A stretch of 64,000 nucleotides of DNA, from contig CAIIXF020000001.1 of NCBI GenBank assembly GCA_903813345.2, positions 2,542,001-2,606,000 on the forward strand. Direction: 5' to 3'. The stretch is from Owenia fusiformis (Eukaryota; Annelida; Polychaeta; Sabellida; Oweniidae). Below, in pieces: positions 1 through 64,000 of this stretch. Made by a program: the position numbers and the translations under genes. Position 1 is the first letter of the stretch. Every line of letters starts with the position of its first letter. The notes under the pieces were generated by a model. That model was given only the letters and a program-made list of their open reading frames with translations, did not search any database and was not told the DNA's origin.

Positions 1-1440
1 TCAAGGTCTAAGATTTGACCTTCGATGACCTTTTCAAGTTTTAATATTTATTAGTATTTAACAGTTTAAACACAAACAAATGATAGAACCCACTAGAAAA
101 ATAGTTAACTGTTATCTACACAAGCCATTTGCAAAGTGAATGAGGCATTGACATGCAAAATGTCACACTACCTACCATTTGTTACAGACACTAAACACTG
201 AATGCAGAATGCCAACCACCAGATGCCACCCCAAAATAAGTTGAAGACCATAACTAACTTCCGATAGTAAAAATGACACCAAAAATTATTTTATTCAAAG
301 TAAATTATTTTATTACCCATTTCACTGTATCACAATAAACACACTAAACAATAATAAAAATTAGATAGAATATATACCTCTTTATTCAACATATTCAATA
401 TTCGCCACTTTTAAAATATAAAGAGTAAAGGAATGTATTATGCATATTTTAATAAAATATCACATTATTATATCAGCATACACGATAACATTATACCTCA
501 TATTCTTACTCAATTTTTCACATCCCTTATGTTTAGTAGGTGAATACTGTAAAAGTAGGAGTGCAAACATTTTTTTTTGAAAAGTTACATCTTAAAGACT
601 TGCTTTTTCAACTAGTGTTAAGGAAACAAAAAGTAAATAATAGGAGGAGGACCTTTTTTAAGCTTAAGTTCTATCCTTTCCTAATAAGGCCAAGCATATT
701 TTTATTCAATAAATGTTTAGTTACACTTAGACCCACAACAGAAGATTTAATCATTTAAAATAAAATCTGGATGTTCTCAGTTCTAGTATAGCTATTAAAT
801 TACCCTTCCTCTAGTTATCTAGCTATCTAGATCATATGCTATGTATGAAAACTACTGAGTTACTCCCTGCTGAAGGACAAGGGCACAGCCGATGCTTCCA
901 CTCTGTTGTGTGTCTAAGTGGTTATGGGACATGAACACTAATAATAAATACATTTACATGAATAATCACTTCCCTAGACCAACACATACAGTAAAACCTG
1001 TATATACAAACATCTCTCTGATCTGAATACCTCTCAATGTAAGATATTTTCTCTGATTGACTTAAATGTTTATAAAGCCTTGAAATGTGAACATCAAATA
1101 ATCTGAACACTTTTGGCCAGTCTCAGAGCCTTTGAAGATGCAATATTGAGATATTCCCTATTTATACAAAAAAAAACTGGATTTTAGTTTGCTCATTTAA
1201 GTGGACTATTTTTCAATGGATTTGAATCTGAGCTTTGCTATTTCAAGTACATGTACAAGCGCTTTGAATGAGTTAAATAGTCATCATAACACCAGGAAAA
1301 AGTTTGCAATTTTTTCAGTTAATAAATACTTCAACCCATAAAAATGATTGAGTAATGTACACAAGTCTTTTTTTACAAAACAAAGTCTGTGAGTTACGTA
1401 AAGAGACTTTATGGATGCCATGTATTTGAACTCCTTTAGG
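1..1440. other. Gene-free flank, AT-rich
   Basis: No coding region is seen. The first 40 bases belong to a dispersed repeat with the words AGATTTGACCTTC and ATGACCTT, which recurs as decayed tandem arrays near 23.7-24.4 kb and 36.5-37.1 kb. The rest is AT-rich unique-looking sequence. The part next to 1445 is presumably the 3' untranslated region of the minus-strand gene that ends there. Confidence 0.6.
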
Positions 1441-1444
1441 ACCT

Positions 1445-2977
1445 CTACCCATCATTACTTTCACTTTCATCATCACTGAAATTAATCTGTGAAGGCAAGG
1501 ACATAAAATTCATTAGACTCATGCCGCCACTAGGCTGGCTTGACCTACTGGCCTCTTGGAGTCGCCTCTGTACCTCTAAACCAAGCCTGTCTGACTCTTC
1601 ATGGATATTCTCATTGAGTTCCTGAAAGCGTTGCAATATGGAACCAAACGCAGGATTGGTGATGACTGCTGGATTTAGACCTGGTATGTTGGGAAGTGGA
1701 GCCTGAATGAGTGTGCTAGTGTCCGTTTCCATTGGGGTTTCAATTTCCCTTTCCACAGGGGTTTCAGGCTCCACTTGGGCTTCTTTTTCAATTGGGCTTT
1801 CAATGGCTTTAGTAAAGTGGGTTGGTGGATTTTCTTTCGTCTCAATTGGTTCTGACTTTATGGATGGCGAAATACTTTCAGATGACTGTATCTCAGTGCC
1901 TAATAAGGAATGTGGAGTGGGTTTGGCAACAAGATTGGGTAAGCCTGGTTTTGGAATGAGGGTAGGCATTCTGGTGGGCGGTTTATTGGTGGAGGGTTGA
2001 GACGAGACTATGTTCGAAGCCTGTGAGGTGCCTGTTGACTGGACCATTTGGAACTGTAGGGGCATTCGTGCTGGTAAAACTGCTGGCTGACATTGTTGCA
2101 CAGGAACTGCTACAAAAGGTTGTGACTGACCTGGTAAAGTTCCCACTGGAACAAGGATCATATTGCTACCTGGTTTCAATGGTAGAGGCGGGGCAACTTG
2201 TCTGATTGGAGCAGACATTTGGATCTGTGTTTGCACCTGGGTAGGACTACGAGCTACACTGGCACCGATTAATGGGGCAAGTTGTCTGATTGGAGCAGGC
2301 ACTTGGGTCTGTGTTGCCACCTGGGTAGAACTAGGAGCTACGCTGACAGGAAGTGATGGGGCAACATTTTTCTGATTAATTGGAGTAAAATTAGGCGTGG
2401 TGTTTGAGTGGACCAGCCTGGTCTCACCAACAACTGAAGCCTCTGATAAAAGAATGGTTTCTGGCAACTTGGATGTTGACTCGTTTGATTGGATAACTAT
2501 TGGCGATTTAGTCGATTCACCAGATTTTTGATCCTCAGTCTGTTGCTTCATACAGTAGGTAGTTTCTTTGGCTGCCTTATCAAGAGATCTCATTGCATCT
2601 ATGGTGCTCCCATGAAACAAAGGTATTCCTTCTGTACGGACATTCTGATTCTCAAAGAAACGTATCAGGTCCACATAATGTGCCCTAAGATTTTTTCTCA
2701 GACGTTTATCCGTATCACGATCATACGAAGTCTTATGCAGTCTAAATTCAATGGCATATTTTAGAGTGTTTAGTACATATTCAATGTGTTGTATCAGCTT
2801 TGGTAAAAGTTCATATTCGGGCCTTGTTGATAATTGTATCTTTAACCTCTGGACTAAATCCATGGATTCTGGACTGTAGATTTGGTGAACAATCTGGTTG
2901 TGTGTCTCTGTTAAACAGTTTTGTATGTGCCATGCAAGAGATCCTGGAAGCAAACAAACCTCAATGGTTTCAGTCAT
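1445..2977 (-). CDS. Unrecognised 510-aa Pro/Gln/Ser-rich protein
   Basis: One long open reading frame of 510 residues begins with ATG at 2977. Just upstream in transcript order is a plausible acceptor (TTATCTAG then GAGAATG), so a 5' untranslated exon is likely, and an in-frame stop lies further upstream. Residues 1 to about 150 are helical-looking and charged. Residues about 150-420 are low complexity, rich in P, Q, S, T and V, with two imperfect copies of a QVxTQxQVPAPIRQ-type unit and an IKSEPIE motif that fits the SUMO consensus. The C-terminus has a predicted coiled-coil (about 445-475, FQELNENIHEESDRLG) and an acidic tail FSDDESESNDG. This composition suggests a nuclear or chromatin-associated scaffold, but that is inference only and I do not recognise the family. 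It is on the same strand as the zinc-finger gene and lies downstream of it, with incompatible splice phase, so I treat it as separate. Confidence 0.7.
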   Translation of the reverse strand: MTETIEVCLLPGSLAWHIQNCLTETHNQIVHQIYSPESMDLVQRLKIQLSTRPEYELLPKLIQHIEYVLNTLKYAIEFRLHKTSYDRDTDKRLRKNLRAHYVDLIRFFENQNVRTEGIPLFHGSTIDAMRSLDKAAKETTYCMKQQTEDQKSGESTKSPIVIQSNESTSKLPETILLSEASVVGETRLVHSNTTPNFTPINQKNVAPSLPVSVAPSSTQVATQTQVPAPIRQLAPLIGASVARSPTQVQTQIQMSAPIRQVAPPLPLKPGSNMILVPVGTLPGQSQPFVAVPVQQCQPAVLPARMPLQFQMVQSTGTSQASNIVSSQPSTNKPPTRMPTLIPKPGLPNLVAKPTPHSLLGTEIQSSESISPSIKSEPIETKENPPTHFTKAIESPIEKEAQVEPETPVEREIETPMETDTSTLIQAPLPNIPGLNPAVITNPAFGSILQRFQELNENIHEESDRLGLEVQRRLQEASRSSQPSGGMSLMNFMSLPSQINFSDDESESNDG

Positions 2978-5277
2978 TCTCCTAGATAACCAAACTCAGG
3001 AGAAAATTAGTAATTTGCATTCTACATTCCTAAATACCCAATTATACACACTATTTTCAAATATCAAATCTCATTTCTAACGAAAACAAATATTTGGATG
3101 CATTTCGTAGAATAATGGGGTCACTGCACATAACCCCTATCTAAGCCTATCTTGCTTAAAACTCTTAAATATTCTTCAAAGTATAATTTGACATTGAATT
3201 AGTTATTGTAAACCTAAAAATAATCTGTTCTGGACATATGGGTTATTATTCATTTTGTAATTGATGTTTTTATGAACATCAATTACAAAATGACAAATAA
3301 ATAAATAAATGGCCCCTTTGGGATGAAAGGGTTAATACTTATTTTTGCATTCACCAAAAATTCAAATTAAATTCTGATTCTAAAAACTGTCACTCTCAGC
3401 TTTCCAATGGTGTATCAGAACCTTAGTGCAGGTGAAGTCATTTATTTGACCCTCGTTTGCTCTACTATAAGGATCTTACCTCCAAAAGTTGAATTACAAT
3501 GCTTGGCCTCCATGATGGCATCCAACAGAGCTTGGTTATGTGTCTGCAACAAATATCATGAACTTCAAAAGTATGTCTGACTTAACCTCAACGAGAGCAA
3601 CAGAAACTCCACAGAGAAGCAAATCCCAACGAACAAAACATGTTTTGGTAAATAGTGGCCTCTTGATAATTTCTTCTTGAATAGAGCTCCCTTGTCCCAA
3701 TGTCCCCAGGTATCAGCATAAAGAATCTGAACCAAATCTGTCCACTGGTATTTGAGTTATGAAGGATTACATTTTTTATGGTGGCAATTTTGAGTTTTCA
3801 AAGATTAGATTTTTTACCAAAAATGGCAGCTATTTTGAAATTCAGCTTTCATCTTCAAATTTATTCTTGGGTAGAGTTCCTTTATCTCTAGAGCTCTCTA
3901 GGCATCAACATAAAGAATCTGAACCAAATCTGTCCACTGGACTGCAATTTTGAAATTCAACTGTCATCTTGAAAATTTATTCTCAAGCAGAGTTCCTTTA
4001 TCCCTAGGCATCAGCATATAAAATTTGAGTTATCAAAGGGTACATTTTTCATTAAAAAAATGGTGGACAATTTTAAGTAATCAAAGATTATGTTTTTCTA
4101 ATGAAAAATGGTGGCCATTTTGAAATTTGGTAGCCCTCTTGCATGACCAGAGCTCATTTGTCCATCTACTGATAATTGGATTCTCAAAGATTACAGTTTT
4201 TACAAAAAATGGTAGCCAGTTTGAAATTCAGCTGCCATCTTGAAAATTCCTTTGCGGCCAGATTTCCTGTGTCCCTAGGCATCAGCATATAAAATTTGAA
4301 CCAAATCCATCAACTAGTATATGAATTATCAAACATTCGAACATGACTGTATTCACGCCTTCTATAAACTGTAAACAAAGTCAACATTTCATCCGGGGTA
4401 TATTCACGATCAATACCCCTGGTAATACGTGTAATGTGTGACGTCATAACGGTGGATCATAGTAATGGTGGACCATCGAAACATTTTGGTGAGTTTTCAT
4501 GTACGAATCGTAATATAAACCTCAGAGCAGGGGTTATTTTGTCGAATACATCCCTTAGAGCTAAGCACAAAAGCTTTCGAACGCCTCACTGCCTAGGCCT
4601 GCGGGGTGTATTCGACAATATTACCCCTGCTTTTCAGTCTATATTTCTTAATTACATTTTTTTATGAAAAATGGCAACCATTTTAAATTGAGGGGACATA
4701 TTGAAAATTCCTTCTCGAGCAGAGGTTCTACACCCATAAGGCATAAGCCTATAAAATTTAAAATGAATTTGTCAACAAACAGCAAATGGACAGATGGACA
4801 GCTTTCCTATATCCCCCTTGAACTTCGTTCGGTGGGATAATAAGGTCAATATATATACATGTACTATGAATAAATTTATAGCTAGTCTTTAACTAACTGA
4901 TGAAGAACAGAAAACAACAACACTATAAATCTTGTGAATTTGTGAATTCTAACATATACAGAATGTTGGATAAACATTAGATGGCTAGAATCAAATGTCA
5001 GTTTAACTTGGAAAAATTTAAGAACACTGAGCAATTTTTTTGTTGCTATTGAAATTACATGAAAATGTTGAAATTTTCAATACAACATTATACTTTCTTT
5101 TAAAACTAGGCCCATGAGCGAAAAATGATTAAAACTATGCATTAGGATCAATGGAAATGACTCGCTGGAAGTTGTCAGGAAAATATTCGAAGTAACTTTA
5201 ATTCGAGCATAATCAAAAGAATTACAAGAAGGACATTTTTGAGACACCCTGTGGTCACAAACCAATTAGTTGGAAGA
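2978..5277. repeat. Degenerate tandem repeats with a hairpin insert
   Basis: About 3600-4340 and 4660-4770 hold some six decayed copies of a unit of roughly 110-130 bp, with recurring words such as GGCATCAGCATAxAAAxTT, AAATGGTGGCCATTTTGA and CTTGAAAATTCCTT. They are interrupted by about 320 bp carrying an inverted repeat (4521-4550 against 4600-4634, GCAGGGGTTATTTTGTCGAA). The sequence CTTCGTTCGGTGGGATAATAA near 4820 is a dispersed-repeat end, and an inverted related piece lies at 48285-48310. No coding sequence is supported here, apart from a possible terminal exon of the zinc-finger gene just below 5250. Confidence 0.5.
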
Positions 5278-8200
5278 TCAGTTGCATTTTTTGATTACCT
5301 TGTACCAATCCTTTATGTTTGGTTGAATAGCTTTCACATCAGTTTTGTTGTCCTTAAGAATACTGCATGCTATGGTGCCCAATAGGGGATGTTCAAGGGC
5401 AGCATGCTTCTGCATCTCTCCTGGGTCATTGAGGCAAACCTTACACATGTTGCACACATACAGGATCTTATTCTTCAGGTGCATTTCCCTGGAATATAAT
5501 TGGACAGTAAACATGTTGCACACATACAGGATCTTATTCTTCAGGTGCATTTCCCTGGAATATAATTGAACAGTTTACATGTTGCACACGTACAGGATCT
5601 TATTCTTCAGGTGCATTTCCCTGGAATATAATTGGACAGTAAACATGTTGCACACATACAGGATCTTATTCTTCAGGTGCATTTCCCTGGAATATAATTG
5701 GACAGTTTACATGTTGCACACGTACAGGATCTTATTCTTCAGGTGCATTTCCCTGGAATATAATTGGACAGTTTACATGTTGCCCACGTACGGGATCTTA
5801 TTCTTCAGGTGCATTTCCCTAGAATATAATTGGACAGTTTACATGTTGCGCACATACAGGATCTTATTCTTCAGGTGCATTTCCCTGGAATATAATTGGA
5901 CAGTTTACATGTTGCCCACATACGGGATCTTATTCTTCAGGTGCATTTCCCTAGAATATAATTGGACAGTTTACATGTTGCGCACATACAGGATCTTATT
6001 CTTCAGGTGCATTTCCCTGGAATATAATTGGACAGTTTACATGTTGTGCACATACAGGATCTTATTCTTCAGGTGCATTTCCCTAGAATATAATTGGACA
6101 GTTTACATGTTGCGCACATACAGGATCTTATTCTTCAGGTGCATTTCCCTAGAATATAATTGGACAGTTTACATGTTGCGCACATACAGGATCTTATTCT
6201 TCAGGTGCATTTCCCTGGAATATAATTGGACAGTTTACATGTTGTGCACATACAGGATCTTATTCTTCAGGTGCATCTCCCTGGAATATAATTGAACAGT
6301 TTACATGTTGCACACATACAGGATCTTACTCTTCAGGTGCATCTCCCTAGAACACAATTGTACAGTTTACATTACCTAGATTTAAACCTGTTTAGTTCAC
6401 AGCGTGCAATAATAAAGGACATTGTTCATCATGTGCATCTCCTTAAAATACTATAGTACAGTTCACATGTAACATTCATATTAAAAAGAATTAATCAAAA
6501 AATAAAATAATATAAAAGACCTTAAATTTATTGTACAGTTCACATGCTGCAACAATACTGGACATTGTTCTTCTTATTTTCTAATTTGTGTAACATAACC
6601 AACTTGTTCTTAGAGGCTTCAAAATAAAGATTTTCAGAAAAACCAGTGGCAACATTGACTTGTAAATTTAAGAGCATGGGTTCTATCATTTATTTTGTTC
6701 CTACTACTTACTAATTTGTTTAAACTTAAAGAATATACATAGACATTTATAAGGTGTTCATTGTTGGCGCCCACTATACATAGAGGTTTATGCTATTTAC
6801 ATACCTGTGTTGGAGAAAGAGCTTGGGCTTGGTATAGAACCTCTGGCAGACTGGGCACACATATAGATGGCGCTCTGTGCTATGTTTCACTGCCTCAGCA
6901 GAACTACAGAAGGTTTCACAACATATCTTACACACAAAATGGTTGTCAGTGGTGTTACCATTAACAATTGCATCTTTTGCCTTACGTTTTGTCTGTTTCG
7001 TATTCAAATTACAATCATATCTATGAGAATCTAATAGGGCCATCTCACAAAAAGTATTTTCAAGACTAAATTGTTTTGAACGTTGAATTTTTACTGCGCA
7101 TGAGTTCTTAACACCAACATTTGTGACAGTAGAAAGATGGTGTTCTTGGACCGCTTTTGCATTTGGAAATACCATATCACATAGAGTACACACACATTTT
7201 GTCTCAGTTTTGCCACACAACTGACGATGTAACAATAACCCATAATTATTGTAGCACCATTTGTCACATGTTTTACAGTTGAATGTTTTTTGATCATGGT
7301 GATAAGAATGCTGTTTGAACTGTTTTTCATTTTCGTGAACTAACCCACATTGAGTGCAGTACTTTTTATTCCGTTTGAACTTGCATACCAACCTGTGAGT
7401 GTACCATATGTGTCCCGTATCCGCTTGTCTACTACCTGCTCCACATACTCTGCAGAATGCCTTACAATACACAGCGCAATCGTTGACCCAATGCTTCACA
7501 ATACTCTCCTCTGAAGTAAAAGCAACTGAACAACACGGACACTTCTGGAACACATTACGGCTATTGTCAGTTGTAATATGTCCATTAGACTGAGAGTTCA
7601 TCTCTTTGACAGGTTCTTTTGATTTTGGCTCTTCCTCATCATTTTCGCCTGGTTGCTTGTCAAGAGAATCATCCTCTACATCCTTCAGAGAGTATGGAGT
7701 AGATATAAGACAAAGAGCCTTGCCTTCTGGGGCATCTGCATCATAATTGCAATCTACATCTATAGGCTCATCTTTGACGGTTATGGTGTCAATAGGTTCA
7801 TCTTTGATGGTTATGATATCAATGGGTTCATCTTTCACTGTAACTGTATTCTCATCAGTAGATTGAGTCTTGCCTGCAAGAACATGAGATTCAGATACCT
7901 TGTTTGAAGGCATCATTTGTTCATCAATATTTTCTACTGCTTCTCCCATTGCCTTTAACTTCGCTTCAAAGTCGTCTTCTTCATCATTTTGTATTTCACT
8001 AAAGCACTTACTGTATGATTCTGGTGCAGATATTTTGAATTTCATAAGCAGGTCTTTTCCTTCATCTTCACTCAATAAACAGACTTCATTATCTGGGATC
8101 TTTTTTCCCCATGCAAATTCTCCAACATGAATGAATTTATCTTTTGATTTTTCCATTTCATCGTCCTTTTCTGTTTTAACAGAATGATTTGCATAACACA

Positions 8201-11200
8201 GCCTTTCGTGTACTTCCTTAAATCTTTTGTTTTTACAGGGGAAAAGACAGTGTTTGCAAGACACGGATTTATCTTTTTCACATTGTAACTTGTGAGCATC
8301 TAGTTCACATTTGTGCTGAAACACTGTAAAACATTCGAAACAAGTATGTAATTTCCCATCAAGTTTAGATTGGCATTCTATTTCGTGGTGCATAAAGGGT
8401 TTCTTACCATTCTTGACATCAAACTGAATCGCACAACCTCTACATCTTTTCTTTGCATGCTCTTTCAGACACGAACAATGATGTTGTCTGAGCTTGCTAT
8501 AGGGCTTCACAAAATAACAGTTGATACATCTCAGGCCTACGCTTCCATCAGGTTTTACATTCGAATACTTCCCACTGGTGATTCCATTTCCACAAAATAA
8601 ACATGGCCAAGTTTCTCCAAGGCAAGATATGCACTTATCAATATTTGGTAATAGTTTAGCCTCAGTCGTTTTTATATAATGTTCTGTCGTGCAATTTGAG
8701 CTCTCACATTTTGTATATAGCTTTCCCTTAATATACTTTAACCTATTTTTTCCTTCACATGTGACTTGGATTTGAGACCTCGACTTTTGGACAGATTTTT
8801 TGTCACAGTTATCCAGATGCTTCTTAGCCATTTCTTTAGATTTAAAAGTCTGCTTGCAATACATGCATATAACATGAAATACACTGGCTACACAATCATC
8901 CTCATGGTGGAGCCATTGATAAGCATTCACCAACTGAAAAGCACAGAGCTGACATTTCATTTGATCTGTAGAACATTCAACAGTGTGTTCCTCAAGATGC
9001 TTTTGGGTACGAAGGAGCCTTTCACAAAGAAAGCACTCATATCTTGGTGTCTCTAAACACCCAACCTCATGCTCATCAAGTTCTTTCTGGCTTGGAAAAG
9101 CATCTCCACATCTCGTGCAGACAACAAGACCATCAGTGTCCAAGCTGCACACAACACAGTGCTTATTATAAGCATTCTCCTTGGAAGGTAAAAACAGTGT
9201 CATACAAACTCTACACCCAACAACTTTTGATGCTGGGACACAAGATGACTTTTGATGTTCGAGGAATGCCTGCTGAGGAAATGATTTCCCACAGCCAATG
9301 CATAAATGTAAATTTCCATCAACAACTTCAACATCATTATCTCCCTTCATATCTAGATTTCCTTTTGGTTGTGCATGTTTTTTCTGAATAAGGCTAACTG
9401 TACTAGTTTTCCTAGCAGCATCTGTTGAAGTTGAAGTTCCATCAGCAGGCTTTGGAATGATCATGGTTGGAGTTACACGCTTGGTATGTGCTGAATTAGT
9501 TTTAGGTAAAGAGGATATGACACGAGAAGTTGTAGACTGCTGGCCCAAAATTGATGAGGAAATATTGTTAACTAATGGCATAACTTCACTTTTTCCTACA
9601 ACATTTATCTGTGGATTTGTGTTCCCAGTTGAAGCAGATATTTGAAGTATTTTAACTGTATCATTAGTTATGGGTCCCATTTTTGGTAATTGCAGAGTTA
9701 TAGGCCCATTTATATTTCCCTTCACCACCAAGGCAGCAACAGTTTGACTTCCAGGAGTGACCGATTCTGAAGTATTCACTTTTGACTGTAAACTCAAAGG
9801 TTTCGACTGGCCAAGTTGACTGTTTGGTGAATGCTGAAGTTCACACCTCTTCATATGCTTCTTTAGTTGCTGTTTAAAAAAGATTCTGTTACAATGTTGA
9901 CATTTCACCCTTGAAGACTGCTTATTGTCATTGCCTCCGTACAGATTTCCCTCTTTGCACTGCATTTGATGGTGGCCTAAACACAATGGATTGTAGTAGA
10001 TGTAGCCACAAAACTTACAAGGGTACATTTTATTATCTTGAACATGTTTAGTTCTCATCTTACAGTTAGCCCAATGCTTGTGCACAAATTCATCAAGAAA
10101 GACAGTCTTACACAGCATGCATTTTAATCTTAGTGGATTTGCGTTATAATCTAAGACTGCTACGTTTCTAAATATCCAGCAGTCTTTCTCATGTTCAGCG
10201 AGTAGACGTGGAGTTGGGTAGACTCTGGTCTTTGAGCAATGGCAACAAAAGACTGTTTCTCCAGTTTTCCCATGTAATGATCCACAGCGTCCTTCATGAC
10301 TCAAAACATGATGAGGCTCTGTGAACTTTCTGTTACAAAATCTGCAATCTATCCACTTTATGTTTGCACTCTCTCTTTGACTAATTAGCTCAAGTTCATG
10401 ATCTGTAACCGAAAGAGCTGTATTGACTACATTCAACATTTCTTCACAAGCATTCTCATCCATTAAATCATCCACAATTACTACATCATTAGATTTTCCA
10501 TCTAATCTTGGCTTTTTATTTCTTGAACTAGCTTTATTTGGACTTCTTTTCCTAGATACTTTACTTATTTCAAAATCTGGATCATCCCTGATATCATCAG
10601 CTTGCCCTGGTTTAATAAGGTCATCTGAGTCTGCAGTATCACTAGAATAATTATAATCAGGATCTTCATCTTCATTTGTTACGTTATCTTCTGTTATTGT
10701 CTCATTATCATCATTCTCAGTATCATTCATGTCACCCAATCTTCTACACCCAAACTTCTGATGACTTTTGAAAGTGGTGATTCTCCCAAAGGACTTGCCA
10801 CACTCACATTTAAATCTTTCCTCGTTTTCATTAATCTTCGCTTTTTCATTGACCATTTTTGTATTAGTTGAATCCTCAGTATTTTGTTTAATATTATAAT
10901 TGCTAGGTGAGGATTTGTCTGTCGCCCTTTTCAAAGCAGCATGTGGTAGACTAGGGCAAGTGGTCAATTTAATACTATGGTCCTCCATGGATGGCTTACA
11001 TATCGCTTCAGTGGGTTTAAATCTAGGTCCGCATGGAGTCTTTTGAATATCAGAAAACATGGTATGTTTGAGTGGAGTATTGTCTTTAGCTGTAAGAGTT
11101 CTGGGGCCACAAGTCTTTTCTCTAGCAACTTGAGGAAGTATTTTATATTTATGTTTGAGTCCTTCTTTAGATGGCTCTTTATCTTTTTTCGCTCCCAGTA

Positions 11201-12158
11201 TTCCTCTTGTTACATTATATCTTGTTTCATCAACTGGTAACACAGGGGCATTGGTCTTGGCATCGAATATTTGAGAACTTCTTTTCACCCTTTCATTTGG
11301 TAAATCTGGAATGTTAAGTTTGAAGGATAACTCTTCACTATCATTCTCATCAATCTCCTTTTTTATAACCACTTCATCGGGCTCAGCCTTGACAGCGGCA
11401 TAACATATTTCATTTTTGTTATCTTCCATGGTGTCAGAAGGAGATACGACACATAAAGGTCCTTCACACATTTCCATATGTCTGTGGACTTGGAGTATGT
11501 TCACAAATTTTGCTGAACATTCACACTCATATATGTAATGTGTTTTTCTCAAAGTTGGTGACAATTTTCCATATTTCCCAGTACAATCTACTCTGTGATT
11601 ATAAAATGATGTCATATTCGCGAAGAGTAGTTTGCATGCACATTTAATTGTTGGCCCATTGTAAAATATTTGATTTCTATTGACATCCTGATCAATACTA
11701 TTTCTGCTCTTTGTTCTTGGAGCCGTATTATCATCATTAGCATCCACTTGATTCAAATTGATCTTATCTGCATTTGCACAATCAACAATTCCATCAGTAC
11801 CACCATTGTGAAATAGTTTCAAATTATCAGTAATAGCATGGACACAACTTACTACATGTTGCTCCCAATCCTTTTGATTTGTAAATATTTCAGTTGAATT
11901 ACATCTACTTGAACATTTCAATTCACCATTCATAGATTTCAATGTGGCAAAGTTGACACTAGCTACATCATTAACTACCTTAGGTGTAAGAACTATGGGG
12001 CAAAAGATGCAAGAATGATTCTTCGTGACTGAAACACATGACTGACAAGAATTATTAGAATTTAAAACACCACTTTCACCTTTCCCACATGTGTGACATA
12101 TGTTACCCTTCTGTATAATGCCATCCAAGCCTGGGTCCCTGGCACATTGTTTTGCCAT
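5278..12158 (-). CDS. Giant multi-C2HC/C2H2 zinc-finger protein, two coding exons
   Basis: Exon 1 is 12158-6805 (donor GTATGT, phase 2) and exon 2 is 5488-5278, giving about 1854 residues. The join restores a perfect finger, CPVCQRFYTKPKLFLQHREMH (C-x2-C-x12-H-x3-H): the first His is in exon 1 and the second His in exon 2, which is strong support for the model. I count about 20 finger-like units. Most are C-x2-C-x12-H-x4-C (C2HC) rather than C2H2, for example CIGCGKSFPQQAFLEHQ ending in SSC; the last three are classical C2H2. Between fingers lie acidic and S/T-rich linkers, a basic stretch (SRKRSPNK...RNKKPR, a likely nuclear signal) and three tandem VKDEPID-type SUMO-like motifs (7755-7850). 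A nuclear, nucleic-acid-binding regulator is likely; the target is unknown. ATG 12158 follows an acceptor-like CTGTACCAG, so a 5' untranslated exon is expected. The end is uncertain: either TGA at 5278-5280, or splicing at 5297 (AAG/GTAATC) into sequence near 5246. Confidence 0.8.
5437..6369 (-). repeat. 66-bp minisatellite made from the zinc-finger exon-2 acceptor
   Basis: About 14 copies of a 66 bp unit. Read on the minus strand, each copy is intron end (CAATTATATTCCAG or ...TCTAG) followed by the first ~40 bases of exon 2 (GGAAATGCACCTGAAGAATA onward). The copy nearest the coding exon is the true acceptor (exon starts at 5488). Upstream copies differ by only a few bases, and all keep AG. 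Because 66 is a multiple of three, use of the next acceptor (5554) would insert 22 residues in frame. Most further copies carry an in-frame TAA. Decayed copies continue to about 6590 with growing divergence. Confidence 0.9.
6370..6600 (-). repeat. Decayed outer copies of the 66-bp repeat
   Basis: Words such as TACAGTTTACAT, GTACAGTTCACATG, GGACATTGTTC and CATGTGCATCTCC recur at roughly repeat spacing, but with many substitutions. They look like older copies at the exon-1 side of the array. The rest of the intron, up to 6804, is unique-looking. Confidence 0.5.
7755..7850 (-). repeat. In-frame triple VKDEPID coding repeat
   Basis: Three near-identical tandem units inside zinc-finger exon 1 encode the (V/I)KDEPID motif separated by I/T-rich spacers. 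Each fits the hydrophobic-K-x-E SUMO acceptor consensus. VKAEPDE and IKKEIDE occur elsewhere in the same protein. SUMOylation is inferred from the motif only. Confidence 0.6.
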
Positions 12159-14240
12159 TATGGATGCCTGGTACAGGTAATGTCCCTATAAATAGATATA
12201 TATGTTTAAACATACTACTGACGAAATATACCAATACGCGATAACGTTTAATTTCGTTCAGTTTAGCAACCTCTCGTTTGAAGAGCTCTCATGTATGGTA
12301 CAACTTCATCTACATCCGGGTTCTTTCCCATTGGATTACACAGGGGTGCTATTTTCAATGCCGCACTGCGGCTCTATTAAACATTTATGTAGAGTTTCAT
12401 TTGCACAAACGATAGGTATGTATGTAATTAAGATATATGACAAAGCAATTTGAGCTATAATCCCCAAATCCGAAGTAATGTGTAGTTAAAAATGCCGTCC
12501 AATTCCAGTGACGTCACTGATATACCAGAAATTGCTCAGACGCCATCGAATATCGAAAAATATAAATAATGTTACTTTGAATCTCCGATTATCTTTCTGA
12601 TTATTGAATAGATTGGATTATATAACTATGCTTGAGGGCTGATGGAAGATCAGAAGCTGAGAAACGTTCAGAGTAATCGACTCGTTCGGCGGGCCAATGA
12701 AAATTTGTCCCTTCCAAAGCGATGCATCATGGGAGATATTTATGTAAATTACCACCTGAACTCTTATCGCGAATAGGAGTATTACAATGGATAGACAATG
12801 TAAATGCTGGAAGCATATTATCTTTAAAAATCAGAATTTAGGACAAAACTTACATTCTCCGAAGCATTTTAGCAAGTTTCTTGAGATCCCTAGGTATCAA
12901 TGCATTTGGATGTAAATTAAGAACTAATTCTTTTCAAAAATTATTGAATTTTTCACCATACACATTTCTTTACATGAAGTCATATTCCTTTTATAAGACA
13001 ACATTAAGTGTAACAATGCAATGAACTAACTCAAAATCTGACATCTAAAAGAGAGAAAGCGCAATAGCACTTGGAATTTACTCTCAACTTGCCCATCCCT
13101 TCTAATCCCTATATAGTTGAGATTCTCAAAATTTCACACCAATTGTCTTTGATTTTTTTGATGAGTTACAACGGGATAAAATCCCAGTGACATTTCACCC
13201 CATGCCCTGAACTAAATGTGTTTTGTCATCCTGTGTGCTTTCTTGACAAAACATACCCACATAGCAAAAGAAATCATACATTTAACACATGATTACCTGT
13301 TATCTATTGAAGGTATCTTTGTTAAGCATATGTGGAACTCATAGCTTTTCCAGTCATTAGGCGTCACAATATAACATACTTTGTGTGTCAGTCACCAAGG
13401 ATTGAGTATAAACCTGAAATATATTTAAATAAATAAAATACATGAGATCAATAAACAAATGTTAAAAATATTTTGATTCTTGTGCATACTTTAAATATAT
13501 ATCTTATGAATCATGAAATTAAGTGAATTTTTTCCATACTGTATACAGCATTCTAGCTCAACTCAAACCATTATGTCATCTATTAAACTATCAATATAGC
13601 AAGTCATCTGTTGGCGTGTAATATGCAGGCACAATCAAACAACATTTCTAGAATAAGAAACTTTTCAGCCATATCAATTCATTGGGATTGTTCATATCCA
13701 AAAAGCCTCTACCAAGATAGATAGATGGTCTAAACTTCACTTTAGTACTTCAACATACATGTATAAATAATATCCTTGTTGATCTTGAAAGTCAGGTTTA
13801 ACATATTTTCAATGAAACTTTAACTGTAAGGGTCAAGTTATCAATTTCAATCCAAGGAGTCCAGTTATCACCTTGACAACCGTTTAACTAGTGACCTAGG
13901 CTTGAGTTTCTTATTGGTTATATTATGGAATGCAGTTATGTGAAATAGCGTCTTTGGATTGGCTGGAATCAGATATACCTTGCCTAGCTATATGTGAATC
14001 TGAAATTATTTCAAATGTAGTGGTGCAATTTTCTATATATTGGCAGCTCAGAAATAATGAGTAATGGTTGGATAAATTGTTTGAATTGAAAAAAAAACAC
14101 TGTCTTATTAAGGCAAAAAATCATAAAAACCTGTGAAAATAGATCCAAGGTGATAACTCATTTAGATCACAGGGTTACCAATATTTTGATGACACTTTAT
14201 TTTCTAAAAAAGAAAAAGGCCTACTCATCTTCCAATAACC
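12159..14240. other. Upstream region of the zinc-finger gene
   Basis: No coding sequence is supported. Just upstream of ATG 12158 in transcript order is an acceptor-like site, so the promoter probably lies within the next kilobase or further. The sequence from about 12240 to 12740 is less AT-rich than its surroundings and could hold the promoter, but no core element is diagnostic. The rest is AT-rich and unremarkable. Confidence 0.4.
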
Positions 14241-15435
14241 CAGATGCGAGTAGAAATAATCTTGATTTACAAAATTCAGTCAAAGTAATATCATATTTGA
14301 AATCTACATGTAAAATTACATCTAGAAATGTGGTTTTAAAAAGTGGTTATCAACTTTGAAAAATTAATTTTCTTTGAAAATGTGACTTCTAGCTCGGGGA
14401 GATTCCCCATAGACCCCATGCTATAAAATCACGAAAAATGAAATAACTTTTCTTTTAGTGGACAGATAATATTTTGCTTTACTGGACATATTTTCATTAG
14501 TATAAGTATCAGACACATAAGGGTTACCGTATTCTCTGTAATTAGCGCCCAGGGCGTTTAGAAAATTGAAAATACATTATTTAGACCATTCTAATAAGCG
14601 CCCATGTATGAAAGAAATCAGAAATCCCGAGGAATTTCATGTATGGCAATTTTTCTTGACAAGAATGCATTTTCTTCAACATATTTTTATAATAATATGA
14701 CAAGTGCTGTTATTGGAGAGAATACGGTAAAGATCGCTTAGACAATATTGACAGTGGTTGAAGACCCGTCTATGTCTAATTTATTTCCGGCACGCCCACT
14801 TTGTCATTATCGCCGATTACCTTCAATATTTCCACTAGAGACTGCTGGATATCGATCTAAAGTTATACATTATTTCTAATTTGATGAGAGATCATCATTA
14901 TTCGTGCAAAAGCCGTGTAAAAGTCGAGAAACATTAAAAAGAAACCAGAAAGTTCATGACCTTGACATGCGCAGAACATCTGCGCAGTAGCTTTTGAAAT
15001 TTCTGAATGCCGATAAAGAACAATTCCTTCATTCATTATGGACTATTTGGAGACAATATTAGCATGGTATGGTGTGGGAAGCACCCATCGATAGATATGT
15101 ATCGAGAGGATGCATAGAATTACAAAACGCGTCGTGTTTACAGCAGTTTTAGGGTAAGTACTCTATTATCGCCCGCTCCTGGATTTTGAGAAATATTTTT
15201 TTCCTGATATATTCTTCAATTCTTGTTGATTCCTCGATGTTTCTTGAACTTTGTGAAGCGGGGTGGGCGCTTATTAGAGAGTGGGCGGTAATTACAGAGA
15301 ATACGGTATATGAAAATTGAGCCACTTAAATTGATAATATTCAAGTTTAAGGGAACTTTCTTATATACCTGCCATGTTAATTGACCCGAATCAGCCACCT
15401 GGTGGTGAAACTGGTAACTACTTACTCGCATTTGG
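14241..15435. mobile_element. MITE-like element (CAGATGCGAGTAG ends), split by a TA-element
   Basis: The ends are CAGATGCGAGTAG (14241) and ACTCGCATTTGGG (near 15434), in inverted orientation. An inverted relative lies at about 20742-21167 and aligns over nearly the whole length. This copy is interrupted by the 780 bp element at 14527-15306. No coding capacity is seen. The superfamily is unknown. Confidence 0.65.
14527..15306. mobile_element. 780-bp TIR element with TA duplication
   Basis: The terminal inverted repeats start CCGTATTCTCTGTAATTA and continue into a GCGCCC/GGGCGGT-like stretch. The element is flanked by TA on both sides (14525-14526 and 15307-15308). The related element at 20742-21167 has the uninterrupted target, TTTTCATATAACCC, at 20861-20874, with only one TA. 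That empty site confirms the ends and the TA duplication, which is typical of Tc1/mariner-like transposition. There is no transposase, so it is non-autonomous. Confidence 0.8.
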
Positions 15436-15873
15436 GTAATTGCAAACATACTGTTAATCTCGAGTTTTGTGTCCATTATAGGTTCTCTTCAACATGTTCA
15501 TGAAGAATAATTTGACTGAATTTAGCAACCTGACCCATACAAAACCCGTAGCACTACCTTGTTCTATATTTTCAGCCATATTTTTCAGAGGCCTAAAAAT
15601 GTATTGACGTAAAAATCAAGAAACAAAATACAAGCTTTGGAGGGCATCTTACTTTCTGCTAGTTAGACCTTGATATATATTATGGTATTGAAAAGGTTAA
15701 ATTTTTGAGATATAAATGAATCTTATAAAACTCATATCTTTCCACAATTTAGAGTAACCCTGTATTATCATAGCTCCACATTATTACTACTAGACTGTAA
15801 TACACTTTTTTCTAAGTTTCTAAACAACATTTGAAAACCAAGCTACAATTCATTTTTAATTTCCTCAATACTA

Positions 15874-16264
15874 GAGTCCATTTCACTGGTTCATTTCGTC
15901 AGTAGAACGGCAAAAATAAGAAATTGGGAGACCATTGTGCAATAATATATGGAAAAGTATTTTCATAATGTACATGAATGACATTTGTTTATTTCAGATT
16001 TTTTAGTTTTTTGTGCAATAAGCCTGTGCCGTCTTGTAATTTGAAGAATTTCAGCCATGTTAATCTTATTGAAAATAACATGGCAGAGAAACATCCAAAT
16101 ATAAGAGGCCACACACTTTATAAGCCAAACTAGAAGCAATCCAAGATATACAAATGTCATTCATGTACATTATGAATATACCTTTCCATATATTATTGCA
16201 CAATGGTCTCCCAATTTCTTATTTTTGCCGTTCTACTGACGAAATGAACCAGTGAAATGGACTC
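15874..16264. mobile_element. 391-bp palindromic MITE, copy 1 (TA target)
   Basis: The arms are about 115 bp and start GAGTCCATTTCACTGGTTC; the element is flanked by TA (15872-15873 and 16265-16266). A near-identical copy in the opposite orientation lies at 43775-44165. The middle, between the arms, is open for a 65-residue peptide in both copies, but this is best explained by high copy identity rather than coding. Confidence 0.85.
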
Positions 16265-16433
16265 TAGCTTGATGCAACAAGGGGCAACAAGGATGGGTTA
16301 CCTGAGACTAACATATGTAAAATGAATAGAAACCAAGGAAATATATAGAGGTTATTTACTAGGAGGGATTCAATATGGGTTTTATTCCGAGGGACAATAT
16401 GATATTTCCTAAAGGCCAGGAAATGCTGATGTT

Positions 16434-18110
16434 TCAAGAAAATGGCTGCCTTTTCAATTTTCCAAACTTGTTCTCCAACTCACTTACCAAAGAAGACAAT
16501 GTTATGATATTTTCCTGAAAAAAGCAAGGAAAAGCACACATGCCTCCATACTTTATTTTGTACCAGAAAAAAAATATATATAAAAAAACAAAATGATATA
16601 TAATAGAACAATTGTCAACAACCCTGGCTCGAGATATAACCATTTATGTGACATGAGGGTCAAAAAACACCTTTTCAATTTTCATCGATTTTGCGAACAA
16701 TAGCCTATTTCTACCAAATTTTACTGTTCAGTTAAAAATTGCAACATTGTCATGAGTCTTTCATAATTGGATATTATATATTGTTTTCATTCAGTTTTTG
16801 AACCATTCATGCTCAATAAACATGTGTATGCTTATAAAACAAATTAGTTTCTTCTTAAGTCTGTCCAAATATGGCTCAATAGACCCACCCCCCGGACCAA
16901 TCCTCTGATCGGATTATTCGCTAAAGACGCGAAAGCCTTTGGTATAATTGATGGATCTCTGTGGAAGTACTGTTGAACTCGTAATTATTCATTCTTTCAG
17001 TTTGTCTACATCCCTGATAGGCTAGTGATCTTCATAGACCAACTGTTCTAAATGCCCCAAGTACTATACATGTTATCAACAGGATAGACTCTGTATATCA
17101 GTAAGCAAGAATAGGTACATTTGCGATAAAAGGCTCCTCAAATCGAGATGACATTTTTCTGAAAGGGTAGTGGTGTCCACTCGGAGTTTCCAAAAAAGGA
17201 AAGACCGTACAGGCCCTGTTTTTGTTGAACCAGGAGCAAAAATATACTCTGAATGTTAATGACATGAGGTGTTAAAAAGGACTCCTCAAGGATATAAAAA
17301 ACATGTGAAAGAAATTTCATTTTCTGATAGGAAAGTGCTTCATCACACAGGTCCAATGCTACCCTGGAGTTTTTGGAGATTCGAAATGACACCAACTCTA
17401 GCCCGGACAAATGGCTTACTGACAGTCCAGATGCCAATAATGTTGATTACCACACCTGGGGGCATCTAGAACAGTTGTTATTTAAAGATACCCAGCCTAT
17501 CAGGGATGTAGAGGAACTAAAAGAAAGAATAATAAATAGCAGTTGAATGGTACTTCCGCATACATCCATCAATTATGCCATCAACCAATGGCTTCTGCTT
17601 CTTAAGCGAATAATCTGATCAGAGGATGGGTCCGGGGGATGGGTCTATTGAGCCATATTTGGACATACTGAAGAAGAAATTAATTTGTTTTATAAGCATA
17701 CACATGTTTATTGAGCATGAATGGTTCAAAAACTGAATGAAAACAATATATAATATCCAATTATGAAAGACTCATGAAAATGTTGCAATTTTTAACTGAA
17801 CAGTAAAAGGTAGAAATAGGCTTTTGTTCGCAAAATTGATGAAAATTGAAAAGGTGTTTTTTGACCCCCATGTCACATAATTGGTTATATTTCTATATGG
17901 AGTTATTGAAAATGGTGCTGTTATATATCATTTTGTTGCAAATTAAATTATCTTTAAAATGATATATCATTGCTGGTGTACCTGTTAGAAAATAAAAATT
18001 TATCAGGACTAATGGCTAGGGGGGTGGTTTTTTTGGCCCACCCTGTATATATCTTGAAAATAACATGTGCAGATATAACAATTTTTCAGAAATGTTTTCT
18101 TTCCACCAGT
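16434..18110. mobile_element. Nested pair: TTAA-family MITE interrupted by a long foldback element
   Basis: 16434-16570 and 18056-18110 match two adjoining parts of the TTAA-flanked MITE at 26765-27168. Between them is a long inverted-repeat element with arms of about 16590-17040 and 17490-17935. The arms pair over several hundred bases, with sparse mismatches. Its right end, read inward, is CAGGGTGGGCCAAAAAAACC, which resembles the mariner-type ends at 40704 and 42454. No transposase frame is seen. Confidence 0.65.
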
Positions 18111-18160
18111 GCCTTTTATATATATGTGGTAGTTTAATCTTTCTAACATAATATAGAAAA

Positions 18161-19506
18161 CGGAGTGGCTCCAGGACCGACAATTGTCGGTACTGGAGAT
18201 TGTCCAGGGCTATTTGCTTGGGTACCGACAATTGTCGGCACTCTATCGTCACCTAGTAGTGCCAGATAGAGAACCGACAATTGTCGGTACGCAAGTGGCT
18301 GCTACGTGTTTTTGCTAGAGAGCCGACAATTTCATAAATAAATCCACTACTTTTACTTTGAGATTAACCCTATCACTGGTAGCGCAGTGGTTAGCGAGCA
18401 CGACTCAAACACACTCGGTCCCGAGTTCGAATCCTGGCAGGACCTACTTTTTTTTGAGGGGGGGGGGGGCATAGTGCTTCTTTTGCAGTATTTATTTCAA
18501 CAAAAAAAGATTCAACTTCCATCAAAATTGTCGTACAAGCTTCAATTAAAAAACATTTTAAAGCTCTTTTCTTGTTCTATCTAATGGGTCGATATATACA
18601 GTTAGGGGAGGGGAAGCTTTCGCCCCCGTTGCTCTCTACCCTTACTACGCCATTGCACAGAAGAAATATCTCATTTGGAATATATCACGGTTTACTTTGC
18701 GTTTGGTAGCTCTCTCATGCGAGATGGAATCGTGGCCATTAACTAAGGGAGCCAAATGCAACTTCCATCAAAAATTGTGCTATAAGGTATGAGTACCGTA
18801 ATCCAACACCAAATTCGAAAATTCATAACAATACTTTGCACATATGGCGTTCGTGACCAACTATGAAACGCTTACCCCCCCCATAGTGTTATATATCAAA
18901 ATGCACCTGTCCATATAGGGGTTCGATTGACCTACATCAAATTATAGGGAGTCCGGTTACTTTTTGAGATATCAGCGTCCGTTTATTGTAACTCGCGTTT
19001 GCTACCACTTCCTCAATTCTGATATGACGGGCAAACGCGTAGTAAACATGCTCACGTTCGGAACTATTTTGACCTACATCGCTATTTTCGTAGTTCAAAT
19101 GTAAGTTGAACTCCTCTTTATTTTGATACCAAATAGTGGCATACTAGGTACCCTAGAAGCCAACTATGGGTTATTTAGAACGATACCACAGGTTTTTAAA
19201 TGGACTATATAGGGGTCATACCTTTTGGCGGATGGATATGGAACCTCATACCATAAGCTTCAAATAAAAAACATTCTAGCTATTTTCTAGTGGGTTTTGC
19301 ACTTTTTCCCAAAATATCCGTATGATATCTGAAATATCCCCCGCGTATTGCGCATGCGCTAGAAAATTCCAAAATCATTATTTGTCGGTCCTCTAGCGTG
19401 TAAACACAGCATATCTCCCGTACCGACAATTTATTTGTCGGTCCTCTAGCGTGCCACCATATCAGAGTCTAGAGTACCGACAATTGTCGGTACTCTAGCC
19501 TTTACG
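18161..19506. mobile_element. Foldback-like transposon, copy A (9-bp TSD)
   Basis: The left end is CGGAGTGGCTCCAGGACCGA and the right end is TACTCTAGCCTTTACG. It is flanked by a perfect 9 bp duplication, TATAGAAAA (18152-18160 and 19507-19515). Each end carries multiple copies of the perfect palindrome ACCGACAATTGTCGGT (18176, 18224 with one change, 18273, 19476), plus half-sites. A tRNA-like segment lies inside (about 18372-18447). There is no transposase. Relative to copy B it lacks about 240 bp in the right half. A 9 bp duplication points to Mutator-like or foldback elements. Confidence 0.85.
18372..18447 (+). ncRNA. tRNA-like (Pol III A/B box) module inside transposon A
   Basis: A box-like GGTAGCGCAGTGGTTAGCGA and B box-like GAGTTCGAATCC are spaced as in a tRNA, followed by a T run. 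Copy B has the same module at about 27805-27880. The arms do not fold into a clean cloverleaf, so this is a tRNA-derived (SINE-like) segment rather than a functional tRNA gene. Confidence 0.6.
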
Positions 19507-19912
19507 TATAGAAAAAGTATTTAATGATTTTGCACTTACCAAGAGATCAAAAGATGGGGCTCTGCATGTGATTCCAATTCTTATTCACTTTGTACATAAT
19601 CTCCCATATTGTAGATACATGTACATCTGAAAATCATCAATTTTGAGAACATAAAATCCAACAATAATTTCAATCATCTATATCACAGTGTTTTGTGTAT
19701 ATATAAAGTAGATACTAGTTAATGAATACATGTACACAAGTTGGTAGCAATGTGCACCTATGCAGAACTGGTAGTAGTGATAACACCACATGAGATGACT
19801 ATGGCTAATCAGCCATGCTAGGCAATGCATGTTATCAGGTAATCACAATGATAAACTGCAGATTTTCCTATGGTTAAATTAGCCCTATTCACATGTCAGC
19901 ATGTTGATGATT

Positions 19913-20400
19913 CAGGCCTGTCAACTGTCCCGCAATTTGCGTATTTGTCACGCATTTGCTGAAGAATTTGAAGTCACGCCAGTTTTTTTTGCGTGACAGA
20001 AAATGTCACGCAAATACGCATTTTACCTGGTAATTGTCACGCAAAAATATTTCTGTAGAAAATTTTTCAAAATATGTTGACGATACAGCAAAAATACGAA
20101 CGTCGGAAAAAACCGAACGCAATTTGTTCGGATTTGTCACACGAATCCCGTATGTGTCACGCATGTCAATTGAAAATTTTCGTACCTACCCCCCCCCCCC
20201 CCCCGTTGACGACATCGCGAGTGTAGTGAGCGCGAAAAATTGAGGTGTCCAAAATTTGATTAAATGCAATAAAATTGAAAACAAGGTGCTCAAATTGTGG
20301 CCAAGATGTTCAGATTTGGACCAAGGTGTCCAAAATTTGAACAAAGGTGTTCAACATTTGCAAGTCACTCATGTTAGGTGTCCCCAAGTTGACAGGCCTG
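19913..20400. mobile_element. 488-bp TIR element, possibly hAT-like
   Basis: The ends are CAGGCCTGTCAACT and its inverse, flanked by ATGATT on both sides; the duplication could be up to 8 bp because the end is itself palindromic. Inside are repeated GTCACGCAAATACG-type words and a poly-C run. No coding sequence is supported. The CAGG start and a 6-8 bp duplication are compatible with a non-autonomous hAT element. Confidence 0.6.
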
Positions 20401-20577
20401 ATGATTGAGCATACTTTTTCCCATGCACATAAAATGTTAAGTTTCTTTGACTGGCCCATTTGGTTTTGTATTCATGCAAAGCAACCAAGTATGTCCACAA
20501 ATACAACATCACAAATCATATCATTTTTTGATGTTACCATAGTTACCAGTTATCTGGTTAATTTTATCCAATATTAA

Positions 20578-21295
20578 GGTACAGCTGGAAAATAACATTT
20601 TGGGAAAAAATTGCTACACCTGCACATGTTGTTTTCTGGTACAAAATTAAGTATGAAGGCATGTGTGTATCTCCTTCCTTTTTTTCAGGAAAGTATCATT
20701 ACACTGTCTACTTTTACTAAACTTGGAAACAGGTCAATAACGCAGATGCGAGTAGGTAGTTTCCAGATTCACCACCAGGTGGCTCGTTCGGGTCAGATAG
20801 CATGGCGGGTATAGTAGAAAGTTCCCTTTAACTTAAATTACATCTATTTGCGTGGTTCAATTTTCATATAACCCTTATGTATCTAATAGTTATGTAAATT
20901 AAAATATGTCCAGTAAAAGAAAATGTTATCTGTCCAATACAAGAAAAGATAATTCACTTTTTGTGATTTTGTAACGTGGGGTCTATGGGGAATCAACCCG
21001 AACAAGAAGTCACATTTTCAAAAAAAAAAACATTTTCAAAGTTGATAGACAATTTTCGAAACCATACTTCTAGATGTCCTTTTACATGCAGATTTCAAAT
21101 ATGACATCGCTTTGACTGAATTTTGAATATTTAATGACGTAAATCAAGATTATTTCTACTCGCATCTAGTCTATTGTAGCTCCTGTGTTGTCTGGAAACT
21201 TCAAAAGAAAATTTGGAAAAATAGAAAGTGTGAAATATCAGAATTTCCTGGAGTACCCATTGAACTCTTACCAGATTTACTAAAAGAAGACAATG
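20578..21295. mobile_element. TTAA-family MITE (copy 2) carrying a nested MITE
   Basis: The left end, GGTACAGCTGGAAAATAACA after TTAA (20574-20577), matches the intact copy at 26765. It is interrupted at about 20742-21167 by the CAGATGCGAGTAG element. Beyond that, the central part continues to about 21295, and the right terminal repeat is missing. The uninterrupted counterpart of the insertion site is near 27000-27025. Confidence 0.65.
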
Positions 21296-21656
21296 TAATA
21301 TGAAATATGAAATATAGCATTGTACCATATTCAATATGAAACACATCACTATACAATATGTTGGCTGATCCATACTAAAGTTAGCCCAAAGCAATTTGAG
21401 TTGATAGGCGTTACTGCACACACCAAATGGACTTCCTTGTCTCATCATTTCAATTCATATTTACTGCCTATTGATGTAGAAAATGATCAGTGAAGCAAAC
21501 CGAATTGGCATGAATTCAATGTGACCACATCCCACCTATTGAATAAGTAGGTACTTATATCTATATCTATAATTCTGGAAGAAGGATAGTCCTGTATAAT
21601 CCAGATACTTAAAGGTTAAAACAGGGATGGACCGTATGAGTATTAACTCATGAACA

Positions 21657-22051
21657 AAGGACGATTCTCGGTTTGGAGAACGAAGTTCATCAATCTAAAT
21701 GAGCATTATCCCTGCTTCGGACAAATTTGATTTTTTTACATAATATAGATTTGAATGTCTTCTTTTGAATAGTCATAATTTAATTTGGGTAATATTTCTA
21801 GATTTTTCGCAAAAAAATATCAGCGCAGTACACTGATGAACTTCTTTCCCCAAATCGAGACTTGTATTTTATTGAATCGGTCTATTTGAGCATTATCCCT
21901 GCTTCAGACCAATTTGTAATTTTTACATCTTGTAGATTTAATTGTCCTCTTTTGAATATTTATAGTTTAATTTGGGTAATATTTCTATATTTTTCATGAA
22001 AATTTTTTTAGCCCAGGAGGCTGTTCTCCAAACCGAGAATCGTCCTTTGAA
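21657..22051. mobile_element. MITE-like element with two internal direct copies
   Basis: The ends AAAGGACGATTCTCGGTTTG and its inverse enclose two direct copies, about 190 bp each, of a unit containing TGAGCATTATCCCTGCTTC and TTTAATTTGGGTAATATTTC. No coding sequence is supported. Confidence 0.6.
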
Positions 22052-22069
22052 AGTAGATTTCATATCTTA

Positions 22070-23360
22070 AGGTAGAAGTTCAATGTCTATTCCGAAGTCA
22101 GTTCACACGTTCCTAATACCAAAAATGAGAACTATATACAACATCGATATTTGTTCATTTGAAAAATCTCGCTTTGCTGTTCAAATGCAGCATGGCGCGA
22201 TCCAGATTAAGACGCAAAGCATCACTAATACTGTATTAAACCCTGAGAGACCGGATACGAAACACCGCAGAATCCATGACACACTAATGCTGTCATTATA
22301 TAAAATGGAATAATAATATTTTACCACAGATTCATATTATTCTATATTTTATTTTTTCTCAAGATACGGACAGTGAATTCTTTTGAAACACTTTTGTATT
22401 CTCATAGAATAATCAGAAAATCTGAATTGTGTAGTTTTAAAAAAAATAAACAAGAATTTCGTATTGTTGAGAACAATGTTAAAGGATAGGTATCGATATG
22501 GAGAACTGAATTCAACAATGTTTTTCTCTTAAACCAATCATTGAAAACATTCTGTAAAAAAACATGGTATTTTATGTAATGTTGACTAATTGACAACAAT
22601 TTAATGCGAAAATTATTTAGAAATATTTTATATAACTGTTTTTGTTAACATTTTTTGATTTTTAGTGCAATTGTTTTTGCTCCTTTCTACCAATTCTTGA
22701 GAATGAAATAAAATGTCTTTCCGAACCTTGTTGGAACAAAATAGCATATACAACATGTTTTTAGACCTCTCAATATTAAAGTTATACAAAGGAATTTTGG
22801 GTTGATTTTCAAAAAGTATTCAAAAAATTAAAATAAAATCCCCCAAAATAAATAAAAATCAAGAAAAACCTTTTATTTCATTAACAAGATACTTTTTTAA
22901 AATCAACCAAAATTTCCTTTGTACAATTACAATATTGAGAGACCTAAACATGTTGTGTTTATGTCGTTTTGTTCCAATGAGGTTCGGAAAGATGTTTAAT
23001 TTCACTCTGGAAACGTGATACCAAGAACAAAACAAGTGTTTGATGTGTTTTTTAAAACAATATAGATGAACGTATGTATATATATAAATTATATTGTTAC
23101 CATTCAAAAGATGGCTATTAAATTGACAATTTGTAAGATTTTCAGAAATTTTTGATGACTGGTTTAAGAGAAACGTGTGTTAAAAAAGTTTGCCATATCG
23201 ATACCCATTCTTTAAACATTTTCCAGAAATAACTAAACAGTCAATCTTCCTAATTTTCACATATTTTGTTATTCATCAGTATATCTTTCACCTTGATTTT
23301 TTAAAGAAAATCTGAATTGAAAAGAAAAGTTGGTCAACATTGAAGTTCTACCTTACATGT
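22070..23360. mobile_element. Palindromic element family, copy 1
   Basis: Outer inverted words are TTAAGGTAGAAGTTCAATG (about 22069) and ATTGAAGTTCTACCTTA (about 23340). Inner arms include GGTATCGATATGG (22489) and CCATATCGATACC (23190), with flanking TTTCTCTTAAACCA-type words. A related copy in the opposite orientation lies at about 46238-47262, in protease intron 1. No coding sequence is supported. Confidence 0.6.
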
Positions 23361-23669
23361 AACAACACTGTCATGATTCTAAAGGGGCAACAAGGTATGT
23401 GAGAAAATTCAAAAATTTTACTTTTTCTGAGCTATCAGGGCAACTAAACATCTGACATACCTTTTTTCTTAAAATGTATGGATAGACTATCAATTTCAGC
23501 ATTAAGAAGTGTAAATTCAGTTCAAAGTTTCTATGTTATGAAGCTACCAAATAGTGTAAATGTATATATTTTCAGACTATGTAGAACTCTATATGCAAAC
23601 TACATAACAGCATTGCTAAGCATAGTTAATCCCATTGAATGACTATGGCTGCTATTTTTGGAAATGGCC

Positions 23670-24420
23670 ACCTATACATTGAAGGTCAATCTGTTTTGGC
23701 CTAAAGAAGGTCATTGAAGGTCAAATCTCGAATCTACTGTCAGATTTGAACTTTTGAGAACTTGTAAATTCTCAAATTGGTCAATTTGAAGCAAGTTGAA
23801 AAAAGACCTTTTTTGACATCGGAAAAATACCTTTTTTGAAATTCAGAAGCTCATTGAAGGTCAAATCCTTTTTGACATTGACAAGATCATTGAAGGTCAA
23901 ATCTCAAATTTATAGTCAAATTTGAACCTTTGAGAACTTGTAGATGATTTTGAAAAAAGAAATTGGTCAATTTGAAGCAAGTTGAAAAAATACCTTTTGA
24001 CCTTTTTTGACCCTGAGATGTTCATTGAAGGTCATATCTCAAATTTATTGTTAGATTTGAACTTTTGAGATCTTGTAGATTCTCAAATTGGTCAATTTGA
24101 AGAAAGTTGAAAAAATACCTCTTTTGACCCGAGAAAAATAACTTTTTTGAAGTTCAGAAGCTCATTGAAGGTCAAATCTTTTTTGACCTTGACAAGGTCA
24201 TTGAAGGTCAAATCTCAAATCTATAGTCAGATTTTAACTTTGTGAGAACTTGTACATGATTTTGAAAAAAGAAATTGGTCAATTTGAACCAAGTTGAAAA
24301 AATACATTTTTTTACCCTGAGACGCTCATTGAAGGTCAAATCTCAAATTTTAAGTCAGATTTGAACTTCTGAGAACTTATTGTAGATGATGTTGAAAAAA
24401 ATTTAGCTTGAAACTTATAG
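23670..24420. repeat. Decayed tandem array, GAAGGTCAAATCTCAAATTT family
   Basis: About five diverged copies of a unit of roughly 110-160 bp, marked by CATTGAAGGTCAAATCT, AGATTTGAACTTTTGAGAAC and TTGGTCAATTTGAAGCAAGT. The same family appears inverted at 36530-37090, and a fragment of it opens the window. Confidence 0.75.
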
Positions 24421-24504
24421 GCAATAATATAGCACACGATGGTTTGATGGAAATTTCCCAGTACACAGCCCCAGTCACGCTTTCGCACCTGACCATGATT
24501 AGAC

Positions 24505-24581
24505 CTAACCAAACCCGTCTGGCCCAGTTATCTACTCTACGACGTCAGGAGTAGATAACTGGGCCAGACGGGTTTGGTTAG
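24505..24581. repeat. Perfect 33-bp hairpin
   Basis: The arms 24505-24537 and 24549-24581 are exact reverse complements (CTAACCAAACCCGTCTGG... against ...CCAGACGGGTTTGGTTAG), with an 11 base loop. It lies about 700 bp upstream of the BLOC1S5 start codon. It may be a tiny MITE; its function is unknown. Confidence 0.9.
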
Positions 24582-25256
24582 ATTAGACCTATCAGTAAGC
24601 ATGTACCAAGGATGCAACACGCCTGTGTGTAACCTTGCACCATACTATGGATTGATCAATCAAAATAGTCAGCAGCAGCACCATCTATCTTATAAAATAT
24701 AGACTTGTATGTGTAGTTTAACATTGGTGTGGTAATCGAAACCTGACAAACCTAGTGAACCAAAAACATAAACTCATCCAATCATGGCGTAGTTCAATAC
24801 AAATGTAGGTCAAAATATCATTCGATAACATTTACACTTCAGAGATTCAAAGTTTAATCTTACCTCTGGAAAATTGAAAAACAAATGCTGATAACATTAC
24901 ACTTCAAAAGTTTTATGGTACTTATTGTACAAAAAGTGACAAAGTAACAAAAATACTCACATTCAAAATGTATATGCAGTCTTGCGGAATACGAAGCTTT
25001 CTGAATGAACTGATCCGAGAGGGGACATAGGATTGACTTACTTTATTAATCACCTTTTTGCTTTATAGACAGACAGGAAAATACAAACGTTGAAAGGTTT
25101 AAAAGTTTTTTTGTTCATAAATAGTCACACTAGGTAGTTGAATTCAAAAAATAATTATATAATTACATAATCAATGAAACGTGTTCTTAGTTCAAAGGTC
25201 AACTTCGTCCAACCTTCATCCCCTTCTAACAAGTAGCAACTATTTTTCTTTTCGAC

Positions 25257-28200
25257 ATGGCAGCAGAAGCGATATCAAAAGGTAAGCTTGTTATTTTGTT
25301 CAAATATGTCTCTCCAGCACAGTTTATAGAGACAAAACGTCCATTAGTTTAAGTCTAGTGTGCTTGTGTTACTACGAGTTACCGGTCCACTGGCATCGAA
25401 ACAGATAGTAGATAGTTGTCCCTGAAAAGAAATAAACAAGTCTCAGTGACTCAGTCTGAGTCTCTGAGTGTTAGCCTAGGACTAGCCTAGATCTAGTCCA
25501 ACAAGTTAAACACAGTCTTGATCATTGGGCTAATTTTTACCTGACATATCAACATGCTATCTACTGCAAGACTAACGCCTGGCATAACCGTTACCATGTT
25601 ATTCAGTGTTTTTAAGTAGCACAAGGATCCTGCCTTACCTTCTTCTAAGGCGACTGTATCGTGGCCTTCCAGTAAAGATATATTCCTGCATGAACAACTG
25701 GTCATGTCGTAATCATAAAATTTGAAATCATATGTCCGCCATTTTTCCACATCACAATTTGAATTCTCGAAATCGTTGTTCCCTCTTCAAAAGAGGAGAC
25801 GCGAAAATCTTTCCTTATAAGGTCAAACTATTTCCCATGATGCAGTTCGCGGAGGAACAAATTTATACTTCCTTGTTTTCCCTCATAGGTTTAACATGGG
25901 GATTTTCACACCTATTTTTCAAACGATATATTCGTTCATATTCCCGTACGAGAGTACAGAAAAAATTATTAGAAACGATTGATCTCTTATTAATCTTAAT
26001 GTAACAGCTATTTTTTTCATTGTATTGATTCATAGCGTGGTATAAAACGACGATTGAAAAGTGAGAAAATATTCCGGAAGAGAAGGTCACGTGATCAGTT
26101 GACAAGTCGCCATATTGGAAAAAACAATTCCATTCGACTTTCAATACTTTCATGCCAATCTTACCGCATTACAAACTGCAACATCGATGCAACAACTGAA
26201 TAAAAGTATTCATCTTCAAATCATATTATAGAGTTACGTTAAAAACCCACAGACAACTGAGCAGTTGACCAAAGAAGACGCGTCGCTAATATCTAGGTCA
26301 ATCTGTTCTGTGGTCCGAAAGCAAATCTATAGTACTCGTTTCCGAATTTTGTTGTTCATTGTACAATCTTTTATTGATTAAACTTGGTATACTGACTATT
26401 AAAGCAATGACAAAGAAGAATACTTCCGATGGTGTCATTGTTTTATTTAGCGTGCGGTTGTAAAAACAAAATTGCGTAATTAGTTTGATTTAGAACTTTC
26501 GGGTCACGCAAATAGCTACGCGAAATGCATAGTGGGAGAATATTGACCAATCAAATTTTGTCCTTTTTGAGTGCTTTTTTAGAACATATTTGCGAACGTT
26601 CTGATTCAAAGAGCGAACCGCGAAAGGGAGAATTGCAAGTTTTAGTCTTATTACCTCACCAAAAATTCCAAAACACACATAAAGTGATCAGTGTATTAGT
26701 TCACATTCAACCTTTTGGATCGCTAACTTAGAATTTACAGCCAGTTACTAATGTCAGACGTTAAGGTACAGCTGGAAAGTAACATTTTGGTAAAAAATTG
26801 CTATACCTGCACATGTTATTTTCTGGTACAAAATAAAGTATGAAGGCATGTATCAATTTCCTTGCTTTTTTCAGGAAAGTATCATTACATTGTCTTCTTT
26901 TAGAATATCTGGTAGGCGTTCAAAGGGAACTCCAGGGAATTCTGATATTTCACACTTCCTGTTTTTCCAAATTTTCTTTCAAAGTTTCCAGACAACACAG
27001 GAGCTACCATTGACCTGTTTCCAGGTTTACTAAAAGTAGACAGTGTAATGATACTTTCCTGAAAAAAGCAAGGAAATACACACATGCCTTCATACTTAAT
27101 TATGTACCAGAAAATAACATGTGCAGGTATAGCAATTTTTTACCAAAATGTTACTTTCCAGGTGAACCTTAACGACATTTCGTCCAGTTTTCGAACATCG
27201 CCATTTTTCTTGGAGCCATTTTGTTTTAAATTTAGACGAAATCCTGATGAAATCATGTCATATCTCATCAAGGAGCCGAGCGGGGTCCGTTTTGATTAAT
27301 GATTTATTTATCCGGCAATTTTTAAAATATTCAATAAATTTATGACAAGGCGGCCAGCTTTTTTCAAATGGAGTTCACAGTATCCCAGATGAAATCCCCT
27401 CTAGCCAAGTATTGGCTAGAGACTCGAGTAAATCCTACCATGACCGTGGTAGTGTTATCGTAAAAGCCTGGTATTACCGCGACAATGCTGTATTATATTG
27501 CAATGCCTGCCATGAAAGTGGTAGTGTAATCGTGTAAGCCTGGCGCGACCGTAACTTTTATATGACATTCATGTTTCGTCCGTTATTTTTTACGGAGTGG
27601 CTCCAGGACCGACAATTGTCGGTACTGGAGACTGTCCAGGGGTATTTGCTGGGGTACCGACAATTGTCGGCACTCTATCGTCACCTAGTAGTGTCAGATA
27701 GAGAACCGACAATTGTCGGTACGCAAGTTGCTGCTACGTGTTTTTGCTAGAGAGCCGACAATTTCATAAATAAATGCACTACTGTTAATTTCAGGAATAA
27801 CCTCATCTCTGGTAGTCTAGTGGTTAGCGAGCACGACTCGAACACACTCGGGCTCGAGTTCGAATCCCGGCAGGACCTACTTTTTTCTTTTGAGGGGGGG
27901 GCATAGTGCTTCTTTTGCAGTATGGAATCGTACAGGCATTAACTTGTAGTGAGCCATAATTTATTTCGACAAAAATTGATTCAACTTCCATCAAAATTGT
28001 CCTACAAGCTTCAATTAAAAAACATTTTAAAGCTCTTTTCTTGTTCTATCTAATGGGTCGATATATACAATTAGGGGAGGGGATGCTTTCGCCCCCGTCG
28101 ACCTCTACCTTTACTACGCCATGGCACAGGAGAAATATCTCATTAGGAATATATCACTGTTTACTTTGCGTTTGGTAGCTCTCTCATGCGAGATGGAATC

Positions 28201-31200
28201 GTGGCCATTAACTAAGGGAGCCAAATGCAACTTCCATCAAAAATTGTGCTATAAGGTATGAGTACCGTAATCCAACACCAAATTCGAAAATTCATAACAA
28301 TACTTTGCACATATGGCGTTCGTGACCAACTATGAAACGCTTACCCCCCATAGTGTTATATATCAAAATGCACCTGTCCATATAGGGGTTCGATTGACCT
28401 ACATCAAATTATAGGGAGTCAGGTTACTTTTTGAGATATCAGCGTCCGTTTATTGTAACTCGCGTTTGCTACCACTTCCTCAATTCTGATATGACGGGCA
28501 AACGCGTAGTAAACATGCTCATGTTCGGAACTATTTTGACCTACATCGCTATTTTCGTAATTCAAATGAAAGTTGAACTCCTCTTTATTTTGATACCAAA
28601 TAGTGGCATACTAGGTACCCTAGAAGCCAACTATGGGTTATTTAGAACGATACCACAGGTTTTTAAATGGACTATATAGGGGTCATACCTTTTGGCGGAT
28701 GGATATGGAACCTCATACCATACGATAAGCTCTAGATAAAAAACATTCTAGCTATTTTCTTCTATCTAATGGGTAGCAAACGCCCCTTTCTACGCCTGAT
28801 CGGCTCAGGAGAAATATCCTGTCTGTTTAGAATATATATAGCCGTTTACTCTGCATTAATAGCTCTCTAACGTCTTACTTGTTCATGTTTTTTATTGGGT
28901 TTTCAACGTTTACTACCATTCCCTGTTCCCGGGCTACCATTTTTTGACTGGGTTTGGTAATCCCCGGGTAACCGGGGCTAATGCCCTCCCCGGGTTTTGC
29001 ACTTGTTCCCAAAATATCCGTATGATATCTGAAATATCCCCCCGCGCATTGCGCATGCGCCAGAAAATTCGAAAATCAATATTTGTCGGTCCTCTAGCGT
29101 GTAAACACAGCATATCTCCCGTACCGACAATTTATTTGTCGGTCCTCTAGCGTGCCACCACATCAGAGTCTAGAGTACCGACAATTGCAACTTCCATCAA
29201 AAATTGTGCTATAAGGTATGAGTACCGTAATCCAACACCAAATTCGAAAATTCATAACAATACTTTGCACATATGGCGTTCGTGACCAACTATGAAACGC
29301 TTACCCCCCATAGTGTTATATATCAAAATGCACCTGTCCATATAGGGGTTCGATTGACCTACATCAAATTATAGGGAGTCAGGTTACTTTTTGAGATATC
29401 AGCGTCCGTTTATTGTAACTCGCGTTTGCTACCACTTCCTCAATTCTGATATGACGGGCAAACGCGTAGTAAACATGCTCATGTTCGGAACTATTTTGAC
29501 CTACATCGCTATTTTCGTAATTCAAATGAAAGTTGAACTCCTCTTTATTTTGATACCAAATAGTGGCATACTAGGTACCCTAGAAGCCAACTATGGGTTA
29601 TTTAGAACGATACCACAGGTTTTTAAATGGACTATATAGGGGTCATACCTTTTGGCGGATGGATATGGAACCTCATACCATACGATAAGCTCTAGATAAA
29701 AAACATTCTAGCTATTTTCTTCTATCTAATGGGTAGCAAACGCCCCTTTCTACGCCTGATCGGCTCAGGAGAAATATCCTGTCTGTTTAGAATATATATA
29801 GCCGTTTACTCTGCATTAATAGCTCTCTAACGTCTTACTTGTTCATGTTTTTTATTGGGTTTTCAACGTTTACTACCATTCCCTGTTCCCGGGCTACCAT
29901 TTTTTGACTGGGTTTGGTAATCCCCGGGTAACCGGGGCTAATGCCCTCCCCGGGTTTTGCACTTGTTCCCAAAATATCCGTATGATATCTGAAATATCCC
30001 CCCGCGCATTGCGCATGCGCCAGAAAATTCGAAAATCAATATTTGTCGGTCCTCTAGCGTGTAAACACAGCATATCTCCCGTACCGACAATTTATTTGTC
30101 GGTCCTCTAGCGTGCCACCACATCAGAGTCTAGAGTACCGACAATTGTCGGTACTCTAGCCTTTACGTATTTTTTAGGGATTTACCTTATTAATTGATCA
30201 TTATAGAAAGTATGTTCTTTCGAATCGAATCTTCTTGAATAAGAGTAGAGATATGGTTTGTTCGCAAATTATTTAGGAGTTAAAAGTAGGGTTTCGTTGT
30301 GAAATTTATACACAATTTTAGTAGTCTTGATTTACATATTTAAAGTAGTTAAACACGAGGAAAACTGTCATTATGGTGTTCTCATGCTACTTTAAATGTT
30401 ATTTAATACAACCACGGTCATGAGAGGCCTTGCAACTATTGTCACGGTCATATCAGGCTTTAAGCTTACCACGGCCATGACAGGCTTTAACATTGTCACG
30501 GTCATGATAGGCCTTGCAATCATTATGACGTTCATATCAGGCTTTAACATTACCACAGTCATGACAGGCCTTACAAGCATTGTCACGGTCATATCAGGCT
30601 TTAACATTATCACGGTCATGACAGGCCTTGCAATATAATACAGCGTTGTCACAGTTATACCAGGCTTACACGATAACACTACCACGGTCATGGCAGGCAT
30701 TGCAATATAATACTGCATTGTCGCGGTTATACAAGGCTTTCACGATAACACTACCACGGTCATGGCAGGATCCTTGGGCTACTTAAAAACACTGAATAAC
30801 ATGGTGACAGTCACGCCAGGCGTTAGTCTTGCAGTAGATAGGGTCTCGACATATCTTTTGGCCTGCTATTTGGTGCATCTTCCGCCAAGTACGCAGAAAA
30901 TTATGGTGGTGCATTTTCGACAAGCACTTGCAATTCATTCATGATTTTGATATGATGAGATCAACAAGCAAACATACATAGTGCCTGAAAAACATATATA
31001 AATATCGAGCTTGATTTTGTATCTATACATGTTCCCAATTATCCTGTGCCATGACTATAATCCTGAGAACATCTCAATCTTTTGCCTGTACGATTACAAC
31101 ATGGGAGAATTTTCTACGGCTCTTACACTTAAGATACCTACTTCAATAGATTCCTGGGTATTTTAGGATTCTTTTCGTGTAGTTGAATCCACAATTATCT

Positions 31201-34200
31201 GGGTTTATCGGCAGAACAGGAACATTTTTCTTTTTTATCGAGAGAGCTGATTCCATCACTTCTTAAGATGGAGGTTGGATCTAAAAGGGGATTCCCCGTT
31301 TGACTGGCCCGGAAGTACCAATAAATGGAGAAATTTGACGGTTGAAAAAAGTTAAATATTGCAATCAAAAACAAAAATTTCTTCGTTCTGCCTATAAACC
31401 AAGATAATTGTGGATCTCATTCAGTCTGTTGGAAACATACTAGGGCCTATACATATATACTTTATGAATAAAACATTATCCCATGTCCTTCTGTGTCCTT
31501 GATGATGTATATTTTCAAAAGTATCGGAGATGGCTTTGGAAATAGTCATTCCAGGTAACATTGAAATGGCAAAACGTGTCAGTAGATAAACTGCCATTAA
31601 CGACAATGACGAAATGTTGACAAGTACTTAATACACTAAACAAAACGGTAGCAAATAGCCTGGTATGCAGGAACAGTAGGTTTGCAATGAATAATTACTT
31701 TGCATACATTCATGCGCTATATGAATCAGTCAGATAAGATACATGTTAATAATTATCAATTTATTAGATAACAATTTGGTTTCGTTGCCAACAATTTTTT
31801 TAGCGACGCACATGGCCAATGAAAAAAATTCAATTTAGAAATTGGTAAGAATAGCCTCCTTTTTTGGCTCACACAGTGAGCCTATGGGATCGACCAGCCA
31901 TCCATTGGTCCATCCGTTGGTCCGTCCATCCATCCGTCAACATTGGCCGTACAAATTAAAAATTGCTTTTCGGATTGAGTCATATCCACATTCATTTTAT
32001 GCATATCCATAATGCTTATTTGACCTATCATCGTCATTTCCCAAGTTCACCCGGTTTCCGAGATATTGCTGATTTTGACGTCAAAAAGTCAAATTTTCTG
32101 TAAATATGAAGGTTCTACACTGTGTGAGCACAGGACCGTGGGTCCTTTATTTAAATGAACATTTAGCGCCAAAATGTTACATGGAACCATCAATCGTTTG
32201 ATGCTCTAGGTGTTTTTGTATTATTGTTAAATATCTGTCGCATATTATCAAGGAAAATTGGTTTCAGCTGATCCAAAATTTGCAGTGCATGAATATATAG
32301 CATGGCAGTTAAACCCAATCTAGCACCGAGAAAATTCAGAAAAATATATTAAGTCGGATTTGGGTTTGTGAACTAAGTCCCTGTTAATTTAGCTATACTA
32401 AGAAGCACAATGAGCAGCAATTATCCCGATATACTACTGTACTCCAACTCATATTTGAAGCTATTATATTTGTGACTTCTTCAAAATTGTCCAGCCTCTT
32501 TTTTAATTTCTTTGATCAAAATCTTTTAGGACCCACAATAAATTTAATAAAACAGTACCTTCCTTCCTACCTTTTATCGCCAAGCACTGGGCAGAAATAT
32601 TGTATATACTCAGTGAAATAAATTCCCCAGAATTTCGCTACTATTATATTTTGCAGATTAAAACTATTGGAATTTTGTGGCTATTATATATGACAAATTT
32701 TTCAAAACTCATGAAAAGCGCAAATATAGCAGCACACAAAAATGTCCAGGAGTACAGTATATTATTTTCCTTCTCAGCACCATGAACAAAATCCCCAGAG
32801 AAATGTAATGACATCACATGTTGTAAGTTGTGTAATATGTGTTCAAATAGTGAGGAATTAATTTGTGTATGGGGCTTTTGAGACATAAGTTCCAGATTCA
32901 GAAGCCTTACTTTCATTTATTGTGTTTCTCTAGATGAAGGACTTCTACTAGCCTGACCAAGACTACTAGTGCCATCTATATTTCTATCTGTATAGAAATT
33001 CCTCTTTTATCAAAGTTTCTACCGACGCAAATCACATTTTCACATTATTATAATGCAACATTTATATTTATTCTTCAATGATCAAGACCAGCTTAATGTT
33101 TTTCAGATGTTGGTGAAATTTACTCCAGATTGTTCGACCATAAACCTGTGATACAGGGTGAGATCAACTATTTCATCAAAGAGTTTGAGGTAAGTCAGTG
33201 TGATACAGTGTGAGATCAACTATTTCATCGAGGAGTTTGAGGTAAGTCAGTGTGATACAGGGTGAGATCAACTATTTCATCAAAGAGTTTGAGGTAAGTC
33301 AGTGTGATACAGGGTGAGATCAACTATTTCATCAAAGAGTTTGAGGTAAGTCAGTGTGATACAGTGTGAGATCAACTATTTCATCAAAGAGTTTGAGGTA
33401 AGTCAGTGTGATACAGGGTGAGATCAACTATTTCATCAAGGAGTTTGAGGTAAGTCAGTGTGATACAGGGTGAGATCAACTATTTCATCAAGGAGTTTGA
33501 GGTAAGTCAGTGTGATACAGGGTGAGATCAACTATTTCATCAAGGAGTTTGAGCTAAGTCAGTGTGATACAGTGTGAGATCAACTATTTCATCGAGGAGT
33601 TTGAGGTAAGTCAGTGTGATACAGGGTGAGATCAACTATTTCATCAAAGAGTTTGAGGTAAGTCAGTGTGATACAGGGTGAGATCAACTATTTCATCAAA
33701 GAGTTTGAGGTAAGTCAGTGTGATACAGGGTGAGATCAACTATTTCATCAAAGAGTTTGAGGTAAGTCAGTGTGATACAGGGTGAGATCAACTATTTCAT
33801 CAAAGAGTTTGAGGTAAGTCAGTGTGATACAGTGTGAGATCAACTATTTCATCAAAGAGTTTGAGGTAAGTCAGTGTGATACAGGGTGAGATCAACTATT
33901 TCATCAAGGAGTTTGAGGTAAGTCAGTGTGATACAGGGTGAGATCAACTATTTCATCAAGGAGTTTGAGGTAAGTCAGTGTGATACAGGTTGAGATCAAC
34001 TATTTCATCAGAGTTTGAGGTAAGTCAGTGTGATACAGGGTGAGATCAACTATTTCATCAAGGAGTTTGAGGTAAGTCAGTGTGATACAGGTTGAGATCA
34101 ACTATTTCATCAAAGAGTTTGAGGTAAGTCAGTGTGATACAGGGTGAGATTAACTATTTCATCAGAGTTTGAGGTAAGTCAGTGTGATACAGGGTGAGAT

Positions 34201-37200
34201 CAACTATTTCATCAAGGAGTTTGAGGTAAGTCAGTGTGATACAGGGTGAGATCAACTATTTCATCAAGGAGTTTGAGGTAAGTCAGTGTGATACAGGGTG
34301 AGATCAACTATTTCATCAAGGAGTTTGAGGTAAGTCAGTGTGATACAGGGTGAGATCAACTATTTCATCAAGGAGTTTGAGGTAAGTCAGTGTGATACAG
34401 GGTGAGATCAACTATTTCATCAAAGAGTTTGAGGTAAGTCAGTGTGATACAGGGTGAGATCAACTATTTCATCAAGGAGTTTGAGGTAAGTCAGTGTGAT
34501 ACAGGGTGAGATCAACTATTTCATCAAGGAGTTTGAGGTAAGTCAGTGTGATACAGGGTGAGATCAACTATTTCATCAAAGAGTTTGAGGTAAGTCAGTG
34601 TGATACAGTGTGAGATCAACTATTTCATCAAGGAGTTTGAGGTAAGTCAGTGTGATACAGGGTGAGATCAACTATTTCATCAAGGAGTTTGAGGTAAGTC
34701 AGTGTGATACAGGGTGAGATCAACTATTTCATCAAGGAGTTTGAGCTAAGTCAGTGTGATACAGGGTGAGATCAACTATTTCATCAAGGAGTTTGAGCTA
34801 AGTCAGTGTGATACAGGGTGAGATCAACTATTTCATCAAAGAGTTTTGGGTATCAGTTGTAGCTATGTCAATCTACAAATCTTCATTTAGCAGTATATCC
34901 CAATGTCTATTTACACATAGAGGCTACTGATTTCTGAGTTGTAATATCCTGTTTGAGGTCAGATGAAGACACATCAGTCATTATAATGTGTCTTCAGACT
35001 GATTGACATGTTTTGAAATGCTTAAGGAGGTCTGCACAATAAACTTATCTTTGGAAATAATTCTCAAAGGAATGTGATATATCATTCAGATCTTTAAAGT
35101 TTGAAGCACCCTGGGACCCTTCTGGTAACTCAAAGGATGAGTAGCAGCCCCCCATGGCAGCAGCAGCACCTAATCATGAGTTGCCAAGGGTCTCTGTTTC
35201 CTGCAAGTGCTTTCAAAGGCCAAATACTTAGATATTGACATTTGACCTTGATATGACCTTGACCAATATAACATTGACCTTGACCTCAGGTCACTTAATC
35301 AAGGGTCGCCATGGGTCACACGAGTCCCCAGGGTCTTAAATTGCAAATACCTAGATATAGACAGACCATTGACCCTGGAATGACCTTGACATCAGTTCAC
35401 CTAATCATGGGTTGTCAGGGGTCATAGCAGCTCCCAAATTCCTTAAGTCACCAAATACTTAGACATTGACCTCTGACCTTGAGATGACCTTGCCCTCAGG
35501 TCACCTAATCATTGGTTGCTAAGGATAACAGCAGTCCAAAAGATCTTAAATCACCAAATACCTATATATTGACTTTTGACCTAGGAATGACCTTGACCTC
35601 AGGTCACCTAATCAAATCATGGGTCACCAAGAGCACAACAACCCCCAAATGTATTAAAACGCAAATACCAAGATATTGACCTTTGACCTTGAGATGACCT
35701 TGACCCTTAAACATTAACCTTGACCTCAGGTCACCTTATCATTGGTCGCAAAGGGTAACAGGAAGCTCAACGACCTTATATCACCAAATACCAAGATAAT
35801 AACCTTTGACCTTATAATAATCTGACCGATAAAGTTGACCTTGATGTGTCGTCAAGGCAGGGTCACAGACAGGCAGACAGACCACTAATGCTTTACAGTA
35901 AGAAGAAGAATATACATAGACATTGGAATATTTCTAAATGAACCGATTTGTTGTATGACATAAATATCTAATATCAAAGAAGCAGAGACTAGCAAAAATG
36001 TAATGAAGGTAAAGAATGGTAAATGGATGAATTTACTCGATAATTGATAAACAAGGGTGATAAAGAAATAAAGTTATTTTCCTTATGTCTACATTAATTG
36101 GTATTTTTTATGGTATAAGCTTCTTATGACTGATATAGTATATAGTATATTCAGAAATCTGGAGGAAGTCAAGGAAATCTTGATGCTAAACAGGGAAAGT
36201 GAGAAAGAATGAAATTTGATGTATTGAAGTGATGAAGTTTCCATTTATGACATTCTGTCTCACTTGAACTTGTATTCTTTGAATTTCATGCATTTGAATT
36301 TGAATTATCATCTTGTGCTTCAGGAAAAGAGACAAGATCGAGAGGTAGAAAGGCTCCATAAGATGGCATATCACATGGAAGAACTGAACAATAAGGTTAT
36401 GCCCGAGTGCCACAATAACATGGAAAAATACCTTGGTGATATTGAAGCAAAAAGTAAGCATGACAGTTTAATAACGTAACATGCAACATGACCAAATTCT
36501 TACAACTTCCAATAACTTAACAAATACTTTTAGGCTGACTTTGATTTTTTTCAAAATCATCTACAAGCTTTCTGAAGTTCAAATCTGTCTTTAGATTTGA
36601 CCTTCAATGACATTCTCAAGGTCAAAAAGTTCAAAAATGTATTTTTTAACTTGCTTCAAATTGACCAGATTTGATCTTCTTTTTTCAAAATCATCTACAA
36701 GTTTTCAGAAGCACAAATCTGACTTTAGATTTAAGATTTAACCTCCAATGACCTTCTCAAGGTCAAAAAGGTAGTTTTTCAACTTGCTTCATATTGACTG
36801 TATTTTCTTTCAAAATCATGTACAAGTTCTCATACAAGTTCAAATTTGACCTTAACTCTAGATTTGAGATTTGACTTTCAATGACCTTGTAAGGTAAAAC
36901 AGCTCTTCTTTCAAATTGACCAATTTTTTCAAAATCATGTAGAAGTTTTTAGAAATTCAAATCTTATTTTTAGATTTCAGATTTGACCTTCAATGACCTT
37001 CTCAAGGTCAACTTGCCTCAAATTGACAATATTTTTTACGAAATCATGTACAAGTTCTCAGAAGTTCAAATCTCACTTAGATTGAACTCATAATATTGTG
37101 AGCAGCTGGGTGGTGACATTTTGTCATGTTAATGCCTTGTTCTTGATATCATATTCGTATTTTTATCGAAGTATTTAAAAAATTAGAGTAAATTCCATGA

Positions 37201-38069
37201 ACCATTCTGTATTTGTAAATTTTTGGTATGAGTAGTTATCTCATGTAGAAATTCTATTAATTTCAAAGTATTACAACATTTCTGTACATACTGGGAATCA
37301 TAAAATTAAGATTACACTGGACGAAGTCCTGACTGGTGAATATCATTTGATATTCAGTGGAAGTGGAAAAAGCGATATCTATGGAATACGGAGAATATTC
37401 CACAGATATCACTTTTTTCCACGGATTTGAAAACTCACGCCAATGGAACGTGCATTGTTACATGGTTACATGTTATATGCTTACATGGTGATTTCATGAT
37501 GTCACAAATATGGAAATGATTAATGTTTTGGCTATAGTTCAGACAAATAAAACTGAATGTTGTGAAATGCTTTGGAAGGTGAACTATGGGATGATTTGAC
37601 CTCAACTATGGGATAATTTGAACATCCTATGATTTTTTCGTGATATCATTTTAATCCACTCTTTAATATCAATATCTGCACTCATTTGCTACGCTCACTC
37701 GTCCAGATATTGATATCAACTCTTGGATAAAAATGGTATCCCTCAAAATCATAGGATATCCTATACTTATTTTTTTTGAGGAATATGACAGTAATATAAT
37801 AATCTAATATATTTCTAGTAAAGGCTGCAACCTATATGTGCAACAAAGTGACTGAAAAAGAGGCTGCATTGAACTCTGATGAGTTGTTGAAGTCCTCGAG
37901 AGCTGCAAGGGTTAAGGAGTGGTCTGAATTCATAGAAGAGATGTGCGAGAAGAGTAAAGCAGTGGATGATAACCACGAAGAACAAGCTCAAAAACTATTG
38001 AATCATTACAAAGAACTAGAGGAGAATTTACATATTGTGCCATCACCCTATGGAACCCCATCAAAGTGA
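25257..38069 (+). CDS. BLOC1S5: BLOC-1 complex subunit 5 (muted homologue)
   Basis: Four coding exons: 25257-25281, 33107-33189, 36324-36453 and 37819-38069. All have GT-AG borders and matching phase, giving 162 residues (human about 187). Exon 2 encodes GEIYSRLFDHKPVIQGEINY, then FIKEFE joined to EKR of exon 3. This matches the vertebrate block GEIHSRLLDHRPVIQGETRY followed by FVKEFEEKR, so identity is firm. The remainder is a long coiled-coil, as in the family. BLOC-1 works in biogenesis of lysosome-related organelles and in endosomal sorting, and subunit 5 is a structural coiled-coil member. The N-terminus is shorter than in human. Intron 1 is 7.8 kb and transposon-filled. Exon 2's donor has been amplified into a 33-copy minisatellite, and the end of exon 4, with the stop codon, into four copies. 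Confidence 0.9.
25557..25632 (-). repeat. Inverted copy of the 30.77-30.84 kb repeat
   Basis: About 76 bp that match, in reverse complement and with few mismatches, the segment at 30766-30840 (GGCAGGATCCTTGxGCTACT onward). Together with the arms at 27420-27555 and 30405-30760 it suggests one larger inverted-repeat element within BLOC1S5 intron 1. Confidence 0.7.
26765..27168. mobile_element. 404-bp TTAA-flanked palindromic MITE (intact reference copy)
   Basis: The arms begin GGTACAGCTGGAAAGTAACA on the left; on the right the sequence ends TTCCAGGTGAACC. TTAA lies on both sides (26761-26764 and 27169-27172), as expected for piggyBac-like or Kolobok-like insertion. Fragments of the same family occur at 16434-16570, 18056-18110 and 20578-21295. 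No coding sequence is supported. Confidence 0.75.
27420..27555 (-). repeat. Minisatellite arm, inverted to the 30.4-30.8 kb array
   Basis: Two units carry CATGACCGTGGTAGTGTTAT and GTATTATATTGCAATGCCTG. They are the reverse complement of the units at 30405-30800. The foldback-like copy B sits between the two arms. Confidence 0.75.
27593..30167. mobile_element. Foldback-like transposon, copy B (9-bp TSD)
   Basis: Same ends as copy A, flanked by the perfect 9 bp duplication TATTTTTTA (27584-27592 and 30168-30176). The tRNA-like module lies at 27805-27880. The right part contains two consecutive ~960 bp direct copies (28227-29186 and 29187-30146) that look identical by eye. The second unit begins at the palindrome half-site ACCGACAATT. 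No transposase is seen. Confidence 0.85.
28227..30146. repeat. 960-bp near-perfect tandem duplication
   Basis: Two direct copies offset by exactly 960 bases. Corresponding lines show no differences that I can find. Each includes a short open stretch of 82 codons that is also present, with changes, in copy A, so it is not a convincing gene. Confidence 0.9.
30405..30840 (+). repeat. Minisatellite of ACGGTCATGACAGGC-type units
   Basis: About eight imperfect copies of a unit of roughly 35-80 bp, with CACGGTCATGACAGGCCTT, TATCAGGCTTTAACATT and GATAACACTACCACGGTCAT. It ends in the 76 bp segment whose inverse lies at 25557-25632. The short frames open on both strands reflect the repeat and are not supported as coding. 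Confidence 0.75.
31185..31415. mobile_element. Short TIR element
   Basis: The arms GAATCCACAATTATCTGGGT and its inverse (near 31385-31415) flank about 170 bp. It lies in BLOC1S5 intron 1. No coding sequence is supported. Confidence 0.55.
31866..32128. mobile_element. Dispersed repeat with GCTCACACAGTG ends
   Basis: GCTCACACAGTG near the left and CACTGTGTGAGC near the right are inverted. A CCATCCGTTGGTCCGTCCAT tract, common in dispersed repeats of marine invertebrates, is inside. No coding sequence is supported. Confidence 0.5.
33148..34850 (+). repeat. 52-bp minisatellite made from the BLOC1S5 exon-2 donor
   Basis: About 33 copies of a 52 bp unit: the last 42 bases of exon 2 (GTGATACAGGGTGAGATCAA onward to TTTGAG) plus the first 10 bases of intron 2 (GTAAGTCAGT). 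The first copy is the genuine exon end. Two copies have a 2 bp deletion. At least three (near 33553, 34745 and 34797) read GAGCTAAGT and so lose the donor GT; the others keep GAG/GTAAGT. Use of any later donor would read V-S-Q-C-D-T-(G/V)-stop straight after the normal exon end. Confidence 0.95.
35100..35870 (+). repeat. Decayed ~120-bp tandem array rich in TGACCT/AGGTCA
   Basis: Five to six diverged copies with CAAATACxTAGATATTGAC, TTGACCTTGAxATGACCTTG and CCTCAGGTCACCTAATCATG. It lies in BLOC1S5 intron 2. AGGTCA is the nuclear-receptor half-site, but here it is a by-product of the repeat. Confidence 0.75.
36530..37090 (-). repeat. Decayed tandem array, inverse of the 23.7-24.4 kb family
   Basis: About four copies of AGATTTGACCTTCAATGACC with TTCAAAATCATCTACAAG. 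It lies in BLOC1S5 intron 3 and is in the opposite orientation to the array at 23670-24420. Confidence 0.7.
37620..37765. mobile_element. Palindromic short element
   Basis: The arms ATCCTATGATTTTTTCGTG and ACTCTTTAATATCAATATCT pair with their inverses in the second half. It lies in BLOC1S5 intron 3, about 55 bp before exon 4. A second hairpin (GTGGAAAAAGCGATATCTAT) lies at about 37370-37425. Confidence 0.6.
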
Positions 38070-38205
38070 GAATTTACATATTGTGCCATCACCCTATGGA
38101 ACCCCAACAAAGTGAGAATTTACATATTGTGCCATCACCCTATGGAACCCCAACAAAGTGAGAATTTACATATTGTGACATCTCCCTATGGAACCCCATC
38201 AAAGT
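38022..38205 (+). repeat. 46-bp x4 repeat spanning the BLOC1S5 stop codon
   Basis: Four copies of GAGAATTTACATATTGTGCC to CAAAGT, with substitutions mainly in the last copy. The first copy encodes the C-terminal ENLHIVPSPYGTPSK, and TGA straddles the junction into the second. Copies 2 to 4 are 3' untranslated. Confidence 0.95.
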
Positions 38206-38456
38206 GAGAAGAGGAAAGGATATTCATTTCTTCTTATTTGGTTTGTAATTCAAAAAGAAGTATAGGTATTCAAATATTTTTTTTTAGTATTTAAGATTGT
38301 TGTACTAGATCACAAGGTACATGATGCTTTGTAAATGTATGAATGTTGATAGCATTCCAATGCTAATGAATTGATGAATATTTGTGTTAATATTCAGTAA
38401 ATATTTTAATGCTTAATATAATGTCAATATGGTATATGTTCTGTATATATGAAAGG

Positions 38457-38466
38457 AATAAATAAA
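38457..38466 (+). terminator. Poly(A) signals of BLOC1S5
   Basis: Two overlapping AATAAA hexamers (38457-38462 and 38461-38466), about 390 bases after the stop codon, in AT-rich sequence. Confidence 0.6.
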
Positions 38467-38994
38467 GTGCAATATTATGTAATTTTTAAAATTAATTTGT
38501 TGTATTATACATGTAATTTTTATTTAAATCTTTATTAAACTTTCAGTCACCATTCATTCACTTTTCCTAGGAAGTACTTTCTGTATACTCTACATATACA
38601 ATATTACTGTCAATTGTATAAACTCATATCACATGGTGAGCTATTGTAATCGCCCACTTATCTGTTCATCTGTCTATCCAACGGTGTGTCAACACATTAG
38701 TCTTATATTCTTATTCTCCAGTTTTGAAATGCGTCTATATAGTTTTCTGACCATCTTTGTTTGATGTTCACTGGAGAATCAGATTGAATCTTCTGATTTT
38801 AACCGTCAATTTCATATTAAAACTTGCAAAACAATATGTTTAACAATGAGGAATATGACAAATTCTGGCTTCGAGTGTAAAAGTCATTTTTTAGATTGGG
38901 AGATGATGTTTCCATGAATAATTCAAATGTCTCGATCAGAGCAATAGAACTAAACCATTTTGGTTGATTTAATTCTGACCATATATGAGCTGAG

Positions 38995-39516
38995 CACAGG
39001 GTACGTAACAAATTAAACGTGACAGTTGAACGCGCGGGATACGGTACAATACTAGGGTGATGAAATGTGAGCAAACAGATGTTTTCATCGTTTCGGAAAG
39101 ATGTGGTCTAGTTTCTAGATATTTTTATATGTAAATATTTGTAACATCCGAGACAGTGATCTTGACGGTGAATTTCATAGCTAAACCTATACAAGCTCCG
39201 AATTTGGTATACGGTATAACGCGCGATAATGGTAAGGTACAACACAAGGAATTGTGATTTGCGTTATACCATATCTTACCTGCTTATACCATACACTACA
39301 TTCTTGGTTTGTGTAGGTTTAACTATGAAATTCACCGTTGAGTTCACTGTCTAGTATATTTCTACAGATATTCACATATAAAAATAGAAATTACACCAGA
39401 TCTTTCTGAAACGATGAAAACATGTTTGCTCAAATTTCATCACCCTCGTGTTGTACCGTACCCCGACCATACCCCGCGCGTTCAACTGTCACGCTTAATT
39501 TGGTACGTACCCTGTG
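38995..39516. mobile_element. 522-bp palindromic element (CACAGGGTACG ends)
   Basis: The arms CACAGGGTACGTAACAAATT and its inverse pair across much of the element; the central region has GGTATACGGTATAACGCGCG and a partial inverse. No clear target duplication is visible, so the superfamily is left open. No coding sequence is supported. Confidence 0.7.
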
Positions 39517-39519
39517 ATG

Positions 39520-40700
39520 AATGCATGATTGAAACTGGACATGCTGGAGAGACATTGTGATTCTAGTTAATTTCAGCATGATTCACACTGGTGAGACAAT
39601 ATTTCTTTGATTAATCTGGATGTCTTGATAAGATTTCACATTGGTGATTTGTAAAATTGGATAAATCTGTATTACCTGTATCATTTACTCTGTAGAAATG
39701 TTAAGATTTTAAAGATTTTTAATGACGTCTTAGTTACGCATGATTCACAACGGAAGGTTCACACGGGGTGCACCCCCCTCCTCATAACCAATAAAATTAA
39801 TAATTAACGAGAAGGAGGAAGAAAATAGCTTTAAAATGTTTTTTATTTGAAGCTTCTAGCTCAATTTTGAAGGAAGTTGCATCAATATTTGTAAAATCCA
39901 AAATAAATCTTATTTTATTGGCTGGTTTATGCCACAAGCGCACCCCCTGACTGCCGATTTGCGTGCCTTCGCGCGTCTGGGTGGATGCGCCACATACTAT
40001 ATTCTAGTAAATTGCTTATCTGTGCAACTTTAATTTTTACAGATAATTTGGCGACCATTTTGATCTTTTTTGATAAAACCTTTTTACTATATTTATTGCT
40101 GTGTTTAATAAATTGTTCTGGCATGAGAAATTAGGTTTCATTGGAAAAAACTAACAGATTTGATTTTAAAAAGTTAATAGGGAGTCCAAAATGTGATAAA
40201 ACGATGTAATAGACATGAAAAGGATCTCTAAAAGTGTAGGGTATCTGCGCCGTTTTAAGTACCTACGTTTTCGAACTAGTTTCCAAAAAAAACTGTAAAT
40301 GAATGATTCATTTGGCCATTGCGTTGGGTGGTTTATTTGTCCGAGATAAAGCAGCATAAAACTAGTTCGAAATTCTTGATATTTTTAAGGGGAATATCAT
40401 GCTTGGGTCATTCCCAAAAGTAGACGTTCCCAATTCAATTAGTGTTTCTGATAGTGCTGGAAATGACATCTTGAGAGATCATAGCCTCCTATCAAAATGA
40501 TGTTTCGGGGAATAGTAACGTCCAGAAAAGATCCACACTGGTGAGATATAATTTGAACATATCTGCTATCACAATTAAAACGTTTGGTTACAACCAGATG
40601 TTGGAAATCAAGGATTGCTAGTCTCATACTGCACCTTTTTTCAAACTTGTTCCATTCAAAGCATTATAAAATTGCCTCTCTGTTGTAACATTATTTTGTT
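39520..40700. other. Gene-free stretch
   Basis: AT-rich intergenic sequence between BLOC1S5 and the Kunitz gene. A segment near 39820-39860 (AAAATAGCTTTAAAATGTTT, TTGAAGCTTCTAGCTCAATT) recalls the foldback-like element's interior, so it may be a decayed fragment. No coding sequence is supported. Confidence 0.4.
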
Positions 40701-40703
40701 ATA

Positions 40704-41609
40704 CAGGGTGTTCAAAAAAAACGCAACCCAAGGAAATCGCTATATCTTGGAAAATACTCATCAAATTATGTTTATATTTTCAGGAAAGAAAGAAGAGACT
40801 GTATGTATAGCTCCTGTTGTTAGTTAGTTGTAAAACATGATGTCTTGGACATTTGCTCAAAAAACAGTTGTACTAGCAAAATACGAAAAACGTGAATAGA
40901 AAATCACTATATCTTGGAAAATACTAATTCAATAATGTTCATTTTTTTCAGGAAAAGAAAGAAGAGACTGTGTATGTATAGCTCCTGTTGTCAGTAAGTT
41001 GTAAAACATGATGCCTTGGACACCTGCTCATATGACAGTTGTTCTAGGAAAACATGAAAACGCAGTCAAAGGTGACTGCCACAGCAATAAAACCAAAAAA
41101 TAACTTTCTAACCATGGTGTTTTGGCACTTCAGATTTGGCACAAATTATCCTCATTCAATGTGTGGTGAATTTGTGGAGTTTCATCAAAATCACTCCAGG
41201 GACTTTACAGTCATGGTCAAAATGCCTTCTTAAGTCTCCCTGAACCAGGGCGTTTGACTGCGATTTGAAAGCATTTCAACCATTAATGTAAAGTTCCTGA
41301 AGTGATTTTAATTTCACTCTGCAGATTTACCATACAGTGAATGAAGATGATTTGTGCCAAATTTGAAGAGCCAAAACACTATGGTTAGAAAGTTATTTAA
41401 TTTTTTTGAGGTTGCAGTCACCCCGGACTGCGTTTTTCGTATTTTCCTAGTACAACTGTCTTTTGAGCAGGTGTCTAAGGTATCATGTTTTACAACTAAC
41501 CATTTACAGGAGCTATACATACACAGTCTCTTCTTTATTTCCTGAAAATATAAACGTAATTGAACCAGTATTTTTCAAGATATAGCGATTTCTTTTTTTG
41601 AACACCCTG
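40704..41609. mobile_element. 906-bp mariner-type non-autonomous element
   Basis: The ends are CAGGGTGTTCAAAAAAA and its inverse, with TA on both sides (40702-40703 and 41610-41611). The terminal arm is present twice as direct copies on the left (about 40730-40890 and 40895-41065) and once inverted on the right. No transposase is seen. Confidence 0.8.
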
Positions 41610-41689
41610 TACTTAGTCACACTTCCAGCGCGGGTTACTCGAGTCTCTAGCCAGTGGCCTTAGAAGAAGGTAAAGCGCGGGCATTTTGG

Positions 41690-41745
41690 TCCCCAGCTGT
41701 GAGAAGGACTTCTAACAGCTGGGGACCAAAGCGCTTCTAAAACGA
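41690..41745. repeat. Hairpin, 16-bp arms
   Basis: TTTGGTCCCCAGCTGT and its exact inverse are separated by about 14 bases. It lies downstream of the Kunitz gene. Confidence 0.7.
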
Positions 41746-41989
41746 GGGACTTTACAATAAAGCAATACACCGACTGAAAGGCAATTTCGTTTTGCTTTGA
41801 ATGGAACAAGTTTGAAGAAAAACGGTGCAGTAGAAGACTAGCAATGCCTGATTTTCAAACATATGGTAGGTCAAAAATTATTCAAATTAACAGCCGAAGT
41901 TAGTACCGCGCGATGTTACTAAACAAAATGACATTCCTCCAGAATCCCTTTACAATCCATAATTGCAAACAAATTAAAACTGGTCAACT

Positions 41990-42074
41990 TTTATTACAAA
42001 TAAAGTATATTACAAAGTTTGATTATGAAAATTGAATTCCTAAATGAACTGCATCACAAACTGCATCATTTATT
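41990..42074 (-). terminator. Candidate poly(A) signals of the Kunitz gene
   Basis: Two AATAAA hexamers on the minus strand (42074-42069 and 41995-41990), about 130 and 210 bases after the stop codon at 42203. Confidence 0.45.
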
Positions 42075-42202
42075 TAGTGTAAGTGTTCATTCACATATTG
42101 ATCAAAATCCGACCATTTACTGTCTTTTAACTTTTATGGATACATCAAAAGATTAGTAGAAGTTCCAGTATATACAGTCACAAGTCCCATTGCTTCGATT
42201 AG

Positions 42203-44281
42203 CTAACGCTTTCCTGCATTCGTGCCACATTCAGCTTTGCAGTCTATTTCACGGACAAAATTATTTCGGTTTCCCCTGCACCCTCCGTAAGTGAACTTGG
42301 TACATTTGGTGCCGTCCCAATAGTATCTGGTATACGCAGCCTTACATGGCCCTACTGTCATTGGTAGGGAACAAATATTTGCGTTGCCTTCTGTGCCTGA
42401 AACAATTGACAAGTCAGATTTTAATTGTTATATAGGTGTTAGCTGCTCAAGTACAGGGTGGGACAAAATTGTAACCCCTGAAACAAATGTTAATAACCCA
42501 GTCATCCAGCATGAGTTTTACCTTATATTTGGCATAATTCCACCAAGTTTCACTGGTCTACTCCAAATAGTCATATCCTCGTATGGCCATTAACAAAACG
42601 TGCTCCAAATGCCGAAACATGCCAAAATATGAACCCCTAGAATTTTATCTTTTGGGATATTTCATAGATAATATCTACAGTTACAACCATAGAAGCATCA
42701 GAGAGTTGAAACAACAGATTAGAAGGAAAGAGAGAGAGCCATCACACAAGATATCTGTGAGTGTGTATCCCCTGATGCGTTCAATTTGTCTCTTGAGACT
42801 AGACCGCATTTTGACTAAATGCATGTTTTGTTAAGGTGCCATGGAAGTTAACAGGAAATGACAAAACAGGAAGTGACAAAGCCATGCTGGATTTTGATGA
42901 CCGGGAACACAACGGAAATGGTCAGAATGACCATAAACATGATGAAATAACCTTTTCAGCCCTCTGAAAATGTGACTGAAAAACAGCTAAGAGCAGGTGC
43001 TCAGGAAAGGTCAGTGTACAGAATCTTTCGATTTTTTCAGAAAACGTGTCCAACATATTGCTCTAAATGATACAATCTTTGAAATTTTAAAAAATTGTCT
43101 GAAACAATAATGGCTGTAGTAAAAAGGTAAATCGATCGATTTTCAATTCAGTTTTTTTTCATTTTTTTCTTTTTCTAAGAATGATATCAAATTTTTTTAA
43201 ATTGTATCATTTTAAGCAATATATTGGGCGGATTTTCTGAAAAAATCAAAAGATTCTGTTCAGTGACCTTTCCTGAGCACCTACTCTTAGCTGTTTTTCA
43301 GTCACATTTTCAGAGGGCTGAAAAGGTTATTTCATCAAGTTTATGGTCATTCTGACCATTTCCGTTGTGTTCCCGGTCATGTAAATGATATGTGGAACTA
43401 GTTAAACTGACTGGAGGTCCAAACAGAACTCTGTTATCTTGGTTCAAAAAAATTTCAAAATCCAGCATGGCTTTGTCACTTCCTGTTTTGTCATTTCCTG
43501 TTAACTTCCATAGCACCTTAAATGGCCACAAAATCGTATCCATTTGGCACAGTCCAATAAACATTGAACAAGGTTCAGGATAACATTTTGGCCCATCCTG
43601 TAAATCACTGGCTGAACAAAAATATAATAGGTATTACAAAAAGGCCCCGTGTTTGTTCCCCGGGTCCTCAACTTTGTATTGGTATGAGTGTAGTCTATAT
43701 CCAAACGACTGAATTTCCTGAGAATATTTTGATTCCATATTTCAAAGAAATTTCAGACTAGAGGATATAGTCTAGAGTCCATTTCACTGGTTCATTTCGT
43801 CAGTAGAACGGCAAAAATAAGAAATTGGGAGACCATTGTGCAATAATATATGGAAAAGTATATTCATAATGTACATGAATGACATTTGTATATCTTGGAT
43901 TGCTTCTAGTTTGGCTTATAAAGTGTGTGGCCTCTTATATTTGGATGTTTCTCTGCCATGTTATTTTCAATAAGATTAACATGGCTGAAATTCTTCAAAT
44001 TACAAGACGGCACAGGCTTATTGCACAAAAAACTAAAAAATCTGAAATAAACAAATGTCATTCATGTACATTATGAATATACTTTTCCATATATTATTGC
44101 ACAATGGTCTCCCAATTTCTTATTTTTGCCGTTCTACTGACGAAATGAAGCTGTGAAATGGACTCTATAGGAACTGAAAGTAACATTTATTGCACTGTGT
44201 AAAACGGTTTATCATATTATTCTTACCTGATATATGTGCAAAAACTAACATGGCCAACAAAATAACATTCAGCCTCAACAT
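42203..44281 (-). CDS. Secreted single-domain Kunitz (BPTI) protease inhibitor
   Basis: Two exons, 44281-44227 and 42396-42203, joined in phase 1, give 82 residues. Exon 1 (MLRLNVILLAMLVFAHIS) is a signal peptide. Exon 2 carries one complete Kunitz domain with all six cysteines: C-x8-C-x13-C-x7-C-x12-C-x3-C, including YYWDGTKC, FTYGGC and a final CKAEC. The second spacing is two shorter than in BPTI (x15). The residue after the second Cys (GPC-K-A) is the P1 position, and Lys there predicts inhibition of trypsin-like proteases. The 1.8 kb intron holds a mariner relic and a palindromic MITE. The gene is divergent from the mosaic protease gene, whose first protease domain is predicted to be trypsin-like. 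A TATA box lies about 150 bases upstream of the start codon. Confidence 0.9.
42454..43600. mobile_element. Mariner/Tc1-type relic with an internal palindrome
   Basis: The ends are CAGGGTGGGACAAAATTGTA and an inverse of matching type (ACATTTTGGCCCATCCTG), flanked by TA (42452-42453 and 43601-43602). Codons at about 42612-42834 on the plus strand resemble the C-terminus of a mariner-type DDE transposase (EPLEFYLLGYFIDNIYS, then RELKQQI, then RSICLLRLDRIL). The catalytic core is absent. From 42837 to 43520 there is a large palindrome, with arms of about 250 bp around AT-rich sequence. It lies in the Kunitz intron and cannot move on its own. Confidence 0.7.
43775..44165. mobile_element. 391-bp palindromic MITE, copy 2 (TA target)
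   Basis: Same element as 15874-16264 but inverted, with TA at 43773-43774 and 44166-44167. The two copies are nearly identical, implying recent activity. It ends about 60 bases from the donor of Kunitz exon 1. Confidence 0.85.
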
Positions 44282-44427
44282 CTTGGTTATCCTTGGTGGG
44301 AAAATATTGGTCGTTTCGTTATCACTTTGTGTTACCTTTTCTTCTACGTCTGAATCTTTTCTGCGTTCGTAATCTCTTGATTATTCGCCTGTCCATAGAG
44401 CGTGAATAAGTATTTGAGTAGACTACA

Positions 44428-44434
44428 TTTTATA
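44428..44434 (-). promoter_or_regulatory. TATA box of the Kunitz gene
   Basis: TATAAAA on the minus strand, about 150 bases upstream of the start codon at 44281. Confidence 0.55.
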
Positions 44435-44721
44435 CCTACATGTAATACTAATACCCGATGGGCTTCGTTTTTGGAAGCGTCGTAATTTACGATTTGGTAG
44501 ACAATGGACAAAATAGTTTTCCCCGAATCCTAAGTTACGATCGTACCGAAAACAACCACATTTGAGAAAAACGCGTCACATTTCTAGTGTCCTCGTGATG
44601 GGATAATAACGCTCATAAGCTCACACCGGTGAGCTATTGTATTTTACAATCAAAACCAGTCACAGTTGAATTCCTCGCTTCATTGAATGCAGTCGCTACT
44701 GATCACGCAGATACTTTGTAA

Positions 44722-44868
44722 TGCCGTGGTCACATTTTCTCCGATTTTTATTACTACTGCGTCCGGCCGATTGAGTGTTTTGTTCAAAATTGTATTCAAT
44801 TTTGAACAAAATACTCATCGGCCGGGCACCGGTGCTGAAAATCGGAGCAAATCAGTGACCACGGCATA
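44722..44868. mobile_element. Short TIR element between the divergent promoters
   Basis: ATGCCGTGGTCAC at the left and GTGACCACGGCAT at the right are inverted. AAAATCGGAG and a CAAAATTG palindrome lie inside. It sits between the Kunitz and protease promoters. The 86 bp core forms a strong hairpin. Confidence 0.65.
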
Positions 44869-45297
44869 AGCGGGCTAGCTCTGAACGGGCCTTGAACGTG
44901 GTGACGTTTCGACCATTGAACTTTTGTTCTTTTCGGTTGATTGACTGCGTAAAGCTATCCCCAAATCCTATTAGTCGTAATAGTCATTAAACTAAAGACG
45001 ATTCCACGAAACATCGAACATCTTTCTTAGTGGTCGGAATTCAATAGCTCTATCGATAAACATCCACATGACCGTCATATTTTATCGCACAACCTTGGAA
45101 TATGCTATTCGACATCATATTATGAAACGCGCTTCGAAAACTCAAAATCTATTCTGAAGCCGACGCCGGGTGCATTCCATGATCGCTCTTGAAAAATGCA
45201 AAACAAATAAGTAGATTAAAAAACATAAGCAGATTCAAAAACAAAAATAGATGAGATCATCTTGTAAGCTTCTCAGCTCTTCGTCTCGACCATGCAC

Positions 45298-45304
45298 TAT
45301 AAAA
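45298..45304 (+). promoter_or_regulatory. TATA box of the mosaic protease gene
   Basis: TATAAAA in the context CACTATAAAAGCG, about 200 bases upstream of the start codon at 45500. Transcription would begin near 45330. Confidence 0.6.
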
Positions 45305-45499
45305 GCGTCAACGACTAAACAAAGCTGGTTGATACGCGCAGTCAAGAAAGCTGTTCTAAAACGTTTCTAACATCAGACGTCAAGAGGGGAGAATAAATAT
45401 CACCTCGAATAAATGATATTACAGAACATTCAAACGCAACAGGGACAATCGGATCGTCAATACTGAGGACCTATCGCCAGACCCACTGACATATACGTC

Positions 45500-48400
45500 A
45501 TGGTCTCGTCGCACATCTTTATTGGAGCGTTCTTATTCACGATCTCTATTGTTTTAGGCATTTCCAATGCCAATGGTTCTGCCGGTAGGTTTTCAGGTTT
45601 TATTTAGCTTTATTGTAACCTGGGTATTACAGTATGACTTTGAATAAAATGGACCGATTCATTTGAATATTCTCTCATTTTATTTACATTTCAAATAATA
45701 TCTAAACATTTATGTAACACGCCCGGTGATTGTACAAAAATGATGGTGGGGGGATTAGGCGATTTCAAAAAATAAGTTATTTTTTCAAGAGAAAATTTAC
45801 AACTGAATTGCCAATTGAATAGGCGCAATGCATGGCAAAATATGTTAGGTCATCTAGTATTTCTTTTGAATTGATGCCCTTCTAAGATATGAGATCTATT
45901 AAAAAAGGCGCATCATCACCAACGTGCAATAGTCAATGTTTTTGCTATAAATCGGGCAGCAATGGTCTACACGACCTGTAATAAATAGGTATAAGGGACG
46001 TTATTATCACAATACTAATGACATTGCTCACTTTTTAAAGATAGTTTCCATGCGTTATACAAAAAATAAAAAAAATAAATGATCCCTCCAAATTTGTTGA
46101 GCTTTCTTGCAGAAATCGCCTAATCCCCCCTCCATCATTTTTGTACGATCACCGGGCGTGTGTAAGTTCAAACAAAGTTAGTTTTAGTTGCAAAACGTTT
46201 GGATATTTTGAATTGCTTGTGGTTTGCAATTATGGCCAACAAAAGATTGGTATCGATATGGTAACTTTTTGAACACACGTTTCTCTTAAAGGTCAGGGTG
46301 TATGATGGGAAATTTTCTGCATTCCTCAATTGAGTCGCATGTTATTTTTCAAACAGGAATCACCCCTTCCCCACATTTTCTTTATTTTCCAGTTTTGCAC
46401 AAAGAGTGCACCTATGTGCCTAGAAAAGACTTGTGAGAAGAACGTTTTGATAAAGTGTATAAAAAACAAGAAAATTCAGTGGAAAAAATTCTGAAAATGC
46501 AGAAAAAGGGATGCAGAAAATTCCCCATCATGCACCGGCCTGAAATTAACCAGTCATCAAAGAATTCTGAAAAAAAATTCTGAAAATTTTACACATCGTC
46601 AATTTAATGGTCATCTTTTGAATGGTGACAATATAATTTGAAAAAAATATATACTTTTCTCTGTATTGTTTTAGAAAACACATTAGACACTTATTTTGTT
46701 TTTGGTAACATATGTTTGGAATGAAATGAAACATCTATCCGAACCTCATTGGAAAAACAAAAAACGACAGAAACACAACTTGTTTAGGTCTCTCAATATT
46801 GTAATTGTACAAAGCAAAGTTTGGTTGATTTTTAAAAAGTATCTTGTTAATGAAATAAGAGGTTTTCTTAATTTTTATCCATTTTGTGGGGTTTTGTTTT
46901 AATTTTTTGAACATTTTTTTTGTAAAATCAACCTAAATATCCTTTGTATAGGCTAACTACGTATAATATTGAGAGGTCTAAGAAAATGTTGTATATGCTA
47001 TTTTGTTAAAGGTTCGGAAAGACATGTTATTTCATTCTCAAGAATTGGTAGAAAGGAACAAAAAACAATAGCACTAAAAAAACATTTTTAACCAAAACAG
47101 TTATATAGAATATATATAGATACCTTTCACATTAGATTGTTGCATTACATTGTCAACATTACATAAAGGACCGTGTTTTTATAGATCATTTTCAATAATT
47201 AGTTTAAGAGAAAAAAATTGTTGAATTCCGTTCACCATATCGATATCTATCCTTTGTGGATTCTTGTACTTTGATGCTTCTCTAACATGTTTTTTATCTG
47301 AAATATACAAATGTTTTTCATGTAGGCATAATAAATGAATGATTTTTTTCTCATGAACTATTGTACTGTCCTTTGTTATTTTTCAGATTTGATTGATTGA
47401 CGCGTTATTAATGGCGTTAACAATTGCCACATTTTCTTCACTTTCAGACAATGTATGTTCATCCCTCATGGTTCTCAAGAACGCTGGAACATTTTCATCA
47501 CCTGTAGGGAGTGATGGACAATACCTAAGTGGTCTTAAATGCGCATGGTCAATTACAGTACAACCAGATCACGTAAGTCCGTGTAGTGTGCACTACGTTC
47601 TTGTATTATACTATAGGATCAGTGATTCCTCTACTCATGAGGAGGTTATGCGATATGCGTTTTTCAGAGATCTTGTACGTGGAGATGTAATACGATGACC
47701 CTTACTCAAATATTACTTTTGCCTCTCATTTCGATTTTCCAGGGACCAAATTTCAACTATCTTGTATAGGATAATTCAACAGGTTCACGTACAAGTTCTC
47801 TTAGAAATGTGTACCTTTCTCTTTCCCTTCACCAATAGAGAAGGTGTATTTGTATCAGTGGTGCATCCAGAATCTTGTGTTAGGTAAGGCGCAACAATTG
47901 GCTGGGAGTCATCTTCGTCAAGGAACTAGACCTGGCGCACGGGACAATATTGTCAAACTGAGTTGACGAAGGCTCACCATTTGCGACGTTTAGAGTTTTT
48001 ACTATTCATTTAGGCAATTTTAATAGATTCGTAACTTCTGATCTGTAACCATTTGTGCGATTTTGTCAACTTGTTAATAGCTATCAAAAATCATGCTCTC
48101 TTAATAATTGGATTAGAATTGATGTTACATCTTAATCCGCGATAATATATTGTCTATTGTATATAGCATCTAATTCCAAAGATTATAATTTAATCGCTTT
48201 AAATAAGCTTCAACGATTACTTTAATTTTCCTAAGTAATTAGATAACGAGCTTAGAAAGTGATTACTAGGCCTCCCTTTTCTTATCCCACCGAACAAAGT
48301 TCAGGAGGACATAGAGTACATGTCTGTTCGTCCGTCCGCCCATCCGTCCATCCACCCGACCGCCGAGAAACAACACAAATATCGTCGGTCCGATATTGTT

Positions 48401-49725
48401 ATATATTTATTTGCATAGGCTGTATGTACCTGTTTATTGTAGGCTGTATATTTTGAAAGTGGCCGATGGGTTCAGTGTTGCTTTCACAGTATTTTTATCA
48501 TGTAAAAACATATTATCTAAGTTTTACATAATGCATGAAATTATTCATAATGTTAATTTTCTCCAAAATACATTTTGACTTTTACTTGCTATTCTACGTT
48601 TTTAGCTGTGAGTTGTAACTTGAAAATCAGAAGAGCAATTTTGTTGATTATTTATCATCAGTGTCAAGATTTAGGGACAAAAATTTATGTCATTTTTAAG
48701 TAAAGCTTTTTTTCTTTACAATGACGAGTTGAGAAATTTAAAAACATCCAACTTACTGAACTTTTAAACTTTTAAGGCATGTATTTTCAAAAAGCTTTAC
48801 ATTGGCGATATTCCATTACATTCTTGGACTTTGATTATTTTACGATTGAAAGTTGTGAACTTTTAATGCAGGCATTTTCAAAAAGCTTTACATTGGCCAT
48901 ATTCCTTTACATTCTTGGACTTAGAATATTTCACGAAGCAACGTTGTGAACTTTTAATGCAGGCATTTTCAAAAAGCTTTACATTGGCCATATTCCTTTA
49001 CATTCTTGGACTTAGAATATTTTATGATATATAGAAGTGTAATTTATGGCATGCATTTTCAAAAAGCTTTACATTGGCCATTTTCCCTTACATTCTTAGA
49101 CTTAGAATATTTTACGATCTGAAGAGGTGAACTTTTACAGCATGCATTTTCAAAAAGCTTTACATTGGCAGTTGGGTTAAATCTCAGTTAAATCTTGACA
49201 TATATATTATTTATGAATAGATAGTTGGAAGCATGACTGTCATGACACTGGAAAAGTAGTTGAACAATTTAGTTGTTCATTTATATGTTGATACTTTGAA
49301 GCATGACACTTTTTTGACTAGTTTAATGCTTCCAAAGGAGTAATAAAAATTCAGAAAATGACCTACCCTTGGCGTAATAATTCAAACGATGCATTTGTAA
49401 ATATTTAATTGTTTACAATCTCTTATCAGTTGTTTTTAACTCTAAGCCGATTTCAGTATTGGATTAATATTTGATATTTATCTATAGGTTATCCAACTGA
49501 CGTTTTCAAAGTTTGACTTGGAACAGTCGTTGAACTGTGAAGATGGTGACTACATCATTGTTTACAACGGCGAGAGTTCGCAAAGTGATACACTGGCAAC
49601 AATCTGTGGGGAGAATGCAAAACCAATTTTCTCAACGACTTCCAAAATGATTGTGGAGTTTATCTCAAATGATAAGATTGAGCGCTCTGGGTTTACAGCC
49701 AGTTTTAAAACAGTTGATCAATCAG
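45500..49725 (+). CDS. Mosaic protease: signal peptide and CUB 1 (exons 1-3)
   Basis: Exon 1 encodes a hydrophobic signal peptide ending near NANGSA. Exons 2 and 3 encode the first CUB domain (residues about 30-147): [24 protein letters not shown], then [13 protein letters not shown] and SGFTASF. The paired Cys residues, the C-x-W pattern and the acidic E-D-Y/D positions typical of CUB calcium sites are present. Intron 1 is about 1.9 kb and intron 2 about 1.9 kb. Confidence 0.85.
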
Positions 49726-52700
49726 GTATGCAAAAGTATAGTATAATTAAAGAAGAGGAGGACATACTCTAGAATTCACAGATGAACATACTACAGAAAT
49801 ATAAAGATGATCCTCTAGAGGTTCATCTTTAAGGGGAAGGTTCATCTATGAATTTAGAGGTATCACCCTTTCTATAGTAAACGACAAACAAGATCATCCA
49901 GTGGAAATCTCACCAGAAAAGGCCAAAAGATAAAACCCATATATGTCTCTCATTACAGAACTGGATGTCTTTCATATAAGCTTAGCGTTATATAAAAAAA
50001 TCAAAAAGAATTACAACAAAGATTCATTGCTTTCATTTAAAAAAGAAATCTTGCTACGCTGATGGATGAATACATAGCTTCCTTAATCCACGAGCAATAT
50101 TGTTATCATATGATTCTGATTCAAATATTCTGTTCCAGCTGCCGCTTGCGCTGGTGGAAGAGGTCCTCTTAAACTGACAGACACTAAAGGTTCAATCAGA
50201 TCACCGGGATATGATGGTAACAACATATATCCCCCTAATGTCATGTGCCAATGGCTCATCGAGGCAAATGAAGGAATGGTAAGTTATGATGGTACATTTT
50301 GAGTATACTTTAGGTTTCCAGACCTCCATTGATATACAATGTATCTAAAACCAAATTGAAAGTATAACTACTAAGAGTGCAATTTTTACAAAAAAACTAT
50401 GTTTACAGGAGATTGAACTTACAGCCGATAGATTTGCACTTGAAGAATCCAGAGGTTGTAACCACGACCATGTTGACATCTTTGATGGGTCTGAACCCGT
50501 GTTATCTAAACTACTAGGGAAATATTGTGGCATCCATGCTCAAATTGAACTCGACCATGCACCTACTTCAAACATGATGCTTATCACATTTATATCAAAC
50601 AATAATGTTGGCGGACTTGGATTTCGTTTTGGATACAGTATGTATCCCACGACTATGTCAAGTAAGTATAACCACATATGGGAAATCTTTCACCATGTTC
50701 TCTGCTGCATCTCATTTGGGTATTTACACTAATATTTGTATTATGGATTTAACTTTTCAAGGAATAATCTCTGTGACTTCATTTTCTAGCCCATGGCTTT
50801 CATGGTTTCTCACATCTTTCAGGGTCGAAACAGAATGGTGTCAGAGCTTTCTCAAATCTTCCTGGTTGTGGAGTGCCTGCTATCAGAGATGAAGCGAGGA
50901 TAGTTGGTGGTGTTGAAGTCACTCCCCATAGTTGGCCATGGACTGTCATGCTAGTAGACTCTAGTGGTAATGCATATTCACAATTCTGTGCTGGTACCTT
51001 AGTGAGGAACAACTGGGTTGTCACTGCAGCTCATTGTATTGGAAGGTTTGTATTCAATGCCCTATTTAATTGGATACGCATACTCTTCTTTCTCTCCTAC
51101 TCCTGAAATAACAGTTCAGTAACAATCTTTTGATGTATCATAGAACCTTTAAACTAAAAAGTACAAAAATATTGCGAAGGTCTTTGCATTTATATGAATG
51201 TACTTGTTATGATATTGTATACAATATTAAATGTTGTTTTCAGTACTTCACCATATTCACTAAAGGTTAGGCTTGGTGAACACAGTAAAGGGGCTACTCA
51301 CGATGGAGGCTATGTGGTAGATGTTGCAGAAATCATTAAACATGAGAAATATTTAAGTGCAACTAGTGGATATGATTTAGCAATGTTGAGGCTTGCAGAA
51401 CCTCAACAGCTGAATGATAATGTTCAAACTGCTTGTATTGTACAAGAAGATATTCTTGATGGTCCTGATTATAACTGTGTTGCCACTGGATGGGGTACAT
51501 TGTCATGTGAGTTATTGTGGCTTCTTTTTTAATGTCATTGCATACTCTTACATGTAAAACAACATTCTTCTCTCTATTCTCATTACTACTGCTAAATTCA
51601 TTTGAAAAATCATGTATTACCCCACTTCATGTATTACACTTTTATTTATCTTTCTTAAATACCCATGGGCAATGGGACACAAGTCTATCTTATTATTTGC
51701 TATATTAAATATATGATCGTAACAAAATTCCAGTTCAAGGGAGTTCATCTGAGGTTCTCATGAAAGTTGGTTTGCCTATTCTTCCAAGACAACAATGCTC
51801 TGAGGCATATGGGAATTTCTTCACTGACACCATGATATGTGCTGGTTTTATGGAAGGTGGAAAAGATTCATGTCAGGTAGGTTTTTGAATGCTGATAAAA
51901 CTTTTGTTCATATGTCCATATTTGGAATGCTATTATACATAAACTTATATACTATACTGTATGTAGCCTCAATTAGTGTTAATTAATTGTATATTTCATA
52001 TTTCATTGCAGGGTGACTCAGGAGGCCCATTGGTGTGTCAGTCATCATCATCCCCCTCTGCACCTTGGTATCTTACTGGTATAGTCAGCTTTGGCAACGA
52101 ATGTGCAAGTCCCGGGTATCCTGGTGTCTACACACGAATAGCAAATAATGAGATTCAAAGCTGGATCATGGATAGATTGACTGATCAGCCAGCGCCAACA
52201 GTTGATCCAAATGATCCATGCTCAAATATTGTTGAATTTACTGAATCCACTGGTGTCATCAAGACAAATGGTTATCCCAATAATTATGATAGTAATTTAG
52301 AATGTAGGTGGTTGATAAGAGGCTCAGCAAACCAGGTTTGTTATTATATATTAGTCATCATATTACGTTATGTTTTAGACTGATATAAATATGGCAAACT
52401 ATGGTAGAATTTATTATTTTCTCTCAGTCCAAGACACGTAAAAGAGATTGATTGCACGGCCATCTTCATTTCAAAATTAATCATATCGTCCTTTAGCCTG
52501 TGCAAATTACACTTTCTTTAGAAGATTGTATGCTGAGTGACACAATCACTTGATAATGATTTAGAAAAAAACTGGATCAGTCGTCAGATCATCATTCATT
52601 TTTACAGAATGTAAGGCTGGAGTTTACTGCCTTCGACATAGAAGATGATGGTGACTGTGGATATGACTCTGTGAGTCTGTTTAGTTCAAATGCAGCAGAT

Positions 52701-55700
52701 GAAGCAAACAAACTGGGAAGCCTCTGTGGTAACTCAGTAAATCCTTCAGTTTATACATCTACTGGGAGTAACATGTTTGTTCTGTTCAAGTCAGATGATA
52801 GTCTTGTGAAATCTGGTTTCCGAGCTGAATATACTCTTGTTGCAAGTAAGTACATAAAATATTTATGAATGTGTATAAGTATGACATGTATATTGCACTA
52901 ATATAAAAATGTTAAAAGATTTATTGTATCAGACAACATTTTAACCCTAGCTGTACATTTTACGACCCTTGATAGCAAGTTGCTGCTACGGCCCAGCTGT
53001 AGTGGCTTAAGCCTTTATAGCTCAGTTGGTAGAGCATCAGACTTTGGATCCAGGGGTCCTAGGTACGATTCCCACACGCGGCATTGAATTTAGCACACTT
53101 TCTTTCAATTTCTTTATCTGGCTTGTTACACTATGCTTGTTAGTTAGTTATTCATGGGGCATTCGTTACATTGAACCTAGGACCCCTGGATCCATTACAT
53201 ACACATAGGTTTTAGGCCAATATAAAGATGGCAGCAGTGGTACTATTTTATTATGTAAGTCAAGGAGGCCGATTAGCTCCCAGGATCCAAACTCGATATT
53301 TTCAAACAATGAAATTGTCGAAATTTCGTTATTTTCTGATTCAAATCAATATCTCAATCATTTCTTGTGAGTTTTGTAATTTTTCCTTTGGAAATTAGAC
53401 TAAAATTCATGATTCAAATGTTGAAATGAACAAATTGGTAGCTTTTTAAATTCGAATTTGTAATCATGACATGCCCATATATGGCAAAAATATTGATGTT
53501 GTACTCTGGGAGCCAATCCTTATTGATGCAAAACATTCATTGCTCTGCCATCTTTATTTGAAAATAATTCCTATGGCCCTTTAGCCTATGTTTTAACATC
53601 TGATTCCTTAATCCTGGTGCTTGTGTTTTAGATGGACCCTCCCCCACTTCAGACCCAACACAACCACCTTCAACTGGTCAATGTGGCAGTCCAGCCATTG
53701 CACCCAATTTACCAAACACAGTCCGTGGCTTTGAAGATTCTGTCAGTAAGGTGGTTAATGGAGAGGATGCTGTACCTCATAGTTGGCCCTGGCAGGTTAT
53801 GCTCACTACATTGAATGGAAGACACTTCTGTGGAGGAAGTTTATTGAATAATTACTGGGTCATCACAGCTGCTCACTGCTCAGTCAAGTTGGTATATCTA
53901 CATAGATTTAAGGCAGAGATAAAGATGGCAGCTGTGTTAGAATTTTATTCCATAATATGTAAAATTGATTGCACTGCCATCTTTATTTGGAAATTGTTTC
54001 TATTGCTCCAGCCAATATTACTATTAGGGTAATTCTAATAATTTCTGATATCCTACTGCCAGAAATATATTCTTCATGCAATCTCTCATATGTGTGGAAT
54101 TCCATGAGGTTATGGAAATGATTGAAAATGAAATGTGATATTTTAAAATTTCCTAGACTTTTTGTGTGAAATTTCATTGTTGTCACTCGTCTAGTTTAGG
54201 AGATATAGGTGTTGCCTTCTGGTCTCCTTCTTTTAGGTCACCCTGTATTGATAAATTAAATGTAATCTTCTCATGGTTCCCTCAATATCCACGCATGATA
54301 TTGCTGACTGACTCAAAATCTTGTTTCTTTCTGATGTGCTACTACTTCTAACCAATTCACAACTTTGAACCATTTTCAATTTTATAGTCAACGAGAAGAT
54401 CAGGTGTTTGTTAGAGTAGGAGAACATAGCAAAGATGCTTCAGAGCCAAGCCAAAGGAACTATGCTATCAACAGATTTGTCATACATCAACAGTACATCA
54501 GCAGAACCCTCAACAATGATATTGCTCTATGGAGGCTTGAGGAACCTGTACAGATGTCAGATGAAGTGAGTTCAGTATGCTTGCCTGACACAGGGGATGT
54601 CCCACCTGGCACATTCTGTATGCTCACTGGATGGGGAACTATTATAGGTACAGTGGTAGAATTTTATTTTAGAAGATAATATGAAAATAGATTGATTGTA
54701 CCGCCATCTTTATTTAAAGATAACCTTTATTGACATTGAGCCTATGAATGGAATCTTTAGTTTTTATTAGCTTCCAAAATAGTTTTCTTTGATTTAATCA
54801 GAGGGTGGAGCTACTGCAAGAATTCTCCAACAGACAGATCTTCCAATTGTAAGTACGCAGGAGTGCAATCAAGCGGACTGGTATGATGGAGATATTAAGC
54901 CTGGAATGGTTTGTGCTGGCCATGAGGAAGGAGGAACAGGTTCTTGCCATGTAAGTGAGAACAACTAGAGACCAGAAATCCTCAGTCCATTATTCTCTTA
55001 CTATGACATCAATATCTCTATGGTTACATAAGTTGATTTAGGAATTCTTTAACATTTTACGAAGTTTCTGTAAATAGCTCTGAATTCCTTTTAAAAAATC
55101 ATGGATATCAACTTAATGCTAACAATTATTATATGCTTATATGCAGGGAGATAGTGGTGGCCCCTTGGTGTGCAGATATCCTGATTCCAGCTGGGAGCTT
55201 TATGGTATTGTAAGCTGGGGAGCAGTATGTGCTGGGGCCAAAACTCCTGGAGTATTTGTCAGAGTGCCTTACTACATGGATTGGATTAATCCAAGACTGA
55301 CATGTAAGTATTTGTTCTTGTGATTTTACAAGGTTTTGGGCAGATTTAAAGATGGCAGCAGAGGTCGTATTTTATTAAAAAGAAGATAATGTTAATTAGA
55401 TCAATCGCACTATCATCTTTATTAAAAATTATTTCTATTAATCAAGCCTATGTGATTTTGGTTCTCAAAAAAGTTAAGACATTATTAGCTTTAGTAATGT
55501 ACTCCTTGGAAATCCTCAGCTTATTTAATTATGTTCTCTATTTAGTACCAGCCCTGCCCCCTCTCCCCGAGGCTTGCAGTAGCCAAGTTATTGTGTCTAC
55601 AACAGAAGACCTTGTCTTCCCACGATACTACGACTCTCCCAATGAAGATGACATGTACAGGAACCAGCTGACTTGTGAATGGTTAATACAGGCACCACCT

Positions 55701-58700
55701 GGAGAGGTATATGCATGTTCCGTGTTTCAATGTTTTTTCATTGTCTTTCATATCAGGCACTATCAGGCACTATCAGGCACTATCAGGCACTATCAGGCCT
55801 CAGGTTGGGCCGGGCTGTAATGTCAATCTTCTAGCTTGGATGATACCATGAGTACAAGTGAAAAAATAAACATTATAATACTGAATCAAGTGTATATGTT
55901 TCTTGTTAATATATTGCTTAACCATTCTGTGATGATTTATGGTTCATGGTTCAAGGGCTAATGATTAACAAATTAGCCAATCAATTAATCTATCAACAGG
56001 AATAGAATGTAATCTTCCAAAATTACAACTTTATTGCTTCAAGTGAATATGTAAGTCCCCTGGGGTTGAACTAGACAAAATTATCATCTTTCAATTGCAA
56101 TTCAATAATTAAATTTCAATATATGGAGGAAATAAGTTCTAACTTGTATACACTGCCCGGGCAACGATACTCAACGGTGAACAACACCACAAACGAGCGT
56201 TCGATTTGCTAAACGATATGCGTCACCCTTTAATGACCTGATTGGCTTTCATGATCTTTAGCCTTGGAATTATTGTATCCTTTGATATTTTCTTCACAAT
56301 AATTCAAAGAGCAGATGTGAAACTGTGCAATACTTTTTTTAGTGATAAGACTGAATTTTCTTTGCAGAATGTTATATTTAGCATCTACAGTCTCTCTGTT
56401 GAATATCACGAGCAATGTTATTTTGACTCCGTAAGTCTTTATGATGGTTCATCAGAGCAAAATACACAATTAGGAAAACACTGTGGCACTTCACCTCCAC
56501 GCACAAAAACGTCGACAGGAAGGAACATGCTAGTAGTGTTTAAGTCAGATGGGTCTATAGGAGGACGAGGCTTCAAAGCATCAATATCTTTTACTGGTGA
56601 GAAATATTCCAATCCAATTTTTTACCTTAAAAATTATTCATATTTGATGTTTTATTGATGCAGCATGTACATTAATAAAGTATTCTATTTTAAAGGGTCT
56701 TTTCATGATAAAACATTATAATTGGAGCAGGATCCTTTAAATCTTAAATTAAAATTGTCTTTTGGAAAATTTTGACATGTCTCTCTCACCATGTTCATTT
56801 TTTGATATTTTGAACTAGTGGTGTTGTATTGGTTTCAGATGATACAGGAACAACAACGGCCCCTGTAACAACAACAGCCCCTGTTACAACAACAGCCCCT
56901 ATAACAACAACAGCCACTGTAACAGAACCCCCAGTCACCAGTCCATCCACCACAGATTCCCCAGTTACTAACCCACCTAGTACAGGTTTCAAAGACTCCT
57001 GTTTGCGCATACACAATTTGAAGAGAGCCCTTCATGAGGACACACCTAATGTGATATACTCCGACACACTTGCAGTTTCTGCCCAAACATGGGCAAATCA
57101 CCTAGCTGCTACTGATAGCTTTGAACACTCAAGTGCTGACAATTATGGAGAGAATTTATATCGCTCTTCGAGTACTCAGCCATTAACTCCTGATTATTGT
57201 TCAACGGCAACTTCAATGTGGTAAGAACAGTTTTTTGTATGGGAATTTGAGGTATAGAAAGTACTAACTAGAGTACTGCCTCGTAATGCCAGGTCTACTT
57301 TATCTTATGCCATTGTGTGATTCATACAGTTTTACACTTAGATATCAGGAATATGCAAAATGACACATTTCATTTAGGTACTGAATAACAATTAGTTTTT
57401 GTCTTTACCCAAAGTATTTTTGAAAGGGGTATACTGTATAAATCAACTGATTTCAAATAATATGACTCATATTAATTCACACAGTTATACTTCCAGGTAT
57501 GATGAAATAAACCAGTATGACTACAATAACCCAGGATTTAGTGGAAACACAGGTCATTTTACACAGGTAAGTACAATAAAATAGAGTTTCAATTCATCAT
57601 AACTATTTAATTTAAGCTAGTGTAGTACTAATAAGTTAAATAAACTTGCAGTCATCAGGGTGTGGTATCAGGCCTATTGGTGATATATGAATGTTAATCT
57701 CTTATATGGTTGAAATAATCAGGATTTTTTTGGCCATGGTGCATCATTAGGATTTTAGACATGCTGGTCAAAGATGAACTATGGGCCAGTAGCAATGTAA
57801 TTTTTCTATACATGCTAAAAAGTAAATTGCACCTTGTTTTTGTCTTGCTGTAGGTTGTTTGGGCAAGCACATTGGAGATTGGATGTGGAGAAACCATATA
57901 CACTACACCTGATGGTAGTTGGAACAGAGTTGTGCTGGTTTGTCAGTACAGTCCACCTGGAAACTATGGGAACCAATTCACCAGTAATGTTAAACCACTT
58001 CTTTCAGGTGATTCCTAGCTTTTGTTATACAATTTTATACACAATTTTGTTATTCAATTTTACAATGTTTGCATTAATATTCCTCATTGACATTGAGTGT
58101 AAAGGCTGATCAACTATTGTGTGGTCCTTGGAATAACTCCTTTAATCTTCTAACAATCTTACTATACTGTTACACTTGTAAGTATATATCCTGACATTTA
58201 CTACATCTACAAAGGATGAGTCTGGGAATGAGTCTGGGTATCGACTTAGAAAATATTGAAAATTGTTATGTCTGAAAAACCAACTCAATCACACATATTA
58301 TTAAACTTCAATATCTTATCCTTCTTCTGAGAGTACAAAAATATCAATTTTTATCACAATTAATGAAAAATATTGGCATCAAAGACAGTGCATATCACTT
58401 TGTCAGAATTGAAAAAAAATCAATGGCAAATATTAAATGAATTATTTATACAAAGGGTTTAAAACATATCCTCCAAAACATTGCTTACTTTCTTTGTATT
58501 ATGACATTGAATGGCATTTCTGGATAAGTGAATTGGTGTTTATCTGGGTAATCAAGGGATTATAGTCACTCAAAGTTACTGAGCATCCAGTTTTGAGACT
58601 TCAATTGTGTTAGTGAAGTTACACATATTTCAGTCAAATTCATGCTGAGCACAACATTCCGGTTTCAATTTTATAATCTCTATACATGACCCTGGTGATG

Positions 58701-61700
58701 AAGAGTCAGAATCAGTCAAAAAACCTAAACCGGAAAACTGTGCTCATTGTGAAAACTAAAAGTGAAGCAACTTTTTTCTGATATTTCTTACATCAAATGG
58801 CAGCCATCTTGTTTTTTCCCCTTCAAATTAAACTGGCGGGAAATTCAAAAATTTGAAAAAAATTTTAATCCTTAAATATATTTCAAAAATATGATTTTCT
58901 TTTAAATTCTTCATGGGTCTTAAGTTATTTCTTCTTTGCAAGTCATACATGTTGCCATTGATGTTTTTATTCTATGATAATGACTACTTTTTTTTGTTAA
59001 GATACTTATTCTGACTCTCAGCAGGGGGTTAATTATGCATCAAAACTCGTGAAAAAGTAAATAAACTTATCAAATATAACTAGGACAGTAATAAAAAACA
59101 TATTTAACATACATTTGACTGAGGGACCAAAAGGTCCCTATATCTTGGCACTGGTAGTTTTAAGAATATAGTATTTTGTTATTAATAGTGCCAAAGCCAG
59201 AATCTTGATTTATGCAAGGCAAATTACTACTAGATATACATGTAGTAAGGCCAATAAGAGTGCTTAAGTATTATTCAAAAACTATGTTGATAGTTACTGT
59301 AAAATTTTTATGAGGAATCTGCACCCTAATTGAGATCATTTTACCAACTAATTCATTTCAATTTCAAAATCTGATACAACCAAACTACAGCATCAATTTT
59401 TATAAACCAGTAAAATGTTGATATCGTCTTTTTCATCATGTTCATTTAGTTGATATTTTGAACATGTTGTATTGGTTTCAGGTGATACAGGAACAACAAC
59501 AGCCCCTGTAACAGAACCCCCAGTCACCAGTCCATCCACCACAGATTCTCCAGTTACTAATCCACCTACTACAGGTTTCAAAGACTCCTGTTTGCGCATA
59601 CACAATTTGAAGAGAGCCCTTCATGAGGACACACCTAATGTGATATACTCAGACACACTTGCAGTTTCTGCCCAAACATGGGCAAATCACCTAGCTGCTA
59701 CTGATAGCTTTGAACACTCAAGTGCTGACAATTATGGAGAGAATTTATATCGCTCTTCGAGTACTCAGCCATTAACTCCTGATTATTGTTCAACGGCAAC
59801 TTCAAAATGGTAAGAACAGTTTTTGTTTGGCAGTTTGAGGTATAGAAAGAACTAACTAGAGTACTGCCTCGTAATGCCAGCTCTACTTCATCTTATTCCA
59901 TTGAGTGATTCATACAGTTTTACACTTAGATATCAGGAATATGCAAAATGACACATTTCATTTAGGTACCAAATAACAATTTGTTTTTGTTTTTTCCCAC
60001 AGTATTTTTGAAAGGGGTATACTGTATAAATCAACTGATTTCAAATAATATGTAAAACTCGCATTAATTCACACAATTATACTTTTAGGTATGATGAAAT
60101 AAACCAGTATGACTACAATAACCCAGGTTTTAGTGGAAACACAGGTCATTTTACACAGGTAAGTACAATAAAATAGAGTTTCAATTCATCATAACTACAT
60201 AATTTTAGCTATTGTAGTACTAGATTAGTAAGTTAGATAAACTTGCAGTCATCAGGGTGTGGTATCAGACCTGTTTGTGATATTTGAATGTTAATCTCCT
60301 ATATGTTTTCAAATAATCATCTAATTCATATTAAAACTCCTTCATTCTTGTCATCTGGGCTGGTACTGTAATTGCACCATTGTTACTATGCTTCCTAGTT
60401 CATGAGTAAGTTTGAAAACATAATTGCCCAATTTAACCTATTGACATGCAGTCCATTGCCCAAAAGGCAACTCATTTTCCAAGTTCATTACCAAGATTGT
60501 AACTGATTGCCAGTCAGGCAACTGTGGGTCTAAACCTTGTCATTGTGTTCCTTTATTACTGTTAGGCTATAATGTTGAATGTAACTGATTAGACACTGTC
60601 TGTGTCATCACTCATGATTCTTTTGGCCAGTGTGCATCATAAAAATTTTAGACATGCAGGTCAAAGATGAACTATGGGCCAGTAGCATTGTAATTTTTCT
60701 ATACATGCTGAAAAGTAAATTGCACCTTGTTTTTGTCTTGCTGTAGGTTGTTTGGGCAAGCACTTTGGAGATTGGATGTGGAGAAGCCATATACACGACA
60801 CCTGATGGTAGTTGGAACAGAGTTGTGGTGGTTTGTCAGTACAGTCCACCTGGAAACTATGGCAACCAATTCATCAATAATGTTAAACCACTTCTTCCAG
60901 GTGAATCCTAGCTTTTGTTATTATTATACAATTTTGGAATACAATGTTTGAATTAGTATTCCTCCTTGACAGGAGTTCAAAAGTTGATCAACTATTGTGT
61001 GGTCCTTGGAATAACTCCTTTAAACTTCTAACAATCTTACTATACTGTTACACTTGTAAGTACATATCATGACATTTACGACTTCTAAAAATTTTGTCCC
61101 TATATTTTGGCACTGGTGTATAGTTTTAAGAATACAGTATTTTGATTATTAATAGTGCCAAAGCCAGAATCTTGATTTACACAAGGCAAATTACTACTAG
61201 TAAGGCCAATAAAACTGGTTAGGTTTTATTTGAAAACTATGTTCAATATGTTACTGTAAAACGTTGGTGAGAGATCTGCATACTGATTGAGATCATTTTA
61301 ACTAATTCATTTCAGTTTCAAAATTTGATACAACTAAACCACAGCAAAAACCAAAACTGGTTAATACAATTTTTATAAAACCAGCCGTATAACATTGATT
61401 TATTTTTGTTTCAGTTGAAACATGTGGAGTTGGCATTGTGCCCAATGGCAGAATAGTTGGAGGATCTGATGCAGTGCCGTACAGCTGGCCCTGGATGGCG
61501 ATGCTGACCACTGACTGGGGATCACAATTTTGTGGCGGAACTCTCATTGATAGGAATTGGGTGATAACGGCTGCTCATTGTACATCTGGGTAAATATATA
61601 ACTGCATACTAGATGTTTCAGTCTTTTTGACATCCTTGTATGCTTAGTCTTCCCTGCGTTCAGACCAATGGAAGCCAGGTAAATGAAGATGTCTTGGAAG

Positions 61701-62043
61701 GTTCTGCCCATGATACCAAAGTCTTAAAATCACATTGACCCTCATATTATTAACAATATTATTCTAATACCCTAAAATTGTTTCAGAATGGACCCCTGGG
61801 ATGTGATTATAAGACTAGGTGAATACTCGAAGACAGATGATGAACCCCTGACGCAAGTAATTCCTGTCATTCAAATCATTAATCACCCTGAGTATGACCC
61901 TGAAACCACAAACAATGATATATCCTTGCTGAGACTTGGAGATCCAGCTGAGCTGAATGGTTATGTTGAGAAGGCATGTCTTCCTGCAGCAGAGCCTGAA
62001 CCAGGACGTGAATGTGTCGTAACTGGTTGGGGTACCACTGAAG
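45500..62043 (+). CDS. Secreted CUB/trypsin/CAP mosaic protease (ovochymase-like), right end missing
   Basis: 24 exons with continuous phase encode 1611 residues before the window's last visible donor: 45500-45584, 47448-47572, 49488-49725, 50139-50278, 50409-50661, 50823-51045, 51244-51506, 51734-51876, 52012-52335, 52608-52845, 53632-53887, 54388-54647, 54802-54950, 55147-55303, 55546-55706, 56368-56596, 56839-57220, 57497-57566, 57854-58007, 59482-59809, 60089-60158, 60747-60900, 61415-61589 and 61787-62043. The order is signal peptide ([20 protein letters not shown]), CUB, CUB, S1 protease 1, CUB, S1 protease 2, CUB, T/P-rich linker, CAP, linker, CAP, S1 protease 3 (Ser exon outside). CUB plus several S1 domains recalls ovochymase/oviductin egg-coat polyproteases; two CAP domains are unusual. 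The product is extracellular. The least certain donor is exon 11 (AA/GTTGGT). A single transcript is inferred from phase, not proven. Confidence 0.8.
45718..46160. mobile_element. 443-bp TIR element with TGTAA duplication
   Basis: The ends are CACGCCCGGTGATTGTACAA and its inverse; the arms of about 50 bp include GATTAGGCGATTTC. It is flanked by a perfect 5 bp duplication, TGTAA (45713-45717 and 46161-46165). CAC...GTG ends with a 5 bp duplication could fit a Transib-like group, but this is tentative. It lies in protease intron 1. Confidence 0.75.
46238..47262. mobile_element. Palindromic element family, copy 2
   Basis: GGTATCGATATGG (46251) and CCATATCGATATC (near 47240) are inverted, with TTTCTCTTAAA-type words and a long central stretch related to 22070-23360 in the opposite orientation. 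It lies in protease intron 1. Confidence 0.6.
48768..49168 (+). repeat. ~91-bp tandem repeat in protease intron 2
   Basis: About five copies of a unit with GCATTTTCAAAAAGCTTTAC, ATTGGCCATATTCC and TTACATTCTTGGACTTAGAA. Unlike the splice-junction arrays it does not touch an exon. A dispersed-repeat piece (TTATCCCACCGAACAAAGTT, CGTCCGTCCG tract) lies before it at about 48285-48370. Confidence 0.8.
50139..50661 (+). CDS. Mosaic protease: CUB 2 (exons 4-5)
   Basis: Residues about 150-280. [54 protein letters not shown] and [10 protein letters not shown] give a complete CUB domain with four Cys. The exon split inside the domain is at the same place as in CUB 3 and CUB 4, as expected for modules duplicated within the gene. 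Confidence 0.85.
50823..52190 (+). CDS. Mosaic protease: S1 domain 1, trypsin-like (exons 6-9)
   Basis: Activation site EAR/IVGG near residue 306; catalytic His in VVTAAHC (about 351), Asp in GYDLAMLRL (about 399), Ser in [10 protein letters not shown] (about 493). The specificity-pocket residue, six before Ser, is Asp (KDSC), which predicts cleavage after Arg or Lys. All three catalytic residues are present, so it should be active once cleaved. Cysteine GCGVP before the activation site could tether the propeptide. Confidence 0.9.
52190..52845 (+). CDS. Mosaic protease: CUB 3 (exons 9-10)
   Basis: [44 protein letters not shown] and [10 protein letters not shown]. This is a full CUB domain directly after protease 1, in the same exon as the protease's C-terminus. 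Confidence 0.85.
53008..53194 (+). ncRNA. tRNA-derived sequence with a 20-bp inverted repeat
   Basis: A box-like TAGCTCAGTTGGTAGAGC and B box-like GGTACGATTCC occur at tRNA spacing (53016-53072). The acceptor stem does not pair well, so it is probably a SINE head or tRNA pseudogene. TGGATCCAGGGGTCCTAGGT (53045-53064) recurs as an exact inverse at 53175-53194. It lies in protease intron 10. Confidence 0.6.
53632..55303 (+). CDS. Mosaic protease: S1 domain 2, chymotrypsin/elastase-like (exons 11-14)
   Basis: A T/P/S-rich linker and CGSPAIAP precede the activation site SVSK/VVNG (about 717). His is in VITAAHC (about 759), Asp in NNDIALWRL (about 807) and Ser in [10 protein letters not shown] (about 902). 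The pocket residue six before Ser is Gly (GSC) rather than Asp, which argues against trypsin specificity and for hydrophobic or small side chains. The exon-11 donor (AA/GTTGGT) is weak but gives the right phase. Confidence 0.85.
55546..56596 (+). CDS. Mosaic protease: CUB 4 (exons 15-16)
   Basis: [48 protein letters not shown] and [10 protein letters not shown]. It is a complete CUB domain. A 10 bp microrepeat (TATCAGGCAC, about five copies, 55751-55799) lies about 45 bases into the intron that splits it. Confidence 0.85.
56839..58007 (+). CDS. Mosaic protease: T/P-rich linker and CAP domain 1 (exons 17-19)
   Basis: A mucin-like linker of TTTAPV repeats leads into a CAP (SCP/TAPS) domain: [55 protein letters not shown] and [14 protein letters not shown]. 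The CAP signature His and Glu positions (FEHSS, GENL, GHFTQ) are all present. The last exon can splice on (TTTCAG/GTGATT, phase 1) or, if unspliced, stop four codons later. Confidence 0.85.
59482..60900 (+). CDS. Mosaic protease: linker and CAP domain 2 (exons 20-22)
   Basis: Almost identical to CAP 1 in exons, intron borders and much of the introns, so it is a recent tandem duplication of exons 17-19. The T/P linker is shorter, with fewer TTTAPV units. Differences include K for M before the exon-20 donor and A for T in GEAIYTT. As in CAP 1, read-through of the last donor would stop within three or four codons (PGES-stop). Confidence 0.85.
61415..62043 (+). CDS. Mosaic protease: S1 domain 3, N-terminal part (exons 23-24)
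   Basis: Activation site NGR/IVGG near residue 1480; His in VITAAHC (about 1522), Asp in NNDISLLRL (about 1570), and [11 protein letters not shown] at the end of exon 24. The exon with the specificity pocket and Ser lies beyond the window, so activity and specificity cannot be judged. The donor of exon 24 (GAAG/GTAATG) has been amplified into the adjoining minisatellite. Confidence 0.85.
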
Positions 62044-64000
62044 GTAATGTTGCAATTGTGTTGTAATTGGTTGGGGTACCACTGAAGGTAATATTGCAGT
62101 TGTGTTGTAACTGGTTGGGGTACCACTGAAGGTAATGTTGCAATTGTGTTGTAATTGGTTGGGGTACCACTGAAGGTAATATTGCAGTTGTGTTGTAACT
62201 GGTTGGGGTACCACTGAAGGTAATATTGCAGTTGTGTTGTAACTGGTTAGGGTACCACTGAAAGTAATGTTGCAGTTGTGTTGTAACTGGTTGGGGTACC
62301 ACTGAAGGTAATGTTGCAATTGTGTTGTAATTGGTCGGGGTACCACTGAAGGTAATATTGCAGTTGTGTTGTAACTGGTTGGGGTACCACTGAAGGTAAT
62401 ATTGCAGTTGTGTTGTAACTGGTTGGGGTACCACTGAAGGTTATTTTGCAATTGTGTTGTAACTGGTTGGGTTACCACTGAAGGTAATATTGCAGTTGTG
62501 TTGTAACTGGTTAGGGTACCACTGAAAGTAATGTTGCAGTTGTGTTGTAACTGGTTGGGGTACCACTGAAGGTAATGTTGCAATTGTGTTGTAATTGGTT
62601 GGGGTACCACTGAAGGTAATATTGCAGTTGTGTTGTAACTGGTTGGGGTACCACTGAAGGTAATATTGCAGTTGTGTTGTAACTGGTTGGGGTACCACTG
62701 AAGGTTATTTTGCAATTGTGTTGTAACTGGTTGGGGTACCACTGAAGGTAATATTGCAGTTGTGTTGTAACTGGTTAGGGTACCACTGAAAGTAATGTTG
62801 CAGTTGTGTTGTAATTGGTTAGGGTACCATAGAAGGTAATTTTGCACTTGTGTTGTAACTGGTTGGGGTACCACTGAAGCTAGTATTGCAGTTGTGTTGT
62901 AACTGGTTGGGGTTTGACTGAAGGTAATATTGCAATTGTGTTTTAATTGGTTTGAGTACCACAGAAGGTAATGTTGCAATTGTGTTGTAATTGGTTAGGG
63001 TACCACCGGAGGTAATTTTGCAATTGTGTTGTAAGTGGATGGGGTTTGACTGAAGGTAATATTACAATTGTGTTGTAACTGGTTGGGGTTTGACTGAAGG
63101 TAATATTGCAATTGTGTTGTAATTGGTTAGGGTACCACTGAATGTAATATTGCAATTGTGTTTTAATTGGTTGGGGTACCACAGAAGGTAATATTGCAAT
63201 TTTTTTTAACTGGTTGGAGTACCACTGAATAGTCCATTTGTCATCCCTATACATCCAATAGTGAACCTAGAAATTGTTAAAAGTACGATGTTTTATGGTC
63301 GATTTATGATAATAAGAGTTTTCTGAAGTGATTTAACTGGCTTGGGCAAAAAATTATATAGGCTGATTAGGGAGGGGTGCAATCGTTTAACATGGCGTTG
63401 ACTATTGACTTAGTGTTGGGATACCACCATATACCTGGTATGTTACCATGGTAATAGATACAAAATTTTTCCCCAAAGTTATTTTTTTGGCAACCCAGCT
63501 AAATCACTCCCATAATCCCTAAAGATAGTATTTACACAGAAAAACATCATACTTTTAAATATTTATACGTTCAGAAAATGACAAATGGACTAGAAGGTAA
63601 TGTTGCAATTGTGTTTTAATTGGTTGGGGTACCACTGAAGGTAATGTTGCAATTGTGTTTTAATTGGTTGGGGTACCACAGAAGGTCATGTTGCAATTGT
63701 GTTGTAATTGGTTGGGGTACCACAGAAGGTAATGTTGCAATTGTGTTTTAATTGGTTGGGGTACCACAGAAGGTAATGTTGCAATTGTGTTGTTATTGGT
63801 TGGGGTACCACAGAAGGTAATGTTGCAATTGTGTTTTAATTGGTTGGGGTACCACAGAAGGTAATGTTGCAATTGTGTTGTAATTGGTTGGGGTACCACA
63901 GAAGGTAATGTTACAATTGTGTTTTAATTGGTTGGGGTACCACAGAAGGCAATGTTGCAATTGTGTTTTAATTGGTTGGGGTACCACAGAAGGTAATGTT
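62014..64000 (+). repeat. 44-bp minisatellite made from the protease exon-24 donor
   Basis: About 27 copies from 62014 to 63237, then 355 bp of non-repeat sequence, then at least nine more copies to the window end. Each unit is about 30 bases of the exon end (GTAACTGGTTGGGGTACCAC then TGAAG or AGAAG) plus 14 intron bases (GTAATGTTGCAATT). Most copies keep AAG/GTAAT; some have AAAGTAAT, AAGCTAGT or GAATGTAAT. The first copy is the genuine donor at 62043/62044. Use of a later donor would read G-N-V-A-I-V-L-stop. Confidence 0.95.
63238..63593 (+). other. Non-repeat spacer inside the 44-bp array
   Basis: About 355 bp without the 44 bp unit. TAGTCCATTTGTCAT at the left and ATGACAAATGGACTA at the right (63575-63594) are exact inverses, which suggests a TIR element inserted in the array. 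TA is a possible target. Confidence 0.65.

Follow-up and report, generated by a model that had tools for sequence, protein, structure and literature searches.

Within a 64,000-nucleotide stretch of the Owenia fusiformis genome (hereafter the window), three genes each carry a minisatellite whose repeat unit runs across an exon edge. The question raised by this locus is whether splice junctions themselves generate tandem repeats, or whether such arrays are what remains when ordinary repeats are filtered by selection. An earlier note on this DNA proposed a junction-linked generator, acting for instance through transcription- or splicing-coupled breakage, and also named the alternative that selection tolerates growth only into introns. 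That alternative, taken as growth outwards from coding sequence, proved the best fit to our results, while the generator was not established: the excess of arrays at junctions is at most 2-3 fold and insecure, and the repeat units show no overall shift in splice-motif score.

Arrays across exon edges in the window

Annotated O. fusiformis proteins, aligned to the genomic sequence with GT-AG introns required, place the junctions of arrays 1 and 2. Array 1 (5445..6372, minus strand; TRF unit 66 bp, 14.1 copies, 95% match) lies on an acceptor of a C2H2 zinc-finger gene (protein P0053, of 2205 aa), the exon concerned occupying 5299..5488 on the minus strand, with its acceptor edge base, 5488, within the array. 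Each unit consists of 44 exonic bp from the exon start and 22 intronic bp from the intron end, AG stands at the acceptor position in all 14 of 14 copies, and beyond the exon the array continues in the intron upstream of it (6804-5489, minus strand). The annotated protein reads ...LFLQHR-EMHLKNK..., so that the repeated exon start is present once. If an acceptor farther upstream were used, the nearest extra copy would be open and a stop would follow one unit beyond. The intron-most unit is the most diverged, differing from the exon copy at 10 positions where the remaining units differ at 0-6. Degenerate, older-looking copies of the unit were also seen by eye deeper in the intron (6373..6590, minus strand).

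Array 2 (33147..34846, plus strand; TRF unit 52 bp, 32.8 copies, 97% match) lies on a donor of BLOC1S5, at the end of exon 2 (VGEIYSRLFDHKPVIQGEINYFIKEFE; 33107..33189, plus strand), where protein mapping places the donor GAG|gtaagtcag at 33190. Its unit joins 43 exonic bp from the exon end to 9 intronic bp from the intron start, the donor GAGGTAAGT is unbroken in 29 of 33 copies, and the annotated protein P0001 holds VIQGEINYFIKEFE once. Microhomology at the present ends of this array amounts to 1 bp only. The same gene carries array 4 (38022..38210, plus strand; TRF unit 46 bp, 4.1 copies), which covers the BLOC1S5 stop codon, TGA at 38067-38069, and whose extra copies, downstream of the stop, presumably lie in the 3' UTR. 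A variant is common to the first and last copies of array 4 and missing from the two middle ones. The earlier note had seen that a fourth repeat covers a stop codon, which holds; the gene, however, is that of array 2, giving four arrays in three genes.

Array 3 lies on a donor of a trypsin-like protease gene, where the exon (61787..62043, plus strand) is followed by gtaatg after 62043. Its first block (62013..63229, plus strand; TRF unit 44 bp, 27.7 copies) is separated from a second (63593..64000, plus strand, given as 63592-64000 by TRF; 44 bp, 9.3 copies), which runs past the window end, by a MITE-like inverted-repeat element of 363 bp (63230..63592, no strand assigned) with ends TAGTCCATTTGTCAT... 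and GAA on either side. The unit holds 31 exonic bp from the exon end and 13 intronic bp from the intron start, and the donor GT is retained in 31 of 37 copies. There was no Owenia protein among the 34 matches to the protease query, and the junction is therefore placed from a paralogue, the GT rule and Pfam. In that paralogue, a 154-bp intron without an array (54648..54801, plus strand) interrupts the same codon in the same phase (TGWGTII-E). In the trypsin gene, then, the intron is not new at its position, and judged from this comparison it looks older than its array. By eye, a second protease paralogue at 51.5 kb has the same donor arrangement, again without an array.

The three arrays with units straddling exon edges are therefore real. 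They had been described as starting at an exon edge; the units do span the edges, but each array has its start 31-44 bp within its exon. The description of each unit as exon plus intron sequence with a splice dinucleotide in constant position holds in nearly all copies, and the assignment of the zinc-finger array to an acceptor and the other two to donors is borne out by protein mapping and the protease paralogue. We also agree that the units are unrelated and are not one transposon, as each is its host gene's own exon and intron sequence; compared among these three genes, the 66-, 52- and 44-bp units show neither the shared sequence nor the terminal repeats by which an introner or transposon-derived origin would be recognised.

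Recurrence in a genome sample

Further junctions were sought in 28 preset 10-kb pieces (280 kb), whose positions were mostly evenly spaced and fixed blind to content, though not random; 21 of the 28 lie on contig C1, the chromosome of the window, and apart from shared interspersed repeats there is no overlap with the window. A minisatellite filter (period 20-250, at least 2.5 copies) passed 35 of 116 merged TRF rows, a density of about 1 per 8 kb. In the window the same counting drops the array at 48767-49169, merged as a 181-bp row of 2.2 copies, and merges the second block of array 3 with the first. One piece fetched after the statistics (L029) holds one filter-passing array, which stands outside the 35. 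The edges of all 35 arrays were translated in six frames and read by eye, and six edge peptides were compared with Pfam and three with PDB; as the edges were searched selectively, the resulting junction count is a lower bound.

At least 3 of the 35 arrays straddle splice junctions. One lies on an INTS11 acceptor (L014), with a PDB match of E 1.8e-19 running through the repeated VIMPG. Another lies on the acceptor of an FCHO2-like gene (L018), with a PDB match of E 5.7e-9 and no Pfam support for its edge peptide; it stays open in the coding frame through every copy, and its copies could be translated. The third lies on the donor of a MACPF-domain gene (L025; Pfam E 6.2e-9), its edge peptide having no match in PDB; its TRF unit is 127 bp, whereas its donor-like sites are mostly spaced 62 or about 125 bp apart. 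Both boundary types are thus represented, donors by arrays 2 and 3 and L025, and acceptors by array 1, L014 and L018. An array beside an Atrophin-family exon (L001), which starts 8 bp into the intron, past the donor, was excluded from the straddling count. Two other candidates were read by eye and set aside, one (L012) beginning 48 bp inside an intron, the other L020.

That three such arrays in the window are hard to ascribe to chance, as the earlier note held, is not established by these counts. In the window 3 of 9 arrays fall on junctions against about 0.55 expected under random placement (P about 0.018), a value that uses a rough estimate of 64 junctions from annotated proteins and ORF reading in a window selected for these very arrays. 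In the sample, the 3 of 35 compare with 0.9-1.6 expected by chance (P 0.06-0.21), assuming 5-9 introns per gene and the gene number and genome size of PMC9977687. The excess in the sample is therefore at most 2-3 fold and statistically insecure, its point estimate resting on a lower-bound count. The claim of a splice-linked generator has in this way become a measurable excess, which in the sample now stands at 2-3 fold without reaching significance.

Each unit's best donor and acceptor score was also compared with matched random segments, using splice-site weights that are general metazoan values rather than ones trained on Owenia. There was no overall shift over the 35 sample units (KS P 0.61 for donors, 0.45 for acceptors). 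Five of 35 units had top-5% acceptor scores (binomial P 0.029, uncorrected), two of these, both from L011, being one sequence in opposite orientations, and 3 of 35 had top-5% donor scores (binomial P 0.25). The test has low power: of the window arrays, 1 and 3 reach no more than 0.17-0.18 (0.095 for the second block of array 3), and the best-scoring site of array 1 differs from the real acceptor. A modest junction bias may exist, in view of the window excess, the sample point estimate of 2-3 times chance and the top-5% acceptor count.

Reading frame and the origin of the arrays

Arrays within coding sequence appear to follow a reading-frame rule. In a small, hand-picked set of seven coding arrays, six have unit lengths that are multiples of 3 (18, 30, 54, 60, 84 and 90 bp; binomial P 0.007), the exception being L028 with a unit of 40 bp; for L017 and L028 the coding status was assigned only from their long open frames. 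The set includes two in-frame repeats of the zinc-finger gene on the minus strand, one of 84 bp in 1.9 copies (2190..2345) and one of 30 bp in 2.6 copies (7758..7835), as well as a Thr/Pro-rich repeat of 18 bp in 4.2 copies in an open reading frame among the clustered protease genes (56849..56924, plus strand). When the filter of 20-250 bp and 2.5 copies is applied to all, the 84- and 18-bp arrays fail and 4 of 5 coding arrays obey the rule (P 0.045). The boundary arrays, counting those on splice sites together with the stop-codon array, have units of 66, 52, 44, 46, 36, 54 and 127 bp, 3 of 7 being divisible by 3.

We consider it likely that these boundary-straddling minisatellites, or "mirages", are the product of ordinary repeat growth in which the extra copies fall outside the coding sequence and selection acts as a filter. 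The founding step would be slippage or a duplication mediated by microhomology, after which unequal exchange and homogenisation would act; the breakpoints from which the three acceptor arrays arose show microhomologies of 4, 4 and 3 bp. The spliceosome would still use the site beside the exon body, that is the first donor or the last acceptor, a use for which the annotation speaks in 2 of the 6 splice-junction arrays (P0001 and P0053, one copy each). The remaining copies would leave with the intron, and growth in that direction would therefore meet no reading-frame limit from selection. By the same logic the stop-codon array would place its extra copies downstream of the stop, while a duplication within a coding exon would survive mainly where the unit is a multiple of 3.

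A generator in which splice sites, or breakage coupled to transcription or splicing, seed tandem repeats and make junctions into hotspots would account for the counts in the window and the lower-bound count in the sample, for the L001 array starting so close past a donor, and for the high acceptor scores, duplicated sequence included. We nevertheless regard it as unlikely. The sample excess has the wide P range given above; the motif scores, from a weak test, show neither an overall shift nor an enrichment of top donors; arrays lying within a long coding frame number 4 of 35 in the sample, about the same as those at junctions; no splice site has been verified in the stop-codon array; and the units share nothing except the junction. 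A role as functional splicing regulators, with decoy donors or acceptors yielding stop-containing isoforms and so tuning expression, would fit the retention of splice dinucleotides in 29/33, 31/37 and 14/14 copies of arrays 2, 3 and 1, as well as the in-frame stop that, in 5 of 6 arrays, splicing past the first donor or at an acceptor farther upstream would meet within about one unit. A human interferon-induced transcript is also known, going by the title of the paper on it, to have a minisatellite supplying several splice donors. However, at 90-97% unit identity the dinucleotides are expected to be retained regardless, nearly any out-of-frame insertion yields a stop, and lancelet mirages are reported to leave normal splicing undisturbed, which leaves this explanation very improbable. 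Least credible is an assembly artefact in which repeats were collapsed or over-expanded. The published assembly, taken to be the source of this window, was built from noisy PacBio Sequel reads, with Arrow and Racon used for polishing, and copy number can err; yet arrays of 0.9-2 kb are far below the read length (N50 about 26-31 kb), the units carry distinct variants, a transposon-like insertion lies inside array 3, and the same form was found again at independent loci.

Growth filtered by selection may be taken further. It is possible, although here we are doubtful, that tandem growth meets one-way valves at the edges of coding sequence across this annelid genome, such that duplications crossing a donor, acceptor or stop escape the frame rule and expand outwards to give thousands of boundary minisatellites. 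Scaling 3 per 280 kb sampled to the genome (an assembly of 505.8 Mb) gives about 5,400 (Poisson range roughly 1,100-15,800). If this were true, boundary minisatellites could make introns longer, provide spare splice sites and be a source of new exons.

Comparison with known systems

The Owenia boundary arrays are the same kind of structure as the lancelet mirages, which have already been named; what is new here is their occurrence in an annelid, an estimate of their density and the stop-codon variant. A lancelet origin of the window itself was rejected, since its proteins matched Owenia fusiformis. Amphioxus mirages are known from Adh3, the globins BflGb6 and BflGb9, troponin C and PGBD5 (PMC3087553, PMC3902484, Canestro et al. 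2002) and have been called possibly general in cephalochordates. They too are minisatellite-like tandem duplications across donor or acceptor boundaries, in which many but not all copies keep AG or GT, the unit length differs from gene to gene and the edge copies are less homogenised, as seen in Owenia in arrays 1 and 4. The Owenia examples differ in their host, an annelid rather than a cephalochordate, in reaching 33-37 copies and in including one array over a stop codon; the amphioxus work tested normal splicing and length instability, whereas the Owenia arrays are known from one haploid assembly. Six mirages in 344 kb of annelid DNA, half of them from a window chosen for containing them, suggest that mirages follow from a high minisatellite density together with a simple selection filter. 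In the Owenia genome this filter, a frame rule in exons and freedom at splice sites and stop codons, is testable on maybe thousands of cases.

The minisatellite of human 6-16 (IFI6/G1P3; NAR 1995;23:1854) is alike in that its copies supply splice donors. Per its title, those copies provide the donor sites of the human transcript, whereas in Owenia the two annotated proteins use the exon-side site only. Internal tandem repeats of human segmental duplications (PMC2812944) are similar as well, being minisatellites with units of 30 bp on average and 4 copies, found in exons or at exon-intron boundaries and altering gene structure; they are, however, copy-number differences between paralogues tied to the formation of new introns, whereas the Owenia protease intron looks to predate its array. 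In intron gain by tandem genomic duplication (the Rogers model; PMC2891723, PMC4974935), the duplication includes splice-site sequence, as in Owenia, but there one duplication creates a new intron, whereas in the Owenia protease gene an existing intron, its position and phase common to the paralogue, has been lengthened.

Repeat arrays at coding edges of the window

All four window arrays were recovered by TRF. Mapping annotated Owenia fusiformis proteins onto the DNA under the GT-AG rule (zinc-finger and BLOC1S5 genes) and comparison with a paralogue (protease gene) confirm the observation of the earlier note, that three arrays span splice junctions and a fourth covers a stop codon. Splicing the BLOC1S5 exons of the window together yields a protein with 100% identity to its annotated counterpart, P0001, and the zinc-finger gene is matched by the annotated protein P0053. 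The zinc-finger acceptor was thereby placed at 5488, so each 66-bp unit of the first array (minus strand, 5445-6372) comprises 44 bp of exon start and 22 bp of intron end. The BLOC1S5 donor directly follows 33189, and each 52-bp unit at 33147-34846 therefore holds 43 bp of exon end and 9 bp of intron start. The 46-bp stop-codon array (38022-38210) lies at the end of this same gene, with the stop codon TGA at 38067-38069 inside it.

The third junction array, of 44-bp units, occupies 62013-63229 and 63593-64000 at the donor of a trypsin-like protease exon whose last base is 62043. In a paralogous exon, at 54.6 kb, the donor falls at the same codon and in the same phase and is followed by a 154-bp intron without an array; by eye, a third copy at 51.5 kb resembles this paralogue, and between 49.2 and 55.7 kb the TRF listing contains no array. 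The two blocks appear to be a single array divided by a 363-bp element (63230-63592) with inverted ends (TAGTCCATTTGTCAT...) and GAA on either side. The element resembles a MITE, and its presence suggests that the array predates the insertion.

Splice signals are widely kept among the copies: AG stands at the acceptor position in 14/14 zinc-finger units, GAGGTAAGT is kept in 29 of the 33 BLOC1S5 units, and among 37 protease unit anchors, 31 have GTAA following the exon end. As P0001 and P0053 each hold a single copy of the repeated exon stretch, the annotation of these two genes uses the splice site adjoining the exon body. In the zinc-finger array the most divergent unit is the intron-most one, and degenerate copies seemingly continue, judged by eye, at about 6373-6590.

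Recurrence elsewhere in the genome

The published Owenia genome is described (PMC9977687) as 505.8 Mb with 26,966 genes and 43% repeats; a single male was sequenced with PacBio Sequel, giving a read N50 of about 26-31 kb, and the assembly was polished and scaffolded. Our sample consisted of 28 pieces, each 10 kb long and at a position fixed in advance. Of these, 21 came from the window's own chromosome and seven from others (C2-C7), with a 29th added later; none overlaps the window. In 280 kb, 35 of 116 merged TRF rows passed fixed filters (unit 20-250 bp, at least 2.5 copies), or about one array per 8 kb.

At least three of these 35 are junction arrays, a lower bound because array edges were searched selectively. 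They comprise a 36-bp unit at the acceptor of an INTS11 exon (L014, 5377-5923; PDB match E 1.8e-19 through repeated VIMPG residues), a 54-bp unit at the acceptor of an FCHO2-like exon (L018, 9418-9907; PDB match E 5.7e-9, no Pfam support), and a 127-bp unit at the donor of a MACPF-domain exon (L025, 7803-8489; Pfam E 6.2e-9, no PDB match). The structure thus recurs beyond the window. If splicing took place at another copy, translation would run into an in-frame stop within roughly a unit's length in all three window junction arrays and in the MACPF and INTS11 arrays; for the zinc-finger array, the closest additional copy is open, and the stop falls one unit beyond it. The FCHO2-like array is open in the coding frame through all copies, so use of an upstream acceptor would add 18-residue repeats, not a stop.

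Four further sample arrays lie in long coding frames, two by Pfam (L008, L021) and two by open frame only (L017, L028). At L008 614-1057, a 54-bp in-frame minisatellite stands directly ahead of a putative nucleotide-diphospho-sugar transferase domain. At L021 1365-2897, a 60-bp minisatellite of 25.6 copies, with a frame open for 510 codons, adjoins a rhodopsin-type receptor domain (Pfam 7tm_1) and apparently belongs to the coding sequence. An array of 57 copies of a 32-bp unit (L001, 1047-2862) starts 8 bp beyond the donor of an Atrophin-family exon, which it does not include, and occupies much of the intron.

Possible junction bias, reading frame and probable origin

The earlier note proposed a junction-linked generator of repeats, which our counts do not establish. 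Random placement, assuming 5-9 introns per gene, predicts 0.9-1.6 junction-containing units among the 35, against three observed (P 0.06-0.21); in the window about 0.55 junction arrays are expected and three observed (P 0.018), the window itself having been picked for them. In splice-motif score, the 35 units show no overall excess over matched sequence (KS test: donors P 0.61, acceptors P 0.45), and three donors (P 0.25) and five acceptors (P 0.029, both uncorrected) fall in the top 5%; the test is a weak one. A modest excess at junctions is therefore possible, though unproven.

The array pattern is probably accounted for by a selection filter. In a hand-collected set of seven coding arrays (window 18, 30 and 84 bp; sample 54, 60, 90 and 40 bp), the unit is divisible by three in six (binomial P 0.007), or in 4/5 under the common size and copy filter (P 0.045); the sole exception is L028, a weak repeat of 2.6 copies with a 40-bp unit. 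Among arrays at coding edges (66, 52, 44, 46, 36, 54 and 127 bp) the proportion is 3/7, close to the third that chance alone would give. Copies landing in an intron or past a stop codon would be freed from the frame rule. The three acceptor arrays carry 3-4 bp of microhomology at their founding breakpoints, the trace expected of slippage or microhomology-mediated duplication, and the BLOC1S5 donor array has 1 bp at its present ends. It is likely that the arrays arise by ordinary tandem duplication and are retained because copies outside the coding edge cost little.

The Owenia arrays are best classed as annelid mirages, after the boundary-spanning minisatellites so termed in lancelets, in which either exon end can be involved, AG/GT persists in many copies though not in all, regular splicing seems undisturbed and edge copies escape homogenisation, the mechanism being regarded as unclear (PMC3087553). 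PGBD5 has been added to the mirage genes, with troponin C cited (PMC3902484). Minisatellites are also described at exon-intron boundaries of human duplicated genes (PMC2812944), and one is reported to supply several splice donors to a human interferon-induced gene; those described in earthworm metallothionein are intronic, not boundary-spanning (PMC12783039). Full-text searches of open-licence literature, only partly aimed at Owenia or annelids, found no report of mirages in annelids.

Other repeats in the window

A 960-bp segment occurs twice in tandem at 28226-30147 with no differences (a 962-bp exact match at offset 960), and reflects either a duplication of very recent date or one introduced by the assembly. 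At 42850-43502, AACAGGAAATGACAA... and its reverse complement form a long inverted repeat resembling a foldback element, copies of which in sample piece L013 match at 83-91% over about 630 bp. The same piece holds a related copy of an element of about 910 bp (40702-41611) with inverted TACAGGGTGTTCAAAAA-type ends, which contains an imperfect 171-bp duplication reported by TRF.
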